Made by a program: the position numbers and the translations under genes
In this document: positions 1 through 64,000 of the stretch, piece after piece
Layout of the letters: each line of letters starts with the position of its first letter
Position numbering within the stretch: the stretch's first letter is position 1
Origin: Tetradesmus obliquus
Taxonomy: Eukaryota > Chlorophyta > Chlorophyceae > Sphaeropleales > Scenedesmaceae
Length of the DNA stretch: 64,000 nucleotides
Assembly (NCBI GenBank): GCA_030272155.1
Contig: CP126197.1
Span: forward strand, 2,852,001 to 2,916,000
Reading direction: 5' to 3'
The notes under the pieces: generated by a model
Databases searched by the model: none
What the model was told of the DNA's origin: nothing
What the model saw: the letters and a program-made list of their open reading frames with translations, nothing else

Positions 1-105
1 CTTCTCAAACGTCACCTTGCCCTTGCTGGGGGCCTCGCAGTCATCCTTGTTCTCAGCAGCGTAGCACATGCCCTGCAAGCACAGCAACGAATCGTTGATG
101 GCAGC

Positions 106-140
<35 letters not shown>

Positions 141-556
141 GATGTCGGCGGCAGCAGCAGCAGCAGCAGCAGCAGCATAAGGCGATGAGCGCTGCCGCCG
201 GCGTGTACTGCAGCAGCTTGGATTGCATACATACCCAACTGCCTGCCGTGCAGCTGATGGGTGTGCTGCTAGAAATGCTGCATGGCAAAGCTGCAGCGAG
301 TGCTTTACTGCAGTTGACACCATCATGTGTACCGTACACTTGGTGACCAAGTGTGATCTGGCGCTTGCGTGCTTACATAGAGTCGCTTGACTGTCTGCTC
401 GTACTCGTTGTCCCCAAACTCAAAGGTCCTGTGGGAGCAGGTCTTCTCTGTGCTGTCGAAAAAGCAGTAGGGCAGCTTCTCGCAGCCGGGCTTGCCACTG
501 CCAGCTGCTTCCAGGCACTTCTTAGCCTGCAGTGCAGCACAATCGCAGCGGCAGCG

Positions 557-587
<31 letters not shown>

Positions 588-2680
588 TTTAGATGCAGGT
601 GCCACACTGCAAACAGAACAGCACGGCCAGATAACACCACGTGGCCAATGCCAATGCCTTGAACCTGAAGCACAGCCTGGGCTCACCTGGCGCACCCAGT
701 AAGCTCCCTGGCAGTTGCCAAACACATTTTTGTCCAGCGCATCGACTGCGCTGGCCAGCTGGCAACCAGATGACACACGTTGCCGTTGTCAACGCCTCTG
801 AATTCAGCACTGCCTTTCAATCGAGCACAGCCTGGGCTCACCTGGCGTACCCAGCAAGCTCCCTGGCAGTTGCCAGACATATCTTTGTCCAGCGCATTGA
901 CTGCGCTGGCCAGCTGGCAACCAGATGACACACGTTGCCGTTGGCAATGCCTGTGAATTTAACAATGCATCTGAATCAAGCACAGCCTGGGCTCACCCGG
1001 CGCACCCAGTAAGCTCCCTGGCAGTTGCCAAACACATTTCTGTCCAGCGCATCGACTGCGCTGGCCAGCTGGCAAACAGATGACATACATTGCCGTTGGC
1101 AACGCCTCTAAATTTAGCAATGCAATCCAATCAAGCACAGCCTGGGATCACCTGGCGCACCCAGCATGCTCCCTCGCAGTTGCCAAACACCTTTGGGTCC
1201 AGATCATTGACTGCAGTAACCAGCTGGAAGAACTGATCAGAGCTGTAGCTCTTGACAAAGGTGGGCAGGCAGACCTTGCTGTTGTCGACTGTGCCAACAA
1301 AGCAGTTTGGCATGTACTTGCAGGTGCCTGCAGGGCAGACCAATGCAGACAAAGATGCATGCAGTAGATCAGGGATGAGCGTTGTACTAACAAAATGATC
1401 AGTGTGCATGTTAGGGTTGACCACAAGTAGGGCTGTTTGCCACGCTCTGTGTCTGCGGGTCAGGCCAGATTGGGATGCATGTGAGTCGGAGGTATGCTAT
1501 GGTTACTGTTGAAGGTTCAAGCAATGCGGGGGCTGGGATCAGCGGTCAACAGCACCAGCGGTCTGCCACGCATCACACAGACCACCGGCAGCACTGCAGC
1601 AGCCACCTCGCCACACCAGCCTTGCAGCCGCTACACTGCTCTTACTGCTGCCCTGGCCACACACACCCTCTCCAGCCTACTCAGGTGAGAGCAGTGAGTG
1701 AGTGAGTGAGTGGCTACGCAGGCGCTGCAGCCTGCAGCGGCGGCCTGGGCAGCCACTCACTCACTCACTCACTCACTGCTCTCACCTGAATACATTCCAG
1801 CGTAGCAGGCCAGCATCTGGTGGGCCTTGGTGCCTGGGCAGGCCATGGGTGGGGGGATGGTGCTGAGGCGCGCAGTGAAGTTCTGCATGCTGTACCACGT
1901 CATCTGCAGGCATGCGGGTTGCAGCATTGCAGACAGCACTAGTGTCATTGGTCTTGTACGCGACACGGCGTGATGTAGCAGAGAGGCATGCATGTGCTCT
2001 GGACATGTTTTCAAGTTGTTGCAGAGCTGGCTTCTGTAGGCTGATAAGCCACACTGATAAGTGTATTGCCTGGCGCAGCTGTTCACCCTGCCTAACTCAC
2101 AACCTGCAGGCTTGCACGAACATATGTGGTTCCAGTGACGCAGTTCACACTGCAACACATTTGCGCCCTGTACACATGGAGGTGCACCACATGGGGTATA
2201 AACATCTGCAGACTCACATCAGAAAAGTCGATGCCCTGGCAGCGCCCTTTGCCATCCTTGGACAACCACCAGCACCTGCAGGCAGTGCACACGCCATGGG
2301 CACACTGTAACACACCTTCAGGCGCAGCATGATGAGCACACTGTCTGTATGAGTATTTGATAAAATGTGTTGAATGCAATGGAACCTGAGCCACTGCACT
2401 GTTGGATTTGTTGCTGCACCTGCTGCTGCGCTGCTGCTGCGGCGGCTTTGTTGCTGCGCCTGCTGCGGCAGTGGGTGCGCAGGTGGGCTGCACTTTTGTG
2501 GATCAAAATCACAAAGGCCGCGTCTGTGTACCCTCTACCATGCGCCGCAGTTTTGCAAGCGTCAGTCTCACCTGTGCTGCACATCCTTGTTGCATTCGCT
2601 CTCTGTTGTGTGGGTCTTCAAGCAGTACAGGCCGCGCTCGCTGGCCATGAGCATTGCCCTGCAGAGCACATACCACAGGT

Positions 2681-2738
<58 letters not shown>

Positions 2739-4128
2739 GCAACAGTAGCAGCAGCAGCAGCAGCAGCAGTAGCAGTATGGCGAGGTCGGCATGCCTTTGT
2801 GCAGGAAACAATGCAGTAAAGCAGCAAACATACTGCTACCAGCTGTCAATGTCTCCAGCCGCACCTGCGGTGTGGCGAGGTCAGGATGCCTGTATCGAGG
2901 AACCAGTGCAGTAGAGCAACAAACTTACTGCTACCAGCTGTCAGTTATTTCCAGCCGCACCTGCGGTATGGTGAAGAGGAGATGCTCTTGTGCACAAACA
3001 GTGCAGTGCAGCATCATGATTCAACCAAATATACTGAGACTGGCTGTCATCCGCACCTGCGGTACGGTGAAGAGGGCATGCCCTTGTGCAGGAACCAGTT
3101 GGAAAACAGCAACAAAAGACACTGGTACCAGCCGTCTTCATTATGTTTCATTGTTATTATCACTATTGCCAGCCACACCTGCGGTACGGTGAAGAGGGCA
3201 TGCCCTTGTGCAGGAACCAGTTGCTCAGCAGCGGGCCGCAGGAGCCCTCATCCCAGCCGCACTGAGGGCTGAGGGAGTAGAACTGCTGCGCAGCTTCAGC
3301 ACCCAGCATACGCCTGCTCAGGCCGCCAGCTGACTGACGAACTGCAGCAGCCACACATACAAACATACGTGTGTTATAATAGTCTTTGCTGTGGCATGGC
3401 AGCTTCAGCGCCCAGCATGCGCCTGCCCAGGGCAGGGGTGTTAGCTGGCAGCCAATCTGCAGCAGCCAGACAGACAGGTGTGGGTTATGATGCTGAAGTA
3501 TTGATTTGGCGTGGCAGCGTCGCCGTTCAGCATGTGCCTGTTCAGGGCAACTGTGTTGGCTGGCAGGTGACCTGCAGCAGGCATGCGGATAGGTGCATCT
3601 CATGCCATGAAACTGCGATTCTTTTTAATATCAATAGGTTGTGCAGCATGCGCCTGCCTGCCAAGGCACCAAGGTGGAGCGACAGCTGACAGGCGGTTAG
3701 CAGCAGGTGCTCCTGTTATGACGCACGTCATGACGGTGGGTGCAGCTAACAGGTGTTGTACTGTGCCGTCAAAGTGTAAGTTAAAGCTGCAAGAACCACT
3801 TGCACTCTGGGTATCTTGCAAAGAAGCATGACTTGGGGCCCGAGCAACTGCACAACAGCTCACCAAGCAGCCGTGCTGCCAGTGGTGACCAAACATTGGG
3901 TGACACCATTTGGTAGGCATTTTTTGACCCTTGACATAGAAGTCCACCAGTGTATGTCATCATAGGTTTCTGGTCAAACAAAAGCCCACCTTGCAGCAGC
4001 TCAAGCCTGGGCTCCTTACGCCAGGCATCCACCGCAACAGCGCGGTCAGCAGCTGCTGCTGTGGCACACCTGCTAACGAGGCACACCACAGCCAGCAGCA
4101 GTGCAGCAAATGCTCTGCTCCGATACAT
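1..4128 (-). CDS. Secreted cysteine-rich repeat protein (3' end outside window)
   Basis: I do not recognise the family. The protein opens at the ATG at 4128 with a clear signal peptide (MYRSRAFAALLLAVVCLVSR) and then a series of short Cys-containing exons: about 3840-3780, 3240-3187, 2680-2570, 2315-2210, 1905-1785, 1335-1160, 540-350 and 75-1. A loose motif recurs, C-x3-P-x-C-F-x(7-10)-C, for example CEKLPYCFFDSTEKTC near 430 and CKYMPNCFVGTVDNSKVC near 1280, suggesting tandem disulphide domains in an extracellular, wall or matrix protein. Donors such as CAG|GTGAT and GAT|GTGAGT are visible. The reading frame stays open off the left edge, so the C terminus is missing. Exon joins in 2.7-3.8 kb are uncertain because that part is full of decayed tandem copies. 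Pherophorin-like or another volvocine-type extracellular protein is possible but not shown. Confidence 0.6.
671..1233 (-). repeat. Four tandem copies (~154 bp) of one exon plus flanking intron
   Basis: Copies start near 671, 825, 979 and 1133. Read on the minus strand each holds a coding segment of the type ALDKNVFGNCQGAYWVRQ followed by a donor (CAG|GTGAGC or CAG|GTGATC). Sequence between copies is also conserved, so this is a tandem genomic duplication and not separate exons. The copy at 1133-1233 joins an upstream coding segment without interruption and looks like the parent. The others could be alternative or repeated exons. Confidence 0.8.
1681..1790. repeat. Long inverted repeat (hairpin) with GTGA/TCAC arms at a splice donor
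   Basis: Left arm 1681-1715 and right arm 1751-1790 are reverse complements over about 35 bases (the right has one extra 4-bp unit). They begin with TCAGGTGAGAGCAGTGAG on one strand. The right arm carries the donor of the minus-strand exon at 1785-1905. The 35-base loop is GC-rich with its own small palindrome. Confidence 0.8.
2684..2775. repeat. CAG triplet tract in an intron
   Basis: Interrupted (CAG)n run with single AAG, CAA and TAG variants, lying between two exons of the secreted Cys-rich gene. It reads as CTG on the transcribed (minus) sense. Confidence 0.9.
2772..3225 (-). repeat. Five diverged tandem copies of an exon 3' end
   Basis: Blocks resembling GGTACGGTGAAGAGGGCATG occur near 2780, 2870, 2965, 3061 and 3183. 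On the minus strand the last reads NWFLHKGMPSSPYR followed by a CAG|GTGTGG donor and joins upstream coding sequence. The other four are progressively mutated, some with stops, and appear to be decayed copies of the exon edge stranded in the intron. Confidence 0.75.
3285..3580. repeat. Three imperfect ~110-bp repeats
   Basis: Segments with CAGCTTCAGCGCCCAGCATG and CTGGCAG cores recur near 3292, 3408 and 3518. The copies are in different frames relative to each other, so they are probably intronic remnants of the same kind of tandem duplication. Confidence 0.5.
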
Positions 4129-4963
4129 GAGGGGCTTTATCGATGTCAGCCTGCGCAACACAAGGCAACGGTGCCCAAAATTAAGCATCGGTGCATTGGG
4201 TGCAACAGAAGCATGCAGCTGCAGCGACAGCCTTGTCAGCAGCGGTCAGCAGTGCAGATAGCTCGGCCAAGCAAGCAAACAGGACACCATGTCTACGTTT
4301 GTATTGAGCTGTTATGCCCGATCGGGTGCCTTTACTCACCGAAGCCGTGCCGACTCGGCACTGTCCAGAATTTTCACCTTCCGAAAGCGAGTATGTTTTG
4401 TGGTGTGTAGATTCACAGCAGCACGTCTAAATGTTTTTATATTTGAATATGGCTCACTTCAATTCATACTTGTATGGAGCGTAAATAGCTCAGGCCGGCA
4501 CTTCCATCGGCCTTCAGCTGCCAGGAAGGTGTCACGTTTTAAGCCAGTGCAACGTAAAGCTTGGTCAGTGCTGCAATACAATAATATGTGTATAATGTGC
4601 GTTAATTTATTTTGTATGCGTGGTTATCGTGTGTTGGAAGGTCATCAGCAGGTACATGAACTTCACACAGCCATCGTCACGGTTGGCAAGCACTCCATAT
4701 GATGCATCATGGGTGACGCTGCTGGTGCTGTTGCTGTTGCTGCAGCTGCCTACCGTTGCTGTGTTCAGTGCAGTTGTCGCTGGTGTGCGTCATGTGTGCA
4801 GTTCGGAGCAAATGGAGGGCGGATGTGCAGAGCATGTGCACTGCAGGTCGGACCTGAGATGTGTCGCTCAAGCGGAAGTGCCTTCGTATATAAGCATGCA
4901 GGTCAATCTTGGTGCGAAGCAACTTCTTTGTTACAGAGTAGCCCTCAGTACACAAGGATTCTG
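4129..4963. other. Intergenic, no gene seen
   Basis: Between the start of the secreted-protein gene and the stop of the next minus-strand gene. It should hold the promoter of the former and the 3' UTR/terminator of the latter. AT-richer than its neighbours, especially 4380-4620, with no convincing coding segment. Confidence 0.5.
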
Positions 4964-7900
4964 TCAGAACTTGACTACCTTTGGCTTCTTGGCTTTCTTG
5001 GCCCCACCACCACCACCAGCAGCAGCCAGGCCAAACACCCCAGCACCCTCACCGCCACCTGTCTGCTGCTGCTGCTGCTGCTGCTGCTGCTTCCCTTTCT
5101 TCTTGTGTTTCGACTGCTTGTTTGCTTCATCTGCGCCTAACGAAAAGTCAAAATCGTCATCCAGCGCATCGCCACTCACAAGCGGCTGCTGCTGCGGCCG
5201 CTGCTTCTGCTTCTTGGCCGGCGCCTGCTGCTGCTGCTGCTGCTGCTGAGGCGCCTCTGCTGCTGCTTCCTGCATGACCTGATCAGCAATGCTGCTGGCA
5301 AGCTGCTGCTCCTCCACCAGAGAGGCCAGCTGAGACTTCAGCTGATCCTTGCTCTTCTTCGGCTCTTTGACTGTTTCTTTTGGCTTCTTTTTCTTGCCTG
5401 CTTTGCTGCTGCCCTCCTCATCCGCCTGCACATCACCAGCAGCAGCACCTGCTGCCGCATCCTCCTGCTGCTGCTTGTGCTTCTTCTTCTGCTTCTTGTG
5501 CTGCTGCTGCTCCTCTGCAGCCTGCTCCTCCCCTCCCTCCTCTGCTGCTGCCCGCTTCGACCCAGCAGCACTCTCCTGCTGCTGCTGCGCTGCCTTCGCA
5601 TCTCCTTCCTCATCCCTTTCTGCTGCTATGTCCATTGCCCCAAGCTTCTGCAGCGCTGCCTTCACTCGCTGACTCAGCATCGGCTCAGCCACCTTCACAC
5701 TGCTCTTCTGCGCCACCTGGCCGGGCGCTGCTGCCTGCACTGCTAGCACTGCACTGCCTGCCAAACTCTCTTTGGGGCCTATCTCCAGGCGCACCTTCAC
5801 GCCGCGCAGCTCCCTGCAAAACAGCAAGGCAACATGGCAACATGGCATTGGCACCATAAGAAGATACTTATTAGGTTGCAGTAGTGTCCGCGCATGCTAG
5901 CAGCGTCACCAGGACAGGTAGCAGCCGCAAGTTGAATGGGGTGGGTTGGTTACACGAACAACAGTACAGGACAAGCGCAGCAGCCAGCACTGCGCTGCCA
6001 GCCACGCTCCCCCTGGGGGCCTAGTTACCACACCATACACCCCACACTCCTGCAGCCCAAAACACGTTGGCCACCCAGCTGACCCACCGGCCACGGCGCA
6101 GCCAGCAAGCCCTCTGACGGTTGCTTCATCCTCTGCCCTGGCATAGCGCTATTGCCGTCATCTACAACTCTGCTTATGCCACCCTAGGGTTTTTGAAAAT
6201 TGACGTTCACTTGTGTTACATCCTAGTTTGTCTTGGGTTGACCCTCACCAGTACTCCATCTTCTGCCCTGGCACGAACCTGTTGCTGTCATCTACACCCC
6301 AACTTATGCCTGCCAGCACTTCATCAAATTCCAAACCTCACTCACTCGCTTCCACAAAACCTCCAAACCTTAACACTCACCAGTACTTCATCTTCTGACC
6401 TGGCACGAACCTGTCGCCGTCATCTACACCCCAACTTATGCCTCGCCAGCAATTCATCAGATCCCAAACCTCACTCAGCTTCCACATAACCACCAACCCT
6501 TAACACTCACCAGTACTTCATCTTCTGCCCTGGCACGAACCTGTTGCCGTCATCTACACCCCAACTTATGCCTCGCCAGCACTTCATCAGATCCCAAACC
6601 TCACTCAGCTTCCACATAAACCAACCTTGCCACTCACCAGTACTTCATCTTCTGCCCCGGCGTGAACTTGTCGCCGTCGTCGATGCGGCAGGTGAGCCCG
6701 GCCGCCGTCAGCAGCTGCTGCGCCTTCTCTGACGCGTCCAGGATGCGCTGCGACTCCTCCTTGCGCTGGTGCCACGCGATGGGCAGGATGATCACCTGCA
6801 GCAGCGCAGCACAACATAGGACCACGGGTAAGCAATGAACAGAGAACAGAACAGTAGGTGTGCCTCCTTGCGCTGGTGCCACACGAAGGGCAGTATGATC
6901 ACCTGTCACAATTTCAGCATATCTGACAGAGAAGCACAGCATAACAGCAGGGCAGCGAACATCGGACAGTAAACAAACATCAGCAAAGGGATGTGTGGTG
7001 GCGACATGTGCGTGCGTGTGAAAGGATGGTGAGAGCACCATGAGAACAGGCTGCTGCTTCTGCCAGTGTCAACCGCAGCTGCAGCTGCCGCGGGGTGCGA
7101 GACTCAGCTGCTGTGAGGGCCACAACTGAGCACAGCAAGCAAGCATATGTTTCCTGCAAGCTTGCAGCACTGTGCTCCTACCATCAACCAGGCAGTGACA
7201 TATTCTAATCCCGCTGGCTGGAGCACATACTATCCCCTGCGATGGCTTCAAGAACTACAAACAGAACCTCATCCAGCATCAGCGCCAGCTGCACATGCAG
7301 ACTCACATGGTAGGGAGCCTTGTCACGCTGCGAGCTCTTGATCTTGACCTTTGCCTTCTTGTGCTTACTGCCCGCGCCCGCAGCACCACCGCCACCACCG
7401 CCACCTCCTTTGCCTGGGCTCTTGCTCTCCTTCTTCTTTTTGAAGACCTTGGGGTCATAGCCGCGGCCCTCTGCCCGCAGCTTCAGCGCAAGGTCCTGCA
7501 AGCAGGATGCAGCAAGCACATGTATTAACGGTGCCGCAACAACAGTGCCACAGCTTCAGCACCAGGTCTTGCAAGCAGGTTGTAGCAAGCAAGGCAAAAC
7601 AAACAAAACAAACAATTGAAAACACGGATTGGCAGCAGTGTCATAACAGCTACAGGTGGTGTGAGTCTTCAAGGCACGCATCAGGTGCCTTGGCTGCAGG
7701 CAGAGCTATGCTTCAGGCAACATGCTAGGCATCTGGTACAAAGAAAAAGAACAACCGCGTTTCAATTGCTGAGCCTGCCGTTATTTCTTTGAGTGTCTTT
7801 CATGTGTTGTTGTCTGCTGCTGCCGCTGCTGTCACACAGCAGCAGCGCTGCTGCTTACCCTCCTGCGCTTCTGCTCATTCCTCCGCTGCTTCTCCTCCGG

Positions 7901-8008
7901 CGTAAGCTCCTCCGCCTTCTGCTGTTTAATTTTCTTGCGCAGGCTGGGCTTCAGGTGCGATAGTTTGCGCTTTTTATTGCCTTCCTCAGGCGCCGTGCCG
8001 TCAGCCAT
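4964..8008 (-). CDS. Lys-rich protein with stand-alone ProRS-type anticodon-binding domain
   Basis: Four exons (8008-7859, 7495-7307, 6795-6638, 5813-4964) join in frame to 448 residues. Residues 1-112 are very basic (KKRKLSHLKPSLRKKIKQQK near the N terminus, then KHKKAKVKIK), as in nucleolar or ribosome-associated proteins. Residues about 111-230 match the class II tRNA-synthetase anticodon-binding fold of eukaryotic/archaeal prolyl-tRNA synthetase: IILPIAWHQRKEES, DDGDKFTPGQKMKYWELRG and VKVRLEIGPKES. The rest is Lys/Gln/Ala/Gly-rich and ends KKAKKPKVVKF. No class II catalytic motifs 1-3 are present and the N-terminal exon starts at a good ATG, so this is not a tail of a full synthetase. 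A role in tRNA or rRNA binding is inference. Plants may have similar 'tRNA-ligase-related' proteins. Confidence 0.8.
6120..6690 (-). repeat. Five tandem copies (~129 bp) of exon 3 donor edge
   Basis: The functional exon end (FTPGQKMKYW then TG|GTGAGT) lies at 6638-6690. Copies with the same exon tail, donor and following intron occur near 6508, 6377, 6247 and, decayed, 6120. They fill most of the 820-bp intron between exons 3 and 4. Confidence 0.85.
6864..6903 (-). repeat. Copy of exon 3 acceptor edge
   Basis: On the minus strand CAG|GTGATCATACTGCCC encodes VIILPFVWHQRKE, a near-copy of the true exon start at 6795 (VIILPIAWHQRKEES). The reading frame then runs into intron sequence. It is an upstream duplicate of the 3' splice-site region, and could still act as a cryptic acceptor. 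Confidence 0.8.
7482..7592 (-). repeat. Two copies of exon 2 acceptor edge
   Basis: CAGCTTCAGCGCAAGGTCCTGCAAGCAGG at the true exon 2 start is echoed at 7551-7592 with several substitutions. Confidence 0.6.
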
Positions 8009-9065
8009 GCTTCTAGACAGAACTTGGAGCACCCTGATGTGCTGCGTATCTGCAGTGGTATCGTATGTCTCACTATAGCAAGATTAGGCGGACGGTGTGA
8101 CTTTTACTGAGGTTGATCAACCCTCGTCAGGCAGACAGGCAGACCACTCGGAACACCCAAGCACTGAAAACGACAGCTGCAGCAAACTTGAATGTCAACT
8201 TCAGGATCCAATGGACCACGGTGGCACCGAGTGAGCTTACAAGGGGCTTTCAAAGCAGGAAGGCAATGGCTGTCACTGACTGTCACGTCACTGCTGTGCC
8301 AGGCTGCACCTATCTCTAGATATATGCCCTCTGCTGGGGGCGTCATGAGGCGCACACTTTGCTGTTCAGCAGAGAGCAGGATGATGAGCAGGGCATGCCA
8401 ATGTCTCTGCTGTACACACCATGTTTACATGCCATATGTAAACTCTCTGTGAACACCGCCTGCCGCAATGGCGGAAGCATTGGCCAATGCCCACCCAACA
8501 GGGCGCTCCATGTCACAAGTGAGTGAGTGAGTGAGTGAGTGACTACCCAGGCAGCTCTGCAGCTCCTGGGTAAGTTAAGGCTAAGAGGGTGTGTGAGCCA
8601 TGTCACAACATAGCTTACACCTGCCAAGCGAATGCCCGCCAACACGGATATGTCAGAACAGCGACCGACCAGGCATACAAAGCAGCAACAGCGCGTCATG
8701 CACCAACACATCAGGTCCCTCAAAGTGGAGGCACTTCAACCATGCCAAGCATCAGCAGCATCCGCTACTGCTGAGTCAAAAGTTGCGATGTGACACATCT
8801 CCGGCACAGCTGAAACTTGGTAGCCTAGCCCCGACACGTGGTAGCTGCCTTGCAGGCGACAGCACCACTGCAATCACCACACCAGAAACAGCAACAGGCT
8901 GGCAGCATATGCCACCAAGACCTGGCCAGCTCAACACATACGCTGCACACACCCTGCACATGCACGCCACTGCTGCAGCCTGCTGCAGCTACACACCAAC
9001 ACTGCAAACAGCTGCTGCTGCTGCTGCAAACACAGCACAAAAACCCGCTGCACATCGCTGCTGCC
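8009..9065. other. Intergenic, no gene; GTGA-repeat hairpin near 8516-8570
   Basis: Lies upstream of the anticodon-domain gene and downstream of BUD31. It contains a (GTGA)6 run at 8518-8541 followed by an imperfect palindrome (CCCAGGCAGCTCTGCAGCTCCTGGG), resembling the hairpin at 1681-1790. No coding exon is supported. Confidence 0.5.
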
Positions 9066-10333
9066 TCACGCCGCGCGTTTGAGTGCCTCCAGCCGCGCCC
9101 GCACCTCATCCGGCATCTCATCCTCGTCATCCAAGCCCCCAGCAGCCGGCCGCTTGCGCCCACCACCACCACCAGCTGCTGCTGCTGCTCCACCCCCACC
9201 ACCTCCTCCTGCTGGCGCCCATGTGCTGCGGTTCGCCTCCTCTCCTTCTGCTGCTGCTTCCGCATCATCTAGTGGCGTGTTCCACCAGATCGGCCCTCCA
9301 AACTTGCCGTCACCGCTTGCGCAGCTGATGCAGCCGGTCTGCACGTCCGGGGTTACGCGCTGCTGCGCGGCGCGCACACGCAGGGGCACGCGGCAGTGGC
9401 TGGTGGTGCCAAAGTTGTGGTTGCCCTTCTGGATCGCCAGCATGGAGCAGAGGATCTCGTAGCCGGGCTTGCGCCACTTGGCGATGAGGGGCCCGTCTGC
9501 AATCTTCTCCCGGCACAGCCAGTCAAACTGCAGCAGCAGTTGATGTGAATAGAGAGCAGGCAAAATCAGCACGCAGTGGTGAGAGAACAGCCAGCTCCGG
9601 GAGAGTTGATGATAGAGGAAGGTGGCGCAACGGCCATGGCGCTGCTGCTACCGCTGCTGCTGCTGGTGACCGTCTCACACCGCCCAACTCCAAGCAGCAG
9701 TACAAGCCGCAGCAGAAGAGTGCTGCATGCTGCCTGATTGGCTGACACAGTGCCTGCCCCATGCGTGGGGATGCAAATGGAACGCAAGATGCACAGGCGC
9801 TGCTGCTGCCAGTGCATTGTTGAACTGGACTGTGAGCACACACCGAAGCTGCAGATGCATGCTGCAAACCTGGCTCTGCGGCTGCAACTGGTGTCCCTGC
9901 TTGCTCTCGCAATTCAACAAGCGTGCTGCGTCACAGCTGCTACGGCAGCTATGCACCGACATACTGCTGCTGCACAACTGCTGCGACAGCAAGAAGCACC
10001 ATGCTGCTGCTCTGAAGCAGGATGCCTGCTCCCTGTATCCATAAACAATACAGATATTGAAACAAAGATAGAAGTCAATTAGCAGCAGCAGCAGCAGCAG
10101 CTCACCAGCTCCCTGCTCATGACCTTGCGCACATACATCAGGTCATAGATGAACCTGTTTTTCTCCCAGTGGATGCGGTGGATCTTCCAGTTGCCCTCCG
10201 CCTTACGTTTCCCTTCGTGTTCGTCGTTTACTGCGTCCTTCATCTGCGTCTCAAAGTCCTCTATGACCTCTTCTATCATGTCCCAGCCGTCTGGGGCTTT
10301 CTTGTTCTTCAGCTTGCGCTTCAGGGCACTCAT
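9066..10333 (-). CDS. BUD31: BUD31/G10 pre-mRNA splicing factor
   Basis: Two exons, 10333-10106 and 9527-9066, joined CTG|GTGAG ... CTGCAG|TTTGAC, give 229 residues. The first 76 residues (KKAPDGWDMIEEVIEDFE, HEGKRKAEGNWKIHRIHWEK, FIYDLMYVRKVMSREL) and the next 60 (FDWLCREKIADGPLIAKWRK, HNFGTT, CRVP) are BUD31, a component of activated spliceosomes next to the NTC/Prp19 complex in the nucleus. Family members usually end near residue 145 after a Cys cluster. Here an additional tail of about 80 residues follows (GGPIWWNTPLDD, poly-Gly, poly-Ala, ending EVRARLEALKRAA). Several cysteines that the family uses for zinc are replaced (see findings). The start ATG gives the expected N terminus MSALKRKLKNKKAPDGW. 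One intron contains no exon-edge copies. Confidence 0.95.
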
Positions 10334-10892
10334 GGCGCCTGCTGCGTGCTACAAGGGTGTGTGTGAGGGTTGAAAATCAACTTAACTAGCAGTTTGGGCG
10401 GTTGTGCAGAGTTTGAGGGCACGGTGCGGGTGGGAAGGCAGGCTGGTTGCAGACAAAAGCAGTAGGTGTGCTGGTGCTGGTAGTATGCGGGTGCCTCAGC
10501 TCGCATAGCAGGCGAAGCAGTATCAATCCAATAAGCGATCACCAACAGTAAACGCATCAAGTATCAGCTTCCAGGCGCAGAAGAAACCTGTGTCAGTGAC
10601 AAATGGCTGTTGTGTACAAACCGGCTCTATACCAGCAATGCACTTCCTGGAGGGCATTAACCGTGTTTCATACTTGTCTTGAAGCTGAATAAACAAGCAC
10701 ATGTCAGCTCCGCTGCTCACATCGTGTTCACAAGCCCTGCTTCGGATGCGTTCCTTTATCTAGAGTGCTATGCTGAATTCGCTGCTTGATCGCTCCTACG
10801 AAAAGTGAAACAGACACTTAGAAGCCAGCAGTTTTGCGTCAGCCTGAGCAGGGAGGGGCCGGTGATAGCGGTTCCCAAGCACAGAGGCACTG
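10334..10892. promoter_or_regulatory. Shared divergent promoter region
   Basis: The 559 bp between the BUD31 ATG (minus) and the membrane-protein ATG (plus) must hold both promoters. I see no clear TATA box or repeated operator. Confidence 0.4.
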
Positions 10893-13800
10893 ATGGACAA
10901 ACAAGCACAGGGCGCCTTGCTGGACGCTTTGAAGCTCGTGCTGTACTGGTTACTATCTATAGCGAGCGTGGGGCTAGGCCTTTACTACAGAAAGAACAGG
11001 TGGGTGCAGACATGCTGTCCATACCTGCAGAGTAGCTTCCCACCCACCTCATCGTGCCATCAAATGTTTGCATGCATGCTCAGCCTGCTCTGATGTGCTC
11101 ACCTGCTGCAAAACCTGGACAACAACTTGCAAGCAGCTGCAAGTTTGTGCCTCTGACTTGCGACTACATACCCCTAAGCAACAAGTCTGTTTCCTGCAAG
11201 CCGCAGGTCTAAAGGATGGACGCTCTACAAGTTGATTCTGGGCACCATCATCTGCCAGACAGCATATTGGAGCATGTGGGCGGTGCACAACTCCGCTGTG
11301 CGCTCAGTGGGCTTGGGCAGGCTCACAGACAACCTGTACAGGGTTTGCATCCCGCTGAATCAGCTGGCAACAGCCACATTCATGGTGCGCAGGGGAACTT
11401 GGTGCAGTGCACTGGTGGCAGAGGTTGGATTGCATGCTGCAAGGGCTGTGAAAAAACATTAGCCAATGACAGCAGCGTGTTCAGGCATTGTTCAATGGCA
11501 ATGCAGCATGCTGGCTTGTGTTCGTTGTGCAACAGAGGTGCCAATGGGGTTCGCTAGGCTCGTGTCACTGAATCCAAGGGTTGGCAACTGCATATGTAGC
11601 GGTTGAATGTGGTTTTGTGGCGTGGTTTGTGGCTGGCTGCTGACGTTGCAGGTGCAGCAGGCAACTGACAGCGTAGCTCCTGGGCACTCATCAAGCGCTG
11701 ACTCGTGCATGCACACATGCTCCAACAATTTGAACATGCCTGCTGTGCCCTGTTTCCTGGTGTGTGCAGGGGCTGCTGCTAGTGTTGGCAGCTGGTTACT
11801 GGTGAGCGGGCCACATATACCTAGGACAGGTCGATTGCGCACAATTGTGCATGCGTGCATTCAGCAGTGGCTGACAGCAGCAGCTGTGGGAGCTCTTCAA
11901 TGCAAGAGCATGCATGCACACTCAGCGCAGCAGGGTACCCAGATTGTTGGCCAGCCCACATACTTGTGCTTCAGATGCTGTTGCCTGGCAAGTGTAACGT
12001 TGTGGCACAGCATGTGTGGGTGCGTGTTGTTCTCATGTTGCCAACTCTTTTGCCTGTCGCTTGCTGTTGCTCCCTTGCAGCATCACGCGCAGTGACCTGG
12101 GTGACTACAAGCTGCAAGTGGTGGGGCTGCCAGTGCTGCTCTTCGTCACAGGAGTGGTGAGCCACCGTAGCAGCAGCTGCAGCAGCAGCAGCAGGGACAG
12201 CTGCAGTGCTGCTTTTTGTCACGGGAGTGGTGAGCAGCATGATGGGCATGACGGGCGGCAGCAGCAGCAGCAGCAACAGCTGCAGTGGGCACTTCATTGT
12301 GTGGCGTTGGCGGCAGCGGGCATGATCAGGAGTGAGACCTGCAGCAGGCCGTGTAGGCATCATGGCGGAGCAATGACTTCACGAATTGGCATTGACGCCT
12401 AGCGGGGACACTGGCATGTCCTCGGCAGCCTGTGCAACTGATGACAGCTTTGTGAAGGGCAAGTGCCTGCAGCAGCTGCCCACAGCACACCACAATGTAG
12501 AGGCATTGCAGCCTGCCGTCACACACTTGGCTCGCCTCAGCTGTCAACCCGATGCGGCCGCCACTGCTGCTGCTGGCACCGGCTGCTGCTGCTGCTGCAG
12601 GTCACGCAGTACATCAACTTCCAGCTGCTGGAGGCCTCTACAGACCAGCTGAATGTGCTGGACATGGCTGGCTGGGAGGCGGGCCTGTTTGCGGTGTGCA
12701 CGTTTGCCAACGTGGCGGCGTTCCTGTTCTGGGTGGTGTACATCTTCGAGATCATCCAGCTGGAGGTGGACGCGCTGCGGGCACAGCAGGAGGTGAGGCG
12801 CATTGGCTGGTGCTTTTATATGTATCTGTCATGCTGTGGCTCTCACTGTCTGTGCGCATAACTGGTTTGTGGGCATTCGCTATCATCCAGCTGGTGATTG
12901 GAGGTGGACGCGCCGCCCGCACAGCAGGAGGTGCGGCGGTGTTGGTGCCGCGTGTCAAAGCCTTTCACCGTGATGCCTGTAACATCTACTTCGTGGTTAT
13001 GCAGTTGCCAGGTCCAATAAGTTTGTAGGTTCTGAATACGACATGCAGTTCTGCATGCTCAAACATCAACACCACCATCCTGCTGCTTCCCATCTTCTTT
13101 GCTGTTGCAGTCCTAAGAGTCCTCTAACCTGGTGCGCAACGCTGCGCCCAGCACCACAGTCGCTCCCTTCCCAGGTGGCTCACACACACAGCCCTCAGCC
13201 GCCGCAAAAATATTACAATCACAATAGTCACACTCCAACCCTGCTGCTTGTGTTATTGCTGCCGCAGCTCAACCTGGTCCGCAACGCTGCCCCCAGCGCC
13301 ACTGTTGCTCCCTTCCCTGGAGGCTCACACACACAGCCCTCAGCCAACCCACACGCCCTGCCACCCAGCAACATGGATCCAGAATGGGCGCGTGCTGCTG
13401 CCGAGGAGGGTTTAGTGGCCTACAAAAACCTGCTGGGGCCCAATCAAAACATGAGCCACATCCCGGGGGCGGACGTGGAGGCGCAGGAGATAACAACTGT
13501 GGCCGACATGCTCAACTTTGAGACCAAGAAGCAGATGTACAAGCGCTTCAGCACGGGCTTTGGAGTCTTCATGATCGCACAGCTCTGTGAGTAGGGCTGG
13601 TTTTGTGTGGGCGTATGATACCAATATGATACCAAGAAGCACAGGTACAAGCGGTTCAGCACCGGGTTTGGCGTGTTCTTGATTGCACAGCTCTGTGAGT
13701 ATGCTGACCACTACGCAGGGCTTGCCTTCCAGGCGTCTGGGAACTTTTGTTTGAAGAAGTTTTGGGGGTGGGGCAGCCAGCTGCTTGTATACCATCACTC

Positions 13801-14028
13801 ACATGCTCCGCCCCCAACTGCTGCATGCTGCTGGTGGTGGTGTTTTGGTTAGAACTCTGCTGCGCTACAGACCTTGGGGTGTTGATGGTATGTTGTAACC
13901 CCTCGTCTGCTGCTACTGCCACTCACTGCTGCAACCTGCTGCTGCTGCTGCTGCTGCTGTATTTTCTGCAGCTCCTGACCTTGGGGTTTCTGTTGCGTAG
14001 TAGTTGCCTGTGCACATCTTGTAATCCT

Positions 14029-14066
<38 letters not shown>

Positions 14067-14745
14067 TGCTGCTGCTGCCGCAGGCGTCATCCTGGCCCCT
14101 GTCTTCATCATCGACATCGTGCAGGAGGCCATCACCATGTTCCAATTCCTGGTGGTGCTGGGCTTCCTGGCTGCGCTGCTGTGGCTGTTCCGGCCGCAGC
14201 AGGACTCGCCGTACCTGCTGATGGGCGAAGATGTGGAGGGGCTGGACACCTCTTTGGGTGTTGATGATGATGCAGCAGAGTATGCAGGAGACGCAGCAAA
14301 TCACAGCGGTGGTGTTGCTGGCAATGGGATGAATAGGCAGAGGGATGATGAGCAGGGGGCGAGGCAGCAAGGCCGCAATGGATTTGGCAGCAGCAGCGGC
14401 GTGGAGCTGGCTGGGATGGGTGCGAAGCGCGGCAGCGAGGGTGGCGTTAGTAACGGCAGAAACAACGTTAGTTTCACGCTGGATGGGGATGGGGATGGCG
14501 TGTCGCGTGGGCGGGATCAGAGCGGGGCAGGAGCAGCAGCAGCAGACTTGCCTGCAGTTCGGTTGCCTGCCATTCGCACTAGCATTCCTGGGCCAGCGCA
14601 GCAGCAACAGCGGCAGCAGCAGCAGCCGGCGGCGGCGGCAGCAGCACCAAACGGTGCAGCGCCGCAGTGGTCGCTTGGGGACGATGATGAGCTGCATGAG
14701 ATAACGTTGCACGGCAGCTCGCCTCAAAAGAAGGCATCCAGCTAG
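10893..14745 (+). CDS. Multi-pass membrane protein, GOST/Lung-7TM-like
   Basis: Seven exons (10893-10999, 11207-11384, 11770-11801, 12081-12156, 12601-12792, 13268-13586, 14084-14745) join in frame to 521 residues. At least six hydrophobic helices are visible: LVLYWLLSIASVGLGLYY, LILGTIICQTAYWSMW, GLLLVLAAGY, LQVVGLPVLLFVTGVV, FANVAAFLFWVVYIFEI, VILAPVFIIDIV and FLVVLGFLAALLWLF. The segment LAAGYCITRSDLG, the ETKKQMYKRFS turn and the terminal LWLFRPQQDSPYLL resemble the Lung-7TM-R domain of TMEM87/GPR107-type Golgi proteins (GOST). Those proteins normally carry a large luminal N-terminal domain; here only about 10 residues precede the first helix. The final 170 residues are polar and disordered. 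Function is inferred only as a Golgi/endomembrane protein; another 7TM family is possible. Confidence 0.7.
12108..12232 (+). repeat. Exon 4 end duplicated with donor
   Basis: CAGTGCTGCTCTTCGTCACA followed by GGAGTG|GTGAGC at 12131-12162 is repeated at 12203-12234 with two changes, inside the next intron. Confidence 0.8.
12748..12940 (+). repeat. Exon 5 end duplicated
   Basis: ATCATCCAGCTGGAGGTGGA with GCACAGCAGGAGGTGAGGCG near 12752-12800 recurs near 12882-12940 with small insertions. Confidence 0.75.
13110..13360 (+). repeat. Exon 6 start duplicated upstream
   Basis: AACCTGGTGCGCAACGCTGC at 13127 through CACACACAGCCCTCAGCC matches the real exon 6 start at 13268-13345. The upstream copy lies in the intron and carries a few frame-altering changes. 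Confidence 0.8.
13523..13700 (+). repeat. Exon 6 end duplicated with donor
   Basis: The real end (ACCAAGAAGCAGATGTACAA to CTCT|GTGAGTA at 13586) is copied at 13632-13698 with about ten changes and an intact GTGAGTA donor. Confidence 0.85.
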
Positions 14746-15332
14746 AGCAGCAGCTGCTGCTGCTGATGCTGTGTTGAGTTGAGTTGAGTGTTTATGAGGG
14801 TGGTTTGGTGTCAGTGGCGGGGTTTTGGGGCACAGCGTGGTTTAGCGGGTAGAGGCAGCTAGCTGGGGTTGCTGATGCGCGGTACCCACAAACGGCTGAC
14901 ATGGGGTTGATACAGGTAGAGGCTTAAGCACGGCAGTTGTATGTTAGTTGTCCCGTCAGAAAGTTGCGGGTCAGGGTGTTCATACTGCATGCAGGGACGG
15001 CGTCTCTGCATGCTGTTCATTGCCTGCTGCTCTTGGTGTGTGCTGTGCTAGAACAGGCTAGTCGCTCAAAGCCACAGAGCAGGGAAGCGGGCTGACCTGA
15101 TTGGTTTGCCAGGTCATGAGAGCCAGCTTTTGTACATGTGCGTGTGCAGCATGTGATGCAGCCTGTTGGTCTAGAGGCAGGAGGCACGTTGTCTGCCTAC
15201 TGAGCAGCTGCTGCACGTGGCTGCATTGTTTGCCTTGAATGTCCAGTTTCGGGTCTTGCATACGTCACGCGTTGTGCAAGGGTTGTACGAGCCTTTTCAC
15301 ATGCACAGGTTTTGAGCAGTCTGTCTGCTTGC
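14746..15332. other. Intergenic, no gene seen
   Basis: 3' flank of the membrane-protein gene up to the transposon target site. It begins with a CTG run and a GTTGA repeat; nothing coding is supported. Confidence 0.5.
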
Positions 15333-15344
15333 TTGCAGTGCAAA

Positions 15345-16024
15345 GGGGGTCTTCACTACACTCAGTACATGTAGTGAGTGATGGTGCCGATGCCGATGAC
15401 AAGGTATGGCTTACAAGAAGACTATTATTATTATGTAGTGAGTGATGGGGCAGGGGTGTAGCCCTGTGTCGCCAAGAAAAGTGCCTCACCAAATATGTTG
15501 AGTTAAGCACCCCGGCACCCCTGCCACCTTTGCTACAGCTAAGTAACTGGTGTTTCAATTTTCGCACCCAATGAGCTGTAGTTTGTACTTTTGGGTGTCC
15601 TGAAATCGGCACAGCAGGCGTACTTTGTACCTGTGTGTACCTTTGTGTACTAAAGGGCTTGGCTAAGGTACACAGAAAGTTGCTGCCATATGTAGCCAAG
15701 CGGTCTGCTGATCTGTACTTTGTACCGTTGATTACACTGGAGCAGTGCACCTAAGTACACCTGAGTACATGGTATAGCAGCCCAAGCGTACTTTGTACTA
15801 AAGGCTCACCTGAGATGGCTGCCATGCCTGTACTTTGTAGCGCTACGTACCGCCGTGTACCGCTACGTACCACCTTTTGAAATTAGAATATGAATATCAT
15901 ATTTATACTATTGGGGCCAACAGTACACTTGGCTACACAGGGCTACACGTCCGCCCCAGCACTCACTACATGTACTTACAGTAGTAACATGTACTTACAG
16001 TAGTGTAGTGTAGTGAAGACCCCC
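15345..16024. mobile_element. Non-autonomous DNA transposon (MITE-like), 680 bp
   Basis: The ends are inverted repeats: GGGGGTCTTCACTACACT at 15345-15362 and its reverse complement at 16007-16024. The similarity continues inward to GTACATGTAGTGAGTG. Flanks carry an 11-bp direct repeat, TTGCAGTGCAA (15333-15343 and 16025-16035), consistent with a target-site duplication. Because that repeat is almost palindromic, it could alternatively be the outermost part of the terminal repeat. The interior has no transposase and is rich in GTAC motifs (GTACTTTGTAC near 15610, 15715, 15790 and 15830). An 11-bp duplication fits the Mutator-like range, but the superfamily is inference. Confidence 0.8.
15385..15434 (+). 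mobile_element. 50-bp LINE 3' tail inserted in the transposon
   Basis: The segment GCCGATGCCGATGACAAGGT...GAAGAC(TAT)n is flanked by the 14-bp direct repeat GTAGTGAGTGATGG (15371-15384 and 15435-15448). The other terminal repeat of the host transposon (15945-15975) shows the same stretch without the insert, giving an internal empty-site comparison. The same LINE 3' end recurs at 59517-59601. Confidence 0.9.
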
Positions 16025-16035
16025 TTGCAGTGCAA

Positions 16036-16685
16036 GCCGCTGTTGGATGGAACATCCGGATTGTAAACAACCAATATAACTTCGAATGTCGTTGAGGCAT
16101 GTTTGGTTGCTGCCTGGCTCAGCTAAGGAAGAAGATGGCTCCTCCCGCTGCTGCTCAGTCACCACTCGTACAGGGTACGTGTGTGATCCGCTAATCCTCC
16201 TTTTGGCGGGCCAGCACTTATTTACACGCAGACCAGTCATTTCGTATGCTTGAATTGTGCACGATTCTAGGGCGTACATCGCTGCAACAGTTTAACGCGT
16301 GTCACTCTGTTTTTGAAACGAGACTGACCACCAAACGTGCTCTGGAGCTGCAGGACATGTCTTGGAACTTTCCGTATGGCGTGTCAATACCTCTTAACAC
16401 AGCAGCGTTGGTTATCGTGACGCAATCCAGGCAGTAGCACATCACACAGCAGCTCCTCTAGGAGAATGTGCTGGGGAAGCATGATGCCAGACCACTTCAT
16501 AAGCTGAAATCAGCTGCAAGTGTTCACACGTGAGTGAATAAGTAAGTGGGAACGTGCATGCACACCGCCACAAGCAGTGCACGTGCCCACTGCACACACA
16601 CAAGTACAGCATGCACACAGAAGCAGCACAGCCCCAACACGATACACGTCTCCACAGACATTGCTGCCAATCAACTTGCAGGAAC
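16036..16685. promoter_or_regulatory. Intergenic/5' region of the LRR gene
   Basis: No separate gene is supported. An in-frame extension upstream of 16686 is open back to 16554 but lacks the look of protein (HTHKYSMHTEA-like) and is more likely 5' UTR. Confidence 0.4.
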
Positions 16686-19173
16686 ATGGAGCAGATTGCT
16701 GGCTTGCTGCACAGCCTGCCAGCAGGGAAGCTGCTGCGCAAGCTGGACCCGTCATGCATGCCTGCTGGCAGCGTCGCCATTAATGTTGTGTCTCTGCTCA
16801 AGGAGGCAGCAGCAGCAGCTACAGCTGCAGGAGCTGACACAGACACCAGCAGCGATCAGCAGCCTGACCAGCAGCAGCATCAGCAGCAATATGCAGCTGC
16901 AACAGGCCAGCAGGTTGCGAAGCTCACCAGCCAGCAGGTGCTGTGCCTGCTGAAGCTGCTGTGCTGCCAGGAGCTCAACCCTAGGATGCTGGCAACAGAG
17001 CTGGCGCAGTATGCTCCAAAGCAGCAGCAGCCTGTTCAACAGCCTGATCGTGTCCCGCAGCAGCAGCAGCAGCAACCTGGAGAAAGCGCGGCAGACGCTG
17101 CTGCAGGAGGAGCAGCAGCGGGGCAAGTGGAAGATCAGCTGCAGCAGCAGACCTGCCCTGAGCCAGCTGCTGCGGTGCCCAGCTCACCTGCTGCATCTGC
17201 GTCGCCAGCAGAACAAGCAGCAGCAGCAGCAGAACAAGCAGCAGCAGAACCAGCAGAGGCGCCTGTAGGTGGGCTGCCGCTGACGTCACTCGACCTCAGC
17301 AGCCAACCCCTGGGGCTTGCCGGCTGGCGGCTGCTGCTGCAGCTCATGCGGCGCACCAACTGCCTGCAGCGCCTGGTGCTCAGCGGCTGCAGCATTGAGG
17401 CTACAGGAGCAGGTGGGAGCAGCGGCAGGCATGGGGTTGCGCAACTAGCTTATTATGTATCATGTGGGCTGTCGGAATCACCAAAGGTGGTTTGAGAGTG
17501 GCTCCCTTTTCTGGGTTCTCCTCTTGCTAGAAAAACGAGAAATTGACTGATTGATGTGGGCTATGGCTACACTGCCTGCTGCACCAGATTTCATCTAGCA
17601 GGAGGCATCTGACATGCATGCGCGTGCCGATTTTACTGCGGCTGTGCTGCAGACACTCGCCTACCCTCACCACCTGAAACCTTGTAGATACGTCACTAGA
17701 TGATGCTTTGACTGCAACACGCTGTGCTTGCAACATCTTGTGTTCTTGCAGAGGAGCTGCTGGCCGGCGCGCTGCACCCCGCCTGGCCCTGTGGCTGCAT
17801 GCTCAGCATACTCAACAGACTGTGCTTGCACACTGTGTGCGTTAAAAACATTGTGCTTGCACATTGTGCGCGTTCGAACATTGTGCTTGCAACGTCTGTT
17901 GTGCGTGCAGAGGAGCTGCTGGGCCGGTGCGCTGCACCCCGCCTGGCCCTGCCAGCTGCATTCTTAGCATGCTTGCCCCAACAGACTTTGCTTGCTTTTA
18001 CAGACTATGCTTGCCCAACAGAGTATGCTTGCCCTCAAAGATTGTCCTTGCACTTTTTTGTGGTTGCAGAGGTGCTGCTGGCTGAGGCGCTGCACCCCGC
18101 GTGGCCCTGCCGGCTGCAATCCCAGCATGCCTGCTATTTCTGTACACTAACCCTAACAGACTGTGTCTGCAAACTTTGTGTTTGCAGTGGAGCTGCTGGC
18201 TGAGGTGCTGCACCCGGCCTGGCTCTGCCAGCTGCGCTGGCTGGACCTGTCTCACAACACGCAGCTGGTGCTGGCAGGTGCGCAGCTTTCGCTTGTACCT
18301 GCAAGCAGCAACATGTTGAACAGCTGGCAGTCGTGAGCATCAGGTTGGGTGTGCCAGCTGGTGCTGGCAGGTGAGCAGCCGCAGCACGCTGCTGCAGATT
18401 TTGGCCCGCTGCAGTTTTCGGAACAACGCATTGCTGCGACTGGCTGCTGTTACTTTTACGGACAGTTGGAAGAACGTCCCTGCTGAAGGGCGCAGAAGCT
18501 ATACACCCAATGAGATTGTCTAAATTTCCATCCTTCTCAGAACCTACCATTAAACATTGTCTTTAAATTGTCTTTTTATTTGTTGTCAAACCTGTGCTTG
18601 CAGGTGGCGAGCCTGAGCTGGGCTTTCTGCTGCTGGCTGCGGGGCGGCTGCAGGGGCTGTGCCTGCAGCACACAGGTGGGGGGCAGCAGCAGCAGCAGCA
18701 GCGGCAGCAGCAGCAGCGGCAGCAGCAGCAGCAGCAGCGGCAGCAGCAGCAGCGGCAGCAGCTGGGCACTTGTCAGGCAGTGTGTCACAGCAGGCAGGAG
18801 CCTCAGCAGGCATGCACAGCAGCAGCAGCTGCTGCTGCTTCATGACAGCTGGCAGGCTGAACGCACACCTGTGTATGCTGCTTCATACCATTGTACACTA
18901 TTGCTGCTGCTGCTGCTGCTGTTGCTGCTGCTGTTGCCGCTGCTGTGCTTGCAGGGCTGTGTGGTGTGGCGCTGCTGCGGCTGCCGGACCTGCTGGCTGA
19001 TCTGATGCACATGATTGTGATGGTGCTTGACACCACCATCCATGGCTGCTGCTGCTGCTGCTGCTGCTGCTGTGCTTGCAGGGCTGTGTGGTGTGGCACT
19101 GCTGCTGCTGCTGGACCTGCTGGCTGACCTGCTGCAACTGAATATGATGGTGCTCGACACCACCATCCATGGC

Positions 19174-19221
<48 letters not shown>

Positions 19222-20186
19222 AGGGCTGCCTGGTAAGGCACTGCTGCGGCTGCTGGACCTGCTGGCAGTTCTTATCCCGCCCCTGGATGGCAGCCCGGCA
19301 CTGCAGCACCTGCAATGCTTGAAGCTGGGGCCACCTGCAGAGTGTGCAGCAGCAGCAGCAGCAGCTACCAGCCATACAGCTGGAACAGCAGACGGTGTTC
19401 CTGCAAGTCAGCAGCAGCAGCAGCAGTGGGATGATGATGAGGAGGGTCCAGCAGGCTGGCCGCAGCCGCTGTTTGGGAAGCTAATGCGGCGGCTGGCTGG
19501 GGCGCCGCTGCTGCTGCTGCTGCAGCAGCTGCAGGTGCTGGAGCTGTGGGGGCTCAGCAAGCAGCAGCAGAAGGAGGTGAGGCCATGAAACAGGCAGACT
19601 AGTGTATGTGGTTTTGGGTCAGCAGTTGTTGCTACAGGTGCTGGAGCTGCGGGGGCTCAGCAAGCAGCAGCAGAAGGAGGTGAGGCTATGGAACAGGTCG
19701 ATTGGTTTCTGTGCTTTTGGGTCAGGGTTTGCTGCTGCAGGTGCTGGTGAGCTGTGGGGGCTCAGCCGGCAGCAGCAGAAGGAGGTGAGGCTATGAAGCA
19801 TGCAGACTAGTTTATGTGGTTTTGGGTCAGGATTTGTTACTGCAGGTGCTGGAGCTGTGGGGGCTCAAGCAGCAGCAGCAGAAGGAGGGGAGCCTTCAGC
19901 AGAAAGTATGTGAAGACATGCAAAGGCATGTGTTGTGACATACACACTTGGATGCTGCAAGTTCCATTTTCAGCAGACGTTGCTGAGCTCTAGCACTATA
20001 GACACTGCTCTTGCACCACAGACACTGCTAGTGGCGTGCAGGGAAGGTTCTTTGTGGTATGTACAGCCCTGCTGTCACTTGCTGGGCGGGTGGTATGCTC
20101 TGCGTTAGGCATCAGCTCTGTTGCCTTCTGCCCTGCTGTGCCTTTGCAGGTGTTGCTGCACCTGCGGCGACTTCCAGCCACACCCT

Positions 20187-20217
<31 letters not shown>

Positions 20218-21358
20218 TACTACCCAGCCTAGCTACCTCACCTGGTTTGTCAGCTGCCCACAGCCCGGCTGCTGCAGGCTGTCGCAGCTGCCAGAAGGGC
20301 AGCTGCTGCCAATGGAGCAGCCGACAGCAGGCCTAGCTTTCAGCCTGGCGCCACCGCCTGTTGTGGTACGGCCTACAACGCCACCACTGGCAGGTGATGC
20401 ATCACCTGAAGCAACAGCAGGTGCAGGGCCGGATGTGTTTGCTGCAGGTGGCAGCGCAGCAATGCATGTGTCAGGGGCAGCAGCTCGCGGGGCTGCAGCA
20501 CCAAAGCAGACTGCTGGTGGTAGTGGTAGTCTACCGGCAGCAGGCGTCAGCAGGATGCCTTCAGCAAGCAGAACTAGCCAGCAGCAGCAGCAGCAGCCCT
20601 ATGGCAGAAGTGGTGCTGGCAGTGTCAACAGGCAGCAGCAGCAGCAGCCAGCGAGGCCAAAGCCACCGGCAGCACAGCAGCAGCAGCAAAAGCAGCCGCG
20701 GGCGCAGAAGCGCAGCTGGGAGTGTGCACAGCAGCAGCAGCAGCAGCAGCAGCAGCCGCTCCAGTGCATTGATGACTTCTTCACAATGCTTGAAGAGCCA
20801 GACCCTGCAGGCACTGCAGCTGTGCGGGGCGCTGCTGCTGCTGCTGCTGCTGCTGCGTATGATGATGATGATGATGACTTTGATGGTGTTATTGACAAGG
20901 TGCTTGACAGGGAGCAGGTGTCAGCACGGCGGGCAGCAGCTGCATCACGGAAGCCTGGCGAGAAACGCCAACAGCAGCAGCAGCGGCAGCAGCAGCAGCG
21001 GCACAGGAGCAAGCACAGCAGGCCAGCAGCAGCAGCTGCAGCAGCAGCTGCTGCGCAACCCATGGAGATAGACCTTAGCTTGCTGGGCTCTCCCGGGCAG
21101 TCACTTCGCAGTGAAGACCGCAGTGAAGACGAGGATGAAGAAATGGACGAGGAGGACAGGAACTTCCTGGCGGAGGATGGTGAAGTTCCCAATGATTATG
21201 CATTTGAGTATGAAGACAGCCAGGAGGAGCAGCAGGGCCTGAGGGAGCTTCTGGCCAATGGCTTCAGGCCGCAGCGGCGGCTGGAAAAGCTGCTGCACAG
21301 CCAGGAGGATGCAGATGAGCAGCAGCAGCAGCAGCAGCAGGGAGATTTCCTGGAGATG

Positions 21359-21390
<32 letters not shown>

Positions 21391-22088
21391 GAAGCCGAGG
21401 CGGAAGCAGCAGCTGCGGCGGAAGCTGCCAGCTGCAGCAGGCGAAGCAGATGCCGCAATGCTGCCACCTCTTGGCAGCAGGGCTGCAGCAGCTGCTGATT
21501 GGAGTGATGATGGTGATGATGGCTGGGGCGTGGGGGCTGCAGGCGGCAGCATGCCTCAAGTTCTGTACAGCCCTGCAGACAGGCAGCGTGGTAGGAACAC
21601 ATGTACACAAGACGCATCTGGACAGCAGGAGCAAAAAGAAGAACAAGAAGAAGAAGACGAGGAGCAGCAGGAGCTGCTGGATGCAGCGTTTGTGGCAGAT
21701 GATGACGCAGACCCTCGTCAGGGCACGCTGGCGGTTTTGCCGGCGGCGCAGCAACAGCAGCAGCAGCAGCAGCAGCAGCACCGACAGAGTGGCAGCGCGG
21801 GCAGGCAGCGGGCTGCAGTGCCGGAGGAGCTGCAAGGCTACGAGCACTACGACCCGTGAGTGCACATGGCACAGCACATGGCGCAGCTGCAGTGACATTT
21901 AGCCAGAGAAGATGCCTGCTAGTATTTGATATTATTTGTTACATCTGGGAACAGCAGATTTGGCTTATCACAGTGCCGCCACTACTGCTGGATATTGTTG
22001 TACTCACAATACAGCCTCTCTGTTGCACCCAAGGGCACCGCAGCCAGCGGCAAATTTGTCGCATGGTTTGTCTGCAAAATTGTCAAAA

Positions 22089-22119
<31 letters not shown>

Positions 22120-22820
22120 AGGGAGATGCCAGAGGCCCCGCTGGGCCCCAAGGGCCAGGCACTGTGGGGCATGGCAGAACCTGATGCTCCCAGGGCAGCA
22201 CGGCGAGCACAGGCGCAGGCGGCGCACAGGGACCCGGCAGCAGCAGCAGCGCTGCAGCGCCTGCAGCAGCAGCGGCAGCGGCGGCTGGGCGGGGCTGATG
22301 GCAGCCAGCAGCAGCAGCAGGAGGACAGGTCGCCAGCTGGCAGGGGCAGGGGTACGGCTGACACAGCTGCTGCTGCTGCTAAGGAGGCGCGTGGCAAGCG
22401 CAAGAGGTTCATAGATGACGCTGCAGCAGATGCTGATGCTGATGATGATGCTGACGAGTCGCAGGAAGAGATGCCTGCAGGGGCCTCCAGGCGAAGGATT
22501 CAGACGCATCGGCAGCTGCAATCCTCAGAAAGTGGCGATGACAGCCCCAGCAGCAGCAGTGATGGTGAGAGTGACATGCTCAGCAGTGATGAGGGGGAAG
22601 CGTCTCAGCCGCGACCTGCAACTGCTGCTGCTGCTGCTGCAAGCGCCAGGCACAGAGGCAGAAAGCGGCGCAACGCAGCAGCAGCGGTGTCAAGTGAGGG
22701 TGATGGGGACATAGAGGATGCTGATGCAGATGTAGCAGATGCTGTCAGGACCGGGCCCTGCAACAAGCAAGTCATCCTGGACTCTGAGCCTCAGCAGAGC
22801 CAGGAGCTGCTGGATGAACC

Positions 22821-22860
<40 letters not shown>

Positions 22861-24715
22861 GGAGCATATGTGCTTGGTGCAAGGCAACAAGCCCAGCACA
22901 AGCAGCAGAAGCAGCAGCAGCAGCAGCAGCGGCAGGCACAGGCTGTGAGAGGTCAGCAAGATGTCACAGGAGCAGCAGCTGGTAGCTGTGGTGCTGCGTC
23001 TGGCAGCGATGTGTGCAATGCTGCGACGCAGGTGGCTGCAGTCAAGCAGCAGCTGCAGCAGGCGCTGCTACGCGGAGCGCAGCTTAAGCAGCAGCTACAA
23101 GAGCTACCATCTGCTGCTGCTGCTGCTGCTGCTTCTGGGGGTGGTGTAGCAGCTGCAGGCGAGGCTGGTGCTGCTACTGCCGAGAATGCTGCTGCGGAAG
23201 GTGCTGCTGCAGCGTCTAGTTCAGCAGCCGCTGCAGCTGGCACCAGTGCTGTTGAGCTGCAGCAGCCTGACGCTGATGCGGTGCGCCAGCAGCTGCAGCA
23301 GGCGCTTGTTGAGGTGCAGGCGGAGGTCAAGGTGCTGCGGCGTCAAGACAAGGTGCTGCGGGCCCTCATCCCCTTCACCTGGGATCCCAAGTAAGCGACC
23401 TTGTGGGAGGATGGTTGTTTCGGTACATAAGCATGGAGTGATCTGCCGTCAAGTTCCGTTTGCTTGCTTGCTCTCTAGCTTGCTTGTTTGCTAGCTAAGG
23501 ATGAGTGCCAAGGTGCTGCGGGCCCTCATCCCGTTCACCTGGGACCCCAAGTGAGTCACTCTGTGCTGCAGTGAGCATTGCTAGCTGTGTGTTTTGTGGC
23601 CAGCAGCAGCAGCAGCAGCAGCAGAGGTTCAGGGTTGTGAGAGGTGCTGCGCGGCCTCATCTCCGTGACGTAAGAACCCAAGTAAGTTCGGAAAGGTGCC
23701 CAGCAACAGTGTCAGCAAGGAGGTACCAGCTGGCATGTGCACACGTTGCGGTTGTTGTCGTGCGCGCATGTGCGCGCATAATGCTTGCTGCCAATTGGTG
23801 CTGCAGTGCGGCTCTGCTCGGCTGCTTTGTTTTTTGGTCGATGAGCAAGCTGGACCTCACCTCTGGGCGCCTCTGCCACATTTCATAACACGTGTTAGTG
23901 TTTTGTTGTTAAATGTGCTATGTTATGTGACGCAGGGGCACTGAGCCTGGCTGCCACCGCATGGTGCAGCCTGCAGAGCAGAAGCGGCAGCGCAAGCCAT
24001 GTGACCGGCTGTCACCTGGTGCTGTTGAGGCGCAGTGCAGGCTGGAGCGGGAGCTGCAGCAGCAGCTGCGGCAGCAGCAGCAGCAGCAGCACGCAGACAT
24101 GCCGTTTGTGCAGTCGCCTCCAGCAGCAGCAGCTGCTCGACGGCCCGCTACTGCTGCTGGAAAGCTAGCAGCAAAAAAGACAGCTGCAGTAGCTGGTACT
24201 GGCAGGACGGCGATGAAAGGCAGGATGAGCTTTGGCAGCAGCAGCAGCAGTGACAGTGACGACGACATGCCCCTTGCGCAGGGTCTTCGCAGGAGGAGCT
24301 CTGTCCCTGCTGCTACACCTGCTGCTGCTGGGCAGTCAGCATCGACAAAGAAACCTGTAGCAGCTGGCACAGGCAGGACGATGCTGATAGGCAGCATGGG
24401 CGGTGGCAGCAGCAGTGAGGGTGACAGCGACAATGACATACCCCTGATTGGCAGGAGAAGCCATATCCCTGCTGCTGCACCTGCTGCTGCTGCTGCTGCT
24501 GCTGCTGGAAGGGCTCCAGCAGGGACAGTGTCAGCACCAACAGCACAGCAGCTGCTGCTGCCCTCCCCAACAGCAGCCACCGCTGGAGCAGCAGCCATAG
24601 GCACAGGCAGGACGATGATGACAGGCAGCATGGGCCTTGGCAGCAGCAGTAAGAGTGACAGCGACGACGATATGCCCCTTACTGTCAGGAGAGGCGCTGT
24701 CCCTGCTGCTACACC

Positions 24716-24760
<45 letters not shown>

Positions 24761-25991
24761 AAGGGCTCCAGCAGGGGCAGTGCCAGCACGAACAGCACAG
24801 CAGCTGCTGCTTCCCTCCCCAACAGCCGTGGCCGTGGGAGCAGCAGTCACAGCTGTAGAAGGGACGGCTGCTGCTGCCATTGATGCGAGGCAGCAGCAGC
24901 AGCAGCAACAGCAGCAGGGGAAATTTGCATCGGATGCCAACAGGAGGGCCACAGCACAGGGCAGCACAGCAAGTGGCAGCCATGCAAGTGGCAATGTTGG
25001 CAACAAAGCAGCTGCGCAGCCTGCTGCAGCAGCTGCTGCCGCAAGTGCTGCCGCCGCCGCTGCTGCTACTCGGCTGACAGCAGCTCTGCTGCAGAAGCTG
25101 CCTGCAGCTGCTGCTGCAGCGCCTGACGCAGATCTGGTATACAAGGCAGCAGCTGCTGCTGCAGCACCTGGAACAGCAGAGGAAGTGGCAGCAGCAGCAG
25201 CAGCACCACCATCGGCAGCAACAGCAGGTCAGCTGCCTGCTGTGAGGGGCAGCGCTGACAAGGCAGCTGACGTGGCACACTTGCTGCCAGCAGTGCAGGA
25301 CCCTGTGCTGAGTCAGCCCAAAGCTGCTGCGGGGTCTGGTGGGGAGGTGCTGGCAGGAGCTCCTGCGCAGCAGGCTGCAGCACAGCAGCAAGCAGCAGCA
25401 CAGCAGCTGCCAGCGCAGCAAGCAGCAGCACCGCAGCTGCCAGCGCAGCACGCAGCAGCACAGCAGCCGTTAGCGCGGCAAGCAGCAGCACAGCAGCCGT
25501 CAGGGCAGCAACCAGCAGCACAGCAGCTACCAGCGCAGCAGGCAGCACAGTGTGTGCCTGTGGCAGGTGGCAGCAGTGCTCAGGCAGCTGGCGTGGCGCC
25601 TGCAGCAGCAGCACAGCAAGTACAAAAGCGAGACGCAGCAGCTTTACTGTGTGGCGACCAGGTGCTGGTTGCAACACAGGCAGCAGAGACAGCACGGGAT
25701 GCGGCAGCAACAGCAGCAGCAGCAGCAGCACAGGCGCAGGTGCCTGCTGAAGCACGCAAGGCAGTTGCCGAGGCAGCTGCAGCTGCAGACGCTGCTGCTG
25801 CAGGTGCTGGCAGGGCACCGGCAGCAAGTCTGGCATCTGCAGCAGCTGCAGTGCGCGAGCTGTCACAGCAGCAGGGTGCGGCAGCAGGTGCAGCGGTTGC
25901 GGCATCTGCTGATGCAGCTACAGAGGCAGCAGTGGTGCCGCAGGTTGGAGGAGAGCTCGTCATCCCCGACAGTGAGGAGGAGGACTGGTGA
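16686..25991 (+). CDS. Large LRR plus acidic disordered nuclear-type protein
   Basis: Seven exons (16686-17412, 18188-18277, 18604-18675, 19224-19576, 20150-21855, 22122-23390, 23936-25991) join in frame to about 2,090 residues. Residues 1-414 hold irregular leucine-rich repeats (LTSLDLSSQPLGLAGWRLLL, LQRLVLSGCSIEA, LRWLDLSHNTQL, LQVLELWGLS). The remainder is low-complexity Gln/Ala/Ser with acidic blocks (DEDEEMDEEDRNFLAEDGEV, basic KRKRF, poly-Asp) and no enzyme domain. Three copies of a TGRTxMxGxM...GSSSxxDSDDDMPL unit lie at 24195-24690. The C terminus is LVIPDSEEEDW, and VILDSE occurs near 22775; both resemble SUMO-interaction motifs. I do not recognise the orthologue; a chromatin or DNA-repair scaffold is inference. 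The join across 19576/20150 is phase-compatible but the LRR and disordered parts could be two genes. Confidence 0.6.
17751..18240 (+). repeat. Four copies of LRR exon 2 start with acceptor
   Basis: TGCAG|AGGAGCTGCTGG...GCGCTGCACCCCGCCTGGCCCTG begins at 17751, 17910, 18068 (AGGTGCTGC) and 18188 (TGGAGCTGC, the parent, which reads on into WLDLSHNTQ). All four have the same phase, so any acceptor would keep frame at the join, but only the last stays open to a good donor. Confidence 0.85.
18683..18760. repeat. CAG/CGG triplet tract
   Basis: Intronic array of (CAG)3-6 blocks punctuated by CGG, immediately downstream of the exon 3 donor at 18675. Confidence 0.85.
18948..19250 (+). repeat. Three copies of LRR exon 4 start separated by CTG tracts
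   Basis: CAG|GGCTGTGTGGTGTGGC...CTGCTGGACCTGCTGGCTGA occurs at 18954 and 19080, then as the parent exon at 19224 (GGCTGCCTGGTAAGGC). (CTG)7-14 runs sit just before the second and third copies. Confidence 0.85.
19535..19892 (+). repeat. Four tandem 42-nt mini-exon-like units (VLELWGLSKQQQKE)
   Basis: The exon 4 end GTGCTGGAGCTGTGGGGGCT...AAGGAG|GTGAGG (19535-19576) is repeated near 19639, 19740 and 19845. The first intronic copy has CAG before it and GTGAGG after it and is 42 nt long, so it could splice in as a 14-residue cassette. The next has a 2-nt insertion and the last lost its GT donor. Confidence 0.85.
23317..23690 (+). repeat. Three copies of exon 6 end (VLRALIPFTWDPK)
   Basis: AAGGTGCTGCGGGCCCTCAT...CCCAA|GTAAGC (23340-23396) is repeated at 23509-23555 with GTGAGT, and again, damaged, at 23641-23688 with CCCAA|GTAAGT. 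Confidence 0.85.
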
Positions 25992-26158
25992 TGTACAGGC
26001 GCAAGTGACCAGTACAGCATGTAAGGCAGTTGCCGAGGCTGCTGATGCAGCTGCTTGCGCGTCGCCAGCTAGCTGATGCAGCAGAAGCAGCAGCACCCGA
26101 GCTGTCAGAGCAGCTGTGTGCGGCAGCAGGTGTGAGGAGGAGGAGTGGTGATGCAGGA
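25735..26158 (+). repeat. Last coding segment duplicated into the 3' UTR
   Basis: The stretch from AGGCGCAGGTGCC through GCAGTTGCCGAGGC and GTGAGGAGGAGGACTGGTGATG (25735-25993) is echoed, with deletions, from GGCGCAAGTGACC at 25999 to GTGAGGAGGAGGAGTGGTGATG at 26132-26155. The copy sits after the stop codon. Confidence 0.75.
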
Positions 26159-26159
26159 T

Positions 26160-26795
26160 CGTGCGTTGACGGGCGTGTGTTTTGCCCATGACATGCACAA
26201 GATGGCTCCAGTAGCAGACGGGAGTTTCTGAATAGACCACAGGACATCGCCTCAGGCCGAGGCTTGGCTGCTCAAATCAAGCATTGTGTGCCAGGGTTTT
26301 CTGCAAGTCAGATGCATGCAGCAATGCTGCTGCCTGCAACACACCACAGCCTCAGGCGACAGTTATGTACTCGGTGTAGCACAGCTAACTGCTGTAGCCC
26401 GGCTAAGCCATTGTTGGCGGGTGCCTTAAGGGTATAAGCATAAGAATGCTTGTTACAGTTGGTGTCAAGCAAAGGCATATGCAAAGTGCAATGCAAGGCC
26501 ACCACCAGAAGAAGAGGGTGCCTTCCCTGTTACAGTGGTGTTACAGCTGTGTTTGAAATGTGACTAGTGACACACCTGTTCCCAGGCCATGACACGCTGT
26601 TCGACCTGCCTTCAGCATTTATGGACGTTGCTGATCGCAAAGAACGAATCACTAGGCGATGATAGGCTTGTCACCGCAACTCAATCGACAACAGCTTCGC
26701 ACTTCATCAGCCGTGACACACTGATACACAAGCTCGAACATTGATCAAAACAACGGAATAGTCCTTTTTTGGTGTTTACCACAGATCCACCGGAT
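26160..26795. promoter_or_regulatory. Intergenic, promoter side of calnexin
   Basis: No coding exon is supported. The last 100 bp before the ATG are AT-rich. Confidence 0.4.
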
Positions 26796-29700
26796 ATGCT
26801 GGCAGTGGCAGTGGCCGTCTACTGCTTGTGCACTGCTGCTGTGCAAGCAGCAGACAGCAGCACAGCAGATGCCGGCGTGCCTGGCGCATCCTTTTTTGAA
26901 TCATTCGGACCCGGATGGCAGGACAGATGGCATTACAGCAATGGCAAGAAGTATGAGGGCAGGTTTGACACTGTGCAGCCAGAGGGGTACCAGGACACTG
27001 CGATTCAGGTGTGCTGAAGTGACAGTCGGGAGTGCATGCCAATGATGCAATGGATACATCTAGAGGACGAAACCTTTCCCAGCAAACATTTGCCTGTACA
27101 AGAACTGCGATGAGTTGTGCTGTAGAAACTGCCTGGCAATCAGCAGGGTGTATGTGGAGAGAGGCAGGGCTGCTAACTGCTGCAGCAGCATGTGCATCAA
27201 CCTCCAGTTGCAATTGAAATCAAATGCATTTTCAAAAAAGCTGCAAAGCAGTATGAAGCAGTGACACTCAACCTACAAGCATTGGCATCTGCCTGTCACC
27301 AAAGGGCAGTTGCCGCAGACTCTGCTAGCGCGTGGTCAACTGCTGCGCTGCGACGCACCCACTCTGACAATCCTGTGTTGCTTTCCAATCTGCCTTTACC
27401 GAAATCCCCCGCCATCCTCCCACTCTTGCCATGACAGATGCCTGCAGGAAACCAGCACTACGGCATGACAGCACAGCTGCAGGAGCCGCTGCTGCTGCAG
27501 GATGGCATAGTCGTGCAGTACGAGGTGCAGTTCTCCCAGGGCCACACCTGTGGGGGTGCATACCTCAAGCTGCTGTCCCAGACAGCAGAGGAGTTCAAGC
27601 CAAGGAAGTTGCGGCCCAAGACACCTTTCAGCATCATGTTTGGGCCGGACCGCTGCGGACCTGACAGCAGGGTGAGGCTGCGGCTGGCTGTAAAGGAGTA
27701 GAAGAGGGTGCATGCAGCAGGCTGAGATGTGCCAGGGGTGTTATGCAAAGAGCACAGGCTGGTAAACGTCAACGTCAGCTGCCTGTGTACTCATCATTCT
27801 TGAAGATTATGTAAAAGGCACGGCAGCTTGCAGGAGACATGCAGCAGTGATGTTGGCTCTGCCAACAGTAGGTTTACAAACGCGTTTGCTGAATACCAAC
27901 ACGTGCACTGTTGACAATATGGTATCCAGATAAGGCTTGTGCACGCTGGGCTGATCATGCTTCTGTTGCTGCTGCTGCTGCCGCAGGTGCATGTCATCCT
28001 GAACGCGCTCAACCCCGTGACGCAGCAGGTCATCGAGCACCACCTCATGTCAGCGCCAGCACCAAAAGATGACAAGCTCTCACACGTGTACACACTCGTG
28101 CTGTACCCCAACCAAATGTGAGTGGCTTGGCGCGTACTCACACGAGACAACCAGTGCAGCTGCACTGTGCTGTGCAGGCAGTGCTAGTGAGCCAAAGCTC
28201 CTGCAGGCTGTAGCAGTGGATGCGCAGCAGCAGCTGCTGCCTCTGCAAGCTTTAGTGTCATCTTCTCAACTGCCAGGACTTCCTGCCAATGCACACGTTA
28301 CCAAGTAGGCTCGAGAGACCCTGCAGACCAAGTTGGTTTGGTTTGGTGAGGTACGATCAACGCCTGCCTGCCAATCCTGCTTTTTCTCAAACCAAACATG
28401 CACGCAGGTACAAGGTGCTGATTGACGGCAAGCTCAAAGGCACGGGGCTGCTGGCTGCTGCAGACTTTTCACCGCCACTGCAGCCACCTGCGGAGCTGCC
28501 AGACCCCGAGCACATCAAGCCTGAGGATTGGGTGGAGGAGGAGGAGTGAGTTGTTGCATCAGTTGTGTTTGTGACATTTATGTTGCTGTATCAGAGCAGT
28601 CACAGCCTTGTTTGCGGCGCTGGGCCAGCAGCAGGATCGATGGAACAATAGGCCAACCAGTCATTGCTGAAACCGCACGGGTGTAGCACAGCCTACCAGA
28701 CATCGCGTGAAGCAAGTGAGCTGCGCAGCTGTCCAACGGATCGCCACCGCACCACATCAGCATGTTCAAGTGCATGTCATGCAGCATGTTGCGCTGACTG
28801 TCTGCTGTGCCCTTGCAGGATTGACGACCCGGCAGCAGTCAAGCCAGATGATTGGGACGACCGCAAGCTCATGTGACACCCGCGCTGCTTCCCGCACTTA
28901 CTGCCTGCCGTGCCCTTGCCGTCAAGCCAGATGACTGGGACGACCGCAAACTCATCCCGGACCCCAATGCACAGAAACCTTCTGTGCTGTGCTGACGACT
29001 TGCGCCTGTGTGCAAACATCCTGCAGGATCGACGACCCGGCAGCAGTCAAGCCAGACGACTGGGATGACCGCAAGCTCATGTCACACCTGCGCTGCCTGT
29101 CTTACCCACTGCCTGCCGTGCCCTTGCAGGATTGACGACCCAGCAGCAGTCAAGCCAGATGACTGGGATGACCGCAAGCTCATCCCAGACCCAAATGCAC
29201 AAAAGCCTCACGGCTGGCTGGATGCGCTGCCGGCTCGAGTGGCAGACCCGGCAGCTAAGAAGCCGGAAAAGTGGGACGATGATCGGCACGGTTACTGGAT
29301 GCGGCCCAGTATGCCGAACCCTGCGTGTGAGGGTGCTCCAGGGTGTGGGCCGTGGACGGCGCCGATGATCAGCAATCCGAGCTACAAGGGGCCGTGGATC
29401 CCGCCCAAAGTCAAGAATCCTGCATATAAGGTGGTTTGACGGTTGCAATGGACCTCTTTCGTGGATGTATGTGGGAGTCCTACATGCAATGAGGCATCGT
29501 GCCATATGGTATCCTTGCAGGCCCTGCGGGGGTAGACAGGAGAGCGCTGTGGTTGCTGGGCTAGTGCATGGGTCCAGGTTTCAGCCCTGGAACTGTTGTG
29601 GACCGTATTGTACTGTACAACGGCACTGGTGCGCAACACACACCTGAACCAACCATTACTGCTCACTTCCACCAACTTTGCCTGGCGCCCTGCACCTCTC

Positions 29701-31314
29701 TGATGCTTCACCGTGCCACAGGGCCCCTGGCAGCAGCGCACGCTGCCCAACCCGGCCTACTTCGAAGCAGAAGCACCAATGTCCTTGCTGGCACCCATAG
29801 TTGGCATTGCCTTCTATGGATGCCAGCTCTGGGTGACAGAGCCGGGTTACACCTTGCTAGCCCGCTTTTGTCGATGCATGCACAAACCACCAAATTAGTT
29901 ATGTCTACCTCCCTGCACCGCTGTGATGCTTCAATGCACCTGCAGGGCCCCTGGCAGCAGCGCACACTGCCCAACCCAGCCTACTTCAAAGCAGAAGCGC
30001 CACTGTCCTTGCTGGCGCCCATTGTTGGCGTTGCCTTTGAGCTCTGGGTCACGGAGCCTGGGTACACCTTCGACAACATACTGATAGGCAGGGGGCAGCA
30101 GGGCTTGGAGGCTGCTGCTTACATGGGCAAGGCGGGGCAGGCGCGGCGGCTGGCACAGGTGAGGTGGATTATAATGGTGGCACTTTGAGATGGCAGCATC
30201 GCACAGGTCTTGAAACATGCGTAGTCTCAAATGAACTGCATGCACTGCTGTTGTTGGCAGCAGTAGCAGCATCATGGCATGGCAGCAGACGCTGTGCCCG
30301 GCCAATGTAGACCTTGTTGTGCTCTCTCCTTCTATCTGACCGCTTATTCTTGGTGATATCCATGTCCTGCACTCACACTTGCAGGAAGCAGCAATAGCTG
30401 CTGCTGCACGGGACGCCAGCAGGCCGCCCGGCTGGCGTCACTGGCCAGCCAACCAGCTGTTGGACGTTTTTGAATCCCCGAAAATGACACCATACCAGGC
30501 CCAGCTGCAGCCAGTGGTGGCAGCACTGCAGCGGCAGCCGTTGTGGGGCTGGCTGGCGCCGCTGCTGCTGCAGCTGATCGTGCTCAGGATGATCAACAGG
30601 TCACTGGTTGGCAAGTCGGTGAGCATTGCAGCAGCTGGTGTGGGTGCGAGCATGCCTGCAGCATTGTTGTGCTGCGATGGAGAGGGGATGGGTAGCTCCC
30701 GTCATTAGCATGCTGTGAGGGGGCGCTGGCGAATTGCTGCAGTTGACTCTGCAGGATTGTGGAAGCTGGGTCATTGGCTTATATACCCTGTGCACAGCAG
30801 CTACTGGTGTGTCCCCTGCTGCTGTGCTCCACTGCAGAAAATCAGACTACTGATGTGGTATGTTGCGCTGCTTGCAGGGTGGCAGAGCTGGTGCCTCACT
30901 GCTGAGCCTTGCTGCTGCCTTTGGCTTTCATGCTTGCAGGGTGGCAGAGCTGGTGCTGCTGCACCCACAAAAGAGGAGCTAGAGGAGGCCGCAGCACTCG
31001 AAGAAGACCGAAAGGCTGAGGAGCAGATAAAGCAGGACAAGCAAGCAGCCAAGCTCAGAGCAGCGAGCAAGGCAGCAGCGGCTGCTGAGGCAGCAGCAGC
31101 AGCGGATGGTGGCGGCAGCGTTGCGAGGCGCCGCAGCACGCGGCACCAGCAGCTGCAGCTGCAGCAGCAGCATGAGGAGGAGGAGGGGGAGGCAGCGATG
31201 CATACGCCAGCTTTGCAGCGGCAGCAGCAGGAGGATGGTGCTGGCAGCTCTCCCGAGGATGGGCAAGGCACCAGCAGAGCCCGCAGCACGCGCAGGACAG
31301 CAAGAAAGGCGTAA
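26796..31314 (+). CDS. CNX: Calnexin, ER lectin chaperone
   Basis: Eight exons (26796-27008, 27438-27671, 27987-28117, 28408-28545, 29130-29430, 29946-30158, 30385-30618, 30940-31314) join in frame to 612 residues. The start is the ATG at 26796, giving the signal peptide MLAVAVAVYCLCTAAVQA. Luminal lectin-domain signatures follow: IVVQYEVQFSQG, CGGAYLKLL, IMFGPDRCG with the conserved Cys pair, and HVYTLVLYP. The P-domain has the DDPAAVKPDDWDDRKLIPDP and KKPEKWDDD type repeats and GPWIPPKVKNPAYKG. One transmembrane helix (WGWLAPLLLQLIVL, 30545-30590) distinguishes it from calreticulin. A cytosolic tail of about 130 residues is charged and ends RRTARKA, with dibasic pairs suitable for ER retention. 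It binds monoglucosylated N-glycoproteins during ER folding. Confidence 0.95.
28818..29185 (+). repeat. P-domain exon start copied four times
   Basis: GATTGACGACCCGGCAGCAGTCAAGCCAGATGA-type segments start at 28820, (partial) 28918, 29028 and 29130. The first and third are preceded by TGCAG. The second keeps the continuation ATCCCGGACCCCAATGCACA but lacks the start. The copy at 29130 is the one that stays open. Confidence 0.85.
29720..30060 (+). repeat. Calnexin exon 6 duplicated as a near-complete copy
   Basis: 29721-29860 (GPWQQRTLPNPAYFEAEAP, LLAPIVGIAF, LWVTEPGYT) precedes the functional 29946-30158 (GPWQQRTLPNPAYFKAEAP, LLAPIVGVAFELWVTEPGYT). Both have AG acceptors in the same phase. The first has a 5-bp insertion (ATGCC) region and then loses the frame, so it is probably a dead duplicate. 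Confidence 0.85.
30877..30960 (+). repeat. Calnexin exon 8 start duplicated
   Basis: GCTTGCAG|GGTGGCAGAGCTGGTGC appears at 30871-30892 and at 30932-30956; the second continues into the real exon. Confidence 0.85.
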
Positions 31315-31918
31315 GCTTTGTGAATGGACGTGAATTGACGTGCGTCACCCGTGGCTTGTGGTGTGCTTGACAGAAAGGGAAGAACAAACCCGCTAGTCAC
31401 AAGCACGGTGCTTGGTGTGGCATTACAGTGTGTTGCTTTGGGTGGCTCAAGCTGCCTCTGGTGTGATATCGGCTGCCACTGTAGTGACCAATGGATGACT
31501 GCACACCGTGTGTCAGGTCCAGGGTTGTTTCCTCAGTGAGATGCTGCTTGCTTTTGCAAGGGTTCTCTGGCAAGGGTTACCTGCGGTTATAATGGCTGAA
31601 TCTGCCTATTCCAGCATCGACAAAGACTCCAGATGTGCTTGTGAATCAGCAAGTCTGTTCTTGGAGGTTGCACGGAGTGATCGTAGATATCCACGAGATA
31701 TCCGGCGGGGTTTCCGAACATCCCGCGACAACCGTCTAACACGCACTGCAAAGCCGTCTCTGTGGGTGTAACGCTGCAAGGTCCTCCTGTATGTCTTTGT
31801 AAAATGGTTCTTCGCATACAGCACAGTAAGCCAGCTCCGCTTGAACATACGAGCCGCTGTTGCTGCAAGCTGCTTCAACTGCTTTTACACAACAAGGAGT
31901 TGAGTTGCTAACGCGCCT
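31315..31918. promoter_or_regulatory. Calnexin 3' flank and MYND-gene promoter
   Basis: No gene is firmly supported. A short Arg-rich minus-strand frame (31848-31606, 80 codons) is open but has no recognisable feature. Confidence 0.4.
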
Positions 31919-32175
31919 ATGATCTGCTGCAATATGTTGCCGTCTTCTCGGCCCAGCCTAAGCCACTGGCCTCGGCCAGGCACGACAGTAGCTGAGCTGC
32001 AGCAGTACCTGCAAAAGGACCCGTGGACTGCTACTCTCACATTTGACTTTTTGGAGGGCCATGACGAGCAACAAGCGTACGTTGAATTGATCTTGAAGTC
32101 GCAATCGCTGGGAAACCACCCAGTGTTGAAACGGGGCAGTGCACAGGACATCCTGGACGGCACACAGGTGACGCC

Positions 32176-32239
<64 letters not shown>

Positions 32240-32569
32240 TACTAGTATCACTGCATCGCTGATGCATGTGTTATCAGAGGTACCACGCACGGTATGTGGT
32301 TGCTCAACCTAATCTGATTGCCGGCACCACCGCAGCAGCAGCGGACCATGCTGCAGACAGCAAAGAACACCATGAACGCACATTTGCCAACCTGTCAGCA
32401 GCGTGTCCTTTAGGTATCCGCCATGGCTTCTCAGCATGCCGTGTTGCTGCTTCTGTCTGCAGTCCTACACCCTTAACCTGGCCTGCACTGTGCTGCACAA
32501 ATTCCTGCATGTGCAGGTGCTGGCTGTGCTGGACAATCTGGAGGCTCGGCTGAGGTCACCACACAAAGG

Positions 32570-32607
<38 letters not shown>

Positions 32608-33325
32608 CAGCCGCCGCCAGCAGCAGCACCAGCACGCCTCAGCCGCTGGACGATCCAGCGCCATCCAACGCCCTGGCAGTGAACGCACTCTCGTACGTGT
32701 CAAGCATCACAGCTGCTCTGCTCATGACGCACTGCCGCCGGCCTGAAGACACAGCGCCCCTCACTCGGGAGCCTCTTAGCGGCATTCGCAAGGCGCTGCT
32801 GCCACGCATGCGCCAGTTTCTGTTTGCGCCAAACCCCCAGGTTGTACAAGCAGCCCTGCAAACAGCAGGCATCCTGACAGGCCTTGCAATGCTTCCTGGG
32901 TTTGCACAAGTTGAGCAGATGATCACATGATTGACCGGCATCCCACCCGCTGGGTGCTTGCGCGCTTTTTCGATTCTGGCGCAGCAGTACTTACGCCGCA
33001 GCAGCTGCGCAGCTTGCAGGAAGGGCTGCAGACAGCACTCGGGGCTGTCAGTGACAGCGGCCCTGGAGTCAAACCTATTGCCGTTGACTTTGACTTTCCT
33101 GCAAGCAGCTTCCAGGAAGTGGCGGTGTGTGACGCCTGTGGCCGGCACAACTACTTCCCTGTGCTGGTGCGCTGGGCGTGGGCGGAGCCCTGCCAGCTGA
33201 AGGCTTGCAGCGGCTGCAGGCAGCGGTGTTATTGTAGCGCAGAGTGCCAGAAGGTGCACTGGCAGGGCCACAGGCAGCGCTGCAAGGCGATGCAGGCGCA
33301 GCGCGCGGCAGAGGCAGCAAAGTAG
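31919..33325 (+). CDS. MYND zinc-finger protein with an internal frameshift
   Basis: Exon 1 (31919-32167) and exon 2 (32463-33325) join in phase 0 (ACACAG|GTGACG ... CTGCAG|TCCTAC). The N terminus reads TTVAELQQYLQKDPW, TLTFDFLEGHDEQQAYVELI; the middle is helical (YVSSITAALLMTHC). The C terminus is a MYND finger, CDACGRHNYFP followed by CSGCRQRCYCSAECQKVHWQ and HRQRCKA, normally a protein-protein interaction module. At 32919-32934 an 8-bp tandem duplication (ATGATCAC|ATGATTGA) shifts the frame after PGFAQVEQMI, so the finger is out of frame with the upstream part, ending at a TGA at 32928. The downstream frame (from 32927) is intact to the stop. Either this allele is broken, a sequence error is present, or two proteins are made. 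A Ser tract lies at 32572-32630. Confidence 0.7.
32175..32236. repeat. (CAG)20 tract directly after a splice donor
   Basis: A nearly pure CAG run starts 8 bases after the exon 1 donor of the MYND gene. If unspliced it would add a poly-Gln tail and stop (QEY). Confidence 0.9.
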
Positions 33326-33427
33326 TGTAAAGCACTGCAGCACACTTTGGAGATGTTGTGCACAAAGCAGCAACAGCGCTGCACGGCGATGCAGGCGCAG
33401 CGCGCGGCAGAGGCGGCAAAGTAGTGT
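33262..33427 (+). repeat. MYND gene 3' end duplicated past its stop
   Basis: CAGCGCTGCAAGGCGATGCA...GCAAAGTAGTGT (33273-33330) is repeated at 33374-33428 with two changes, including the stop codon TAG. A TGTAA, the usual algal poly(A) signal, follows the first stop at 33326. Confidence 0.85.
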
Positions 33428-33429
33428 GA

Positions 33430-35680
33430 GAGGAGGCGGCAGTAGCATGTAGGGCGTTATGCAGCATGTTGAGATGTCCGCAGCAGGTGCTGCATCATTG
33501 GCATGCTGCATGTGGCTATGTAGCGGCTGCATACAGGCTGCTGTTGGCAGTTTCCCTCGTGAAGTATATCCAACACATTGCTATGACTAGCCACTTGACC
33601 CTCGCACCCCCTGGTAACAACGAGAAATCACGACGTTGCAGCAGGCAAGCATGGTGCAGCAAGCAGCCACTCCAGCGTGTGACGGTGAGACGTGGGTTGC
33701 AGACATTTCAGCAAATCGCTGCTGGAGCAGCCAGCCCCAATTGCATTGTTCTGGTTGATTCGCCCCATGTAGGTTTGCGTGGCACACTTTGCAGCTGCCC
33801 CGTCTTGCGCAGCATGGTCACAGCTGCCAGTAGGGCCTTGCCTAGTGAACGAGTTGACACGTAGGCTAGCATGTGTAAGGCGTTGTCTTACAGACTGCCA
33901 GTGTAACAAGTTTGCATTCAGAGATCAGCCAATTGCAATCCGGTTCCAAATCTTGCGCATGTGCACCAGCACCTGCCAGTGCACAAAGCACATTCAACGT
34001 AAATGTTCGACACACCAGCATTGAGTCAACCCAACTGTGCGAGCATGACAATGCACAGTGCTGCAGCAGCCACAGATACATAACGCCAAGGCAGACGGTA
34101 CATCACAGCTGCACTGACTTCTGCAGCGTTTGCGCAGCAATGCTTGCCACAAACACAACCTCAGCAGCTGTGCCTGCCAAGCTGACGCAACCCACTCAGC
34201 AGCACAGCATAGCAGCGATGTGATGAATGCACAGCTGCGGCACCACGCGCTGCAGGCCCTGCAGTCTCCGCAGACCAAAGATAACCCAGCCTGCCCAAGA
34301 CTTACGGCTAGTATCTATGCCAATCAAAAGTTTCCTTCAAAAACTTGCATCTGCAAACACAGCCAGAAGCAGGCACGGTACAAGCCTCAACCTCTAAGTG
34401 CAGGTCAAGTGTGCTGTTTCCCTTAGCACTGAGTGTGCTCAGCCTGAACGCAGCAGGCTTCATGCATGGTGGCAGCTCACACGAACACATTACAGCCTAA
34501 CAATGCGGCTGCATGCTGTGAACTAGACAGCGGGCTGAGCGCTGTCACATGCCAGGCAACTAGCCTATATGATATTGCGTCGAACTATGCTGCAATTACG
34601 AAACCTCCGGAGCCACCGGTGCTAATGCAGTGAACGTCGCATGCGTTCAAGGTGAGCACAATGCGCTGCTTCAGTCGACTGTAGCTCTCACTGGGTCAGT
34701 TCTGCGGTGCTGCTGCACCAAAATGCACCGACAGGGCTGCACAAACACACACGCGTCGTGCAAAAAGTAGCAGGATCTGCCTCTTGCCTCTGTGCCAGAG
34801 GAGCAGTCAAAAGCCAGTCAAACACACACAGTCAACGAGTTGCGCTCTCAGCAATGCATACACATCCTGTTGAGGAGTTCCACGCAATAGAGCAAGCAAG
34901 GCTGAGCTCATCAGCAGCAAATCAATCAAGGCAAGGGTAGCAGCAACTGCAACAACAAATGCATGACATGGCAAGACGTGCAGGTATGCAGCAGAGAAAG
35001 CAAGCTTTGTTGTGGCACATGTGCGCAGACTAGCAAGCACACCAGAACCACTGGCTGCAGCAAACACCGCAGAGCACAATACAGCTTGGCTACCGTAGCC
35101 TAAGGCTTAGAAACCTGCACAGCTACACTGGATACAAGACACTGTCTGCAGCATAACACTCCAAGAGCCACCAGACAGCATAGCGCTTGGCTGGGTAAAC
35201 AACTTCAAGGTGCACACGAAACTACGAAGCATCAGTAGCAAAGCAGCTTCCTGCGCGCTGCAGTACAGGTCTCCAAGAGCACTCATGTGCTGCTACCTCT
35301 GGTCAAATGAGCACTACACAACATTGACATGGCGCCAATGTAGGCTGAATGCTTATGTTCAAAGCATTTGAACACGCATGAGCCCAAAAGAGCAACATCA
35401 TTCAAGCAGATCATTACACACCGCACTCAATAGGTCAAGTGACACTGCTGCTTCAGCACAGCAGGTCGCAGCTGCTGTTCTGTGCTGGTTAGAGCAAATC
35501 AATGGGCCTAGGGGCAGCATCCATCATATGCTAAGCTCAGCTGTATAATGAGAGCAAATGCCACCACATCAGCACAGGCTGCCGCAGGGTGACCGCACAG
35601 CCCTGTGCGCACTGCTGCTGCCAGCATACCATCCGTGCCATGCCAGCAAGCATGTGAAAGAACAAACAGACCTGAACCTG
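33430..35680. other. Long intergenic stretch, no gene seen
   Basis: About 2.2 kb between two convergent genes (MYND plus, bZIP minus). No long exon-like segment, RNA gene or transposon end could be supported; part will be the bZIP 3' UTR. Confidence 0.5.
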
Positions 35681-37052
35681 TCAGCCAGGAGCATACTCTG
35701 CCTGCATATCTTCGACTCCATCAGTCACAGCAGCAGCAGCAGCTGACGCAGCTAGGCACGATGCCAGCAGCTGTGCACCTCCTGTCTGCTGCTGCTGCTG
35801 CATGCCCTGTGGAAAGGCTGCAGCCACATTCCTATATAAGGAGGTTGCAGGTGTTGCCACTGGCTGCTGCAGCTGCTCCTGCTGCTGGACTTTCTGCCAC
35901 ACTTGCTGTGACTGTCGGCTTGCTAGCAGAGCAAGCTGCTGCTGATATCTACCTGCTCCGATATCAACACACTCTGCTGCTGCAACCGCCGCTGCTGGTG
36001 AAGCAGCAGCCAGGCCATGCACAGCGTCCCCTGCTGCCGCTGCCCCTTGCAAGCTGTGCAGGTCCTGGTGCTGCCGGGCAACCTGTGCCGCTTGCAGCAA
36101 TGCAATCCGCTGCTGTTGCTGCTGCTGCGGCAAAGCCGGGTATGGCCACGTGCCAGCAGCGAGGCTAGCAGCAACACTTGCTGAAGCCAGGTCACAGTGC
36201 AGCTCTGCTGCTGGCGGCTGCGGCAGCTGTTGCAGGCTAGCAGCAGCATATGGCAGCGCTGGCAAACCAGCCTGGCCGGCCTCTAAGGCAGCAGAGACAC
36301 AAACCCCCTGATGGTCTGCCTGTGACTGTGACAATAGCTGCTGCTGCTGCTGGGTGTGCAATGCAGCAGTGTCTGCGTCAGCATATTGTATGCCGGGAAG
36401 GGCTTGGCTTGGCTGCTGCAAAGCAGGTGCAGCAGGAATAGCTTGCCCTTGTGTTGGCTGCAGCAGCAGCGGGTGTGGCAAGCCTGGAAGTGGTGGAGGA
36501 GCATTCGGGCGGCTATTGCTGCTCATCTGCAGCTGCTGCAAATCGACGTATGCAACAGCAGGGGCAGCAGCAGGGGCTGGCACGCTTGCAGTTGCCTGTC
36601 GCAGGTACTGCTGGTACAGCAGCTCCTGGGTTGCATTGGCAGGCTTGTTTATGGAAGCATCAGCAGGTGCTGCTGCTGCTGCTGCTGCTGAGCTGCTGCC
36701 AACTCCACTGAGGTCAAGCGGCAGCACTGGCAGCAGCACATCTTGCCCTGCTGCTGCTGCTGCCGCCGCGCTGTTATGCTCACTGATTCTCCGCATCCTG
36801 TGCTCATCGAGTGCTGCGCGCTGCAGCGATGCAGCAGCTGATGTGGCTGCTGCAGCAGCCTCAGGTGTGGGCCTGCCCATCCTGCTGCTGCTGCCGTCGC
36901 TCCTCAGCCGGTGCATTGCTGCAGCAGCTGCTGCTGCATCGAGCATCGCTAGCTCAGCTTCATCATCAGCAGTAGTGGTGGTGTCTCCTGACATGCTCAG
37001 CCGCCGCAGCCATATCCGCTCCAGCGCTTGCTGCTGCTGCATCTGCTGGTAA

Positions 37053-37088
<36 letters not shown>

Positions 37089-37142
37089 GCCAGGCAGGTT
37101 GCCGCATCAACCATTGGTCCCAGCCTCTCCTGCTGCTGGCGC

Positions 37143-37187
<45 letters not shown>

Positions 37188-37554
37188 AGAACTCTGCTCC
37201 AGCTGTTGTGGGCTAGCACAGGGCCAGGCAAGAAGCCCCTGCCACTGGCCAAGCCAGCTGTGAGGCCAGGAGCATACCTGCCACGCAGCACTGGCTGTGG
37301 CAGCACAGCAGCAGGATCTGCAGCAGCATTTGCCGGCTCAACCTTCGCAGCTGTTGCTGCTGCTGCCATGTCTCGTGATGGTACATACTGCTGCTGCTGC
37401 TGCTGCTGCTGTCCGAGGTTGGTGATCCCAGAGATGTTTGATGCGGCCAGATCCAGCCTCTGCAGTCCCAGCATGCCAGCTGCTGCAGCAGCAGCAGCAT
37501 GCTGATCTGACGAGCTGCTGGGCCCTGCTGGCACCAACAGAGGGCTAACACCAC

Positions 37555-37585
<31 letters not shown>

Positions 37586-38761
37586 GCTGCTGCCGGTGCT
37601 CTTTGCCATCGCCAGTGCTGCCCTCAGGCTGCTGGCCTCTGCCCGCAGCACTGCATTCTCTGCTGCTGTTGCGCGGGCTGTGAGGGTGACTGTTGCCAGC
37701 TGCCCGCGCAGGCTGCTGTTGGCTGCCCTGCTGCTGAGCAGCTCCTCCTGCAGGGTGACCACCAGTGCCTGGGCAAAGGAAGGGAACAAGAGGCAGGCAG
37801 AAGCACAAGCTCAGCTCAATGTTGTCGGTTTGAGAGGTTTATTCACCAATTGCACAGCTCCTCCTGCAGGGTGACCACCAGCGCCTGGCAGGGCACAGCG
37901 GACAGCAGCAGACAACAAGGCAGCCGAGGCAGACAGATGCACATTATCAGAGTAATCTTGAGCGAGCTCCGCAGCTAGTTAGGCTAAGCGGGCAATGTGT
38001 CAGACAATGGCGTCATGCCAGCATTGTGACGGCATTAGTGCTTGACCAGTCAGCAGGATAACAGAGACTGATGCATGTGGCGCCCGTGGCTGCTGCAAGC
38101 AATGACGACCTGAAGCTGCCAGGGTTTGGCACTGTCTTAAACACAAGCTGGCCTCTGCTCACCATCTTGCGCTGCCGCAGCTTGCGTGCAGCTTCCCTGT
38201 TGGTCAGGCGCCTGCGCAGTAGCAGTAGGCAGGCGCACACAAATGAACACAGAGATTTAACTCACCATGGTTACAGATGAACCTGATGCTGCAGTAGGTG
38301 TTCACCACAGCGATAGACTGCATGCATACGAATGAGCTCACTGAGCTGATGATCAATGTACACGTGTCAGGCAGGCATGCACAGCTTGGCTGCAGGACGA
38401 TGCCGCCACAGCACAACATGGCACCTGCACTGCAGCTATCCCACTCCGCCACCACCACCACCTGCACCACTCAACTTACTTTAACACAACCGCATCACAG
38501 GCATCGCTATAAAAAACCCCAACAAAAGATGCAAAGCCGCTCACGTCTTTTCTCTGCGCTCCTCCTCTGTGAGCTGCTCCGCCTTTCTCTCCTTGAGCTG
38601 CTGCAGCCGCTGCTGCTGCAGCGCCACCAGCAGCTGGCCCCGCTCCGCCTGCAGCTGGCCATGCTGCTGCAGCCAACCTTGGACCTGCTCCTGATCTTGA
38701 TCTTGATCCTGATCCATGTCCTGCTGCTGCTGCATTTGGTCGTCCGCCAGCTGCTGTTCAA

Positions 38762-38799
<38 letters not shown>

Positions 38800-39175
38800 G
38801 ATGGTTGGGCAACAGACTGTTGCACCTGCTGCAGTTGCTGCTGCCTGGCTGCAAGCTGCTGCTGCATGTGCTGCTGCTGCTGCTGCTGGAACCGCAGGAG
38901 CTGCTGCCTCCGCAGTAGCAGCAGCAGCTGCTGCTGCTGCTGCTGCTGTCGCTGCTGCTGCCAGAGCTGCTCAGCTCCTGCACCATCAACCCCAACTGCA
39001 GCAGCAGCAGCAGCAGCACACTCTTCACCAGCTGCTGCCACAGCAGGGATGCCTGTTGCCATTGGCAGTGCCACCCCGGCAGCAGCAGCCACCCGGCTGC
39101 TACCACCCTTTGCAGGGATGGTAGCATAAGGAGTGAGAATGATGCTGCTAGCTGGTATGGCTGCTGCACTGCTGC

Positions 39176-39213
<38 letters not shown>

Positions 39214-39774
39214 GGTTGCTGGCTGCTGGCTGCTGCTGTGCCTGACGGTGCATTGTCAGGCACGTTTGCAGCACCAAATGCAGCAGAGATGGCTGCTGCT
39301 GCCGCTGCAGAGTCAGTAGAAGGTGCCAGGTTGGGCATTTGTACTGCTGCCACCTCTGTGGGTGCCGCCGCCTCTGTGGGTGCTGCTGTGGCTGTGGCTG
39401 CATTGCTGATCATATGCTGTTTTGCTGCATCCGGCACAAGACTGGCAGGAGGTGCAGCAGCAGCAAGGTCAGCTGCTGCTGCTGCTTCAGCCGCTGCTGC
39501 ATCTGTCTCCATGTCTGCTGCCTCTGGTATTGCTGCTGCCTCAGCCATGAGCCCAGCCAGTGCTGCCACCACGTCACTGCGTGCACGCTTCCTGTTGCTG
39601 CTGCTGCTGCCAGCCAACCCTGTGGCGCCAGCTGCTGCCTGGCCACCAGCATGTGCATTCATTGTTGCTGCTGGTGCTGGTTTGCTGCTGCTGCTGCTGG
39701 TAGGTTTGGCCACAGGCGCAAGCTGCACGCCGGCTGCTGCTGCTGTTGGTGCTTCATTGGCAACAGCTACCTGG

Positions 39775-39812
<38 letters not shown>

Positions 39813-40059
39813 GCTAAGTGGCAGTGCTGGTGCGCCATTCGCAGGAGTTGATGCCGTTGCTGCTGCTGTTGATACAGCTGCTGGACCCGCCATTGTCTCC
39901 CTGCCTGGCCCGGCTGCTGCTGCTGCTGCTGCTGCACTGCCACAGCCGCCGTAACCAGCTGCATTGCTCATGTCAGCCACAGGGTGTCCTGCCATGCTGC
40001 TGCCGCCAGGCACCCTCCTGCTGCTGCTGCCTTGCTGCCCGGCAGCAGCAGCAGCAGCA

Positions 40060-40101
<42 letters not shown>

Positions 40102-40199
40102 CTGCTCTTGTGCCTGACACCCTCTTTGCGTGCAGTTGCAAAGGGCCAGCCGATTGGCTGGCCCAACTGCCAACTCAACTGCCGAGGCCGGCCGTCACC

Positions 40200-40230
<31 letters not shown>

Positions 40231-40861
40231 CACTGCTGGAAGCTGCTGCTGCTGCCGGCGCCGCCTGCTGTCTCTGTTTCGCAGGCAGCCGAGGCGAGTA
40301 GCATGAGGGCGCTTGCTGCAGGGGTGACTGCCGCTGCTGCTGGTTGCATGGCCTGTGGGGCTGCTGCTGCTGGTGCAGCTGTGGCGGCTGCTGCTGCTGG
40401 CGCTGGCGGTTGTGCCGCTGCTGCTGCTTGCGCTGGCGGTTGTGTCGCTGCTGCTGGTTGCGCTGGTGCTTGTGCGTGTGCTTGTGCTGCTGGTGGTGAT
40501 GCCGCTGCCGCTGATGTGGGAGTGGTAGCAGCTGCAGAAGTGGGCAATGCTGCTTGCTCAGGTGCTGCTCCTAATGCGGATCTGGGCTGCTGCTCACGCG
40601 GGAGCATGGCACGCTGCTGCTGCTGCTTCTGCTGCTGGTGTGCGTCGGTAGTGCTCGCTGGGTCTGGCAATCCTGTCACCGCTGCTGTTTGTGGCCTTGC
40701 TGCTTCTGCTGCACCTGCCTGGCAACTTCTGGGTTGTGCTGTTCCTGGCCTTGCTGCAATGGCGGCTGCAGCTGCCCTGCTGCTGCGGCCTGCTGATGTG
40801 GTGAGGTCACCCACTGCTGTTTGCACTGGCTTGGCCTGCTGCTGCTGCTGCTGCTGCTGCC

Positions 40862-40893
<32 letters not shown>

Positions 40894-41392
40894 CGCTGCT
40901 GCTGCTGCTGCCCATTGGGGCCTGCCAGCCCTTGTGCTGCAGGTGCTGCTCCTGTTGAGAGGCCACCTGCTGCTGCTGTGGTAGCCTGCTGCTGTACAGC
41001 AGCTGCAAGCTGTTTGTGGGCGGTGGCAGCATGCTGTGCCTGCTGCTGCAGCAGCTGCTGCTTGCTGGTGACAGCAGCAGCAGGTGCGGCAACTGCTGAC
41101 ACAGCGGAGTTGTTGCCCATACAACCAGCACCATTGGCAGCGGCAGGAGCAGCAGCAGTAGTGGCACTTGTGGGCGGCTGATAGGCTGGCTGCCACCACG
41201 GCTGCTGCTCCTCCTGCAATGCTGCTGCCAGCTGCTGCTGCTGCATTTGCTGCAGCCGCCGAAGCCATGTTGCTGGCTGCTGCTGCTGCTGCTGCTGTGC
41301 AGGAGGTCTGGCTGGAACTGCAGCAGCAGAACTACTGCTCGTCATCACAGCTGTCATCTGGTTTGAATGTTGCTGCTGCTGCTGCTGACCCA

Positions 41393-41433
<41 letters not shown>

Positions 41434-42191
41434 AATGCTGCGCCCCCATGTGTGCTGTGCCCACTGCTGACAGGCCTGATGAGCAGAGGCTTGATGCTCA
41501 GGCTGAGATGAGCAGCAGGAGCAGCAGCACAACCAGCTCCAGCAGCATCAGAGGCTGCTGCAGCAGCTGCAGGGTGGCAGTGGAAGCTGAAGCGATGGGG
41601 GAAGGCAGCCAACTGCTGCCCAGAATGGCTGGCTGCTGCCTGGCCATCTGCTGCTGCTCCTGCTGCTGCTGTCTTGAGGTTGCTGGTAGCTGGAAGTGGT
41701 AGGGGAGATGTGTGGACTCGGAATGTGGCAGCTGCTGGTGCTGGTGGTGCATTGCTGCCTGCTCGAGTTGTGGCAGTTGCAAGGCTGGGTGCTGCTGTGC
41801 CTGCTGTAGCAGCGCTAGCCACACCACCCTGCGCACAACGAAACGAGCAGACGTTTGCGATAAGGCAGAGAGGGGAGGATGCACATCGCGTGCCGGGCGT
41901 TGCTTTCCAACAACCCTAGCTTACCTGGTCGTGATGCGATTGCTGCGTCCCAGCTGGACTGCTGTGAGGCTTTTGCTTAATCCTCATACTGCCATTGTTG
42001 TCAGGTATGGCATGGTGCAAGTGCTGCCTGCAGGTGCTCTCGGCGGGACGGGCAGAGCGCAATTCTGGTTTCAGACACGTCCGACGAGTTTGTATGTAGT
42101 TGAAAGCAGGCGCGAAATAGTCATTGACCGTGCTAAGATCCTGATGTGATAAGACCAAAGACTGGTGGACGGCGTAGGTGTGACGCGGCAT
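35681..42191 (-). CDS. Very large Gln/Ala-rich bZIP transcription factor
   Basis: Four exons join in frame: exon 1 (ending 41925), 41828-38545, 38211-38163 and 37768-35681. The bZIP is built across exons 2-4. Exon 2 ends ERKAEQLTEEERREK, exon 3 is exactly the basic region (TRLTNREAARKLRQRKM, with the N-x7-R signature) and exon 4 opens with the zipper (ALVVTLQEELLSSRAANSSL, then AENAVLRAEASSLRAAL). It should dimerise and bind DNA in the nucleus. Flanking regions of about 1,100 and 650 residues are Gln/Ala/Ser/Pro-rich, typical of activation domains but dominated by CAG/CTG repeats. Two starts are possible, ATG 41987 (1,827 residues) or the upstream in-frame ATG 42191 (1,895). The stop is TGA at 35681-35683. 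Confidence 0.8.
37737..37892 (-). repeat. bZIP exon 4 start copied into the intron
   Basis: CAGCTCCTCCTGCAGGGTGA followed by CCACCAGTGCCTGGGCA (37739-37775) is echoed at 37856-37892, just upstream of the zipper exon on the minus strand. Confidence 0.8.
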
Positions 42192-42769
42192 GAGTTAACC
42201 TTGCTCAACAGTCACATGGGGCGCTGGCGATGAGCTCAGCATCAGACGAGGTACACATACTTCAGTCCCGCTACAAACAAGCAACTTGTCATTGATTACG
42301 GATTCTATGATTCATCGTCGAAGCATCGGCATGTTAACGCAGGATCTGAGCTGTGTACTTCAGTGTACTTCCACTGCGGCCGGTCCAACGTTCTGGCTTG
42401 AAGTTTGTGGACTGTGCGTTTGCGCGGCTCTCTTTCACAAGTCACGATATTACTTTTAGTGTAAATTGGTACAACGTGCAAGCAGGTCAACCATTGCAAG
42501 TATAACGCAGCATAATGAGTACTCACATGGCTAGAAGTGGTCCCCCAAAAGGCCACCATGGCTGCTGAACCTCAGATTGCAAGTATGTGCAGCTCCTGCT
42601 TCTGCTCCTATGTGTCTTTTTTATATACCTGCATTCATAACATTACTTTTAGGCACATATAGCAAAACAACCGCAATACACACATTACTCGAATAATGCA
42701 TCACATACCAGCTGGTGCAGCTGCAGCCTGGCCAGACATACAGCCGCCGCTGTGCCTAGCTAAGCGCAT
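42192..42769. other. Intergenic, no confirmed gene
   Basis: Between the bZIP start and the oxidoreductase stop. A strong Kozak-like context (GGCCACCATGGCTGC at 42551-42565, plus strand) opens only a nine-codon frame before a possible GTATGT donor; no downstream plus-strand exon was found. Confidence 0.4.
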
Positions 42770-44137
42770 TCACAGTCTGCTGTCAGCACCTGCCAGCATC
42801 TCGCACATCGCCTCTGCTGCTGCCTGCCCGCTCAGCACTGCATTCTCGATGCCCCCTCCCATGCAGAAGTCCCCGCAGGCTGCCAGGCGTGCTGTGTCTG
42901 CCTTGAGGCAGGGGCTGCCAAAGGGCTTGGCAGGGAATGCTGCACCCCAGCGGTGCACCTGCAGAGACAGACGTACCGCAGCAACAGTGGCATTCGAATT
43001 CAAGCAGAGCTGGATCTCATACCTGTTGGCATGTTGTATGTGTTATGCTGTTTGTTTGCTGACGCAGGCAGCACAGCCAAGTGTGCACAACGTGCGTACG
43101 CACTCTGCAAACCTAAACAGGCGTAGACTTGCTCGTCGCGGATCACGCAACAAGGCAGGCCAGCGCATACAACGCAGCCCCATGCCCCATGCTACAAACC
43201 TGTTAGCACTCTCCAGTATACAACCTAAACAGCAGCAACGTACAGCACTCACCTGCCTGCACAAAGCCGCACACCTACCACAAATGCACAAAACACCACG
43301 CACCTGCACAAAGCCCGGCTCCTGCAGCTACCCTTCTGGCAGCCTAGTCATGCACCGACCCACCGGACAAGATATCGCATGTTTTATCAAATTAGTAACA
43401 CCACCCACCTGCACAAAGCCGGGCTCCTGCAGCTTGCCGTCAGGCAGCAGCGGCGCAACCCACCTGCACAGACAGTCCTTCGCTCGCGCGCTGAAAGTTA
43501 TAGCAAACAAGAAACACAACACATACAACACATATGTAACAAGATAGCATATACTCACCTGAACAAAACCAGGCTCCTGCAGCTTTCCGTCTGGCAGCAG
43601 CGGCGCCAGCGCGCGCTGCAGCGCCCCAAACATGGGAGGCACCAGCTTGGCCAGCAGCTCGGGTGTTTGAGGAGGCAGCGAGCCGTCAGGGTTGCGCTGC
43701 ACCAGAGTAGCTGCAAACTCAGTCGTGGCAAGGGCCACCACAGACTGGATGCCGTCTGCGCGAGCGCGGCCCTGTGATTGCACGGGAATGATGTATCAGA
43801 AGGGTGCGGAGGTTGTGTAAGACTGCAAAGAGGGTGGCGAGCGCCACGAGGGACCAGATGCCATATGTACGTGCGCAGCGGCGCTAGAAGCGGGCTGCAG
43901 CATAGCTGCTACACAAGTTGGTACCCTTGCAACAATCACAATGTCACAACACAAACACATACACATGGCAGCTTCTCCCACGTGCTTACCCGAATGAACA
44001 ATCATCCTTGCTCACTCACCGGCTTACTAGAGTCCACACATATCCACGAAATCTCCGGCGAGTTGGTCACTGCTGCTGCGTCAAACGGCAGCTCCAGCAC
44101 CTGCTTCACCAGCTGCTGCTGCTGCTGCCCGCCTTCA

Positions 44138-44179
<42 letters not shown>

Positions 44180-45209
44180 TGCTGCTCTAGCGGCAGCTCC
44201 TGGGGCTGGTATGCCATGAGCAGCGCCAGCAGCGGCGTGCTGCCCACTTCTGACATGGCCTGCTGCATCTTCTGGCCTGCTGTGGTGCCTGACAGCTCGA
44301 CGTAGCCGGGGGTGCCTGCACAAACATAATACATAATGCAGGTGAAGGAAAAGAACACGGTTGTGCTGCAGACTCTTAGTTGGAGGTTTTGGCCTGCTCT
44401 GGTGCCCAGAAGCTCCACGCAGCCGGGGGTGCCTGGTCAGAAGAGCAGGGGCAGGCAGGAGAGTGGATTGGTGTATTGATTTTCAATCACCCAGGTTCCA
44501 CGGCGTCAATGGCTGCTGCTGCTTCAGGACGCGCGCATGTGACAGCGTGCTACCTCTCGCCACACAACAAACCACGCATCAAAGGTGATGCTGCCTTTCA
44601 TCAATTCTTTGGAACAGCCACCTTTTGAAAAAAAATCCCTGAGTTTCTGAAGTACCAAAGAAAAATGGCACGCCTGCTCACCGCTGCAGCCGGTCATCTT
44701 GTCTGCTAGCACCAGGCCATCATAAACCCCGAGGTTCCACGGCCTCACCGGCGGCTGCTGCTTCAGGTCAGCCAGCGTACGTGCAGGAGCCCGCACCGCG
44801 CCCTCCAGCAGCCACTGCTGCGTGCTGGGGTCATAAGCGGCCTTGGCCACCTGCAATACGCATGACACAAAGGGCACACGGATACAGATGAGTTGCTGCA
44901 AAGTGGATGTCTGTCGCACCACGCCCTCCAGCAGCCACTGCCCCGTGCTGGGATCATAAGCTGCCTTGGCCACCTGCATGTGTCAAGCGCAGCGCAGAGA
45001 CCCTGGAGGGAGCAAGTCAGGAAGTGCATCTAACGTAATAGGTCTGCCACAGCGTGCCCTCCAAACTCATGCCAGCATCTCACAATGCTCACCTTGACGT
45101 CGTTGCGCACTGTGGCGCCCGATGCTGCTGCTATGTGGCTGGTGATGGCGTCACTGGAGGGGCAGCCCACGTACAGCGGGCCGGGCGCCAGCACGTCCAG
45201 GAACCTGCA

Positions 45210-45274
<65 letters not shown>

Positions 45275-45355
45275 TTGAGTAAGCTGCGTCGAATGCAAGA
45301 GGAGGGGCAGCCCGCGTACAGCGGCCCGGGCGCCAGCACGCCCAGGAACCTGCGC

Positions 45356-45400
<45 letters not shown>

Positions 45401-46688
45401 TTGAGTAAGCTACGCTATATGCAAGTGGAGGGGCAGCCCGCATGGAGAGGGCCAGGCGTCAGCACGTCAAGGAACCTGCACAACAGCAGCGAGAGTTTTC
45501 CCTGTAAGATGCAATTGCACGGCAATTGTAACGCTTGGGAGGATTTTCAGTGAGTGGTGTCGGTACGTGCTGGTGAGCAGCATACATGTGGCAGTTGAGC
45601 GCAAAAAGTTCCATTGCGCAGCACTTTGCAGAGCCCAGACAGCAGAAGAGACTGGTGTAGGCTGCTTGTGTGCTGCGTGACGAGCTGAACTGCGATGCGC
45701 TACCATTTGTGGTGTACAGACAACCGAAGCAGCAATTGCACCGCAACTGCGTGTCCTTGCTGCTGCTTGCAGCAACATGGCCCATTCAGACGTGACATCA
45801 TATCATCCTGCTGCCCCTGCTGCTCAGCACTCACTATCCCTTCCGCACCCAACCCACCCTGCATCACTTGCCGCGCCCTGCTGCTGCTGCTGCTGCTGCT
45901 GCCACTGCGTGCGCGGCGTGACTGTGCCGCTGGCTGCATCGTAGCGCACGACTGCGCCTTGCTCCCAAGGAGCCAGCGCCCCTGCTGCTAGCCACTCTTC
46001 ACAAATTGCCTTAAAGGTGTCGCTGGCTGGCCTCACAAACTGCAGGCCATGGTCAAACTGCAGCCCCTGCCATGTGGTCCTGCGAGTGGTGATGCGGCCT
46101 CCTGCAGGTTGACCAAATTGAGTGGCAGCGGGCGGTGAGAGGTTCAAAGTGAGCGCATGATGGATGTAGGCTGTAGCTGTGCATGTGGTGCTTTCTTTTG
46201 GTTGGAGGGTGGAGTGAGCCGGGGAGTCTGGCACATCGTACAGCACAGTGACAACTGTGGCTAGGGCAGCTGAACAGGAGACCCTACTTGGGTTGTTGCA
46301 GCAAATCGCAGATCACAGCCAAGCAGCTAACTACATGATTGCAATGCTTCTGCAGCTGCGGGTAAACACACTGCACTCGCATTCATATCCTTGCATGTGC
46401 TGGTGCCAGTGCTGTCTGTCGCTGCTGGTGCTGCTGCTACTGCTGCTGTATGGCCTGACTACGCAGCTGCTACTTGCCTGGCGCGAACTTGCCCATGTCG
46501 AAAACTGTAACGGCATGGCCTTGTTTTGACAGCACGTGCGCGCAGTGCAGCCCACTAACGCCCCCTCCCACCACAGCGACCCGCCGAGTGCCAGTAGCAG
46601 ACATAGCCACACAGCGCACTGCTGCTGGTCTGATCGCGCTTGCGTTGATTTGTCCGACAACTCGGTTTATGACTTTACTGTAGAGCAT
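42770..46688 (-). CDS. Renalase-like FAD/NAD(P)-dependent oxidoreductase
   Basis: Seven exons (46688-46478, 46101-45858, 45204-45093, 44850-44682, 44315-44020, 43771-43559, 42958-42770) join in frame to 477 residues. After a 30-residue basic leader, possibly a plastid or mitochondrial transit peptide, comes the dinucleotide-binding fold RRVAVVGGGVSGLHCAHVLS (GxGxxG type) and APGGRITTRRTTWQG, the GR(x)nTRR FAD signature of renalase-type amine oxidases. FDHGLQFVRP and the C-terminal LAACGDFCMGGGIENAVLSG (GD...G-x-E-x-A-x-x-SG) close the FAD fold. The substrate is unknown. A Gln/Ala insert (44200-44110) interrupts exon 5. The first intron appears to use a GC-AG pair (CCAG|GCAAGT at 46477). Start is the first ATG at 46688; 46604 is an alternative. 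Confidence 0.85.
43290..43605 (-). repeat. Three copies of exon 6 donor edge
   Basis: On the minus strand GGCAAGCTGCAGGAGCCCGG...GTG-CAG precedes a donor in three blocks, at 43559-43605 (functional, LLPDGKLQEPGFVQ|GTGAGT), 43405-43470 and 43298-43345. Confidence 0.85.
44270..44440 (-). repeat. Exon 5 start duplicated upstream
   Basis: The real start at 44315 (GTPGYVELSGTTAGQKM) is echoed at 44388-44435 (CACCCCCGGCTGCGTGGAGC on the minus strand). Confidence 0.75.
44740..44975 (-). repeat. Exon 4 start duplicated upstream
   Basis: CAG|GTGGCCAAGGC...AGCAGTGGCTGCTGGAGGGC at 44850 is repeated from 44975 (VAKAAYDPSTGQWLLEGVV). A short piece of the same exon (AGCAGCAGCCATTGACGCCGTGGAAC, minus strand) also recurs at 44493-44520. 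Confidence 0.8.
45150..45480 (-). repeat. Three copies of exon 3 start interleaved with CAG arrays
   Basis: CAG|GTTCCTGGACGTGCTGGCGC at 45204 (functional) is copied at 45351 and 45476. Long CAG tracts, 45213-45273 and 45357-45402, sit between the copies. Confidence 0.9.
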
Positions 46689-47179
46689 AATAGGGTCGCA
46701 AAGTGAGGTGTGACCGGGACAAGCAGGAACGCTGGATGCTGACCTTGTCTGCTTCAAGCAAATGTGCAGGCCTTTGAAGCAAGCACACAATTCCAACTGA
46801 CGCTAACAGTGTGTTTGGTGTTCAATGGAGAGCTACATAGCACTGTCACATGCGTGAGACCTCTGCCCTTTACATGTAACAGGACATGCAGGAAAACTGC
46901 AGATACTTCTCAATGCTGCACAGATGCAGCACTGCAGTGCATACTATACCAGAACACAATAATTCATGGCGGCACAACAGCGACGGTGCTGTGCCTGGCA
47001 GGCAAGAAAACAGCACCACTCTCTGACAACGAAGTACAAGGCGGTTTTGGAGGTGTCGACGTGCACCAAGCCACGCCTAATGAATGTTACAGTGAGCATT
47101 TGCAAACATAGATTACTGGTGTGTGTTACCGGTAGGAGCAGAGCAGCAGCAACAGGCAAAAACTATGACAAATTCAAAA
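46689..47179. other. Intergenic, promoter side of oxidoreductase gene
   Basis: No coding exon is supported. AT-richer than the genes around it. Confidence 0.4.
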
Positions 47180-47251
47180 GGGGGCATCCGGGAATCGAAC
47201 CCGGGACCTCTCCCACCCGAAGGGAGAATAATACCACTATACCAATGCCCC
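47180..47251 (-). tRNA. tRNA-Pro (anticodon CGG)
   Basis: The minus strand folds as a complete cloverleaf: acceptor GGGGCAT/ATGCCCC, anticodon stem CTCCC/GGGAG with loop TTCGGGT, T arm CCGGG-TTCGAAT-CCCGG. Anticodon CGG reads CCG proline codons. Base 73 is C, the usual eukaryotic tRNA-Pro discriminator. TTTT follows immediately (47176-47179), a Pol III terminator. There is no intron and no encoded CCA, as expected for a nuclear gene. Confidence 0.95.
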
Positions 47252-47335
47252 TGCAGTGCAGGATTGGGGGTGGGGACATGACCGCCACACGTTTCCCAGC
47301 TCAAATAAACGCAAATTTGTTATTTCGGCTTCGAA

Positions 47336-47425
47336 ACCCGGCGCGCCTATACTGTTTTTAGCTTTTCTTCACAAGCCTCTCCTCCTGGCGCGCCCATACT
47401 GTTTTTAGCTTTTCTTCACACAATG
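47336..47425. repeat. Direct repeat of ~32 bp, two copies
   Basis: GGCGCGCCTATACTGTTTTT followed by AGCTTTTCTTCACA at 47340-47373 is repeated at 47387-47420 with one change. Confidence 0.85.
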
Positions 47426-47429
47426 CAAT

Positions 47430-49010
47430 GCAATGCTTCACACACCAATGTGACCTGTTAACTCCTAGTAAATTGCATCCACGCTTGCTCAACACCACGT
47501 AAAAGGCGTCAACCCGGCCACCTGCTGATGCATCAAGCAACACATCCAGCAAATGCACAATACAAGCACACCTCTCAAGTGCTCAGCATCCCGGTAACTG
47601 CCCATCCGCTCCAACTGGCACTCAATGCAGATGACCATTGACTGCCCTGCTGCTGATCAACTGGCCCAAGCAATGTCTGAGGTGCGGACCCACAGTCAAT
47701 CGCAGCCCAGTACCTGAGGCTTAGCCTGCTGCCTAGGACCATGGCACATCGTGACAAACCAAGACACACGTCACTGCCCTGGTCACAATGTTGGGAAGCT
47801 CAGAAGCATTGTACTGGTACTCATCCTGACTGAGCAAGCCAGCAGCAAGCTCAAAACAGGCTGTCTCGTTTCCGTGTGCCCACTACACATCCGCGTCGAC
47901 ACAGCGCGCAACACAGCTGCGCCAATTGAATCCCTCTTTTTCAGCAAAACAACTCATGGCTTGCTAGATGGGCCACAACGTTAGCTGGCTGCGCCGCACA
48001 TGCATAAAGCGGCACTGCGACGGCTGGCAGCAGTGCTTGCATGCACAGACCATGATGGATGCACAATTTCCCTGGTAGTTGCAGCATACACCAGTCGCGC
48101 ATAAGAGGCCACCACCACACACCTATGCCGCACCAGCCTGCGCCACAATCGAGGTGCAGCCTGCCATGCGGTGCGCAACAGTTCCACACAGAAATGAAGG
48201 TCGCACCGGTGGCTGTGGTGCGCACGCTGCATCCACACTTGCAACACCAGGGTACACCACCAGCACGTGCACGCTGACCAGGGCACCCTACCCACTACAT
48301 GCATGAAGCAGGTGAAGCAACCCCATCCACAGCAACTCATGTCTGGGCGCGTCACATCAGGCTGCAATGTGCCGCAGCGGGCACAGGCGTACGGAATCTG
48401 CTGCAGTTGAGCCATACACAGGTTGTCTGGGGTGCTGCTCCCCATGTTAGCACTGAGCATCGTCACTGTGCACTTCAAGCCACAGAGATACCCAAGCAGC
48501 AGAGCTCCCCTGCAGCCCTGCTGTACTCAAAGCACTGCACCTCTGCTTGCCGGCCAGTTCCTGAACATGGCAGGGCTAGCACTCAAAGCGTGAAGGCACC
48601 AGCTGCCAATGCTGAGTATAGCAACCGTTGCCATTGCTGGCTATCATTGCTACACATGAATGCCTCGTCAGCGCACTTGCAGCGCTACAGCAGCAGTCGT
48701 GCGTGGTGCCATGGTGCCATGGTGCTGTGCAGCAACCAGGCACTTAAGATAACTCTCTGCATACCAGCCCTGTTGACAACAAGGTAGCGCAGCACGCCAA
48801 CTGCCCTGATCGAGTGCTGTCCTCTGCCTGCCCTGAACCCACCACCAGCAGCTGGGACAGCCTTGATCAAATGGCAGCAAATGTTTCAAGGTGCATGGCA
48901 GCACATAGACATGCACACATGCAGCGAGGCTTGCACACGCTGCTTGGCATCATGCAGACCACACAACAGTACTGATGATAGTACACGGCAGCTGCACATT
49001 TTTCGTCCGC
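47430..49010. other. Intergenic/3' flank of PEX4, no gene seen
   Basis: Several Cys-rich open frames exist on the minus strand (for example 48400-47990), but none shows a known domain, good start and splice context together. Confidence 0.45.
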
Positions 49011-51044
49011 TTATGCAGCGGCTTTTGCGGCGCTGCTGCTTGCATAGTCGATAGTGTACATCTTGGCCATGGAGTTGTAGCCCCGCTGATCGCCACCCCG
49101 CAGCAGGTTGCCTGCAGCAGGAGCAGCAGCAGCAGTAATCACAGCAGTGGCAGCGTCACGGAGTGGCTGTTGTGCAGCTAGCTTGTACAGCTGTCTGTTC
49201 GTCTACAAGTGAAGGCTGCGCCCAACACCTGCCATCGCCCCAAACACTGACACAGTACCAACAAACTGCAACACAGGAGGGTGACTACAGCAACATGAGG
49301 GCACAGCAGCAGGTGCGGTACGCGCGCAATGCTGCTGAGAACAGTAAATCTGATGGATGCACAGCCCGCAGCCCTGCAGCCTTCAACATCCTTCCATGCT
49401 GCATGGCAAACCCTCCAGCTAACATTACAGCAGCCACGTAAAGCAACAGTTACGCCGCTATGCATGCAAGCAAACCAGCAGCAGCACAATCATCCCAGCC
49501 GCACCTGCATCGCAGTTGAGGGGGCTGTCTGCTGCAGGGTCGCTCATCAGCGCCATGACGGCCTGGCACACGCTGTGCAGCGTCCAGGCAGGGCTCCAGG
49601 CGGTCTTCAGGATGTCCAGGCAGATCTCGCCGGTCTGCAGTGCGTCAGAACATGTTACATAATTACGTTGAGACATGGAATGTTACAAACATTGCATGTT
49701 TGTCACGATGCTGACGCACTGCGTCCAGGCAGGCGGCTGAGGTACATTTTGGTGCTCCAAAACAAAAGCTGGCTGTGCTCATTTTTCTGTGGACAAGCAA
49801 CTGAAACGGAAAAAGGCAGTCCCAACACCCAATTATATGATCTTCTGAGATGTTACTGCACCAAGGTAAAGAGACCACGCATGTCTGCTGCTGAGCCCTG
49901 CCACGCAGCTCAGCCCATGCTACTCACGTTAGGCGACAACAAGCTCCCCTGCCCATGCACACACCAACGCCATACACAGCCAGGTATACTACTTATGTAA
50001 CTGCCTGACAACACACTCACTTTGAAGTGCACATTAGGATGAAAGATCTTCGTTCTGAAGCGCACAGTGGGTGGCACCAGCGGGTACTGCTCCGGCACAT
50101 TGATGGACAGCTCAAATGTGCCTCCCTCAAACGGCGTCTCTGTGGGGCCCTGCAGCAGCACAGCAGCATGCCAGGAAGCCAGGTTGGGTTTAGCAGCAGT
50201 TTGGCACATAACCATGCAATGCCGTATCGTGGCAGAGAGCATGGCAACAGCATACGAGGATGCAGCTGGCTGTCGGCTGCTTGAAACGACTCTGGTGTGC
50301 ATGTGCAAACATGCGCTGCTGCTGCGCACAAGCCCCTATTGCAGGCACCGAACTTGCAGTGCTTGCCGTGTGACTTTTTAACTTTTGCAACATGCAACAG
50401 GCCTACAGAAGTGAACACATCGTCATATGTCCTGCAAGCACAGACATGCATCCCCCTGCTGTCCGTGAATGGCCGCATTACGTTTTGACACGTCCACACA
50501 GCAAAACACATATACAGTATGACTGACGCCATTGTGCAACAGCCGCTGCAATTGCTGCTGCTGCTGCTGCTGCTGCTGCCCGTAAGCAGCATCTGCACAT
50601 CATGTGCGATGTGAACTTGCTGACTGCCATTCCTGCTTCCAGCCACTGTCCTACAACTTCTGCAGCTGCGAGCGCTGGCCAGCTGCACAGCTGCATGCTG
50701 CTGCAGGTGCCGCACCTTCAGCAGGGCTTTCCAAATGAACAGGTTGGCCTCATTCGGGATGAGGGTGATGCCTGTGTCATTTGGCTTGCTGCGTGAGACC
50801 TCCTTGAACTCCTGCAAGCAGACAGGTATGGAAAAGAATGTTCGCAGCAGCAACGCACCTGCTGAGCTGCTGCAGGGTGCTGATGCGCTGCTTGCAGGAC
50901 ACATGCAGGCACTGGTGGCATTCCTGCAAGTGCTGCTGCAGCTCAGAAGCCCGCTACCAGCCATATTGAACCGTCTGACGCAGTTGAAGCTGCATGCATG
51001 GGTGGTCTGCCCACCTTGAGCAACCGCTGCCTGGCAGTAGCCAT
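49011..51044 (-). CDS. PEX4: Peroxin-4, peroxisomal ubiquitin-conjugating enzyme E2
   Basis: Five exons (51044-51015, 50811-50716, 50149-50021, 49634-49505, 49111-49011) join in frame to 161 residues, close to the roughly 157 of land-plant PEX4. The order of motifs follows that family: MATARQRLLKEFKEVSRS, LFIWKALLKGPTETPFEGG, PEQYPLVPPTVRFRTKIFHP, NVHFKTGEICLDILKTAW with the catalytic Cys in GEICLDIL, SPAWTLHSVCQAVMALM, DSPLNCDAGNLL. It charges ubiquitin on the cytosolic face of peroxisomes to recycle the PTS1 receptor PEX5, normally anchored by PEX22. All introns are phase 0 or 1 with GTG(A/C/G) donors. Its introns have few clear exon-edge copies, unlike neighbouring genes. Confidence 0.96.
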
Positions 51045-51437
51045 GGGTTGCACTATGCCAGTCTCAAGCACAGGGCGGCCTAGCTGAACTTTCTATGCTA
51101 ATAGTTGCTTATAAAAGCCAATAAAAAGAACTCAATGGCTTTGCTGATCTAAGAGTGCAGTGGACACCTTGGCCACACCAGCAGTGTAATCAGGTGTGGT
51201 TTCCAGACGTGTGATCAGACTCAACACGCTTTCACTGGTTTGAACAGAGCAGTCAAACATGATTGTCAGCTGGTGTTGTGCTGGACCTTGTGACTTGACC
51301 GACGCTTCGACTTTGCAACAGTTTCGTTTCACGTGCTACTTCTCGGGAGCGAGCCCGCGCATTCGCCCATCTGTGCAACCACAAACATATACCGCAGCGT
51401 TTCCTGGAACGATCCTTGCGATACACAACGGGACACG
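51045..51437. promoter_or_regulatory. Divergent promoter between PEX4 and PII
   Basis: The 393 bp separate the two start codons. TTATAAAAGCC at 51110-51120 is a TATA-like element; its orientation is not determined. Confidence 0.4.
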
Positions 51438-53537
51438 ATGGCTCTGGCTTGCAAACCCCAGTCGCTCTGTGCTGCACAGCGAGTGCAAGCAGCTAGCTGC
51501 AGGTGCGACATTTTCCAGCGTTCTCATATGTATGATGCAGTCATCAGCTTGAGGCACGCCAATGTACGCTGCTGTGTCTGTATGCAGGCCTGTGCCTGCT
51601 GCACTGCCAGCTGCTAGGGCTAGGGGTGTGTGCTATGCCGCTCCACCACAAAGTGCAACATATAAGGAACTGGGATCCATCACTTGCGACCTGTCAGCCT
51701 TCCCCACAGTGCAGTTCTTCCGTGTAGAGGTAAGCACAGCGGCCAGTGCTTGAGGCTTGGGCTGCAGCAGCAGCATCAACAGCTACAGCCACAGCAGGGC
51801 AGAACAGCAAAAGACACGGGGGCAACAGCATATCCTTGTTTCATAATACACCCTCAATGCATGCTTTTCAACAGAATTGTTCAACATTTGCAGCAGTAGA
51901 GGCCGAATAGCGAGTACTGAAGCTGTTGTGGGGTCAGCGTCACCTGCTGATTGTTTGCAGCTGCCCAGTCAAGTTGCTTGACGTCTTCTACCGATAGCAC
52001 GCAGCAAGACGCAGCCAACAGCAATGTTCCACCTGTTCATCCTGCACTCACCTTCCGCTGCTGCTGGCACCGCCTCATTCTGTGCAGGCCATTGTGCGCC
52101 CGTGGCGCCTGCCGTATGTGATCAACGCGCTGGGCGATGCAGGCATCCGCGGCATGACAGCAACGCCAGTGCGGGGCGTGGGCATGCAGGGAGGTGCGTG
52201 AACTTGCAGGGAGGTGCAGCAGCATGCGGGCGTTTGGGGCATGACAGCACGCCAGTGCGTTGTGTGGGCATGCAGGGAGGTGCATCAGCACAGCTGTACA
52301 CATGGCTGCCATGCCAGCTGACTCTGTTGGTTGCAAAGATGCTACACCGTGACACATTTGTACCGCACTGTTGTGTGACACCTCTTGCACCACCGAGGAG
52401 TACAGCTGTATGCTTGATGTGGTCATGGCTGTCGTGCCGTCTGACTCTTTGCATGCATATGCATAAATTCACATGCAGGGCGCAAGGAGCGCTATGGCGG
52501 CAGCGAGTTCAGCCTGACTGATTTGGTTGACAAGACCAAGGTGGAGATCGTGGTGGTCAGGTGCGCTGTGTGGCGGCAGCAGCAGCAGCAGAGACAGCAG
52601 CAGAAGCAGCAGCAAGTAAGCAAGCAAGCGCTGTCTGTCGATGCAGCGGTTGACCTCATTGGAAAACGCGGCCGCGTGTGTTAGCTGCACCAGCGCATTG
52701 GGGCATGACAGCAGCATCATTGCCATCAGCAGCACAAGCAGCAGCCTCTTTCGTAATAATGCCACCTGCTTCTGTCTGTCTGCCGGAACCAGGTGGACCT
52801 GGTGGCGCGCACAATGGCCACAAGTCAATGTGTATGCACCCCTGATTGATTGAAGTCATTTCCGGTGTCTGCAGGGACCAGGTGGACCTGGTGGCGCGCA
52901 CAGCGGCCACAAGTCATGTGTATGCACCCCTATAAATTTGATTCATTTTTGGTGTCTGCAGGGACCAGGTGGACCTGGTGGCGCGCACAGTGGCCACGTC
53001 ATCGCACACCGGCGAGATCGGCGACGGCAAGATCTTCGTGCACCCGGTGGCTGACGTCGTGCGCATGTGAGCGGGCAACAGCATCACCGTATTGACGATT
53101 GTGGCGTCATATCAATTGCATGACAGCATATCGTGATGATCTTCATCACATTTATTTGTGTAATACGTGCGCGTCGGCTCAGGACGCACGCTGCTGATTA
53201 TCCTGGTTGTAATGATCACTTCCTGCACAGTTGCAGCCTGGTCCAGACCATGAAGCTTTTCATGCCTGGCCACAACGACCCCATTTCAATGACATCGTTG
53301 TACGCATTCACATGCCTTGGCATGCGTCGCACTGACGCCTCGCCGCCGTATGCTGCATGCCTGCCCTGCGCCCTGCTCTGCCTGCTGCTCTGTTTTCATC
53401 TCCCCTGCAGCCGCACTGCTGAGGTGGGTGGTGTTGCGGAGCGCATGGCTGGCGGGCTGGAGGACATGCTCAACAGCACGCCCACCAGCGCAGCACCCAG
53501 CGCTGCAGGAACCATGGACCAGGCGGCCCGCAACTGA
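51438..53537 (+). CDS. GLB1: Plastid PII nitrogen/2-oxoglutarate signalling protein
   Basis: Six exons (51438-51502, 51588-51729, 52088-52193, 52479-52560, 52962-53066, 53411-53537) join in frame to 208 residues. The first 60 or so residues are Ala/Arg/Ser-rich ([20 protein letters not shown]) and fit a chloroplast transit peptide. The core reads [38 protein letters not shown], the T-loop [28 protein letters not shown] and the B-loop [14 protein letters not shown]. The C-terminal [15 protein letters not shown] matches the Q-loop region that lets plant and algal PII sense glutamine. It should be a trimer binding ATP/ADP and 2-oxoglutarate and activating N-acetyl-glutamate kinase for arginine synthesis. 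The usual plant-PII Ser-phosphorylation site is not assessed. Confidence 0.97.
52150..52285 (+). repeat. PII exon 3 end duplicated with donor
   Basis: GGCATGACAGCAACGCCAGTGCGG...GGCATGCAGGGAG|GTGCGTG at 52151-52200 is repeated at 52236-52286 with a 1-nt deletion and a GTGCATC donor. A short extra GCAGGGAGGTGCAGCAGC lies between them. Confidence 0.85.
52786..53010 (+). repeat. Three tandem copies (~87 bp) of PII exon 5 start
   Basis: GGACCAGGTGGACCTGGTGGCGCGCACA-type segments start at about 52788, 52875 and 52962. The second and third have a perfect GTGTCTGCAG acceptor in the same phase. In the first two the frame runs into intron (GTGTATGCACCCCTGA). The third is the real exon. Confidence 0.9.
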
Positions 53538-54619
53538 GCACGAAGCTCATTAAGGTGATGAACATGAGGATGAAGATGAAGATTATGACGATGGAAGATA
53601 TGAAGATCATGAAGATGAAGATCATGAAGAACGCGATACACACAGTTGGGCATGCGCTGTGGTGTGAGATGCTGCTGCTGCAGCAGGCTTCTTGTGCTGG
53701 AAGTGAGCGCAGGAACAGTCAGTGAAAGGCTGTTTCACTGGCGGCCAGCACAGCAGTAGCTGAAATCCGGCTTGACATGATGTTGGCACACGTTGAAGTA
53801 GGGTGCCAATTGTTGTTGCCCTGGGTTTTGAACGCGCACCAGCTGTGCTGTTGTGCAGTACTTTTCATGGAGGACAACCGGTCAGAACAACCGGCTGCGA
53901 GTTGAATTGATCTGCCTGAGTACATGCGACACGTTGCCTTTGGATGCGCATCCAGCATGCCAGCAAGGGCCGCTGCCAGCTCCGATAGCAGCTGAGCTGG
54001 CAGGCTGCCTAGCAGGCCTGGCAGGTGTTGTTGCCTTGCATAGGCATGAAGTATATCTGACACATCACGTGAATGAAAAACATGCAGTTGTTTGTAATCA
54101 ATGCCGTATGGAACGTGTTGAGTGTTAACCCCCAGCAGCATGAACTTCATGCCATGATGGCCCCAATGGCTAGTACTTCTCTGCCCAGTTGCCAGTTGGG
54201 CCCACTCCAGCTTGTGTCTTTCCTGTCAGGCCTGTCAAGTGGCTAACACTCACTGTTGATGCTTTATGGTACACATTGCATGCCTTGTGCTCCGAGCTTG
54301 TGGCGTGTGACTAAAAAGCTCCAAAGACCTGGTTCGCTGTGAACGCGCTTCCTTCCACCAAATTGGCGAGTGCCGGGGATGAACAACCATTCATTACACA
54401 CCAAACAAGCTTTGATCTCACTTTTGAGCCTCAGCTCCCTCACACCCCCCACACCAACCCACGTTCATGTGAAACTGCCACAACAAGGGAGCAGGGCAAA
54501 CGCCTGTGCGGGGAGGGGGCCCTACGCCCTTTGGGGCACCTCCTTAGGCCGCTGCGGCGGCCTATCGCCACTTCCAACCGTTCCACTCACCTCGCAAACA
54601 GCTCAGTGCTCCAGTCGCG
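53538..54619. other. Intergenic; GAT/GAA-rich 3' UTR, then no gene
   Basis: 53553-53635 is a purine-rich run of GATGAAGAT-type repeats directly after the PII stop. The rest shows no supported gene and contains the promoter of the F-box gene. Confidence 0.5.
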
Positions 54620-57557
54620 ATGGCGTCTACCAAGAGCAAGCTCAACCCGTTTGCTGCCGAATTCGTGCCGGGTGGCACCCACACATCGTCATCAAGATCT
54701 GCTGCGTTGCCAGCTGCAGCATCCAGGGCCTCCCAGCAGCAGGAGCCTGATGCAGCAGCAGTGCTGTTTGACATCAAGGAGCTCCCCATGGAGGTGTGTG
54801 GGCTGCATGAGGCATGCAGCACTGCCTGCAATACATCAACTGACTCTTGTTGGCGTCTGCTTTGTTGATATCTAGCACGGCATGCTTGCTTCTTCAGCTT
54901 GCTGCATCACTGGGCACAGCGTACAACTCCTGTGCTATGCACTGCCCAGCAATCCAAGCATCCACGGTCATGCCACTCTTATGGCAACACTGGCACCTTT
55001 AACTCGCATAACATATCCCTTTCAACCGTGCCGATGCAGATGCTGTCGTGCATCATGGCCAGCCTCGCTGGCTGCAACCACGACCTGTCCAGCTGCCTCA
55101 TGGCCAGCCAGCAGCTGCAGGCAGCTGTGCGCGCTGCGCGCGTGACATATGCACTCACGGAGCCGCAGCAGCAGCTGCTCAGCAACCCCGCCAACTCCTG
55201 CAAGCTGGACGAGCTGGTGCAAGCACTGACCAAGTACATGCCAGGTGCGCAGCTGCAGCAGCAGCAAGACAGCTGACCTCTCATGTTGCAAGCTGTCCAC
55301 GATGTATAGATACTGTCCTGCAAGCACCCTTGCATGCACACTTGGTTTGAACAGCAGGGCTTGTGCATTACTGGCTGGCTGGCCGTCTTCTGCTGTTCTC
55401 GCTGGCTTCACCCCACATGCTGCTGACATGACCCTGCTGCTCTGCACCTTTCCTGCAAACATGTGCCTCCAATCCATCAGGCATGGTGTCCTGCAGCCTG
55501 TCGATGCTGCCGCTGGAGCACAGCCACATCGCCAGCCTGGCAGCAGGCCTGCAGCACCTAGCTGTACTGGACCTGTCAGGCTGCAAGAAGCTGCAGCCCG
55601 GCGTGACGCAGCTGCTGCAGCAGAAAGGCACGCTGCCGCGCCTGCAGTGCCTCAACATGCAGCGCTGTTTCCAGCTCACTGAGGCATGCCTCAGCGACCT
55701 GTTGGAGCGGAGCTGCGGCGTGGCTGCTGCTGCTGCTGCTGGGAGCGGTGGTGATGCTGCAGATGATGATGGAGGCGGCGGAGATGCCGCAGGGAGCAGC
55801 AGCAGCAGCAGCAGCAGCTCGCTGCAGTGCGTAGCGTTGAGCCATCTGAACCTGGGGAACTGGCCTTTCAAGGTGCAGGCCAGTGGCAGCAGTGCAACAG
55901 CCGGGTCTGGTGGTGCTGGTGATGCTGCTGCTGCACGCGAAGCAGGGGCAACACAAGCAGCAGCGCTGTGGCAGAGGCTTGAAGCTGTGGTGCGGGCAGC
56001 GCTGCTGCGCATGCCTAGCCAGCTGGGTCTGCAGCATGTCGGCACTGTACCTTCTGCTGCTGCTGCTGCTAGCAGCAGCTTGCGTGCTGTGGTGCTCAGC
56101 AACTGCAGCCAGCTGTCAGTGGAAGGCTTGTTGGCCCTTGCTGCCGCATGCCCGCAACTGGAGTTTCTGATGCTGGGTGGCAGCACTCTGAAGGCCAGCT
56201 GGGATGCTGCTGCTGCAGCAGCAGCTCAGCTAGCTGCTGAAGGTGCAGGAGCAGCAGCAGCAGCAGCAGAGGCAGCTGCAGCACATGCAGGAGCAGCAGC
56301 GTACGTGCCGCCGCGCGTCGCTGCAGCTGCGGCTGCAGCAGCAGGTGGTGCAGGTGCACAGGCTGCAGCTGGCGGTGCATCTGAGCTGCTGCCAGCAGCA
56401 CTTCCGCAGCTGGCCAGTCTGCTGGAGCTGCCTGCAGTCTTGCCCTGGGAGGAACTCAGTGCCTGCTGTGTGCAGCATGATGGGATGGCATGCGGGCAGC
56501 GGCCGTGCAGCTGCTGCCGCGGCGCAGAGGGCGCCAGTGATACTGCTGCTGCAGGCAGCGGCAGGGTGAAGGCACGCAGCCGGCTGCAGAGGAATGAGCC
56601 GTCGGCAGCAGCTGTGGCAGCAGCACGGGGGCACGCACTGGCGCTGGCGTACGCTGCTGCGCTGCTGCCGCAGCTGAAGGCGCTGGAAGTGACGTTCATG
56701 GCGCCAGCTGTTGCAGGCTGGCTGCGGGTGGCTGTGCAACGGCTGCAGCAGCTAGGGCATGCCAGGGGTGGCAGCAGGGCAGGAAGCGTCTGCACGGGTC
56801 GTTATGGCGGCATGCGGGGTCTTTACCGCAGCTGCAGCAGCGACAGCAGCAGCAGCTGCAGCGTTGCATCTGATGTGATGCTAAATGGAGGTCAGGACGC
56901 AGGATGCGTGCTTGGCAGTTGCTTGGAGGCAGCCGCTAGCAGCAGCGGCAGCAGCAGCAGTGCCTGTTGCTACCCCAGGGTGTGGGAGTTCACCTGCATC
57001 AAGTCAGTGTCTGAGGCCCTGCAGGTGCTGCAGGACTGCAAGCGCAGCAGCCAGCAGGCGGCTCGGCTGGGCAGCAGCAGCAGCAGCAGTGATGGCCTGA
57101 ACCCAGCATGCCTGGAGACTGCCGTGCGCTGCGCTGCCAATTGCTCCAGCAGAGGCCGCAGCACGCCTGTGCACACGGCTGCAGAGCGCGGCTGTGCGCA
57201 GCATGTGCTGCTGTTGCTGCAGGCCGGCGCAGCCGCCGCAGCCAGGGACACGAGTGGCGCTAGTCCGCTGTTTGTTGCTTCAGAGGCAGGCAGGGCGGCA
57301 GCAGTGGAGGTGCTGCTGCGGGCGGGTGCTGACCCGTTGGTTGGCAACACGGCAGGCGAGACAGCGCTGTACATTGCAGGTGCGCTGCTGCTGTGCTGTT
57401 GGCAGGTTGCTCTTGCGGTGCCGGTGCATTTTTTAGTGAAACACACACGACTGCACAGCGCATGTTGTTCAGTGTGCTTCGGTTGGTTTACCACCTCGCC
57501 TCTCCTGCTGATGCTGATGCTGATGCTGCTGCTGCCTCTGTTGCTGCTGCTGCCGCC

Positions 57558-57589
<32 letters not shown>

Positions 57590-58179
57590 GTGCAGCGCTG
57601 CGGGGCCACCTGCCTGTGGTGGAGGTGCTGCTGAAGCACCTGTCAGCAGCTGGGGTGGACTGGATGCAGGCGGGGCTGTATGGTGATGCATGGACGCCGC
57701 TCATGGCAGCAGCAGTGGCCAACAGGGTTGATGTGGCGCTGTGCCTGCTGCGCGCCGCAAACGGCTTCACAGCAGCAGGCAACAAGCTGCAGCAGCTGCA
57801 GCAGCGGGACAGCAGCAAGCAGCTTGGCAAGAATGGTGCTGGCGTGCCAGCAGCGGGAGTTTTGCAAGCAGGGAGTAACAGTGCCAGCGCAGCGCAGTAC
57901 CAGAACCATGCGCACGCCTTCCACCAGCAGCGCCGGCGCAACACAGATGCTGGGGCCGCAGGCGTTGAGCGGCTGCTGGCGGCAGAGAACCGCTACGGCC
58001 AGACCGCGCTGCACATTGCTGCACGCAAGGGCTGCAGGGAGCTGCTGCAGCTGCTGCTGTGCTATGGTGCAGTGCGCGTGGCTGGGCAGGTGGTTGACAC
58101 GGCTGGGGATACTTGGGCTGACGTGGCTCGGCGGCATGGGCACAGCGTGGCGTTGCGGGAGCTGCTGCAGCAGTGCTGA
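54620..58179 (+). CDS. F-box/LRR/ankyrin protein with N-terminal PAM2 motif
   Basis: Four exons (54620-54793, 55040-55244, 55481-57379, 57596-58179) join in frame to 953 residues. Residues 6-18, SKLNPFAAEFVPG, fit the PAM2 consensus (L-N-x-x-A-x-x-F-x-P) that binds the MLLE domain of poly(A)-binding protein. Residues about 54-92 (ELPMEMLSCIMASLAGC, DLSSCLMASQQLQ) resemble an F-box. Leucine-rich repeats of the cysteine-containing type follow (LQHLAVLDLSGCKKLQ, LQCLNMQRCFQLTEACLSDL, LRAVVLSNCSQLSVEGLLAL). From about residue 683 there are ankyrin repeats (STPVHTAAERGCAQHVLLLL, SPLFVASEAGRAAAVEVLLR, WTPLMAAAVANRVDVALCLL, QTALHIAARKGCRELLQLLL). The last intron (57380-57595) is itself open in frame. 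An SCF ubiquitin-ligase substrate adaptor is inferred. Confidence 0.8.
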
Positions 58180-58860
58180 TGTTGAAGACTGGCAATTTAC
58201 GGAGTAAATGCAAAGCTGCGAAACCTTCAAGCAAAGCTGGACCAGGAGACCTCTGCTTGAAGTCTCCTGATGTGGCGGGGTGCGGCTTACGGAGCGCCCA
58301 GCACAGGGAGCAGCGAAGAAACACGCTCAATGCCACCTAGTATTAATGGATTGTTGGTTGAGCTGCTGCAGTGCTGAGGGGGCAGTGGCGTGCGGCGTCT
58401 GTTGTGATGCCTGGTGGCGCAGGCAAAGCTGGTGGGGAAATGTGAGAGTCGGTGAGTTGGTGTTGGTGCTATGCCAGTCATGCAGTGTGGTGCTGTTTGA
58501 GCAGCAGAAAAGGGCAGCTCGGCAGTTGTGTGTGCACAAGGCGGTATTTGAAATATGCTGCAGCAAATTTTGCCTTTCTTGCCGCTGCCACATTGTTGCT
58601 GGATCGATGCAAAGAGTGGTGGCTATTGCAGTTGCATTGAATGCAAGTTTGTTGACAGTGGTTCGACTGTGGGACTGCTCATTTGGGCAGTGTCAGGAAC
58701 AGTGGCTGCTGCAGCTTGAGGGGTGGGTCCTGCAGGGGGGCTGGCTACCGCTATGGTAAAATGTATGAGCAAGGATGTCTGTGCATCAAGCAGGTACCAT
58801 TGTGTGTTCTGCTCGCACCTGTGTGTTCTGCTGCCTGCACACTCTGATTGTTTGTTTGCT
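58180..58860. other. 3' flank of the F-box gene, no gene seen
   Basis: No splice-compatible exon is supported here. It may contain the promoter of the split gene listed next. Confidence 0.4.
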
Positions 58861-59516
58861 CCTGAAGAGTACAAGCTGGCGTGGGAAATGGGTGAATGCT
58901 ACATTGCCATGCATGAGGTAGGCAGTCCACAACATCGCCCCCATCCCTTGCTCACGCATCCAAAGAGAGACGTGGCAGCAAGGTTACAGTACTGCAAGGC
59001 AGAACAGACGGTGGCATATGTCATGGCGGGTGGCGTTCGCCGTCCATTGGCTTCGGCTGTAGTGTTTACTCTCTGCTGCTAGCATGATGCTGCACATTGT
59101 CACAGCTGTGGCACCCAGTGCACTGGGTGGCAGCAACTGTGCGTGCATGACGGCTGCGGCTGTTTGTCAGAAACAAGCAAGTTGCATGGTGGCATTTAGC
59201 CAGCTGCTGTGCTGCATCTCCTTGATGCTGCTGTGCGCTCAAGTGTGCTGTTTGTCAAGTCTATGCAACCTGCTGGCAGCTGTTGTTGGTGCAGAGGTGT
59301 GGCGTCCATGCAGCACGACTTGGTTGTCAACATGACAGTTGCTGCCGCATTCGACTGTGTGTTGTACTACAACTACCGTGCTCGAGGTGGTGCTGAATTC
59401 ACTCGTGTGTGCCAGCTGTGCACTCACCAAGTCCTTGCCACAAAGCACAAGATCTATTCGTGCTGCTTGTGTGCGTGCTGGCATTACCCCCACGTATGTT
59501 GCATGCCAGCAGGGGA

Positions 59517-59601
59517 ATAATAGTCGTAGTTTCCGCTCCGTACGGGGCGCGGTTGCCGATGCCGATGACAAGGTATGGCTTACAAGAAGACTATTATTAT
59601 T
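59517..59601 (+). mobile_element. LINE 3' fragment, (TAT)n-tailed family
   Basis: 85 bp matching the end of a LINE reverse-transcriptase frame (VVVSAPYGARLPMPM) and ending GGTATGGCTTACAAGAAGAC(TAT)n. It is flanked by ATGCCAGCAGGGGA at 59503-59516 and 59602-59615. Its first 9 bases (ATAATAGTC) are the reverse complement of its GACTATTAT end, perhaps a small 5' inversion from twin priming. It is the same family as the insert at 15385-15434. Confidence 0.85.
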
Positions 59602-59631
59602 ATGCCAGCAGGGGATGATGCTTGGGGTTCT

Positions 59632-61513
59632 CATCATCATCATGTTACTCATCAAACCATAGCATCAACGCCATCGGCCCCGCGCCCCAATGGAGCGGCA
59701 ACTACACCCTGCACCACCCTCGTGTTTGCAAGCATTACGCACACCCCAAGCCTTTTCAAAAAAATGAGCAATGAACCTAGACACCAGTAACCTAACAGAA
59801 CCCCAAGCATCATCCGACACAAACCGCTTCACCTTCACCTCAGCATCTGTAATAGACAACAAGTTACGCATTTTTGCAGCGCAACCAGACAAAGCCCTAA
59901 TCTCATTAAACATCTCATCTCTTTGCACAGACGTCGCAGCACAATCAAACAACAAATGTGACAATGACTCCACACCAGCACCACACGCCGGACATGCTGT
60001 ATTACCATTAGCTCGCCTGCCACCATAACGACTGGTGCGTTCATGTACAGCCAAGCAACCCAAACGCACACGCATCATCAACTCGACACCACGTGTAGGC
60101 GCCCCAGACCGCAAAAAGGCCTGACCCGCTTAAACGTCATAACATCAGCATGTTTAGGGTGCACATGCGTGATGTAACTCAACAAAGTGGAATGCTCCAG
60201 CAATTCACACGATATCCTATCTGCATGCAACTTCTTGATCTGCCCTGAAATGTGACTCTTGCAGCAACTTGCACGCCCTGCCGCTGTCTCTACATTCACA
60301 CCATACTTGCACAATAGACTCTGCACATACTTGTGCCACGGAGTTACTACCATTGCTCCAGTCGAACGCCTCCACTCTGCAGAGAAAACTTGCTTTGGCA
60401 GTCTAACACCATCCATGCGCTGTATCCTGAAATAGTACTCCATAGCTCGCTGATGTAACCACATATGCAAAGGCTTCACACCCCATTCAGCCAAAACAGC
60501 CGAGGAACACGGACGCTCCTTGCCACAGCGCATTGCACACTTGATTATGTCTGTCTGCACCTGATCAATCTGCTGCAGCTGCCTAGCTGTAAACGGGAAC
60601 CACACTTCACTGCCGTACTCCACAACTGGACGAATGCAGGTCAACAACACAATACGCTTCACTTCAACACTGATATGACGGCTCTACCATATGGGCATAA
60701 GCCCAGCTTTCACACGCTGCACTTTGGCAAGCATTTTGTCAAAATGCGTACTCCAATTGCATGCGTTGTTGAACCACAAACCAAGATAGCAATATTCTGA
60801 AACGACTGGCACAGGAGCATCATTCCATATGATGCCAGAGTCAACCAGCTGACTACGCTGGCTGCGCTGACGACCTGGCAAGATGTGCATGACTGCAGAC
60901 TTGGAACTGTTGAGCTTAAAGCGCCACTTGCAACTGTACTCATACACGGTTGCAGCAACGGCTTGAACTTCAGACAGAGAACCACACACAGCAACAAAAT
61001 CATCTGCCTGCATGGCAGCCACAACCTGGCCAGCAGCTTCGTCAGATGGACCTAGTAGCGTTATGCCGGGGTGTTTTGCATGCACCTCACGCAACATGTC
61101 ATAAATGAAAAACAGGTACAATGTGGGGGAGATGACATCACCCTCATGCAAGCCAAGATCGCATGAAAAGCTGTCAGTGACGCAACCTTCATGAGAAACC
61201 ACACGACGAGCGCCCTGATATAAGTTATACAACACCCGGAACATCTTTCCTCGTACACCCTTCTCCCAGAGTTTGTAGAACAACCCATCAAGCCAGACAG
61301 TGGGAAAGGCTTTGTAGGTGTCAACAAAAAGCACATATGATTCCTTCCCCTCCGCTTTCCTTCCACACAAGATCTCACTTAGCACGCTCTGGTGATCTGC
61401 ACAGCTGCGCTTGGGCCTGAAACCATTCTGGCTTTCATGCAGCTGCCGTGGCAGCAGCAGTTGCTCGTGGTGGACCTGCTGGCTGCTGCTGCTGTGACTG
61501 CTGTTGCTGCTGC

Positions 61514-61584
<71 letters not shown>

Positions 61585-62669
61585 TGCTGCTGGCTGTGGT
61601 GCTGACCGCTGTTGCTGTTGTCCTGTCTGCTGGCTGTGGTGCTGCGGCTGCAATTCACCCTCTGCAAACTTGATGAGGCGCTGATTAAGGACGCTGGTGT
61701 AGAATTTGTAAAGCACGCTGAGCAAGGTGATGCCACGATAGTTTGTAGGATCTGTAAGGTCTCCCTTCTTTGGCATGTTCACAATTGTGCCGGGCACCTG
61801 ATGTACCTGCTCCAGCTGCCACATAAGGCTGCAGTGCTGCAGCAGCATATCAGCAACTGTGCTGCCTCCATACTTCAGGAGCTCGTTGACGATGCCCTTC
61901 TCCGCCGGGTTGCCAGCTTTGCCTGTGCGCAGGCGGTGCAGGCAGTCATGAACCTCATCAGCAGTGATGGCAGAGTCCAAGGGGCAGGGGGCAGAGGAAT
62001 CAGAGTCACTTAAGCACTGCTGTACACTGGCAGTTACTTGAGATGCATATGCAGCGTCAAATTGGGGGTTAGATGACGCAAATGCTGCATGGCTGCCGAC
62101 ACGCTGGTAATGACACTTGCACGCATCTGCCTTTTCTGCCGGAGTGGAAGCCACATGTCCTGAGGGGTGCTGAACGACACTAAACACAGCATCGCTGACA
62201 TGCTTGGGGCACAGGCGGCGTATAAGCTGCCACATGTCCTTTTCACCCAGCACGCTGTCATCATTCATGCGAGCATTGTAAGCTGAAGTTACAGCATGCT
62301 CGCATTGCTGCTTGTGCTGTTTCTTGGCTGCTTTAATCAGCTGTGCTGCCGCTTTGCGCTGCTGTTGATACGCTGCCCAATCTGCCACAAGCCCTGTCGT
62401 CCTGTACTGCTCGAAGGCCTGGACCCTGGCTTGCACCGCGTTTGTCAGCTGCTGCGACCACCATGGGAAGGACTTGCCCACCAAAACCTGCTTATAACCA
62501 AAGCTGGCATTCACTGCATGGCGGATCGCTGCAAGCAGTTGCTCGTGTGCTTGCTGAACTGCTGCTGTGGCTGTCAGCTGTGTTGCAGCAACCTGCTGCT
62601 GCAGGGCGCTGATGGTAGCTGTGTAGACGTTCCCAAGCTGCGATAGAGCTGCCTGATGTGCTTCAAGTT
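59632..62669 (-). mobile_element. Nearly complete but decayed LINE (non-LTR retrotransposon)
   Basis: Inserted in reverse inside copy A with the 12-bp target duplication GCTTGGGGTTCT (59620-59631 and 62670-62681). The reverse-transcriptase frame is open from the 5' truncation at 62669. It shows the post-endonuclease linker (KSFPWWSQQL), RT blocks (VNMPKKGDLTDPTNYRGITL, SQNGFRPKRSC, SYVLFVDTYKAFPTVW, GLHEGDVISPTLY, MQADDFVAVCG), the thumb (IRPVVEYGSEVW) and a C-terminal Cys-His motif CPACGAGVESLSHLLFDC. No endonuclease domain is present. Damage: a CAG-tract frame change (61501-61585), an in-frame TAG near 60682, a frameshift at a T run near 60105, and an insertion of about 10 bp near 59715 relative to copy A. 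It ends (ATG)n. Confidence 0.9.
61501..61585. repeat. CTG/CAG tract inside the LINE reverse transcriptase
   Basis: About 28 triplets (CTG with occasional TTG) lie between RT blocks NYRGITLL...FAEGEL and ESQNGFRPKRSC, where other LINEs have only a short spacer. Frames upstream (poly-Gln) and downstream (poly-Ser side) differ, so the tract breaks the frame. Confidence 0.85.
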
Positions 62670-62990
62670 GCTTGGGGTTCTGTTAGGTTACTGGTGTCTA
62701 GGTTCATTGCTGATTTGTTTGAAAAGGCTTGGGGTGTGCGTCATGCTTGCAAACACGAGGGTGTAGTTGCCGCTCCATTGGGGCGCGGGGCCGATGGCGT
62801 TGATGCTATGGCTTGATGAGTAACATGATGATGATGCCAGCAGGGGAGTCGCCAAGCATGTTGCCGAGTTGGACATGTTGTCGTCTCACAAGGTGCCAGC
62901 TGAACTGCATCTGCAGCAGGTTGCTGTGCTGGTGCTTCTTATTGTGCATTATCTGGGCAGGGATGGTTCATTCAACGCTATGCCTGTCGC

Positions 62991-63835
62991 AGCTCCCCTC
63001 ACGGGCAGCAGGTGCACCAACACACACCGTGGTAGCAGCAGCTGCTGCTGCTGCAGCATTGGCTGCCAACAGGCTGGCTGCAGTGATTGTTTGCTGCTGC
63101 AATTCACCTACTCAACGGCTGGTGTGCTGCTGTTGATCCAGTGCGCATAGGTAGCATATGTAGCATATCATTGTGAAGACCGTGATGGGAGCCCGCCCAC
63201 CCGCCTACAGACAGTAGACAGGCTTCCAGACACAGACACGCCGCTGCCATACAAGCTGTAGTTTCTGCATGTAGCTGAATGAACTGCTATACAACAATGT
63301 AGGAAGGTAGAACCGTTGATGCCGTCACCTGACCTGATGGCGTGTCAGTGCAATGGTGCTCGTGGTGCCTTAAGCAAAGAGCAACAGGCCTACGACATCA
63401 AGCAATTAAACCTTTAGCAACCAGTAAACCTTCTTACGAGCAGCGGTGCATAAGCTAAGCACTATTAGCTCCTCCGGCACAGCGTGATAAGTAACACACG
63501 TCAGTCCTATTCTTGTTGGCAGTATTCAGTGTTCTCCTCTGCTGTGCATGCGCTAGTTGTCTGCGATTGTTATCTATATGTACACATCAGCCAAGTGAGG
63601 ACATCAACACGGCGGTTTGGTCCCTTCCTTTTTTGCTTTGTGGCTAAGCGTGGTCATTGCGCACTTGCGCTTTATTTCGATCAACATCAGCGCAGAGGTC
63701 GTTGTGAACAAAACCAGAGTTCAGCTACTGCCAAGGGGGTGGAGGAAGCAGCTTTTTTGAGCAAAGGTCCCGCTGTGTTGGAGGGCTCTCTAGCATTTGT
63801 AATAAGCTACGTATAGCCCATTAGACAACACCATC
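62991..63835. other. No supported gene
   Basis: Continuation of or downstream flank to the split gene; a short CTG-coded Ala/Ser stretch at 63030-63060 is the only notable feature. Confidence 0.4.
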
Positions 63836-64000
63836 ATGGATGCTGGGCCAGCAGCTCTGGAGCTGAGCCAGAGCCAGGGGCAGGGTGAGAGGGGCGGTCT
63901 TTTAGCTGCAGCAGGGACTGATTTTGTTTGTCGGAACCAGTCAGTTACATCGTATTGCAAAGATCATGCCTCGAGATGCCTTGCAGCAGTCCCACGGGAC
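63836..64000 (+). CDS. Possible start of a gene running off the right edge
   Basis: An ATG in a fair context (CACCATCATGGATGC) opens a frame that stays open to the end of the window (55 codons; begins MDAGPAALELSQSQGQ). A GTGAGA donor at 63884 could instead end a first exon of 16 codons. No family can be named from this length. Confidence 0.35.
   Translation, partial: MDAGPAALELSQSQGQGERGGLLAAAGTDFVCRNQSVTSYCKDHASRCLAAVPRD

Follow-up and report, generated by a model that had tools for sequence, protein, structure and literature searches.

Intron growth is usually ascribed to transposons, and Introners and other mobile introns resemble the present case in that many introns are changed in one genome. 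In the AGGT model, as set out in PMC3443670, tandem duplication of an exonic AGGT segment makes a new intron, and the likeness to our data is that a duplication near coding sequence is tolerated while the spliceosome removes one copy. That source also describes repair-linked intron insertions, in which direct repeats around the inserted stretch are credited to end-joining repair. A potato RdRp gene described in PMC4974935 carries a segment duplicated across an acceptor edge together with a putative branch site, pyrimidine tract and 3′ splice site. For Tetradesmus obliquus itself, PMC5966456 gives a mean intron length of 462 bp, the longest of five algae compared, for an earlier fragmented assembly of 1,368 scaffolds. 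Literature searches, whose coverage did not extend to subscription journals, returned no description of the exon-edge copying pattern that we report here.

The window, the whole 64,000-nt stretch of Tetradesmus obliquus DNA that was analysed, and a sample of introns from other contigs differ from these systems in several respects. In contrast to the AGGT model as described in PMC3443670, an existing junction lies in or abuts the copied block and an old intron is lengthened; furthermore, the block usually makes up only part of the unit, and 19 of the 63 introns in our sample show the pattern. The repair-linked insertions reported there involve short repeats that mark new introns, whereas here 14-102 nt of exon plus the splice signal are copied and old introns are extended. 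The potato case of PMC4974935 is a single plain duplication with ten differing nucleotides that gave rise to one more intron and an extra stretch of exon, whereas many genes are affected here and the flanks are often unrelated.

Self-comparison of the window, with trinucleotide runs stripped, gave 53 direct-repeat alignments no more than 3 kb apart, compared with 2 in inverted orientation as a control and none in each of 20 dinucleotide shuffles, which confirms the original prediction that exon-edge repeats occur in this stretch. The alignments were grouped by eye into 28 tandem families, leaving out two pairs of low complexity with spacings of 985 and 1537 bp. With working edges predicted from open frames, GT/AG signals and protein resemblance, 18 of the 28 families are placed at a splice edge and one more at a stop codon together with the beginning of the 3′ UTR. 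The earlier count of more than twenty is thus slightly high, because only these 19 families could be demonstrated. The remaining nine (at 2772, 3290, 12126, 17716, 18918, 23349, 24056, 25779 and 44490) may include some purely intronic, intergenic or coding repeats. Nearest periods in the window range from 62 to 224 bp, with one to four copies per family beyond the working edge. The 19 placed families are as follows.

652..1237, minus strand: family A, donor edge; junction near 1151, copies near 996, 841 and 686, period 155
6124..6681, minus strand: family B, donor edge in an anticodon-domain-like gene; junction 6637, copies 6510, 6380 and 6248, decayed copy 6124-6180
6756..6905, minus strand: acceptor edge of the same exon as family B; junction 6795, one upstream copy, period 107
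7475..7591, minus strand: acceptor edge; upstream copy that has lost its AG, period 73
12745..12938, plus strand: donor edge; junction 12792, decayed copy ending at 12930
13126..13345, plus strand: family D, start of an exon; in use from about 13271, repeated at 13126 with no AG, period 145
13519..13701, plus strand: family E, donor edge; junction about 13586, copy 13694, period 108
19525..19895, plus strand: array at a donor edge; junction about 19576, copies about 19679, 19784 and 19887
28797..29208, plus strand: family F, acceptor edge of a calnexin-like exon; working 29130, copies 29027 and 28819, partial copy 28918
29688..30070, plus strand: family G, acceptor edge of a calnexin-like exon; working 29945, copy 29721, period 224
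30869..30956, plus strand: acceptor edge; working 30939, copy 30877 with 26 identical nt
33275..33427, plus strand: family H, end of the MYND gene; stop codon and a few nt repeated in the 3′ UTR, period 99
37739..37888, minus strand: acceptor edge in a putative bZIP-like gene; working 37768, copy 37884, period 116
43292..43606, minus strand: family I, donor edge; junction about 43558, copies about 43408 and 43303
44270..44435, minus strand: acceptor edge; working about 44316, copy about 44433, period 117
44792..44978, minus strand: family J, acceptor edge; working 44850, copy 44973, period 123
45155..45490, minus strand: acceptor edge; working 45204, copies at periods 145 and 271
52137..52283, plus strand: family L, donor edge of a PII exon; junction 52193, decayed copy 52279
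52777..53002, plus strand: family K, acceptor edge of a PII exon; working 52962, copies 52875 and 52786

Several of the gene names first proposed for these loci are supported by Pfam, namely PII (P-II, E 1e-7 on the family L exon and 1e-4 on the family K exon), calreticulin/calnexin (Calreticulin, E 5e-12 on the family G working exon) and MYND (zf-MYND, E 8e-7 for the family H gene). The anticodon-binding domain is a weaker assignment, as the family B exon matched only HGTP_anticodon at E 0.003, below the cut-off. The stretch 44527-44982 gave only a doubtful Kelch match (E 0.046), and no Pfam match at 0.05 was seen for 1134-1496, 12983-13591, 37682-37810 or 43331-43795.

The same pattern is found beyond this window, in conserved genes on other contigs. 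We see 22 repeat families in 19 of 63 predicted introns of HSP70, CCT and kinase genes outside the window, an incidence that is biased upward in that some loci were chosen after copies had been noticed in family-search rows; four HSP70 genes (on C3 and C7, and two on C1) have no family in their 17 introns. An exon edge is included in all 22 families and none is purely intronic, compared with 44-49% expected under random tandem duplication (edge bias against random placement, P about 3e-6), where overlapping alignments were chained such that an intronic repeat overlapping an edge copy would merge into that copy's family. The 44 family-free introns gave no purely intronic repeat under relaxed settings, and inverted alignments in the 63 introns number four, at two places. 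Within the introns that could be defined, repeats therefore lie on exon edges far beyond chance, as had been claimed. The copied block consists of the splice signal and the adjoining 14-102 nt of exon, and GT or AG is intact in at least one copy for 21 of the 22 families. Block identity between copy and working edge ranges from 70 to 99%, which agrees with the graded decay noted earlier. Median intron length is 413 nt with copies and 268.5 nt without, and falls from 413 to 285 nt in the copy-bearing introns once the copied length is subtracted. The anatomy of the copies, their edge bias in defined introns and the lengthening of introns are demonstrated by these data. The process had also been thought to build introns: lengthening of existing introns is what we see, and gain of new introns through AG|GT duplication is not. 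AGGT-model intron gain does not apply to the sampled families, where each of the 22 blocks includes or adjoins a junction already present between conserved exons; inspection by eye for AGGT within blocks covered a few cases.

In 15 of the 22 families the outermost copy and the working edge have unrelated flanks, yet the blocks themselves are 79-99% identical. Because these flanks are unrelated beyond the splice signal, the outermost block in those 15 is not part of a longer exon-plus-intron tandem unit, contrary to the whole tandem units of the original prediction. Flanks are similar in four acceptor families and partly so in three donor families, which is what plain tandem duplication predicts and counts against the proposal we make below. 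A local-alignment test showed some flank similarity in three single-copy families (C17 344, C17 557 and C9 413; z 4.4-5.7). For whole-unit repetition as in the AGGT model, flank similarity is hence seen in 7 of 22 families and absent in 15, one of which, C17 344, is locally similar. Across 36 families, residual similarity past the splice signal was 0.349, which does not differ significantly from the inner-side value of 0.276 (P 0.18) or from the 0.284 of cross-family controls (P 0.07). The pyrimidine fraction before 13 outermost acceptor copies was 0.62, with values of 0.68 for real intron ends and 0.48 for mid-intron sequence.

Near-identical spacers occur in the array C17 608, in the kinase C8 938 and between the two inner copies of C13 860, and copies are better conserved than their own spacers in five of seven arrays. 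Minisatellite expansion was rejected, as all 22 families sit on exon edges and full-length unit similarity is found mainly between re-duplicated units; so was tandem exon duplication of the mutually exclusive kind, since each of the 22 families bears one edge only and not a complete exon. When two regions, copies and spacers together, were searched in the assembly, no close second copy was returned, only distant paralogous exons and one CAG-rich match. A mobile-element origin of the spacers is thus unsupported in those two regions, which gave no dispersed spacer copies, unlike Introners, and Introner or transposon-derived introns were rejected on the same search. Paralogues were also rejected as a source in two HSP70 cases, where the copy matches its own exon at 74/84 and 63/68 positions and the best paralogue examined at 61/84 and 56/68.

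Divergence of the copies was assessed at codon level. In the window families, whose reading frames were picked by eye, all three family A copies retain GT and each shows 3-4 synonymous and 10-11 nonsynonymous differences over 25 codons; family D shows 6 and 1 over 25 codons, family F no nonsynonymous ones (3:0 and 3:0 for 16 codons), and family I a synonymous to nonsynonymous ratio of 5:0 in the nearer copy and 5:5, with a stop, in the farther one. Nearest copies in conserved genes carry 63 synonymous and 38 nonsynonymous differences, and amino-acid changes exceed synonymous ones in 5 of 22 (C13 322, C17 289, C3 411, the C9 688 acceptor and the C8 938 donor), so that a statement that copies differ only synonymously would be too strong; stops and frameshifts are present in some copies. 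Over 36 families, synonymous differences are near constant at 0.17 per codon (dispersion 0.65), nonsynonymous differences are over-dispersed (2.14), and the two are uncorrelated (-0.16). Of the 93 sites at which intronic copies differ from each other, 50 are third codon positions (0.54; P 6e-5). The synonymous share alone is normal if third positions mutate faster (fsyn 0.36-0.42), and the dispersion and correlation tests alone hold up once this is allowed for. Models of neutrally changing dead copies of varied age are rejected. The original view of the copies as local duplicates in neutral decay does not fit the near-constant synonymous change, its lack of correlation with nonsynonymous change or the third-position bias, and overall the earlier interpretation is partly supported.

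That view, in which random 60-230 bp segments are plainly duplicated in tandem, outcomes with an intact mRNA survive and the surplus decays neutrally, does account for the 7 of 22 families whose flanks are similar in whole or in part (with C17 344 added by the local test), for the near-identical spacers of C17 608, C8 938 and the inner C13 860 copies, and for the equality of copy-free introns with copy-bearing introns less their copied length. It also has a precedent in the potato gene, where PMC4974935 reports one 83 bp purely intronic and one boundary-crossing tandem duplication. We nonetheless regard it as unlikely, given the lack of any purely intronic family in 63 introns, the unrelated flanks beside well-conserved blocks in 15 of 22, and synonymous change that is under-dispersed and does not follow nonsynonymous change. 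Refreshment of the copies by gene conversion from the working edge, while the intron parts diverge, would reconcile high block identity with unrelated flanks and would leave copies part intact and part decayed, as in the outermost C13 860 copy and C17 300. However, variable time since conversion predicts that synonymous and nonsynonymous differences rise together, which is not the case, and the third-position share between copies should by our reasoning be about half at most, against a pooled 0.54, itself a weak point; we think this mechanism improbable.

Old copies kept by selection as alternative or poison splice edges would explain the GT or AG retained by a copy in 21 of 22 families, the pyrimidine-rich stretch before acceptor copies and the third-position bias. 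Yet read-through from the few HSP70 and CCT copies inspected by eye runs into stops or the wrong frame, the nearest period is a multiple of three in 12 of 36 families, which is the chance level, some copies have lost AG or contain stops, and a poison edge needs no conserved amino-acid sequence, leaving this explanation only slightly less improbable than gene conversion. In-frame alternative exons were rejected: the frame stays open through the copies of family I, but the families as a whole do not have periods divisible by three. An assembly or haplotype-merging artefact, in which two diverged haplotypes were joined at exon-intron borders, would likewise yield diverged exon copies beside unrelated flanks. 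It is very improbable in view of the up to four copies, the stops or frameshifts in some, the spacers repeated within arrays and the 19 of 63 sampled introns affected; moreover, if it represents the same lineage, the earlier assembly described in PMC5966456 already showed the longest introns of five algae.

We tentatively prefer, as possible rather than probable, short templated repair at exon edges, drawing partly on a diverged homologous copy, with the surplus tolerated through splicing. Exon edges would be copied repeatedly, in direct orientation, into the adjoining intron, and the copy contiguous with the exon body would remain in use. Because all other copies would be spliced out, each round would add roughly 60-230 nt to the intron. 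The repair mechanism and the diverged template are what we infer: a break in the exon near its edge may start a short, one-ended round of templated synthesis that runs past the edge into the intron and is closed by end joining, with selection retaining only outcomes that leave an intact mRNA. In later rounds, whole copy-plus-spacer units may be re-copied as ordinary tandem duplications. Either the template or the present working edge may often be a homologous copy diverged by about 0.17 synonymous changes per codon, putatively from another haplotype, strain or lost homeologue. Since exons, unlike most introns, still match at this degree of divergence, similarity would so often end at the splice signal, flanks would resemble intron ends yet be unrelated, purely intronic repeats would be absent from the 63 defined introns, and copies would differ like coding sequences. 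This source is hypothetical, as the two regions searched gave no close second copy in the assembly. For alleles within a single species, a synonymous distance of nearly 0.2 is a high value.

Of the 63 introns sampled, among which affected genes are over-represented, 19 bear copies of their own exon edges, and their surplus length is explained by the length copied. Ranging from 99% identity to the barely recognisable, the copies are a naturally occurring series of splice-edge duplications that allows tests of intron lengthening, of splice-site choice among duplicate edges and of the repair mechanism. If the divergent-source reading is true, introns keep a readable record of recombination between diverged lineages. 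It is doubtful, though conceivable, that the edge copies found in introns are relics of a diverged yet functional version of the gene, left when abortive one-ended repair between homologues swaps the working edge; were this so, introns would grow while recording past exchange between diverged lineages. Observations in keeping with templated repair are the unrelated flanks in 15 of 22 families, the pyrimidine-rich approach to acceptor copies, the constant synonymous distance, the direct orientation and family H, in which similarity ends just past the stop codon, where there is no splice site.

Self-alignment of the window (C7 bases 2852001-2916000 of a genome of 104.66 Mb in 17 contigs; G+C 52-65% per 2 kb), with trinucleotide runs removed, gave 53 direct-repeat alignments against 2 inverted ones, and zero repeat alignments were obtained from 20 dinucleotide shuffles. 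By our own grouping, which left out two low-complexity pairs lying 985 and 1537 bp apart, the direct repeats form 28 families. A splice edge was located for 18 of these and a stop codon for one, while the other nine may include different kinds of repeat. The original prediction of more than twenty families of copied exon edges is thus slightly high, as placement at an edge was made for 18 splice families and one stop-codon family. The gene labels PII, calnexin and MYND are backed by Pfam (PII, calreticulin/calnexin and MYND), whereas Pfam support for the anticodon domain is weak; one scanned stretch gave a doubtful Kelch match only, and four further scanned stretches gave no Pfam match.

The same pattern is seen beyond the window, in HSP70, CCT, kinase and GTP-binding genes on other contigs. 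In whole-genome family searches, which list matches exon by exon, at least five exons of HSP70 and the CCT chaperonins were accompanied by partial matches to only the start or only the end of the same exon. Examples from these searches are:

C17:238408-238605, exon with edge copies (profile 159-224), partial matches at 238664-238738 (158-182) and 238794-238865 (159-182)
C15, kinase, profile 156-203 plus a partial match to 172-201
C16, GTP-binding protein, profile 62-118 plus a partial match to 78-122

Judged by eye, the family searches gave no partial edge matches for actin or DEAD helicases. Two DEAD-helicase matches of equal score, at C2:8541825 and C2:8545417, lie 3.6 kb apart and are a probable recent gene duplication.

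Reading frame, position in the profile and GT/AG served to predict 63 introns from the exon matches. Searched with 130 nt of each adjoining exon, they contain 22 repeat families in 19 introns, an incidence inflated by the choice of some loci after copies had been noticed. The copies are clustered by gene (5 of 7 introns in the C17 gene, 3 of 8 in the C13 gene), and 17 predicted introns of four HSP70 genes on C7, C3 and C1 have no edge copies.

After chaining of overlapping alignments, 13 of the 22 families copy an exon start (acceptor families), nine an exon end (donor families), and none is purely intronic. Nor were purely intronic repeats found in the 44 family-free introns, even at E 0.01 with a looser complexity filter. 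Random placement of units with the observed copy-to-copy distances (periods of 83-164 nt, median 124.5) would make 44-49% of families purely intronic, and the chance of seeing 0 of 22 is then 3e-6 to 4e-7, or 0.009 when restricted to seven families with similar flanks. In the 63 predicted introns, the concentration of repeats on splice edges is therefore well beyond random placement. Inverted alignments in the 63 introns number four, at two places, one being an inverted exon-edge copy adjoining a direct copy. This lies in a 1114-nt intron of a CCT gene on C16, where an inverted acceptor-edge copy (-4 to +31) and the direct copy meet inside an imperfect palindrome of 75 nt, the limit of the inverted copy again falling at the splice signal.

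The block common to copy and working edge has a characteristic anatomy. Acceptor blocks begin 4-8 nt upstream of the exon in seven of 13 families and just within it in one, while those of the remaining five extend into the intron by 23-124 nt; the nine donor blocks end 5-26 nt inside the intron. The exon part measures 14-102 nt, and in single-copy families the block covers only part of the period, roughly between a quarter and two thirds. Compared with cross-family pairs, the flank of the outermost copy is unlike that of the working edge in 9/13 acceptor and 6/9 donor families, yet blocks are 79-99% identical despite unrelated flanks. Two introns, C13 351 (96% over 49 nt) and C9 382 (95% over 43 nt), lack flank similarity in both tests. 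In a third, C17 344, the block is identical at 70/71 nt and the flanks differ, but local alignment finds a weak flank match (z 5.5), making it a weaker example. Upstream of the 13 outermost acceptor copies the sequence is rich in pyrimidines (fraction 0.619 ± 0.026), approaching real intron ends (0.680) and above mid-intron (0.483). A search for dispersed relatives of the spacers between blocks, made for two regions, found none except one CAG-rich match.

Divergence was assessed from the nearest copy of each of 36 families, namely all 22 from conserved genes plus 14 of the window's 18 splice-edge families (three lacked an ungapped copy at ≥72%, and the family at 30869 was not entered). Reading frames in the window were picked by eye, guided by open frames and similarity to proteins. 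Over 624 codons we see 106 synonymous and 84 nonsynonymous differences, and the synonymous rate is alike in the window (0.173 per codon) and in conserved genes (0.168). The share of synonymous differences as a whole does not decide the question, as faster mutation at third positions would make it normal. Across the 36 families, synonymous differences are under-dispersed (0.65) and nonsynonymous ones over-dispersed (2.14, P 1e-4), with no correlation between the two rates (rho -0.16). Among variable sites between intronic copies only (14 arrays), third positions account for 50/93 (P 6e-5), a bias that differs among families, being absent in four window families (652..1237, 6124..6681, the PII exon at 52777..53002, and that starting at 19525) and in intron C9 688. 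In 5/7 arrays, conservation is higher in the copied stretch of exon than in the spacer.

Plain local duplication followed by neutral decay is the main rival explanation. Inside arrays the spacers are repeated too, which makes the re-copying of entire units a case of ordinary tandem duplication, and this process probably accounts for array growth and for the families with similar flanks. As an account of the divergence data it fares poorly: when dead copies were simulated with ages drawn from uniform, exponential or gamma distributions, the correlation was positive and the spread wider than observed, and the observed dispersion or correlation was reached in ≤0.5% of runs (for uniform and gamma ages, with three values each of the synonymous fraction and the detection limit). 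If all simulated copies share one age, the synonymous spread agrees with the data (P 0.06), but the nonsynonymous spread does not. Gene conversion from the working edge to its copies, another rival considered, appears improbable.

The copies behave as if descended from coding sequence that was diverged beforehand, and to a fairly constant extent. One-ended repair synthesis with end joining can leave tandem duplications. Our best explanation, held tentatively, is one-ended templated repair at exon edges, partly from a diverged homologue of the gene as template; synthesis across the exon edge, then end joining, would build the block anatomy. A diverged homologue as source would account for this constant divergence and also for where the blocks end, for the two intron ends that look genuine yet are unrelated, and for the lack of purely intronic families in the predicted introns, because introns would no longer be alignable at that distance. 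At the end of the MYND gene (33275..33427), the block ends just past the stop codon and not at a splice site, which fits coding-conservation limits better than splicing limits.

The data also support the prediction that copies lengthen introns. Those with families have a median length of 413 nt and those without 268.5 nt (Mann-Whitney P 2.5e-5), and the excess vanishes on subtraction of the outermost period (median 285 nt, not distinguishable from 268.5; P 0.97). For Tetradesmus obliquus UTEX393, Table 1 of PMC5966456 gives 108 Mb, 57% G+C and a mean intron of 462 bp, while the means for four further green algae are 230-302 bp; on these entries the present genome is alike in size, G+C and long introns. 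Tandem duplication is described as an established intron source (PMC3443670; PMC2891723), and a duplication spanning an intron-exon boundary is described for one potato gene (PMC4974935). A literature search outside subscription journals found no published description of genome-wide exon-edge copying.

The window carries three further features:

47180-47251, minus strand, tRNA-Pro (CGG) gene
55432-58176, plus strand, ankyrin-repeat open frame of 915 codons (Pfam Ank_2, E 2e-21)
60687-61778, minus strand, reverse transcriptase frame (Pfam RVT_1, E 1e-21)

The last looks like a retroelement and has a long glutamine/serine-rich run close to its start; the ankyrin frame holds numerous alanine, glutamine and leucine runs. 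CAG/GCA/CTG runs are abundant across the window, both inside and outside open frames.
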